From positions 1 through 20,674 of IMG/VR virus record IMGVR_UViG_3300025125_001199: a DNA stretch of 20,674 bases. One strand, given 5' to 3'. The stretch comes from a virus. Position numbers and translations under genes: made by a program. Under the pieces are notes generated by a model. That model saw only the letters and a program-made list of their open reading frames with translations, ran no database searches and had not been told where the DNA came from. How positions within the stretch are numbered: position 1 is the first letter of the stretch; every line of letters starts with the position of its first letter. Positions 1-20,674 of the stretch are shown here, piece by piece.

Positions 1-1524
1 GGTTACTTTGGAAGTATTGATTACTTTAGACAAATTAATAACGAAAATGGGGGCCAACCTGTAAGTTATTACTTACCACAAAAATTCGCAAACAAGAGTG
101 TTAATACTGCAATGAAAATTAACCCGTACATTTCCGGGAAATATTCAGACGGAACACTTTCTGATACCGGTGAGCCATTTAGAAAGGTAAGAATAATGAA
201 TGATGGTTTGATTAACCGCGAATATGTAGGTTGGACAGGCGTTGATGCTGGAAACGAAGCTCAAGCTTATAGACAAATCGTTGGTTTTAACAAAACCGAC
301 GTTGAAGATCTTAGTGCTGGTAACTATATTATAGATACAATTGGAACAACACGCGTAGATAATCAATTTGGTGTAGGGTTTCCAACAATGATACCCGCTG
401 CTACTTATTCAACAAACGATAGATCAACATCATCGACGCTTAATATGAAAGCTATTGGAAGCATCCCCGGTAAGTTAGATCGTGTATTTGATAGATTATC
501 AAACCAAGATATATTTGATATTGATATCATGCCAGAAGGTGGATTAGGTACTATTCAAACTACAATCCAAAATACAACAAATAGTACAAATGCTAGTACG
601 CAGTTTTTTGATGATAGAGATGCTTTAACGGGAATGAATCAGTTAACAGCAACATCACCAACTCTTGGTGCGTTGGCAACAGCAGTTAGATCTGATTGGA
701 ATTCTGTTCAAACCAAATTCATTACGTTTGCTCAAAATACAAGAAAGGATTTCATTTATGTTTCCGATCCAATTAGACAAATATTTGTTCAAGGTGAAAA
801 CACCAAGGTTATTAATATACCAGGAAATACATTCCCGATAAACATATTACAACCTTTAAAGAATTGTTATTCTCTTATTAATACAAACTATGCAGCAGCT
901 TATGCTACATGGGCACAAGTTCTTGATAACAACGTATCTGGTCAAGTATGGATGCCAATGTCTGGTATAGCAGCTGCTAAATATGCACAAACAGATGCTG
1001 CCTTCGCACCATGGTATGCACCAGCCGGGTTTACAAGAGGCCTTTTAGACTCAATAAACGATGTTGCAATTTACCCGAACCAGAAACAACGTGATTCTAT
1101 ATATGATCAAACCAATACTAACCCAGTTGCATTCTTTGCGAGTGAAGGGTATGTAATTTACGGTCAAAAAACACTACAGACTAAACCAAGTGCATTTGAT
1201 AGAATTAATGTAAGAAGATTGTTCATATATCTCGAAAAACGAGTTAAAGAAACAGTTAAGTATTTCGTATTTGAACCAAATACGTTGTTTACAAGAACAA
1301 ATGTTCTTAATGTTATCAATCCTATTATGGAAGATGCAAAAAATAATGAAGGGTTATATGATTACCTTGTTGTTTGTGATGAGCGTAACAATACACCAGA
1401 AGTTATTGATGCTAATGAGCTAGTTGTTGACATTTATTTGAAACCAGTTCGAGCAGCTGAGTTCATATTGGTTAACTTCTATGCAACCAGAACTGGTCAA
1501 GACTTTAGCGAAATTGTTGGATAA
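1..1524 (+). CDS. 18: Contractile tail sheath protein, T4 gp18 family (5' end outside window)
   Basis: This is the subunit of the contractile sheath around the tail tube, which shortens on injection and drives the tube through the host envelope. The frame is open from base 1 without a stop, so about 507 residues are seen; the first in-frame ATG (112) lies inside the protein and is not the true start. T4 gp18 is about 660 residues, so roughly the last three quarters are probably present. The C-terminal 130 residues carry the conserved sheath domain: FFASEGYVIYGQKTLQ, then a DRINVRRLFIYLE segment, then the closing AAEFILVNFYATRTGQDF. The tail tube gene follows directly, as in T4-like phages. 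A terminator hairpin lies 31 bases after the stop codon. Family assignment is by remembered similarity and is strong. Confidence 0.93.
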   Translation, partial: GYFGSIDYFRQINNENGGQPVSYYLPQKFANKSVNTAMKINPYISGKYSDGTLSDTGEPFRKVRIMNDGLINREYVGWTGVDAGNEAQAYRQIVGFNKTDVEDLSAGNYIIDTIGTTRVDNQFGVGFPTMIPAATYSTNDRSTSSTLNMKAIGSIPGKLDRVFDRLSNQDIFDIDIMPEGGLGTIQTTIQNTTNSTNASTQFFDDRDALTGMNQLTATSPTLGALATAVRSDWNSVQTKFITFAQNTRKDFIYVSDPIRQIFVQGENTKVINIPGNTFPINILQPLKNCYSLINTNYAAAYATWAQVLDNNVSGQVWMPMSGIAAAKYAQTDAAFAPWYAPAGFTRGLLDSINDVAIYPNQKQRDSIYDQTNTNPVAFFASEGYVIYGQKTLQTKPSAFDRINVRRLFIYLEKRVKETVKYFVFEPNTLFTRTNVLNVINPIMEDAKNNEGLYDYLVVCDERNNTPEVIDANELVVDIYLKPVRAAEFILVNFYATRTGQDFSEIVG

Positions 1525-1548
1525 TAATCAAGCTAACTTGACTAATTT

Positions 1549-1588
1549 AAACAAACCCCGAAAATTTTCGGGGTCTTTGTTTGTTTGG
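1549..1588 (+). terminator. Rho-independent terminator after the sheath gene
   Basis: A perfect inverted repeat, CCCCGAAAA/TTTTCGGGG (1556-1573), is flanked by A-rich and T-rich arms (AAACAAA on the left, TCTTTGTTTGTTT on the right). The palindrome can fold on either strand. It separates the sheath gene from the tail tube gene, whose own promoter starts at 1589. Confidence 0.85.
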
Positions 1589-1596
1589 ATTAAATA
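1589..1596 (+). promoter_or_regulatory. T4-late-like promoter of the tail tube gene
   Basis: ATTAAATA differs at one position from the T4 late -10 consensus TATAAATA when aligned on TAAATA. It ends 5 bases before the ATG at 1602. T4 late transcripts start about 6 bases after the last A of this box, which would put +1 on the A of the start codon. No Shine-Dalgarno sequence lies between them. Confidence 0.6.
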
Positions 1597-1601
1597 TTTG
1601 T

Positions 1602-2147
1602 ATGCCAGATGTACAACAGACAATTTCTGATTTTTACAGAGTAGCAATCGAAAGAGATTTCGCAAGAGATTTTCAGTTCAGAGTGTTATCAATAGACGGC
1701 GGTGGCGCCACGGACACAACATTTGATGAAGACGACTTAGTATATTGCACAGCAGCACAGTTGCCAGAAAGAACAATATCCAACGTAGCAGTACCTTACA
1801 TGGGGCTGCAGTTTAATCTCCCCGGTAGTGTGACATACCCAGGAAGCGAAGGTTACACACTTGCATTCTATTGTGATCAAAACTCACAAATAAGACAAAA
1901 ATTTGAAGATATGTCAAGAGATATTTTCGACGATGCAACAAGCACAGGTAACTATTTTGCTCCAAGACAATCAGCATCTGTAAATCTTGTTCAACTAGAT
2001 ACTCAATTAGATGAAATAGCGAGTTATAAATTAGTTGGCACTTCTATTAGAAGTGTTGGCCCAATAGATTATAACATATCAGCTGGAACAGGAGCAACAG
2101 TCACCTTCACAGCTACAATGGCTTACCATTACTGGCAGCGAAACTAA
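1602..2147 (+). CDS. 19: Tail tube protein, T4 gp19 family
   Basis: This is the major subunit of the rigid inner tail tube through which DNA passes. The 181-residue product is close to T4 gp19 (about 163). It opens with MPDVQQTISDFYRVAIERDF and ends in TFTATMAYHYWQRN, with the AVPYMGLQFNLPGS and YPGSEGYTLAFYCD segments typical of the gp19 fold. An upstream TTG (1581) is in frame but lies in the terminator T-tract, so ATG 1602 is chosen. There is no recognisable ribosome binding site; a late-type promoter ends 5 bases before the ATG, so the message is probably leaderless. It sits between the sheath gene and baseplate genes, as expected for a tail module. Confidence 0.92.
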   Translation: MPDVQQTISDFYRVAIERDFARDFQFRVLSIDGGGATDTTFDEDDLVYCTAAQLPERTISNVAVPYMGLQFNLPGSVTYPGSEGYTLAFYCDQNSQIRQKFEDMSRDIFDDATSTGNYFAPRQSASVNLVQLDTQLDEIASYKLVGTSIRSVGPIDYNISAGTGATVTFTATMAYHYWQRN

Positions 2148-2166
2148 TTAATTTAGCCACATTTCA

Positions 2167-2174
2167 TTAAAATG
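2167..2174 (+). promoter_or_regulatory. Weak late-promoter-like box before the GNAT gene
   Basis: TTAAAATG ends 5 bases before the GTG start at 2180. This is the same spacing as the better boxes at 1589, 4337 and 4576, but the match to TATAAATA is poorer. It is supported mainly by the repeated spacing. Confidence 0.3.
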
Positions 2175-2179
2175 TATTT

Positions 2180-2539
2180 GTGAAGTGTAAAAATAACCTC
2201 CAAGTAAAAGTAACTTCAGAATTCAAAGGAGAGGTTTGGCACTTTAGACTAATGAAAATGAACAGATATAAAAATTCCGAAATAGGTAAATTAGAAGTAG
2301 ACTTTGCTCGAGAAAAAAAATATTTTGTCATTTCTTCACACGTAGATCTTAGATATAGAAACAAAGGTTTTGGTAAATTACTTTACGAAAAAGCATTAAA
2401 AAAATTTGGTAAATTAAAAACAGATTATTTCGAAGCGAGCGAAGACGCGCAACGTGTGTGGATATCGTTATGTAAAAAATATAAAAGTAAAAAATTCTTT
2501 TTTATCGGGACGCTTACCCTTTATAACAAACTTAAATAA
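2180..2539 (+). CDS. Small GNAT-family N-acetyltransferase
   Basis: This is a probable acetyl-CoA-dependent acyltransferase of 119 residues; its substrate is unknown. The GNAT acetyl-CoA loop is visible as VDLRYRNKGFGKLLYE (residues 55-70), giving R60-x2-G63-x-G65 followed by a helix, preceded by a strand-like segment KYFVISSHV. The start is GTG at 2180; no ATG gives a full-length product. The gene is embedded among tail genes and is likely expressed late with them, so a role in modifying a virion or host protein is possible but only inferred. The lysine-rich C-terminus (KKYKSKKFFF) is notable. At 119 residues it is slightly shorter than typical GNATs (about 140-160). Confidence 0.7.
   Translation: MKCKNNLQVKVTSEFKGEVWHFRLMKMNRYKNSEIGKLEVDFAREKKYFVISSHVDLRYRNKGFGKLLYEKALKKFGKLKTDYFEASEDAQRVWISLCKKYKSKKFFFIGTLTLYNKLK
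2531..2538 (+). promoter_or_regulatory. Late-promoter-like box before the TTG-started baseplate gene
   Basis: CTTAAATA ends 7 bases before the TTG at 2546 and overlaps the stop codon of the preceding gene. It contains the TAAATA core of T4 late promoters. Confidence 0.4.
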
Positions 2540-2545
2540 TTAAAA

Positions 2546-3424
2546 TTGAATAATCCTTTTACAGAAGCAATTAGAGGTTTTGGTGATAATGTATCTGCGT
2601 TATTAAAAGGTACTAACCCTTTAACACAACCATCTATTACATCATTATTTGGATTTACAGTCCCTGGGGTACCTTTAATTAGCACAAGAGATTATTTTTT
2701 AACTCAAATGGAATCGTGGTTTACCACCATACCAATGCGTACGCAATGGATGGTGTTAATTGAAAATTACCCCATTTTATTACAAACAGCTGTTATACAA
2801 AATTTAGAAAGAACTGAAGGTAATTATCACAACTTTGATATATCACAAGCAGTAAGTATTTTAAAATCGTATCCTTTGAATAAAGTAACTGGCTGTATTT
2901 TTGCTCAAGGAGCGAGTATACCGGGGTTGGAAATGTTAGAGGTAAATAGAGATAAAGCTTTTGGAGACAAACAGAGAGGGTTTATTCCTGGCCTTATAGC
3001 AACTGGTAGACAACCATTTAGTGATTTAACTTTAGAATTTAGAGAAACAAATACAAGCTTCGTTGATTTTGTTGTTAGACCTTGGACAATATTAGCTGAA
3101 CATTTTGGTATGGTAGCAAGACCACCCGGTGATCCAAGAAATGTGGGCACTACAATTACTATACTACAATTTACTAGAACATATCACAACATAGCACAAA
3201 TACCAAGAAAAATTTGGACCTTTTATAACTGTATGCCTACTTCGATTAGTAATAAAAATTTAACATACGATGCAGAAGCACTAGAAATTAATTCTACAGA
3301 ATGGGCATTTTCAAATTACGCTGTAAGAAATAATTTATATTTACCTTTACCCGATATTATTAACAAAATCAGTTCTAAAGGTTGGAAAAGTTTAATTCCT
3401 AAAATATCCCCATTTCAAAATTAG
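2546..3424 (+). CDS. Tail-tube-like baseplate protein (T4 gp48/gp54 family)
   Basis: This is a likely baseplate tail-tube initiator or cap, the adaptor between baseplate hub and tail tube. The product is 292 residues (T4 gp54 is 320). The central and C-terminal parts follow the tail-tube-fold pattern of gp54: FSDLTLEFRETNTSFVDFVV (strand plus helix), then PRKIWTFYNCMPTSISNKNL and LTYDAEALEINSTEWAFSNY, which parallels the 'SxxxLxYD...F.V.FAY' ending of gp54. The N-terminus MNNPFTEAIRGFGDNVSALL is probably amphipathic. The only start that preserves it is TTG at 2546; the next in-frame ATG would remove about 50 residues. Whether it is gp48 or gp54 cannot be settled by eye. Confidence 0.62.
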   Translation: MNNPFTEAIRGFGDNVSALLKGTNPLTQPSITSLFGFTVPGVPLISTRDYFLTQMESWFTTIPMRTQWMVLIENYPILLQTAVIQNLERTEGNYHNFDISQAVSILKSYPLNKVTGCIFAQGASIPGLEMLEVNRDKAFGDKQRGFIPGLIATGRQPFSDLTLEFRETNTSFVDFVVRPWTILAEHFGMVARPPGDPRNVGTTITILQFTRTYHNIAQIPRKIWTFYNCMPTSISNKNLTYDAEALEINSTEWAFSNYAVRNNLYLPLPDIINKISSKGWKSLIPKISPFQN

Positions 3425-3428
3425 GATC

Positions 3429-3456
3429 TTGACTATTTTAAAATAGATTATATTAT
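3429..3456 (+). promoter_or_regulatory. Sigma70-type promoter TTGACT-16-TATTAT
   Basis: The -35 is TTGACT (3429-3434), the spacer is 16 bases and the -10 is TATTAT (3451-3456). The -10 ends 6 bases before the ATG at 3463, so transcription should start at or next to the start codon. There is no Shine-Dalgarno sequence. Confidence 0.6.
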
Positions 3457-3462
3457 TAGCAA

Positions 3463-4338
3463 ATGGTAAACACCTACATGTACCCTGTCATTATTACAAG
3501 CGATAGGCAAGTAACATGTAGAGAAATAACTAACTATGAATATAAAAACATTTTAAAATTTATTAAAAATGAGGACGACGAAAATCTTTGCAACTATTTT
3601 GAATTTTTGGTATACGATATTTGCAAAACACAGTGTTCATTAAACTACATAGATAAAATTTTAATTTTACTCTCTTCTAGAATCATATCAATTGGTGAAA
3701 ATATAATCATAACGGGTAAAACAGATATTCAAAACACTATATCATTAAGCAACGTATCCAAAACTATAATAGAAAATTATGTACCTGAAATTAAAGAAAT
3801 AGAAGATAAAGAAAATAACATAAAAGTAGAAATTAGTTATCCTTACTTAATTAGCAATAGAGATTTGTTATATGATAAAATATATTCAATCTCTATTGCA
3901 GGCAATAAGGTTATCATGAATGATACTGAACCTGAAATGAGAGATAAAATTTTGAATTATATACCAGCCAAATTAACAAAAAAGATAATGAGAAATATTA
4001 AAAGCGATTCTAACTATAAACAAATAAAACTGTTTTCATGGGTTTACGAAGAAGGTCAAAAAATTGACTTTTATTTTTCATTTAATTCAAAACAAAATTT
4101 TGATTTTTTAAAAGCGTGTTTTAGTGAGGATTTAAAAAATATATATTACTATGAATATCTATGTTGTAGCAAATTACATATACCGTTATCAGATTTTTTA
4201 TACCACATGAGTCCTGTTGAATCTATATTACAGATAAAGACATTAGCAAAAGAAATAAAAGAACAAAACGACGCACAGAAAAAAGCCAACGAAACAAAAC
4301 CGATCACGCCTCAGCCTGGATTAGGCGCACCCCGGTAA
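3463..4338 (+). CDS. Putative baseplate hub protein, possibly T4 gp26-like
   Basis: This 291-residue protein is not firmly recognised. It lies immediately after the gp48/54-like gene in a tail/baseplate block. Its length, lack of signal peptide or membrane segments, and C-terminal pattern (YYYEYLCCSKLHIPLSDFLY followed by MSPVES) resemble the small hub proteins of the gp26 type in marine T4-like phages. The last 30 residues are charged and then Pro-rich (ETKPITPQPGLGAPR) and look disordered. A TTGACT-16-TATTAT promoter stands 6 bases before the ATG, so it may be transcribed separately from the late tail genes. It could instead be a chaperone or an unrelated protein; a profile search against T4 gp26 (baseplate) would decide. 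Confidence 0.45.
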   Translation: MVNTYMYPVIITSDRQVTCREITNYEYKNILKFIKNEDDENLCNYFEFLVYDICKTQCSLNYIDKILILLSSRIISIGENIIITGKTDIQNTISLSNVSKTIIENYVPEIKEIEDKENNIKVEISYPYLISNRDLLYDKIYSISIAGNKVIMNDTEPEMRDKILNYIPAKLTKKIMRNIKSDSNYKQIKLFSWVYEEGQKIDFYFSFNSKQNFDFLKACFSEDLKNIYYYEYLCCSKLHIPLSDFLYHMSPVESILQIKTLAKEIKEQNDAQKKANETKPITPQPGLGAPR

Positions 4339-4344
4339 TAAATG
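4337..4344 (+). promoter_or_regulatory. Late-promoter-like box AATAAATG
   Basis: This box overlaps the TAA stop codon of the preceding gene and ends 5 bases before the ATG at 4350. It has the same spacing as at 1589 and 4576. Confidence 0.45.
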
Positions 4345-4349
4345 ATTGT

Positions 4350-4577
4350 ATGGCACTTGAAACTGACGAAATCAAAAAAATCAATGATCTTTATAAAGAA
4401 CTAGATCAAAAAGAGCTGAAAATTCAAAGTATTGATAATAATTTAGTTACAGCTCAAAATACAGTTAACTTTTTAAATCAATCTATTGAAAACTATAAAG
4501 AAGTTATTTCTGAACTATCTGGTAAATTAGATACGGTTATAGACCTGTTAACAAAAACATCAAAAGCTAAAAAGTAA
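4350..4577 (+). CDS. Small coiled-coil protein of unknown function
   Basis: This 75-residue, highly charged, almost wholly helical protein has heptad-like spacing of I, L and V from about residue 8 to 68 (for example KKINDLYKELDQKELKIQSI and ELSGKLDTVIDLLTK), so an extended coiled coil is likely. It ends in a lysine-rich tail (KTSKAKK). There is no signal peptide or membrane segment. It sits in the late structural block and is preceded by a late-type box with 5-base spacing to its ATG. It may be a small structural or assembly factor, but no family is recognised. Confidence 0.7.
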   Translation: MALETDEIKKINDLYKELDQKELKIQSIDNNLVTAQNTVNFLNQSIENYKEVISELSGKLDTVIDLLTKTSKAKK

Positions 4578-4583
4578 TAAATA
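4576..4583 (+). promoter_or_regulatory. Late-promoter-like box AATAAATA
   Basis: AATAAATA is a 7/8-type match to TATAAATA. It overlaps the stop codon of the preceding gene and ends 5 bases before the ATG at 4589, predicting +1 on the start codon. Confidence 0.55.
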
Positions 4584-4588
4584 CTTTT

Positions 4589-4834
4589 ATGCCTGATGAG
4601 CTACTCACTGTAGATATACATAACGATTATACGTTAAAAACAATCGACATTAGGTCGGGTGCCATTAAAACTATTAGACAAGTAGGTGGTAAAATTATTA
4701 GAGGTCCCGTTTTAATCGGACGAGACAGCGTTTCAATTACAGTAGAAACACCAACGGGAAAAATAGGAAAAATTTTAAAATTACCCAATCTTCTTATTGT
4801 AAAATCATTTCCCGCAGGCGATGGTTCGACTTGA
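4589..4834 (+). CDS. Small beta-rich protein of unknown function
   Basis: This 81-residue protein has alternating hydrophobic and polar residues typical of beta strands (TLKTIDIRSGAIKTIRQVGG and VLIGRDSVSITVETPTGKIG). It has no membrane segment, signal peptide or cysteine. It may be a small structural protein, because it lies in the tail block behind a late-type promoter box. The start codon has no ribosome binding site. Its TGA stop codon is contained in the TTGACT -35 box of the next gene. No family is recognised. Confidence 0.65.
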   Translation: MPDELLTVDIHNDYTLKTIDIRSGAIKTIRQVGGKIIRGPVLIGRDSVSITVETPTGKIGKILKLPNLLIVKSFPAGDGST

Positions 4835-4858
4835 CTTATTTAAATTATACTTTAATAT
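4831..4858 (+). promoter_or_regulatory. Sigma70-type promoter TTGACT-16-TAATAT
   Basis: TTGACT (4831-4836), 16 bases, TAATAT (4853-4858), then 6 bases to the ATG at 4865. The -35 contains the TGA stop codon (4832-4834) of the upstream gene. Confidence 0.55.
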
Positions 4859-4864
4859 ATGTCT

Positions 4865-5401
4865 ATGAACCCGTTACTAACGAGCTTAAGTGAACACAAA
4901 ATAGATAATGAAAAATACCGTATATCAACGGAATTTTTTACAAACTACTCTTTTTTGTTTTATGGCTTTGAGATAAAAAATAAATTTGACGAATCTAGGC
5001 TTCTTATAAACAAAAAAATATCACCAATAAAATTTTCACATTTAGTACGTACTAACGAAGGTATTAAAATCAAACATTTTTATGGTGTAATATGTAAAGG
5101 GAACGCTATATATAGAATCATTTCTAAAAAATTAGCTTACGCATCACACAAAGAAAAATATACAATGAGCTTTGATAACTACAGACATATGATGTCTGAG
5201 TTTAATGTTAGCACTAGCAGCAGCTATGGTAAATATTCAATAGGTTTGTATCCTTTTGATAGCCTTTCTGATATGTCAGATAATGTTAAATTTAATTATG
5301 AAGATTTTTTTGCAAATAAAGATATTCCATTCTATGAAAGAATGGCTGGTTTAACTTCTTATATAGTTTGTGATACATCTAACCTAATAGAAGAAATCTA
5401 A
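4865..5401 (+). CDS. Protein of unknown function (178 residues)
   Basis: The gene is not recognised. The product is soluble and mixed alpha/beta, with aromatic-rich segments (TEFFTNYSFLFYGFEIKNKF), a central Ser-rich stretch (NVSTSSSYGKYSIG) and no signal peptide. Two ATG codons are possible, at 4859 and 4865. The second is preferred because it lies 6 bases after the -10 of the TTGACT-16-TAATAT promoter, the spacing seen at other starts here, while the first would lie immediately against the -10. It closes the tail block, and a 181-base gap follows. A structural role is possible but not shown. Confidence 0.65.
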   Translation: MNPLLTSLSEHKIDNEKYRISTEFFTNYSFLFYGFEIKNKFDESRLLINKKISPIKFSHLVRTNEGIKIKHFYGVICKGNAIYRIISKKLAYASHKEKYTMSFDNYRHMMSEFNVSTSSSYGKYSIGLYPFDSLSDMSDNVKFNYEDFFANKDIPFYERMAGLTSYIVCDTSNLIEEI

Positions 5402-5582
5402 TATTTATTAAAAATCATACAAAAAGTTCATTTTTGATTAAATAGAAACAATTTGCAAAAGGGAAATTAACTCAAACTAGCTAACCACCTAGGGGGTCTT
5501 TACTTTACCCAAAAAAACCCTAAAAAAATCAAAAATTCCGGTGTAAAAACCGGGTTAAGAGCTTAAATTAAGACATATCAAG
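5402..5582. other. Intergenic region before nrdJ, with short hairpins and a lone late-type box
   Basis: No gene is visible in these 181 bases. An ATTAAATA box at 5437-5444 resembles the late promoters but has no start codon at the usual distance. TAGGG (5490-5494) can pair with CCCTA (5518-5522), enclosing GGT/ACC. CCGGT (5538-5542) pairs with ACCGG (5549-5553) around a six-base loop. Neither is followed by a T-run, so they do not look like terminators. Nothing resembling a cobalamin riboswitch B12 box was seen, although the downstream gene is a B12 enzyme. Confidence 0.4.
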
Positions 5583-7439
5583 ATGGACATTTCAACGAAA
5601 ATACTTTCAGACATAACAGTACATAACAAGTATGCAAAATATTTAGAAAAACAACAAAGACGCGAAACATGGAATGAAATCGTTTCAAGAAATAAAAAAA
5701 TGCACATTAAAAAATATCCTAAATTAAAAGATGAAATAAACAATGTGTATAAATTAGTAACAGCCAAAAAAGTATTACCTTCTATGAGATCGCTTCAATT
5801 TGGAGGTGCTCCTATTGATAGAAACCCATCTAAAATTTTTAATTGTGCTTACTTACCTTGTGACGATTATCGTTCATTTAGTGAAGCAATGTTCTTATTG
5901 TTAGGAGGAACAGGTGTTGGTTATTCGGTTCAAACGCATCACGTCGACCAATTATCCGAAATAAACAAACCAAACGATAAAAGAACAAGAAGGTATCTAA
6001 TTGGTGATTCAATCGAAGGTTGGGCAGACGCAGTAAAAGCCTTATTAGAATGTTATTTCAAAGGATTATCTAAAATTCGTTTCGACTATAGCGATATTAG
6101 ACCTAAAGGAGCATTATTAGTAACATCAGGGGGTAAAGCTCCTGGTCCTCAACCACTAAGAGAATGTTTAGTCAAAATAGACGGTATTTTATCACAAAAA
6201 GAAGATAATAGCAAATTAACATCAATTGAATGTCATGATATTATGTGTCACATGGCTGACGCAGTACTAGCGGGTGGTATAAGAAGAGCAGCTATGATTT
6301 CCCTCTTCTCTGCTGATGATGATGAAATGATCGCATGTAAAGCAGGTAATTGGTGGGAAAAGAATGCGCAAAGAGGGAGAGCTAATAATTCAGCTGTATT
6401 AATGCGTCATAAAATTACTAAAGATTATTTTTTAAACTTATGGAAGAGAATAGAAGCTTCTGGATCAGGTGAACCGGGGTTTTATTTCTCAAATGATAAA
6501 GATTGGGGTACCAATCCTTGTTGTGAAATTGGGCTAAGACCATACCAATTCTGTAATCTCACAGAAATTAATGCAAGTAACATAAAAGATCAAAAAGATC
6601 TTGAAGAACGAGCTCGAGCAGCAGCATTTATTGGTACATTGCAAGCTTCATATACAGACTTTCACTATCTTCGTCCTATATGGCAAAGAAACACAGAAAA
6701 AGATGCGTTATTAGGTGTCAGTATGACAGGTATAGGTTCAGGAGCAGTACTTAGCTTAAATTTAAAAGCAACAGCAGAAGCAGTTAAAAAAGAAAATTCA
6801 AGAGTTGCAAAAATTATAGGAATAAACGAAGCAGCAAGAACTACTTGTGTTAAACCTGCAGGCACAACTTCACTAGTGTTAGGTACCTCTTCTGGTATCC
6901 ATGCATGGCACAATGATCATTATATTCGTAGAATTCGTGTCGGTAAAAATGAAGCACTTTATAATTACCTTCATTCAAATCATAAGGATTTAGTGGAAGA
7001 TGAATTTTTTAGACCGCACGACACTGCCGTCATTGGTGTACCTCAAAGAGCACCAGACGGTGCAATTTATAGAACAGAATCAGCTTTACAATTATTAACT
7101 AGAATTAAAAAAATTACTGACGAATGGGTATCAAATGGTCATAGAAAAGGTGCAAACAAACACAATGTATCAGCAACCATATCTATTAGAGAACACGAAT
7201 GGACAGATGTGGGTGAATGGATGTGGGGAAACACAGCTTCATTTAATGGGTTGTCTGTATTACCATATGAAGGGGGATCATATAAACAAGCCCCCTTTGA
7301 AGATTGCTCAAAAGAAACTTATGAAGCATTAATTAGTTCTTTAAAGAACGTAGACTTAACTCTTGTAAGAGAAGGAGCTGATGATACAGTCCTTTCCAAT
7401 GAACTAGCATGTGCTGGTGGAGCTTGTGAGATTTCATAG
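5583..7439 (+). CDS. nrdJ: Adenosylcobalamin-dependent class II ribonucleotide reductase (monomeric RTPR type)
   Basis: The enzyme reduces ribonucleoside triphosphates to deoxyribonucleotides using a B12-generated thiyl radical, supplying dNTPs for phage DNA synthesis without oxygen or a small subunit. The product is 618 residues, shorter than Lactobacillus RTPR (about 739). Visible motifs are NCAYLP with C88 (one of the redox pair), NPCCEIGL with N311, C313 (thiyl radical) and E315, then QFCNLTEIN, the phosphate loop KPAGTTS (423-429), and the C-terminal reducing pair C610/C615 in CAGGACEIS. All catalytic residues appear intact. The start ATG has no clear ribosome binding site. The next gene's GTG overlaps its stop codon by one base. 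Its placement directly after tail genes, away from other replication genes, is unusual. Confidence 0.93.
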   Translation: MDISTKILSDITVHNKYAKYLEKQQRRETWNEIVSRNKKMHIKKYPKLKDEINNVYKLVTAKKVLPSMRSLQFGGAPIDRNPSKIFNCAYLPCDDYRSFSEAMFLLLGGTGVGYSVQTHHVDQLSEINKPNDKRTRRYLIGDSIEGWADAVKALLECYFKGLSKIRFDYSDIRPKGALLVTSGGKAPGPQPLRECLVKIDGILSQKEDNSKLTSIECHDIMCHMADAVLAGGIRRAAMISLFSADDDEMIACKAGNWWEKNAQRGRANNSAVLMRHKITKDYFLNLWKRIEASGSGEPGFYFSNDKDWGTNPCCEIGLRPYQFCNLTEINASNIKDQKDLEERARAAAFIGTLQASYTDFHYLRPIWQRNTEKDALLGVSMTGIGSGAVLSLNLKATAEAVKKENSRVAKIIGINEAARTTCVKPAGTTSLVLGTSSGIHAWHNDHYIRRIRVGKNEALYNYLHSNHKDLVEDEFFRPHDTAVIGVPQRAPDGAIYRTESALQLLTRIKKITDEWVSNGHRKGANKHNVSATISIREHEWTDVGEWMWGNTASFNGLSVLPYEGGSYKQAPFEDCSKETYEALISSLKNVDLTLVREGADDTVLSNELACAGGACEIS

Positions 7440-8395
7440 TGAAGAAATTAGCTAAAATCTTTTACTACCAAAACGGGTCAGGAGACGGAAAAGATGGTGA
7501 ATTATTATTTGACTGTATAAAAGAACGATATGACGTTATTATGCAAGATTGCCAAAATGCTAATGAAAAAAAATATGAAAATGGGCGATTTTTATATGAT
7601 TTTAAACAACCTGAATCTATAGACTTAGGTATTTTTAACAATGTTCATGGTAGACCGGACCATATAAAAAAGAAAATATTAATTCTAAATGAAGAATGGT
7701 TATATACCAATGATTTAGAAGACCTAAAAAATAGTAAAAATTACTATAATTATGTTGTTGTTAAATCGGAATATTCTAAAAAATTATTATCACCTTACCA
7801 TAAAAATGTGATAGTTCTCCCCTTTTGGTCTATTGATAGATATAACCCAACTAAAATAAAAAATGAAACGTTTCATTTTGCTGGTCGCTCAATTCAAAAA
7901 GGAACAGAAATGTTGGTAAATGATCCAGATATTACCGTGCTTGATAGTACTAATAGATTTGCAAAATTCGCCAAATGTAATTATCTTAATTATTATGTTA
8001 GCGATGAAGATCTTAATGAAATGCTAAATTCATATAATTTACATTTATGTACTTCTTTATATGAAGGTCACGGGCACTATATGTATGAATCTTTAAGTTG
8101 TGGGAAAAGTATTTTGTGTTCCAAAATCCCTGTGTGGGAAGAATTAATCGATCCAGATATGGTGAATTTTATTACCGTAAAGGAAATAGACTTTGACTCT
8201 AGATTCAGATATTTTATAAACAAAAAAAACGGTACTTACCCTCTTAGAAAAGGATTTATTATTGACGAAGATGAATTAAAAGAAAAAATCCAAGAACACA
8301 AAAAAGACAAAATAGATATGAAAAAACGCGAATATTGCCTAGACATTAACAAAAAAAGAAGAGCAGTATTTAAAAAGTTTTTACTTGACCTATAA
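7439..8395 (+). CDS. GT-B family glycosyltransferase (GT4-like)
   Basis: This is a probable retaining glycosyltransferase that moves a sugar from a nucleotide donor to an unknown acceptor. The 318 residues end in a Rossmann-like domain with HFAGRSIQKGTEML (donor-site Gly/Arg/Lys region, about 146-159) and the diagnostic E-x7-E motif in SLYEGHGHYMYESLSCGKS (E209 and E217), followed by IPVWEELI. The start is GTG overlapping the nrdJ TAG stop (taGTG), so translation is probably coupled; no ATG gives the full N-terminus. The N-terminal half is shorter than in most GT4 enzymes. It belongs with the other glycosyltransferases of the window. Confidence 0.78.
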   Translation: MKKLAKIFYYQNGSGDGKDGELLFDCIKERYDVIMQDCQNANEKKYENGRFLYDFKQPESIDLGIFNNVHGRPDHIKKKILILNEEWLYTNDLEDLKNSKNYYNYVVVKSEYSKKLLSPYHKNVIVLPFWSIDRYNPTKIKNETFHFAGRSIQKGTEMLVNDPDITVLDSTNRFAKFAKCNYLNYYVSDEDLNEMLNSYNLHLCTSLYEGHGHYMYESLSCGKSILCSKIPVWEELIDPDMVNFITVKEIDFDSRFRYFINKKNGTYPLRKGFIIDEDELKEKIQEHKKDKIDMKKREYCLDINKKRRAVFKKFLLDL

Positions 8396-8413
8396 ACGGA
8401 TTTATCATATAAT
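8385..8413 (+). promoter_or_regulatory. Sigma70-type promoter TTGACC-17-TATAAT
   Basis: The -35 TTGACC (8385-8390) lies inside the end of the glycosyltransferase gene. After a 17-base spacer comes a perfect TATAAT (8408-8413), and the ATG at 8421 follows 7 bases later. The 13-mer CATATAATAACTG (8406-8418) recurs exactly at 14400-14412 before another start codon. Confidence 0.75.
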
Positions 8414-8420
8414 AACTGGA

Positions 8421-8966
8421 ATGGATAAAGACCATCAATATGTTTTATGCTCTACAAGAACAGTCTTTACAGGGTTAATAGAAAGAATGTCTGGGTGGGA
8501 AAAAGACTACTGTCAGAATGATATTTTAGATTATTGGGATAAAAATAGCTGGTGGGATTATGAACAAGGAGCCTACGTAACTATGAAAATATCGGATCTC
8601 GGAAAAGGTGATGTTGTAGCTGGTTGCGCGTATAACGTAATAGGGGATAATCTTCACATCAAAAGACTTTTTACTAGTACAGATTATAGAAAACAAGGCC
8701 ATGCAAAAGATCTATTAGAACATACCTGGAGACACTCTTTTTCTCTTGCAAGGTTTTTAAGAATGTATTGTGATAAAGATGCTATCCCATTTTACGAAAA
8801 ACTAGGTTTCCGGTTCATCGACTACAATAAACATAATTATGGTTATGTATTTCAGCCTATGCTTTTTAGAGATATGGACTTTACTCTCAACCATTGCAAA
8901 CCTTATAAAATGGAAAATCTTCTAGATGAACAAGATAGGACATTTATAAAATACGATTTTATATAA
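8421..8966 (+). CDS. GNAT-family N-acetyltransferase
   Basis: This 181-residue acetyl-CoA-dependent acyltransferase has an unknown substrate. The core is clear: IKRLFTSTDYRKQGHAKDLL (residues 81-99) with R90-K-Q-G93-H-A95, and the typical C-terminal AIPFYEKLGFRF (121-132). A TTG 36 bases upstream is in frame, but ATG 8421 is chosen because TATAAT ends 7 bases before it, so the upstream TTG would lie before the transcription start. The transcript should be essentially leaderless. It is the second GNAT in the window and could acetylate a sugar or a protein N-terminus; neither is shown. Confidence 0.8.
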   Translation: MDKDHQYVLCSTRTVFTGLIERMSGWEKDYCQNDILDYWDKNSWWDYEQGAYVTMKISDLGKGDVVAGCAYNVIGDNLHIKRLFTSTDYRKQGHAKDLLEHTWRHSFSLARFLRMYCDKDAIPFYEKLGFRFIDYNKHNYGYVFQPMLFRDMDFTLNHCKPYKMENLLDEQDRTFIKYDFI

Positions 8967-8983
8967 ATAGATTTTGAAGGAGT

Positions 8984-8991
8984 TATAAATC
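8984..8991 (+). promoter_or_regulatory. Late-promoter-like box TATAAATC upstream of the hsp20 leader
   Basis: This is a seven-of-eight match to the T4 late consensus TATAAATA. The expected +1 is near 8997, one base before the first stem of the pseudoknot candidate. Confidence 0.4.
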
Positions 8992-8996
8992 AATAG

Positions 8997-9048
8997 GTTC
9001 AAGGAGGTGGGTTGGCGGGAAAAACACTTGAATTCGCCCGGGTGTGTG
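8997..9048 (+). ncRNA. Candidate H-type pseudoknot leader with a perfect but orphan Shine-Dalgarno
   Basis: TTCAAG (8998-9003) pairs perfectly with CTTGAA (9027-9032). Within that loop CGGG (9016-9019) can pair with CCCG (9037-9040), or GGCG with CGCC (9014-9017/9035-9038), which crosses the first stem and gives an H-type pseudoknot. The sequence is far more GC-rich than its surroundings. It includes AAGGAGGTG (9001-9009), a perfect anti-16S match partly buried in the first stem. The only ORF placed to use it is TTG 9012 to TAA 9053 (13 codons). It ends at the late box of hsp20. It may be a regulatory leader or small RNA; the family is unknown to me, and Rfam models of phage leaders such as wcaG should be tested. 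Confidence 0.4.
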
Positions 9049-9056
9049 ATTAAATA
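9049..9056 (+). promoter_or_regulatory. Late-promoter-like box ATTAAATA before hsp20
   Basis: This is the same octamer as before the tail tube gene (1589-1596). It ends 8 bases before the ATG at 9065, giving a leader of at most about 3 bases. Confidence 0.5.
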
Positions 9057-9064
9057 TTAACGTC

Positions 9065-9484
9065 ATGAATAATTTATTAACTAATTTGACAGCAAGTCCG
9101 CGGGCGGGACGGTTAAGCCCAATATACGATATCATTTCTGATTTCGATAATGCATTTTTTGCACCTTATGAATCTCTTTCTACCGATAACATTCGGTTTA
9201 ATGAAAGTAAAGAATCGTTTCATGTAGAAATTGATTTACCGGGGGTAAAAAAAGAAGATCTCAAGGTAACTCTTGAAGACAGTACCGTTTTTGTAGAAGC
9301 AAAACGCTCTATTACATCAAAAACCGGTACTAAGGAAGAAACATTTACTCGTTCATTTAAAGTAAATAAAAACGAGTATAACCTTTCATTACTGGGAGCG
9401 GGTATTACTGATGGAATGCTTAGAATTGCTGTTCCAAGGTCTGAACAGAAAAAGGCTAAAGTAATCGAAGTTGCCGTAAGTTAA
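9065..9484 (+). CDS. hsp20: Small heat shock protein (Hsp20/alpha-crystallin)
   Basis: This is an ATP-independent holdase chaperone that keeps unfolding proteins soluble, commonly carried by marine T4-like phages. The 139-residue product has a short variable N-terminus and an alpha-crystallin domain from about residue 42: FHVEIDLPGVKKEDLKVTLE, the Lys/Thr-rich middle EAKRSITSKTGTKEETFTRS, and the C-terminal G-x-L-x-I-x-x-P motif in DGMLRIAVPRSE, ending with VIEVAV. It is a single-gene unit: a late-type box ends 8 bases upstream, a structured leader precedes that, and a strong terminator follows 15 bases after the stop. It may assist virion assembly or host protein maintenance late in infection. 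Confidence 0.92.
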   Translation: MNNLLTNLTASPRAGRLSPIYDIISDFDNAFFAPYESLSTDNIRFNESKESFHVEIDLPGVKKEDLKVTLEDSTVFVEAKRSITSKTGTKEETFTRSFKVNKNEYNLSLLGAGITDGMLRIAVPRSEQKKAKVIEVAVS

Positions 9485-9499
9485 AAAATGCTAATTCAG

Positions 9500-9521
9500 G
9501 GCGGCCTTAGGGCCGCCTTTT
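9500..9521 (+). terminator. Strong rho-independent terminator after hsp20
   Basis: GGCGGCC (9500-9506) and GGCCGCC (9511-9517) form a perfect seven-pair GC stem with a TTAG loop, followed by TTTT. It is among the most GC-rich hairpins in the window. Confidence 0.9.
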
Positions 9522-9523
9522 CC

Positions 9524-9551
9524 TTGATTTTTACAGATTCCACCTTACAAT
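9524..9551 (+). promoter_or_regulatory. Sigma70-type promoter TTGATT-16-TACAAT
   Basis: TTGATT (9524-9529), 16 bases, TACAAT (9546-9551), then 6 bases to the ATG at 9558. It starts immediately after the hsp20 terminator, so it opens the glycosyltransferase operon. Confidence 0.6.
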
Positions 9552-9557
9552 ATTTTC

Positions 9558-10466
9558 ATGCAAGACTGTATTGTCACCGCGGTTGAGTTAGTTGAAGACT
9601 ACCAACCTGAAGGTCAGGATAAAAAATTAACAAGAAACTTTATACCTGAACATTACTTTACTGGTATAGTAAGTCTTTTAAATTTAGATAAAAAACTTTT
9701 AATTTACTGTAACAAGTCTGTAGAAGAAGAGATAACTAATACTCTGAAAGACAAAGTACGGTCTTTACCAATTTTTATTAATAAAACTTCAAAAGATATT
9801 AATCCCTTTTACGACGAAATATTTGAATATAGTAAAAAAATAATAGATAAAAACCCAGCTGGTGTTTACTGTTGGAGCCCTATGCTTACAACAGCAAAGC
9901 TATTTTATATTTTAGATGCTATTAGTTTAAAATACGAAAGAGTTGTCTGGATGGATGCCGGGTTAAGTAACGAATCTTATGTTCCTGAAGAGTGTGGTGG
10001 TACTTGGCATGATATGAAGGTACAAAATTGGGATAACTACTACCCTAAAAATGAAAATGATATTTTTAATCCAACTTTAGGAAAAAATATTTTTGAATTA
10101 TTCGAAAAAACTAATAATTTTATAATAGGTTTGCCTTATGTTGGAATAGAACCAGAATTATTCATTGAAAGATTTTGGGATAGAAAAATTGACTATTGGT
10201 CTGCATCTGCAGGTTTGTTAGGGCTGACTGTAAGAAAGGCACACTCAATAAAACAAATGTATATTGGTGCAATAAAGTACTATTTATCCGAATATGATAG
10301 AATATTTACTGAAATAGAACTTTTTACATTTTTGAATGTCTATTTCAATTTTGCCAAACTAACGTTTGCACATTTTAATCCAACAAAAGAAAAAGGAGGC
10401 ATATATGACCTTCTAAAAAATAAAATTAACCATGACGAAATACGCTTTAGTAATATTAACCTCTGA
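9558..10466 (+). CDS. Putative glycosyltransferase, HtrL/YibB-like
   Basis: This 302-residue protein is likely to act on a surface glycan. The core segment YERVVWMDAGLSNESY (about 126-141) resembles the 'hxWhDAGh' metal- or donor-binding stretch of the HtrL/YibB family, which is found in lipopolysaccharide and capsule clusters. Upstream is FYILDAISLKYERVV, and a conserved-looking aromatic stretch FWDRKIDYWSASAGLLGL follows. There is no signal peptide. It begins 6 bases after a TACAAT -10 and overlaps the next glycosyltransferase gene by 35 bases, indicating an operon. The family assignment is by pattern only; another GT-A-like family is possible. Confidence 0.55.
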   Translation: MQDCIVTAVELVEDYQPEGQDKKLTRNFIPEHYFTGIVSLLNLDKKLLIYCNKSVEEEITNTLKDKVRSLPIFINKTSKDINPFYDEIFEYSKKIIDKNPAGVYCWSPMLTTAKLFYILDAISLKYERVVWMDAGLSNESYVPEECGGTWHDMKVQNWDNYYPKNENDIFNPTLGKNIFELFEKTNNFIIGLPYVGIEPELFIERFWDRKIDYWSASAGLLGLTVRKAHSIKQMYIGAIKYYLSEYDRIFTEIELFTFLNVYFNFAKLTFAHFNPTKEKGGIYDLLKNKINHDEIRFSNINL

Positions 10467-11139
10467 AAATAATATAGGGTTTAAACTAGCAGCTTTAGAC
10501 ACATATTTAAAACATGTCCCCGATAACATGGACATCTATTTCATTTATGGTGGAAACATTTCAAATGTGATACCATGTAAAAGAGCCGGAATATCTTATA
10601 CGGACATCTATATTAAGACACCCGACAGCATTTCCAACTTACACAAAAAACTATTCGGGTTTTTTAGAAAAATTGTAAACAAAGATTATACTCACGCTCT
10701 AAAAATAGACGACGATACATTTTTATATAACGTGGATACATTTTTAGAACACAAAATTTCCGGGGATTACGTGGGTAATAAAGTTTTAATAACTAATGAA
10801 GAGGTAATTAGAAATAAATTATGTACTTTGAAAAATTATAAAATTAGAAAAGCATATAAAGGTGAATTACCAAACCAGTATTGTTCAGGAGAATGTGTAA
10901 TTTTTAGTAAAAAAGCAATACAAACTATAGTTTCTTATAAAGGAAAAGAAAAGTATGAAAAATTCTCTTTAGAAGATGTCGTCATAGGAAATATTTTGCA
11001 AAAAAGTGATATTAAAATAAACCCAAACAAATTTCTTAACTACGAACACCCGGTTGAGATAAGAAAATTTTTTAACCTATATGATAAACATTATACAAAG
11101 ATAAATGAAGGGTTTATGCGTGATTGCACACAAACATAA
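10432..11139 (+). CDS. GT31-like glycosyltransferase (beta-1,3-galactosyltransferase type)
   Basis: This is a probable inverting GT-A enzyme that adds a hexose to an unknown acceptor. In the 235 residues the metal-binding DDD is at 93-95 in HALKIDDDTFLYNVDTF, followed by the family's acceptor-side YCSGECVIFSKKA (150-162) and the catalytic-loop EDVVIG (181-186). These correspond to the DDD, Y-x-x-G and EDVxxG motifs of the GT31 family. The ATG at 10432 lies inside the end of the upstream gene, so translation is probably coupled. The stop codon is directly abutted by the next gene's ATG (taaATG). A strong Shine-Dalgarno with a three-codon mini-ORF lies 27 bases upstream. Confidence 0.72.
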   Translation: MTKYALVILTSENNIGFKLAALDTYLKHVPDNMDIYFIYGGNISNVIPCKRAGISYTDIYIKTPDSISNLHKKLFGFFRKIVNKDYTHALKIDDDTFLYNVDTFLEHKISGDYVGNKVLITNEEVIRNKLCTLKNYKIRKAYKGELPNQYCSGECVIFSKKAIQTIVSYKGKEKYEKFSLEDVVIGNILQKSDIKINPNKFLNYEHPVEIRKFFNLYDKHYTKINEGFMRDCTQT

Positions 11140-11880
11140 ATGAACCTATACCCACATAATATATTAACAGGAAGTAAAGAAACGGTGAGCAAGACAGTAA
11201 TATTGGTACCATGTAATGGAGGGATTGATTTTAATGTTGACCGCAAACTTAGAGACCTAGAAAATATGGGGTATGAAGTGTGGCGAACACCAGGGTACTC
11301 AGCTATTGATCAGTGTAGATCAAGAATGGCTTATGATGCAGTTTATCGAAGAGACTTTGAAGAATTAATATGGGTAGATGGTGATGTGGGTTTTGAAATA
11401 GAAGACATAAAAAAATTACAAAACAGTGGAAAAGATATTATTGCCGGTGTTTACCCGTTTAAAGGCCACCCAGAAATGACATTCGACCCTTTGTACGACG
11501 AGCAAGAAATTATTTTTGGAGAAGGTGGAGGGGTACATGAAGTGCATTGTGTAGCCACCGGATTTTTATACACAAAAAAAAGTGTGTATACGTGTATGGT
11601 GAAAGAATTAGCTTTGCCTCTTTGTAATACTAGTTTTGATTGTCCTAGTTACCCGTGGTTTAGACCCAATGTGTGGCAAGAAGAAGATAGACATTATTAT
11701 CTCGGAGAAGATTTTTCTTTTTGCAAATATGCAAGACAGTGTGGGTATCAAATTTATGTAGATAGTACTATAAAGTTAACGCATTATGGAAAATATGGGT
11801 ATACATGGGAAGATCTTGCATATAAAAAGAAAAAAATTTCCAGTTTAAGGTATTGTAAAAATTGGTCCAGTGATAAATAA
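11140..11880 (+). CDS. GT-A fold glycosyltransferase
   Basis: This 246-residue protein shows the phage/bacterial GT-A pattern: an N-terminal nucleotide-binding strand KTVILVPCNGG, the segment AIDQCRSRMAYDAVYR, the DxD metal site in IWVDGDVGF (D80, D82), and near the C-terminus LGEDFSFCKYARQCGYQIYV followed by KLTHYGKYGY, the usual acceptor-side ED and His. The stop of the previous gene touches the ATG, so it is co-translated with the GT31-like gene. It is cysteine-rich for its size. Donor and acceptor are unknown. A GATAAATA late-type box for the downstream RNA overlaps its last codons. Confidence 0.75.
   Translation: MNLYPHNILTGSKETVSKTVILVPCNGGIDFNVDRKLRDLENMGYEVWRTPGYSAIDQCRSRMAYDAVYRRDFEELIWVDGDVGFEIEDIKKLQNSGKDIIAGVYPFKGHPEMTFDPLYDEQEIIFGEGGGVHEVHCVATGFLYTKKSVYTCMVKELALPLCNTSFDCPSYPWFRPNVWQEEDRHYYLGEDFSFCKYARQCGYQIYVDSTIKLTHYGKYGYTWEDLAYKKKKISSLRYCKNWSSDK
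11872..11879 (+). promoter_or_regulatory. Late-promoter-like box GATAAATA for the structured RNA
   Basis: GATAAATA is a seven-of-eight match to TATAAATA at the very end of the glycosyltransferase gene. The predicted +1 (6 bases on) is 11885, exactly the first base of the 12-pair stem. Confidence 0.4.
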
Positions 11881-11884
11881 TTTT

Positions 11885-11965
11885 AGCCATGCAGGCTGTT
11901 TAGTGGGCTATGATGTATGTGGTGGTACTTGTAGCTATTGTAGGTGGGCCTGCATGGTTTTTTTT
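11885..11965 (+). ncRNA. Candidate free-standing structured small RNA ending in a terminator
   Basis: Bases 11885-11896 pair with 11948-11959 in a 12-pair stem (one G-T wobble; core CCATGCAGGC/GCCTGCATGG) enclosing a G/T-rich 51-base loop. The stem runs into eight T residues (11958-11965), as in an intrinsic terminator. A late-type box predicts +1 at the first paired base, so promoter, structured body and terminator add up to an RNA of about 80 bases. An ordinary terminator with a long loop, or a short membrane peptide gene (11910-11984), are alternatives. I know of no matching RNA family. Confidence 0.4.
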
Positions 11966-11984
11966 GGCTTCAACTATATTATAG
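11910..11984 (+). CDS. Possible 24-residue membrane peptide overlapping the structured RNA
   Basis: ATG 11910 opens a 24-codon frame whose product is almost entirely hydrophobic (MMYVVVLVAIVGGPAWFF and six more residues), a plausible single membrane helix. No ribosome binding site is seen. It shares its bases with the stem-loop at 11885-11965, so at most one of the two readings may be functional. It is kept as a low-confidence candidate because a similar hydrophobic micro-ORF lies at 14292. Confidence 0.2.
   Translation: MMYVVVLVAIVGGPAWFFLASTIL
11975..11982 (+). promoter_or_regulatory. Probable -10 element TATATTAT
   Basis: A -10-like TATATT/TATTAT lies 6-8 bases before the ATG at 11989, matching the leaderless spacing elsewhere. 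No good -35 is visible at 15-17 bases, where the sequence is the T-run of the upstream stem-loop. Confidence 0.35.
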
Positions 11985-11988
11985 TTGT

Positions 11989-12192
11989 ATGACAACAATA
12001 AGCAATAAAGAACTTGCTCAATGGTTTGATACATCTTCTACTTTAATAACAGTATTAGAAGAATACAACGATAAATACCCACAAATAAATTTTGCTTCAG
12101 AAACAGCTCGACTACACTTAGCTGAATATCTCATAGAAAAAATTAAACTTCGAGATTATTATCGAGATAAAGAAAACAAGGAAGAAAAATGA
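11989..12192 (+). CDS. Small protein of unknown function preceding rmlA
   Basis: The 67-residue product is soluble, probably helical, with a charged C-terminus (RDKENKEEK). An in-frame ATG upstream at 11953 lies inside the stem-loop; ATG 11989 is preferred because it follows the -10 element at the usual distance and starts the charged, coding-like part. Its TGA stop overlaps the rmlA ATG (ATGA), and the rmlA ribosome binding site lies in its last codons, so the two are translated together. No family is recognised. The N-terminal SNKELAQWFDTSSTLITVLE could suggest a small helix-turn-helix-like segment, but this is weak. Confidence 0.65.
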   Translation: MTTISNKELAQWFDTSSTLITVLEEYNDKYPQINFASETARLHLAEYLIEKIKLRDYYRDKENKEEK

Positions 12193-13088
12193 AAGGTATA
12201 ATTTTAGCTGGCGGTGCAGGTACTAGAGTTTACCCGAGCACAAAAGTTATATCTAAACAACTTCTTCCAATTTACGATAAACCTACAATTTATTACCCTC
12301 TTGCAACACTAATAAAATTGGGCATTAAAGATATTATGATTATAACAAATGGGTTAGCTTATAATCATATTTTAGCTTTATTTAAAGAGTCAGGTTTGGA
12401 TACAAATTTATTAAACGGGGGTTGTAAAGAATATCTGGGTATTAATTTTGCATTTAGAGTTCAAAAAAAATCAGGTGGTATAGCAGAAGCACTAATTATA
12501 GCAGAAGAATGGCAGGGAGATGATGATGTATGTTTAATTTTAGGGGATAACATATTTACAGGTATAAAAAAGACTCCTTGGCCAGTAGAGTACGGAGCAT
12601 GTATAACAGGTTACAAAGTCAAAGACCCTCACCAATATGGGGTAGTGAGTGTTGAAGTAAATAAACACACAAAAATTAATGAAATCATGTCTATAGAAGA
12701 AAAACCCAAACATACAAATTCTAATTTAGCAGTAACGGGTATTTATTTTTATGACAATACTGCAGGAGAAAAAGCACTAGCATTAAAACCATCTGACAGA
12801 GGCGAATTAGAAATTACTGATTTAAACATTAGTTATTTGGACGAAGGTACTTTATGGTTTAATGAACACGACAGTAAATATGCATGGTTTGACACTGGTA
12901 ACCCAGATGAAATGTTTGCTGCTACTATGTTTATTAAATCAATACAAGATAGGACAAACTGCATGGTTGGGTGTATAGAGTATGAAAGTTATAATGCTGG
13001 AAATATAACCCAACCGCAATTTGAAAAAATTGTTAATAATATGCCTGAGTGTTTATATAAAGAAAAAATTAAACAAAGTTATTTTTAA
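12189..13088 (+). CDS. rmlA: Glucose-1-phosphate thymidylyltransferase (RmlA/RfbA)
   Basis: The enzyme joins dTTP and glucose-1-phosphate to give dTDP-glucose, the first step towards dTDP-rhamnose and related deoxysugars. The 299 residues match the usual length (about 290) and keep the family motifs: GGAGTR (8-13), SKQLLPIYDKPTIYYPL (22-38), LGDN (118-121), EEKP (170-173), RGELEITDLN (204-213) and WFDTG (233-237). It is preceded by a good ribosome binding site, AAGGAAG, four bases before the ATG, and overlaps the upstream gene by four bases. It is followed without a gap by a sugar kinase. The other dTDP-sugar genes (rmlB-D) are not in the window, so the product probably enters host pathways or more distant phage genes. 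Confidence 0.92.
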   Translation: MKGIILAGGAGTRVYPSTKVISKQLLPIYDKPTIYYPLATLIKLGIKDIMIITNGLAYNHILALFKESGLDTNLLNGGCKEYLGINFAFRVQKKSGGIAEALIIAEEWQGDDDVCLILGDNIFTGIKKTPWPVEYGACITGYKVKDPHQYGVVSVEVNKHTKINEIMSIEEKPKHTNSNLAVTGIYFYDNTAGEKALALKPSDRGELEITDLNISYLDEGTLWFNEHDSKYAWFDTGNPDEMFAATMFIKSIQDRTNCMVGCIEYESYNAGNITQPQFEKIVNNMPECLYKEKIKQSYF

Positions 13089-13888
13089 TGAAGGAAGTTT
13101 TAGTAATAGGGGATAATTGTACGGATGTTTTTGTGTACGGAAAAGTAAACCGGTTGTGTCCAGACGTACCAGCACCGGTTTTTTCCCCTACCAAAACAAT
13201 TACTGATAACGGGATGGCCGGGAATGTAGTTAGAAATTTTAAATCATTAGGTTTAGATGCCGACTTTATGTTCAATGTAACTGAAATGACAAAAATAAGA
13301 TATGTTGACGAACAAACCAACCATACATTTTTAAGAGTAGACGAAGGTGATATGGCGGAACCTTTTGGATCTAGTCCTGAAGTAATAAACTTTAATTTTG
13401 AACCAGGGGAGTGGAATGCAATTGTTATATCAGATTATTGTAAAGGATTTGTTACTGAAGAACTAATTCAATTTTGTTGCGAACATAACCCTAACGTTTT
13501 TATTGATACAAAAAAAGTTCTAGGAGATTTTTGCAAAAAAGCAAAAATAATTAAAATAAATGAACCTGAATATAATGATTTAAAAGGTAAAATTAATGAA
13601 GAAGAGTGGGAGGACAAACTTATTGTTACACTTGGTAAAAATGGGTGTAGATGGAAAGGTGCAGTATATTTGGTAGATCAAGTAGAGGTATTTGATCTAT
13701 GCGGCGCCGGGGATTCGTTCTTAGCTGCTTTAGTATACCAATATCTAAAAACAGATTGTATAATGGAATCAATATTTTTTGCAAATGATATGGCCAATCA
13801 GGTTGTACAAAAAAGAGGCGTAGTTGCTTGTTTTTCACGTACCAATGAAGAAGGTATAGAAGATTTAGTTAAAAAAATTAATGCTTGA
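13088..13888 (+). CDS. PfkB-family sugar kinase, heptose-7-phosphate kinase-like (HldE N-domain)
   Basis: This ribokinase-fold kinase resembles the N-terminal kinase domain of HldE, which phosphorylates heptose-7-phosphate for lipopolysaccharide precursors. Matches in order are GDNCTDVFVYGKVNRLCPDV (8-27, like GDxxLDxYxYGxVxRxxPEx), the MAGNVVRNFKSLG glycine/asparagine segment, VISDYCKGFVTEEL (112-126), DTKK, KINEPEY, VTLGKNG and the catalytic GAGDSF (206-211, base D209). At 266 residues it is shorter than a full kinase domain (about 315), and the cytidylyltransferase domain of HldE is absent. Its start overlaps the rmlA stop by one base. Substrate preference cannot be read from the sequence; other hexose kinases remain possible. 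Confidence 0.75.
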   Translation: MKEVLVIGDNCTDVFVYGKVNRLCPDVPAPVFSPTKTITDNGMAGNVVRNFKSLGLDADFMFNVTEMTKIRYVDEQTNHTFLRVDEGDMAEPFGSSPEVINFNFEPGEWNAIVISDYCKGFVTEELIQFCCEHNPNVFIDTKKVLGDFCKKAKIIKINEPEYNDLKGKINEEEWEDKLIVTLGKNGCRWKGAVYLVDQVEVFDLCGAGDSFLAALVYQYLKTDCIMESIFFANDMANQVVQKRGVVACFSRTNEEGIEDLVKKINA

Positions 13889-14105
13889 AATTAAAGAAAA
13901 AAATCTTATACAATTTACTAATTTGGTAAATGAATGTTGTGCGTTAATAGAAGATAGTTTGGTAGAAAAATTTTTAACTACACCGCATAGTTTTTTCAAC
14001 AATGAAACCCCTCTGGAGGAGTTTAATCAGTTTGGAAACGAAAAAATATTAAGACTATTATACTTTATTGAAATAGAAGAAGCAGATGTATTTGAAAATG
14101 TATGA
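13881..14105 (+). CDS. Small acidic protein of unknown function
   Basis: The 74-residue protein is helical and rich in Glu, Phe and Leu, with two adjacent cysteines near the N-terminus (NECCALIEDSLVEKF) and an acidic end (IEIEEADVFENV). It overlaps the kinase gene by 8 bases and is therefore probably translated by coupling. Its stop is 5 bases from tRNA-Leu. No family is recognised. Confidence 0.65.
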   Translation: MLEIKEKNLIQFTNLVNECCALIEDSLVEKFLTTPHSFFNNETPLEEFNQFGNEKILRLLYFIEIEEADVFENV

Positions 14106-14110
14106 ATTTA

Positions 14111-14197
14111 GCCGATGTGGTGGAATTGGTAGACACGAGAGACTTAAAATCTCTTTCCCGTTAGGGAGTGTGGGTTCAAGTCCCTCCATCGGTACCA
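14111..14197 (+). tRNA. tRNA-Leu (anticodon UAA)
   Basis: The acceptor stem GCCGATG pairs with CATCGGT (last pair G-U), followed by discriminator A and an encoded CCA. The D-arm region is TGGTGGAATTGGTAGACACG. The anticodon stem AGAGA/TCTCT holds loop CTTAAAA (anticodon TAA). A long class II variable arm follows, and the T-arm contains GGTTCAAGTCC. It reads UUA, a very frequent codon in this AT-rich genome. Confidence 0.96.
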
Positions 14198-14206
14198 TTT
14201 AATGAA

Positions 14207-14283
14207 GCTCCAGTAGCTCAATTGGATAGAGCATCTGCCTTCTAAGCAGAGGGTTACTGGTTCGAGTCCAGTCTGGAGTACCA
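14207..14283 (+). tRNA. tRNA-Arg (anticodon UCU)
   Basis: This 77-base cloverleaf has acceptor GCTCCAG/CTGGAGT, D-stem GCTC/GAGC, anticodon stem TCTGC/GCAGA with loop CTTCTAA (anticodon TCT), T-arm ACTGG-TTCGAGT-CCAGT, and an encoded CCA. It reads AGA, the dominant arginine codon in the surrounding genes. It lies 9 bases after tRNA-Leu, so both are probably cut from one transcript. Confidence 0.96.
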
Positions 14284-14291
14284 TTAAACAT

Positions 14292-14384
14292 ATGATAGGG
14301 TGGCATACCTGGTGGAATACGGTAAATGCAACTTATCTCCTTAGTTCTCCCCTATTTTTAATTGGTTTCTGTGTAGTCACTTGA
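14292..14384 (+). CDS. Probable 30-residue membrane micro-protein after the tRNAs
   Basis: ATG 14292 lies 8 bases after the encoded CCA of tRNA-Arg and opens a 30-codon frame. The product is a Trp-rich start (MIGWHTWWNTVNATYLL) followed by a hydrophobic helix (SSPLFLIGFCVVT). The TGA stop (14382-14384) lies inside the TTGATC -35 box of the next promoter, the same arrangement as for the genes ending at 4834 and 15595, which supports it as a real gene. The RNA can also fold: ATAGGG (14295-14300) with CCCTAT (14350-14355), enclosing GCAT-ACC/GGT-AA-ATGC, and a T-run follows, so a terminator-like role is an alternative. No family is recognised. Confidence 0.4.
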   Translation: MIGWHTWWNTVNATYLLSSPLFLIGFCVVT

Positions 14385-14407
14385 TCCTAGGGATAATTTC
14401 ATATAAT
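14381..14407 (+). promoter_or_regulatory. Sigma70-type promoter TTGATC-15-TATAAT
   Basis: TTGATC (14381-14386), 15 bases, perfect TATAAT (14402-14407), then 8 bases to the ATG at 14416. It shares CATATAATAACTG with the promoter at 8385-8413. Confidence 0.65.
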
Positions 14408-14415
14408 AACTGTAT

Positions 14416-14586
14416 ATGAGCGATCAGATTCCTTATTCGAAAGTCCAAAAAACAACGGTTCCTGCCAAAAAAGCAACAACCAAAACCATTAAACCTATTA
14501 ATAGGTCTGCCGGAAAAGGGGATAGTCCCAGGCCTAAAGATAGTAAAAATTATAACCACAATTATGAAAGTATAAAGTGGAATTAA
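14416..14586 (+). CDS. Small basic Lys/Thr/Pro-rich protein of unknown function
   Basis: The 56-residue product is strongly basic and probably disordered (VQKTTVPAKKATTKTIKPIN, then SAGKGDSPRPKDSKNYNHNY). The composition suggests binding to nucleic acid, but no domain is visible. The ATG lies 8 bases after a perfect TATAAT, with no ribosome binding site between, so it should be read from a nearly leaderless transcript. Its stop is one base from the dCMP deaminase ATG, so it heads that operon. Confidence 0.65.
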   Translation: MSDQIPYSKVQKTTVPAKKATTKTIKPINRSAGKGDSPRPKDSKNYNHNYESIKWN

Positions 14587-14587
14587 T

Positions 14588-15031
14588 ATGCCAAAACAAA
14601 ACGAACTAGACGAAACATATTTGCAAATGGCCAACACTTGGGGGTTGTTATCTAAAGCAAAAAGAAAAAAAGTTGGTTGTTTGATAGTAAAAAACGGACA
14701 AATCATTTCTGATGGTTATAATGGTACACCAGCTGGTTATGATAATAATTGTGAGTATGAAACTAGATTTGGATATGAAACTAAGCCAGAGGTGCTACAT
14801 GCTGAATCAAATGCATTAATGAAGTTAGCGAAGAGTACAAATAGTAGTGGTGGTTCTACAATTTATTTAACTATGAGCCCTTGCTTTGAGTGTGCTAAAC
14901 TAATTATACAAGCAGAGGTAAAAAGAGTCGTATATTCAGAAGAATATAGAAATACAGGGGGTATAGATTTTTTAAGAAAAAACGATATTGAATGTGTTTC
15001 AATGTTATTCACAGAAACAATTAAATTATGA
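14588..15031 (+). CDS. cd: dCMP deaminase
   Basis: This zinc enzyme deaminates dCMP to dUMP, feeding thymidylate synthesis; T4 carries the equivalent gene cd. In the 147 residues the zinc site is complete: H71-A-E73 in VLHAESNAL and P98-C99-x2-C102 in MSPCFECAK. The substrate-side N-terminal part, GCLIVKNGQIISDGYNGTPAG, is typical of deoxycytidylate deaminases. It is shorter than T4 Cd (193), probably lacking an insertion. It follows a small basic gene by one base and overlaps the PQ-loop gene by four (ATGA). Confidence 0.92.
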   Translation: MPKQNELDETYLQMANTWGLLSKAKRKKVGCLIVKNGQIISDGYNGTPAGYDNNCEYETRFGYETKPEVLHAESNALMKLAKSTNSSGGSTIYLTMSPCFECAKLIIQAEVKRVVYSEEYRNTGGIDFLRKNDIECVSMLFTETIKL

Positions 15032-15354
15032 ACGATCTATTAGCAATGGTATTTGGAGCAATAATGTCTTTTAGCTTTGCATTATGTTTTGCGCCACAAA
15101 TTTTTAGAATGTATAAAAATAAAAGTTCAAAAGACGTTTCATTGGGAATGATCTTTTTACAAGTGTCTGGTAACGTTGGCGGTTTGGGACTAGCATTTAC
15201 ATCACAAGGAAATATTTGGTTGTTTATAAACTATGGTTTTGGGTTATTAATGGCTGCATGTTTAATGGTAATATGGAACATGTTTCATATAAATAACAAT
15301 AGTGACCGACGATATCAAAGAAACAACCAGAAAAATTTCATTCGCGCATCTTGA
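15028..15354 (+). CDS. PQ-loop membrane protein, SemiSWEET-like
   Basis: The 108-residue product has three hydrophobic helices (about 4-27, 40-58 and 65-87) and the PQ-loop signature FAPQIFRMYKNKSSKDVSLG (residues 21-40; P23-Q24 and KSSKDVS). This matches the single-bundle SemiSWEET/PQ-loop proteins, which dimerise in the inner membrane to pass small solutes such as sugars. A C-terminal polar tail (NNNSDRRYQRNNQKNFIRAS) overlaps the next gene, and the tail may be shaped by that overlap. It starts inside the end of dCMP deaminase (ATGA). Transport substrate and direction are unknown. Confidence 0.72.
   Translation: MNDLLAMVFGAIMSFSFALCFAPQIFRMYKNKSSKDVSLGMIFLQVSGNVGGLGLAFTSQGNIWLFINYGFGLLMAACLMVIWNMFHINNNSDRRYQRNNQKNFIRAS
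15288..15295 (+). promoter_or_regulatory. Perfect T4 late promoter TATAAATA inside the PQ-loop gene
   Basis: This is an exact TATAAATA octamer. It ends 6 bases before the GTG at 15302, putting +1 at 15301-15302. It lies within the coding sequence of the upstream gene and lets the next gene be expressed late and separately. Confidence 0.7.
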
Positions 15355-15595
15355 TACTTTTTTAAAATTTGCTCCCATAGTTGGGTTATCATTAATTGTA
15401 TATTTACAATCTCTTTTCCCCTCAAAAGCAGAATTTGATAAATTACATTCAACTCTCCATGACGTAGAAAAACAAATAATACTGTTAACAACGCTTCAAA
15501 CTACTGTTAATAATAATACGGCAAGAATAGACGCATTATCAACAAAAATACAAAGTCTCGAAATACTAATTGTTTCATTAAAAAATAACCCTTGA
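15302..15595 (+). CDS. Single-pass membrane protein with periplasmic-type coiled coil (possible lysis protein)
   Basis: The 97-residue product has a short charged N-terminus (MTDDIKETTRK), one hydrophobic segment (about 21-41, FLKFAPIVGLSLIVYLQSLF) and then a helical coiled coil to the end (KLHSTLHDVEKQIILLTTLQ and ARIDALSTKIQSLEILIVSL). This layout fits inner-membrane spanins or small holin-type phage proteins, but no family motif is seen. The start is GTG 15302; there is no internal ATG. An exact late promoter octamer ends 6 bases before it, so it is late and leaderless, as expected for a lysis gene. It overlaps the PQ-loop gene by 53 bases in another frame. Its TGA stop is inside the next -35 box. 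Confidence 0.65.
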   Translation: MTDDIKETTRKISFAHLDTFLKFAPIVGLSLIVYLQSLFPSKAEFDKLHSTLHDVEKQIILLTTLQTTVNNNTARIDALSTKIQSLEILIVSLKNNP

Positions 15596-15619
15596 TCCTC
15601 TGAAGCAGTACATTATAAT
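15592..15619 (+). promoter_or_regulatory. Sigma70-type promoter TTGATC-16-TATAAT
   Basis: TTGATC (15592-15597) contains the stop codon of the upstream gene (15593-15595). A 16-base spacer leads to a perfect TATAAT (15614-15619), followed 6 bases later by the ATG at 15626. Confidence 0.75.
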
Positions 15620-15625
15620 AGGTGT

Positions 15626-15763
15626 ATGGCCAAACGAGCATCAACAAGTAAAATAACATTTGGAAGACCCCCAAAGAGTAGAAAAGGTCAAGGATCTAAA
15701 AGTCATTCTAAAAATAAAAAGTCCACCCTATATAAGAAACCTTATGTAGGGCAGGGGAGATAA
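15626..15763 (+). CDS. Very basic 45-residue protein of unknown function
   Basis: The product is extremely rich in Lys, Arg and Ser (MAKRASTSKITFGRPPKSRK, then GQGSKSHSKNKKS) with a Tyr/Gly-containing end (YKKPYVGQGR). It has no acidic residue, and DNA or RNA binding is likely on charge alone. Small basic proteins of this kind recur in marine T4-like phages, but I cannot name a function. The ATG lies 6 bases after TATAAT without a ribosome binding site. The last codons supply the GGGGAG ribosome binding site of the next gene. Confidence 0.7.
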   Translation: MAKRASTSKITFGRPPKSRKGQGSKSHSKNKKSTLYKKPYVGQGR

Positions 15764-15764
15764 G

Positions 15765-16556
15765 ATGGCTGATTTTTGTATAGAAACCACAGCAATTCAT
15801 GATGAATACATAGAAGAATATAATTCTAACTTTGGTAGTTTATCTGATAAATTGGATGATGTGGAATTTTTCTGTTTGACATCTAATCCAGAAAAAATAA
15901 TAAAAAAACACAATATTATACCCATTGATATAAAAAAATATACGCAGGAAAATTTTTCGAAATCATACGATCACAAAACGGGATTTTGTCCTATCTTACA
16001 AGCAACAAGATTTGGAATGCGTGAAGCATATGAAAGAGGGTACTTAAAAATTCTTCATTTACAAACAGATGCAGTAACTATAGATGTCACTTTTGATACT
16101 CAAATATTGTCAAATCATTTTAAAAACGGAATTTATTTTGACATGGGTGGTACTGTGGCAAACTTACTGTACGCAAAAGATCCAAAAGTAAAACATCTTA
16201 TCGATAAATTTGGATTAAAATCTGATATTGAAAAAATGCCTTTTGGTGACGACCCTACAGTATTTTTAAAATTAAAAAATAAAGAAATATTTTTAACCTT
16301 TCTAGATAATGTAGATAAATTATGCGAAGAAACTTATAAATTTGAACACTTCACGACAGGTCTTGCAGCAGAACTATCAATAGGTATGCATATAACAGGA
16401 GTTAGGTCATATTACAACTATCATGGAGTGCTCCATATGAAGCACCCAAAATATTTTGATGTGGATCATAACCATTTACATGTCCAACATTATATAGACA
16501 GAGATCCGCAAATGAAAAAAAACTTACCCCATAAATTCGGAAAATCAAATGCGTAA
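15765..16556 (+). CDS. Putative glycosyltransferase-like protein
   Basis: The 263-residue protein is not firmly recognised. An N-terminal strand/helix pattern (DDVEFFCLTSNPEKIIKKHN), the acidic segment ILHLQTDAVTIDVTFD around residues 95-110 and GIYFDMGGTVANLLY suggest a GT-A-like alpha/beta domain, though the DxD is not canonical. It ends with a His-rich region (DVDHNHLHVQHYIDRD). Its neighbours, a sulfotransferase overlapping by 8 bases and a glycosyltransferase at 17381, favour a role in glycan modification. The start has a good ribosome binding site (GGGGAG, five bases before the ATG) inside the preceding small gene. Confidence 0.45.
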   Translation: MADFCIETTAIHDEYIEEYNSNFGSLSDKLDDVEFFCLTSNPEKIIKKHNIIPIDIKKYTQENFSKSYDHKTGFCPILQATRFGMREAYERGYLKILHLQTDAVTIDVTFDTQILSNHFKNGIYFDMGGTVANLLYAKDPKVKHLIDKFGLKSDIEKMPFGDDPTVFLKLKNKEIFLTFLDNVDKLCEETYKFEHFTTGLAAELSIGMHITGVRSYYNYHGVLHMKHPKYFDVDHNHLHVQHYIDRDPQMKKNLPHKFGKSNA

Positions 16557-17088
16557 AATTTTCAACATAGGGCTTTCTAGAACCGGTACGACATCTCTAA
16601 CAGAAGCTTTACAAATTTTAGGATTCTCAGCATATCATTTCCCTAAAAGTTTCGACCAAATTGAAAAACATGATGCATGTACGGACATGTCTATTACGCT
16701 TGGATATAAATTTTTAGATTTAATGTACCCGGAATCAAAATATATTTTAACAACCAGAAAACTTACAAGTTGGTTATCTTCAATGGAAGTTTTATTTGCT
16801 CAATGGGATATCAAACACGACACACCTGGCTACCCTACAGATTATATGCACTATGCAATTTATGGTACGGTAAAATTTAATAAAGATAAGATGACAAAAG
16901 CATATTTTAACCATGTAGATGATGTAAAAAATTATTTTAAATATAAACGCGAAGATTTATTAGAACTAGACATTGATAGTGACAATAAATGGGAAAAATT
17001 ATGTCCTTTTTTAAATGTAGATATACCAGATGCACCTTACCCTCATTCTAATAAAAGATGCGTTCTTAAAACACCAGCACTTGAATAA
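16549..17088 (+). CDS. Sulfotransferase-family protein
   Basis: This probable PAPS-dependent sulfotransferase would transfer sulfate to a hydroxyl of a sugar, lipid or protein. The N-terminus is the family's 5'-phosphosulfate-binding P-loop: IGLSRTGTTSLTEALQILGF (residues 7-26), followed by the characteristic SAYHFPKS. YPESKYILTTRKLTSWLSSM (60-79) matches the second strand-helix, with the Arg-x-x-x-Ser-type 3'-phosphate contact. At 179 residues it is compact against 200-300 in bacterial members. It begins inside the upstream gene (8-base overlap). The acceptor is unknown; the context suggests a glycan. Confidence 0.8.
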   Translation: MRKIFNIGLSRTGTTSLTEALQILGFSAYHFPKSFDQIEKHDACTDMSITLGYKFLDLMYPESKYILTTRKLTSWLSSMEVLFAQWDIKHDTPGYPTDYMHYAIYGTVKFNKDKMTKAYFNHVDDVKNYFKYKREDLLELDIDSDNKWEKLCPFLNVDIPDAPYPHSNKRCVLKTPALE

Positions 17089-17107
17089 TTAGGTACCCCG
17101 ATATAAT
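17081..17107 (+). promoter_or_regulatory. Sigma70-type promoter TTGAAT-15-TATAAT
   Basis: TTGAAT (17081-17086) overlaps the last codons and stop of the sulfotransferase gene. After 15 bases comes a perfect TATAAT (17102-17107), and the ATG at 17115 follows 7 bases later. Confidence 0.6.
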
Positions 17108-17114
17108 TAATAGT

Positions 17115-17381
17115 ATGAATTCAACAGCAATTAAATTCGTTAAAGGTATATATTCCGAATATGTAGGTAAAAAAACCCAAGTACTCGCTGAGGTTGAGGT
17201 ATATTTAAATTCCCCAGTAGGTGTCGGGGAACATAGCAAACTTTCAGTAGAAATTAAAAATCGTTTTGAAGAACTAGCACAACTTGAAGACGTTCTAGAA
17301 ACAATTGAGAAGCATTTCGATATTACAGAAATGAATGAAGCCCCTCAACTTGTAGAAAATGTAAATCAAACAGCCGAATAA
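17115..17381 (+). CDS. Small acidic helical protein of unknown function
   Basis: The 88-residue product has a mixed N-terminal part (FVKGIYSEYVGKKTQVLAEV) and a helical acidic C-terminus (FEELAQLEDVLETIEKHFDI). There is no signal peptide or membrane helix. It follows a TATAAT promoter by 7 bases and lacks a ribosome binding site. Its stop overlaps the next start (taATG), so it heads a two-gene operon with a glycosyltransferase. No family is recognised. Confidence 0.7.
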   Translation: MNSTAIKFVKGIYSEYVGKKTQVLAEVEVYLNSPVGVGEHSKLSVEIKNRFEELAQLEDVLETIEKHFDITEMNEAPQLVENVNQTAE

Positions 17382-18088
17382 TGGATACAATTGTTGTATC
17401 AGCAACATCTAAAGACTTTTATAAAAATACAGACCTTTATAAAAGTCTTGCTAAGCACTTTGGCCAGGAAGGCCAACTAGTAACCTTTTGGGGTAATCCA
17501 TCTAACTTTTTAGATATTAAAGAATCTAATAAAGAAGGGATAACATCTGTTTATAATAATTTTTTAAAAAAATATAAAGACAAAGACACTATCATATTTG
17601 TTCATGATGATGTTTTTATTGATTCAATAAATTTTGTTGATACAGTAAATGATTTTTTGCATAATAACAATTTAAAGGACAAGTTTGCAGTAGTTGGATT
17701 AGCAGGAGGAAGTAACATACAAAAGAAAAAACCATTTTTATGGCATTTAGTAACCAAAAAAGAAACACAAAGCGGCATTGTTTTTCATCCCCATACCGGG
17801 TTTAACTTTCCTACAGTTTTTGGTCCTACACCTAAAGAAGTTGCGGTATTAGATGGGCTGTTTTTAGCAGTTAATGTAAAAAAATTACAAGAAAATAATA
17901 TTACATTTGATGAAAATATAAAAGGCTTTCATCAGTATGATATGAAATTTAGTATTGATTGTAAAAACGCTGGGTTAAAATTAACAACAGCACCAATAAA
18001 TGTCATTCATAATTCTCCTGGTTTAAGTGATATAAGAAATAAAGATTTTCTAGAGGCTGAAGATTATATACTTAATTCGATTTCTTAG
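17381..18088 (+). CDS. Glycosyltransferase (GT2-like, GT-A fold)
   Basis: This 235-residue putative sugar transferase begins MDTIVVSATSKDFYKN and carries the acidic metal-binding stretch IIFVHDDVFIDS (D76-D77), then VAVLDGLFLAVNVKK and, near the end, GFHQYDMKFSIDCKNAGLKL with a conserved-looking INVIHNSPG. These follow the order of the GT2-related family with an HDD motif found in phages and bacterial surface-sugar loci. Its start overlaps the preceding stop codon. Its last 17 bases overlap the end of the oppositely oriented hub gene, so the two operons meet tail to tail with no terminator between. Donor and acceptor are unknown. Confidence 0.72.
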   Translation: MDTIVVSATSKDFYKNTDLYKSLAKHFGQEGQLVTFWGNPSNFLDIKESNKEGITSVYNNFLKKYKDKDTIIFVHDDVFIDSINFVDTVNDFLHNNNLKDKFAVVGLAGGSNIQKKKPFLWHLVTKKETQSGIVFHPHTGFNFPTVFGPTPKEVAVLDGLFLAVNVKKLQENNITFDENIKGFHQYDMKFSIDCKNAGLKLTTAPINVIHNSPGLSDIRNKDFLEAEDYILNSIS

Positions 18089-20381
18089 TATTTACTATTG
18101 GTCTTGCGGGGTTAGTAACAGGTTCATTATTAGCTTTAGCTTCTTTACGAACCGCTTCATTGCTATCTTTAAGATCTAAAGGCAAATTAGCAAAAGCATG
18201 ATCATGAGAGTACGTGTTAACAGTCATAGGTGTGGGTAAAGCCAACACAGTATGTGGCCCAGCAGAATGCCTACCAATCCAAACTGTACCTATAGGCATT
18301 CCACCAACAAGTTCCCCCGTAACTTGGGTCGGTTCTGTTACTTGATACTCTAAAGGTGCAGTAACATGATTTACACTCAACTCCCCATCTACATGTAAAC
18401 CACCTTTTATTACAACATTTCCATTTACACCGAAATTTGAATCAATTAGTACTTGACCCCCTTGTCTATTTTTAATTGATACAATATCTGCTTCTAAACT
18501 CAATCTATTTCCAGCAGATATATTTGTTTCAAATTCACTTGATAAGTTTAATTGCTCACCGCCTACATTTGTTATAGTACCAGACATTTCAACACTACCA
18601 TATGATTTCATACTTAGACCACCGGCACCAACTAATATATTATATCTATTTGCTACATTTAATGAATAAGAACCACCTGGCATGTCATCAACATGTACAT
18701 ATTCAAACATGGGGCTTTCTTTCATGTGCACATAGGCACCTAAATTATCGACATAAACACCGTCGTTAGTTATTTTACCAACTGAGTCCATTCTTATATT
18801 ACCTAAATCATTCATTACTAAACCGATGGTTTCTACTTTATTTTTTGTTATATCAATAATATGGTTTCCCCCTAGACCCATTTTTTTCTCTAAATCTGCT
18901 AATCTAGTAATTTCTTTTTTATATAAATCTCGATATTGTTCTATAGATTTTCTAGGATCTACCATCCAATCACCATCTTGACTACTGGGACTTATACCCG
19001 TTCCACCACAAACAGGGCATCTACTAGTAGGAGGAATCTGAGTAGCTTTTGGCCCCGAGACGCCGACTCCGGCCAACTTCATTATTAATTGTAATGGATT
19101 AAACCTAGGGATTTTGATAATCATCTTCAGCGGGCTAATTTTTGGCATCGATTTATTATTAGTTACCAAATATTCTTTAGGTGAGGCAGCATTACATACC
19201 GGGCAGTTCCCAAAGCCGTCGTTTGACGCACCGGATGCGCCTTGTCTTTCTTGTAATGGGGATGTTAGTTTTAAGTATTCGTAACCTTCAATTTTTTCAG
19301 CTCTTTTTAATTCAAATAATTGTTTGTATACTGATATAGTTTTAACAATTTTTTGCCACTCTACAAAATATTCATTTTTAAGATTACCAATTTTTAAATA
19401 GTAATCCCCTCTACATATATAATCTAAATCTCTTTCAGTGTATATATTTCTAAACCCTCTAACTGTGTCATATTGATCTTGTAAAACTAATTTTTGATCA
19501 TCGTGTACTGCTAATTCTACATTCGTCTTTAAAGCAAATTGTTTAAAGGAGCCATTGTAACCAGAAATTTTTAAACTTTCTCTATAATCAGAATTAACAA
19601 ACTCAATTGTACCACCTTTTTGGTTTATAAGATATTTGTTTTTGTAGTAATCTATATCTGATTGATTGTCTGTTTTTTCTGATTTATTCTCAAACCCACC
19701 TGGGTAATCATAACCTGAAGGACCACCATACATTTCATTCCAGTCATTTTCCCCATAACTTGCTGCAAAATAAACCGGGTAGAGAGGGTCTCCATCATGA
19801 AAGAAAACCCACACATGGGCTCCCACAGAAGGAATACCAAAAGAACCTTTTGTTTTATTTGAATAAACGCTAGGTGTATAGTCAAATGAATTTACATTTA
19901 CATTGTTAACATTATCAGCTGAGGTATTAAAAGCATCGTTAACTTTAAACCTGTACTTTTCATACACATTACCTTCTTTTTCCCCGATAAAATCGACATT
20001 TTGTGTATCATCTTCTGTATCACTAAAATCTATGCTCTTTGAAGTACCTGCAGATTCAAAACCACTAACACCCGAAAAACTACTATCAGAAGTGGAAGCA
20101 TAATTAGGAAGCGCATTTAATCTACCAGAGCTCATTTCACCTGTAATAGGGGATGCACCAATGCTCCATGGTAATATTTTTTTTAAATCTTCGTATATAT
20201 TGTTTAAATCACTATTAATATTAGCACCTAAAAACTTAAATTTCTTATCTTCAGGAATTTCATTCCAATTTTTATAAACAGTAGGCGAAATATGGGGTAC
20301 GAAAATTTTAACTCTCCCTCTTGCAAGAGGATCGTTATTTTGTATAACTATACCTAAATAATTTCCGTGGTATTTTTTCAT
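18072..20381 (-). CDS. 5: Baseplate hub / tail spike protein, T4 gp5-like, with zinc-ribbon insertion and no lysozyme domain
   Basis: This is the probable central baseplate hub that forms the membrane-piercing needle. The N-terminal OB-fold is clear (residues 1-30, GNYLGIVIQNNDPLARGRVK), continued by GSFGIPSVGAHVWVFFHDGD (179-198) and PVYFAASYGENDW, as in gp5. Residues 520-670 are short repeated beta segments (IGLVMNDLGNIRMDSVGKIT, SLSMKSYG-type) suited to a beta-helical spike, ending with YSHDHAF. Two CPVC pairs (C393/C396 and C455/C458, the latter CPVCGGTG) resemble a DnaJ-type zinc ribbon. No T4 lysozyme-type domain is visible in its 769 residues. The start overlaps the upstream gene by four bases (ATGA on the minus strand). 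Confidence 0.8.
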   Translation of the reverse strand: MKKYHGNYLGIVIQNNDPLARGRVKIFVPHISPTVYKNWNEIPEDKKFKFLGANINSDLNNIYEDLKKILPWSIGASPITGEMSSGRLNALPNYASTSDSSFSGVSGFESAGTSKSIDFSDTEDDTQNVDFIGEKEGNVYEKYRFKVNDAFNTSADNVNNVNVNSFDYTPSVYSNKTKGSFGIPSVGAHVWVFFHDGDPLYPVYFAASYGENDWNEMYGGPSGYDYPGGFENKSEKTDNQSDIDYYKNKYLINQKGGTIEFVNSDYRESLKISGYNGSFKQFALKTNVELAVHDDQKLVLQDQYDTVRGFRNIYTERDLDYICRGDYYLKIGNLKNEYFVEWQKIVKTISVYKQLFELKRAEKIEGYEYLKLTSPLQERQGASGASNDGFGNCPVCNAASPKEYLVTNNKSMPKISPLKMIIKIPRFNPLQLIMKLAGVGVSGPKATQIPPTSRCPVCGGTGISPSSQDGDWMVDPRKSIEQYRDLYKKEITRLADLEKKMGLGGNHIIDITKNKVETIGLVMNDLGNIRMDSVGKITNDGVYVDNLGAYVHMKESPMFEYVHVDDMPGGSYSLNVANRYNILVGAGGLSMKSYGSVEMSGTITNVGGEQLNLSSEFETNISAGNRLSLEADIVSIKNRQGGQVLIDSNFGVNGNVVIKGGLHVDGELSVNHVTAPLEYQVTEPTQVTGELVGGMPIGTVWIGRHSAGPHTVLALPTPMTVNTYSHDHAFANLPLDLKDSNEAVRKEAKANNEPVTNPARPIVNTKKSN

Positions 20382-20674
20382 GTTGATGGTGTATATAGAG
20401 GTTCAAGAGCCTCTTTTAAATTTTCTTGAGCCGTTTTTACTCCCTGAACCCTAGTATTTGCTTCATTAATTGATATTTGATTTAAAGCATGTTTTGATAT
20501 ATCGGTAGCTTCATTAGTAAGTTGAGTCAATATATTAGGATTGTTTTTTGCATCTCTTTTTTCTCTACTACTTACTTGCACATCTACATCACAACCTAAA
20601 AATTTACCAAGCGTTAATCTACCAATTTCTTGTTGATTAATAATATTTATCCGTTTTAATGTTAACATATCTGC
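20378..20674 (-). CDS. Protein of unknown function upstream of the hub gene (possibly cut by the window end)
   Basis: ATG at 20668 gives 96 residues, but the frame stays open to the window edge (20674), so a longer protein cannot be excluded. The visible part starts LKRINIINQQEIGRLTLGKF with a single Cys shortly after (GCDVDV), followed by a helical, polar C-terminus (TNEATDISKHALNQISINEA) that may be a coiled coil. It overlaps the gp5-like gene by four bases, which implies coupled translation and suggests a baseplate or hub assembly role. No family is recognised. Confidence 0.55.
   Translation of the reverse strand, partial: ADMLTLKRINIINQQEIGRLTLGKFLGCDVDVQVSSREKRDAKNNPNILTQLTNEATDISKHALNQISINEANTRVQGVKTAQENLKEALEPLYTPST

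Follow-up and report, generated by a model that had tools for sequence, protein, structure and literature searches.

The 20,674-base stretch of viral DNA analysed here (hereafter, the window) raises the question of whether a T4-like phage places its promoters so that transcription begins on the start codon itself. The window is an IMG/VR viral contig with 32% G+C, in which homologues of the sheath, tube and baseplate proteins of T4-like contractile phages are all present: a T4-like tail sheath gene at positions 1–1524 (PHROG sheath, E = 1.3e-62), a gp19-like tail tube gene at 1602–2147 on the plus strand (PHROG tail tube, E = 4.4e-20), a gene of the T4_baseplate family at 3463 (Pfam PF12322) and, on the minus strand, a baseplate OB-domain protein (Phage_base_V in Pfam). 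Other genes encode ribonucleotide reductase, Hsp20, dCMP deaminase, and glycosyl- and sulfotransferases, and there are two tRNAs, the only Rfam matches in the window. The segment at 14284–14365, after the tRNA-Arg gene, is tRNA-like by eye (GGGTGGCATACCTGGTGGAATACGG...) and was called by neither ARAGORN nor Rfam. No close isolate was found among 50,697 phage records, in which the best sheath matches were below 60% identity. As for the host, an exact search of genome contigs for the tRNA-Arg gene returned no match, a sheath-profile scan of genome contigs returned only three remote matches (28–30% identity), none of them useful, and blastn of both tRNAs against plasmids and phages matched many unrelated genera.

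Promoter boxes before start codons in the window

The original prediction, read by eye from the sequence, placed T4-type late boxes exactly 5 bases before three ATG codons and a perfect box 6 bases before a GTG. Direct reading agreed at all four starts, all on the plus strand. TAAATA at 1591–1596, within the octamer ATTAAATA at 1589–1596, ends 5 nt before the ATG of the tail tube gene at 1602, which is predicted to be leaderless and late. At the same distance, TAAATG at 4339–4344 (one mismatch; octamer AATAAATG at 4337–4344) precedes ATG 4350, and TAAATA at 4578–4583 (octamer AATAAATA at 4576–4583) precedes ATG 4589. TAAATA at 15290–15295, in the full octamer TATAAATA at 15288–15295, ends 6 nt before GTG 15302.

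Three weaker boxes had also been proposed, and two of them were retained. TAAATA at 2533–2538 (plus strand) ends 7 nt before TTG 2546, and in orthologs the box stands 6–7 nt before GTG or ATG. Before ATG 9065 (Hsp20), TTGAAT-16-TTAAAT at 9028–9056 (plus strand) overlaps TAAATA at 9051–9056, which ends 8 nt before the ATG, and this promoter could belong to either the late or the sigma70 class. The third, before 2180, was dropped; no acceptable box is found there or in the relatives. About 103 nt of non-coding sequence before hsp20 (8956–9058) shows 95% identity between contigs, although their Hsp20 proteins share only 62%. This block contains a perfect AAGGAGGTGG that is not positioned before a start; we claim no translational role for this SD (Shine-Dalgarno)-like sequence, and the copy in the relative G003 keeps the block, not the SD letters.

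A second set of window starts carries sigma70-type promoters, again on the plus strand. At seven or eight starts a –10 hexamer ends 6–8 nt upstream, mostly with a –35 element 15–17 nt further up, corresponding to the sigma70 arrangement of TTGACA and TATAAT about 17 nt apart, with a 15-nt spacer at a few sites. They are TTGACT-16-TATTAT at 3429–3456, 6 nt before ATG 3463; TTGACC-17-TATAAT at 8385–8413, 7 nt before ATG 8421 (acetyltransferase); TTGACT-16-TAATAT at 4831–4858, 6 nt before ATG 4865; TTGATC-16-TATAAT at 15592–15619, 6 nt before ATG 15626; TTGATT-16-TACAAT at 9524–9551, 6 nt before ATG 9558; TTGATC-15-TATAAT at 14381–14407, 8 nt before ATG 14416, which is kept in relatives; and TTGAAT-15-TATAAT at 17081–17107, 7 nt before ATG 17115. 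A –10-like TATTAT at 11977–11982, without a good –35 element, ends 6 nt before ATG 11989.

We compared these counts with dinucleotide shuffles of the 60-nt regions upstream of 28 window starts (2000 shuffles). TAAATA occurred at spacers of 5–8 nt before five starts (shuffle mean 0.23, maximum 3; no shuffle reached 5), and –10 hexamers were placed before eight (mean 0.55, maximum 4; 0/2000). A generic promoter scan of the whole window, in contrast, found 77 sites, fewer than the 94.6 in shuffles, and the signal resides only in position relative to starts. SD 4-mers at window starts were at background (2 versus 2.0), in line with the claim that these starts lack an SD sequence. The original prediction concerned late genes; its start-proximal late boxes stand, but the placement is not confined to late genes, as host sigma70-type promoters are placed likewise.

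Start-proximal boxes and Shine-Dalgarno sequences in related phages

The relatives were viral contigs with a related sheath gene, together with longer contigs of seven of them, and starts were taken from a simple gene/ORF caller. The sheath was used to delimit the clade because a collection made through ribonucleotide reductase brings in other phages, in which SD sequences are strong. That alternative set was rejected as a clade definition: it is dominated by other phages, and its leading signal is the SD (AGGAGA). It served as a positive control, in that the method detects the SD as the top signal where one exists.

The positional motif analysis proposed with the original prediction was strongly positive in the relatives, with a mode of 5 nt. 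TAAATA stood 5–8 nt before the start in 434 of 1287 genes from 111 related loci, whereas SD 5-mers occurred at background in the same genes (51 versus 49.7 expected), and SD sequences were absent above background at every gene position in these loci. In every relative contig TAAATA was concentrated at spacers of 5–8 nt, most often exactly 5, and SD 4-mers were at background. In G001, 23 of 107 genes had TAAATA before the start against a background of 1.1, and in G008 the figures were 36 of 192 against 1.4; –10 hexamers near starts were likewise enriched in G008 (37 versus 7.4). Chance and A/T richness as the source of the boxes were ruled out by the shuffles together with an anagram test, in which TAAATA at spacer 5 (115 starts) exceeded every anagram by more than 4:1 (next best, 26). 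Compaction of short intergenic regions was also ruled out; the clustering at 5–8 nt persists among genes whose upstream gap is at least 60 nt.

Two further features of the relatives were noted. Some members encode a homolog of ribosomal protein bS21 (G010, G016, G018 and, weakly, G015). Divergent late boxes are also arranged head to head, with about 10 nt between them, where neighbouring genes point in opposite directions (near 91270–91300 in G008, and similarly in G001, G004 and G009), giving two start-codon-proximal promoters per short gap.

Predicted RNA starts, transcription units and promoter classes

In standard numbering, the late octamer extends from –13 to –6 and the –10 hexamer from –12 to –7, and a late spacer of 5 nt or a –10 spacer of 6 nt therefore puts +1 on the A of the ATG. 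These are the modal spacers (115 of 217 late starts at 5 nt; 85 of 150 –10 starts at 6 nt). Start sites favoured by bacterial polymerase have a purine at +1 preceded by a pyrimidine at –1, and a pyrimidine precedes 94% of spacer-5 late starts (n = 115), compared with 52% of starts without a box; at spacer-6 –10 starts the proportion is 78%. For gene 1602, TAAATA, 5 nt and ATG are kept in 12 of 12 distinct orthologous regions, down to 66% identity, while the spacer letters vary and the flanks are unrelated. The spacing, the initiator pattern and the conservation at gene 1602 are three independent signs that RNA starts on the start codon. The leaderless late mRNAs of the original prediction gain support from the –1 pyrimidine, from this conservation and from the gp55 and gp45 genes of relatives described below, and its zero-leader reading fits the 5-nt mode. 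It fits less well at spacers of 6–8 nt, where the initiator pattern is weaker or shifted and some mRNAs may carry leaders of 1–3 nt instead; at spacers 7 and 8 the pyrimidine–purine step tends to lie 6 nt beyond the box, and the leader would then be 2–3 nt long.

The boxes are distributed according to position in the transcription unit. Among 343 first-in-unit genes, 182 had a box and nine an SD 4-mer, whereas 207 of 231 coupled genes (gap of at most 5 nt) had no box. Even by loose criteria, 103 of the 343 first-in-unit calls lacked one, and several of these are apparently miscalled genes. No promoter box stands at the ATG of the ribonucleotide reductase gene (5583), which follows a 181-nt gap (5402–5582) that may be a regulated leader. 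The gap has the same length in G001 and matched no Rfam family.

We consider it probable, at roughly 0.85, that promoter-proximal genes of both classes have switched clade-wide to leaderless mRNAs (leaders of 0–3 nt) and that distal genes are translationally coupled. The main competing explanation, to which we give about one chance in ten, is that the boxes are promoters but most genes are translated from longer read-through mRNAs, SD-independently at A/U-rich sites, the start-proximal promoters being minor. The units are short and densely packed, leaders of up to 3 nt are indistinguishable from zero, and the lack of an SD at any gene position means that ribosomes must start SD-free on some leadered or coupled sites, all of which agree with read-through. 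The boxes, however, occur mainly before first-in-unit genes and are lacking before coupled ones, and the exact 5-nt spacer and –1 pyrimidine require selection for a start site at the ATG, which favors the leaderless reading.

A much less probable explanation is that the A/T-rich hexamers are an unstructured translation-initiation context and not promoters. The genomes have 28–39% G+C, and initiation sites are generally A/T-rich. The excess of TAAATA over its anagrams argues against this explanation, and both classes behave as real promoters in their sequence features. A TTGACA-like –35 element (at least 5/6 matches) was found at 29 of 127 –10 starts (expected 2.6; maximum of 200 shuffles 7), but at only six of 132 late starts, near chance (expected 2.5); T4-type late promoters are expected to have no –35 element (PMC2988020). 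Promoter class, moreover, tracks gene function: structural genes had 52 late and three sigma70 boxes (52 of 55 boxed structural genes late), whereas replication genes had none and 23, respectively. The late box also matches the T4 late consensus: the TAAATA core is preceded by A/C and A, and, with +1 on the ATG's first base, the 5-nt spacer places the end of the box at –6. Four relatives (G001, G008, G009 and G010) encode the late sigma factor family gp55 (E = 1e-24 to 1e-30), and gp45 is found in three (G001, G002 and G004). The window contig has no gp55 gene; since it is a fragment, the gp55 of its own genome is not seen, and we infer that this genome carries one.

Least probable of all is that the true start codons lie further downstream, giving mRNAs with ordinary leaders, for although start calls were made by a simple rule, ortholog N-termini are conserved from the first codon (MPDV/MADV in gene 1602), SD sequences are not above background, and at 4859/4865 the –10 placement rule selects 4865, the start conserved in orthologs and the one that fits leaderless spacing, not the first ATG at 4859.

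The preferred reading, leaderless initiation at promoter-proximal genes, leads to the following model. In a large clade of uncultivated T4-like phages, transcription would start on, or about 3 nt from, the start codon. Host RNA polymerase would transcribe non-virion genes, DNA replication genes among them, from a sigma70-type promoter whose –10 element ends 6–8 nt before the ATG, and the phage late sigma factor gp55 would serve the virion genes from a T4-type box. This box ends 5 nt from the ATG, which puts the standard +1 on the A of that codon. The resulting 5΄-AUG mRNAs would have no SD and would be initiated as leaderless mRNAs, while downstream genes, which abut or overlap the preceding gene, are presumably translated by coupling, as judged from gene spacing. 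In the simplest model, each promoter gives one leaderless initiation, and the later genes of the unit are reached by translational coupling. The box placement, the two promoter classes, the lack of an SD, the conservation and the –1/+1 initiator pattern are visible in the sequence itself, and it is from these features that we infer the actual 5΄ ends, leaderless translation, coupling and timing; promoters upstream or read-through could also yield leadered copies. A bolder possibility, which we regard as doubtful, is that the clade has abandoned SD initiation entirely and actively steers host ribosomes to 5΄-AUG mRNAs during infection, for example by its own bS21 or another factor; the promoter on every start codon would then be a takeover mechanism, going beyond a match to an SD-poor host.

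Known systems and the meaning of the predicted leaderless placement

T4 late transcription, which involves gp55, the short, divergent co-activator gp33 and gp45, resembles that predicted for the clade in using a TATA-like element of 8 bp, roughly one helical turn ahead of the transcription start, without a –35 element (PMC2988020). In both, late promoters stand before virion genes, and relatives in the clade have homologs of gp55 and gp45. The first two box positions are A/C then A in the clade, but T then A in T4. The contrast with T4 drawn by the original prediction also holds: under the same treatment, T4 had no TAAATA at 5–8 nt and 18 at 15–30 nt, with SD motifs at 78 of 140 starts, whereas clade boxes lie 5–8 nt from the start and have no SD. 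Boxes lay at 15–30 nt in P-SSM2 and mostly so in P-SSM4, a Campylobacter phage and a single-cell marine virus; Syn9 and Ochrobactrum OC had none at 5–8 nt (small counts).

In the Pelagibacter phage HTVC008M and other pelagimyophages (PMC7029224), some of the late boxes are likewise separated from the ATG by exactly 5 nt. HTVC008M (100 kb) has nine such boxes, with SD sequences at 59 of 116 starts and no –10 placement at the ATG. Unlike the clade, pelagimyophages keep an SD at about half or more of their genes, have many late boxes 15–30 nt upstream and do not place –10 boxes at the ATG. Contigs with related portal genes (73 in all) had 29 starts in a sharp peak at 5 nt, with a –1 pyrimidine at 29 of 29, alongside a leadered SD majority. 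Two kinds of late start thus occur in pelagimyophages (loci L228–L307, and L143 and L147 for HTVC008M), one with 5 nt from box to ATG and a –1 pyrimidine and the other leadered with an SD.

In bacteria, the accepted way to recognize leaderless genes in silico is by a promoter element about 12 nt from the start codon (PMC3160421, PMC12340547), and in the clade the hexamer begins 11–14 nt upstream of this codon. Deinococcus-Thermus and Actinobacteria have leaderless genes that similarly carry TANNNT/TATAAT about 12 nt upstream and no SD (PMC3160421, PMC12340547), but the clade differs from them in being low-G+C phages with a clear –35 element and a second, phage-encoded sigma system placed likewise. 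Leaderless transcripts are known from lambda (PMC3160421) and have been remarked on for phages in general (PMC5312081), sharing with the clade an mRNA that begins at the start codon. In the open-access papers searched, we found no description of leaderless placement as the norm for both promoter classes in a T4-type clade.

The phenomenon is larger than the original prediction had it, comprising a second, sigma70 set of starts and a clade-wide extent. The rule of box, 5 nt and ATG would map promoters, operons and start codons in uncultivated phages, would even indicate temporal class, and would be useful where promoter prediction has failed; for pelagimyophages, prediction of middle and late promoters was reported as unsuccessful (PMC7029224). 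The mixed state of pelagimyophages, including the cultured HTVC008M, makes the question testable now. For the hosts, the prediction is that ribosomes must accept leaderless mRNAs efficiently. T4 late transcription and the leadered T4 mRNAs with ribosome-binding sites are textbook cases; a widespread marine and freshwater clade appears to keep the T4 late promoter but to have fused it to the start codon, which suggests that leaders and SD sequences are dispensable for an entire phage programme of gene expression.
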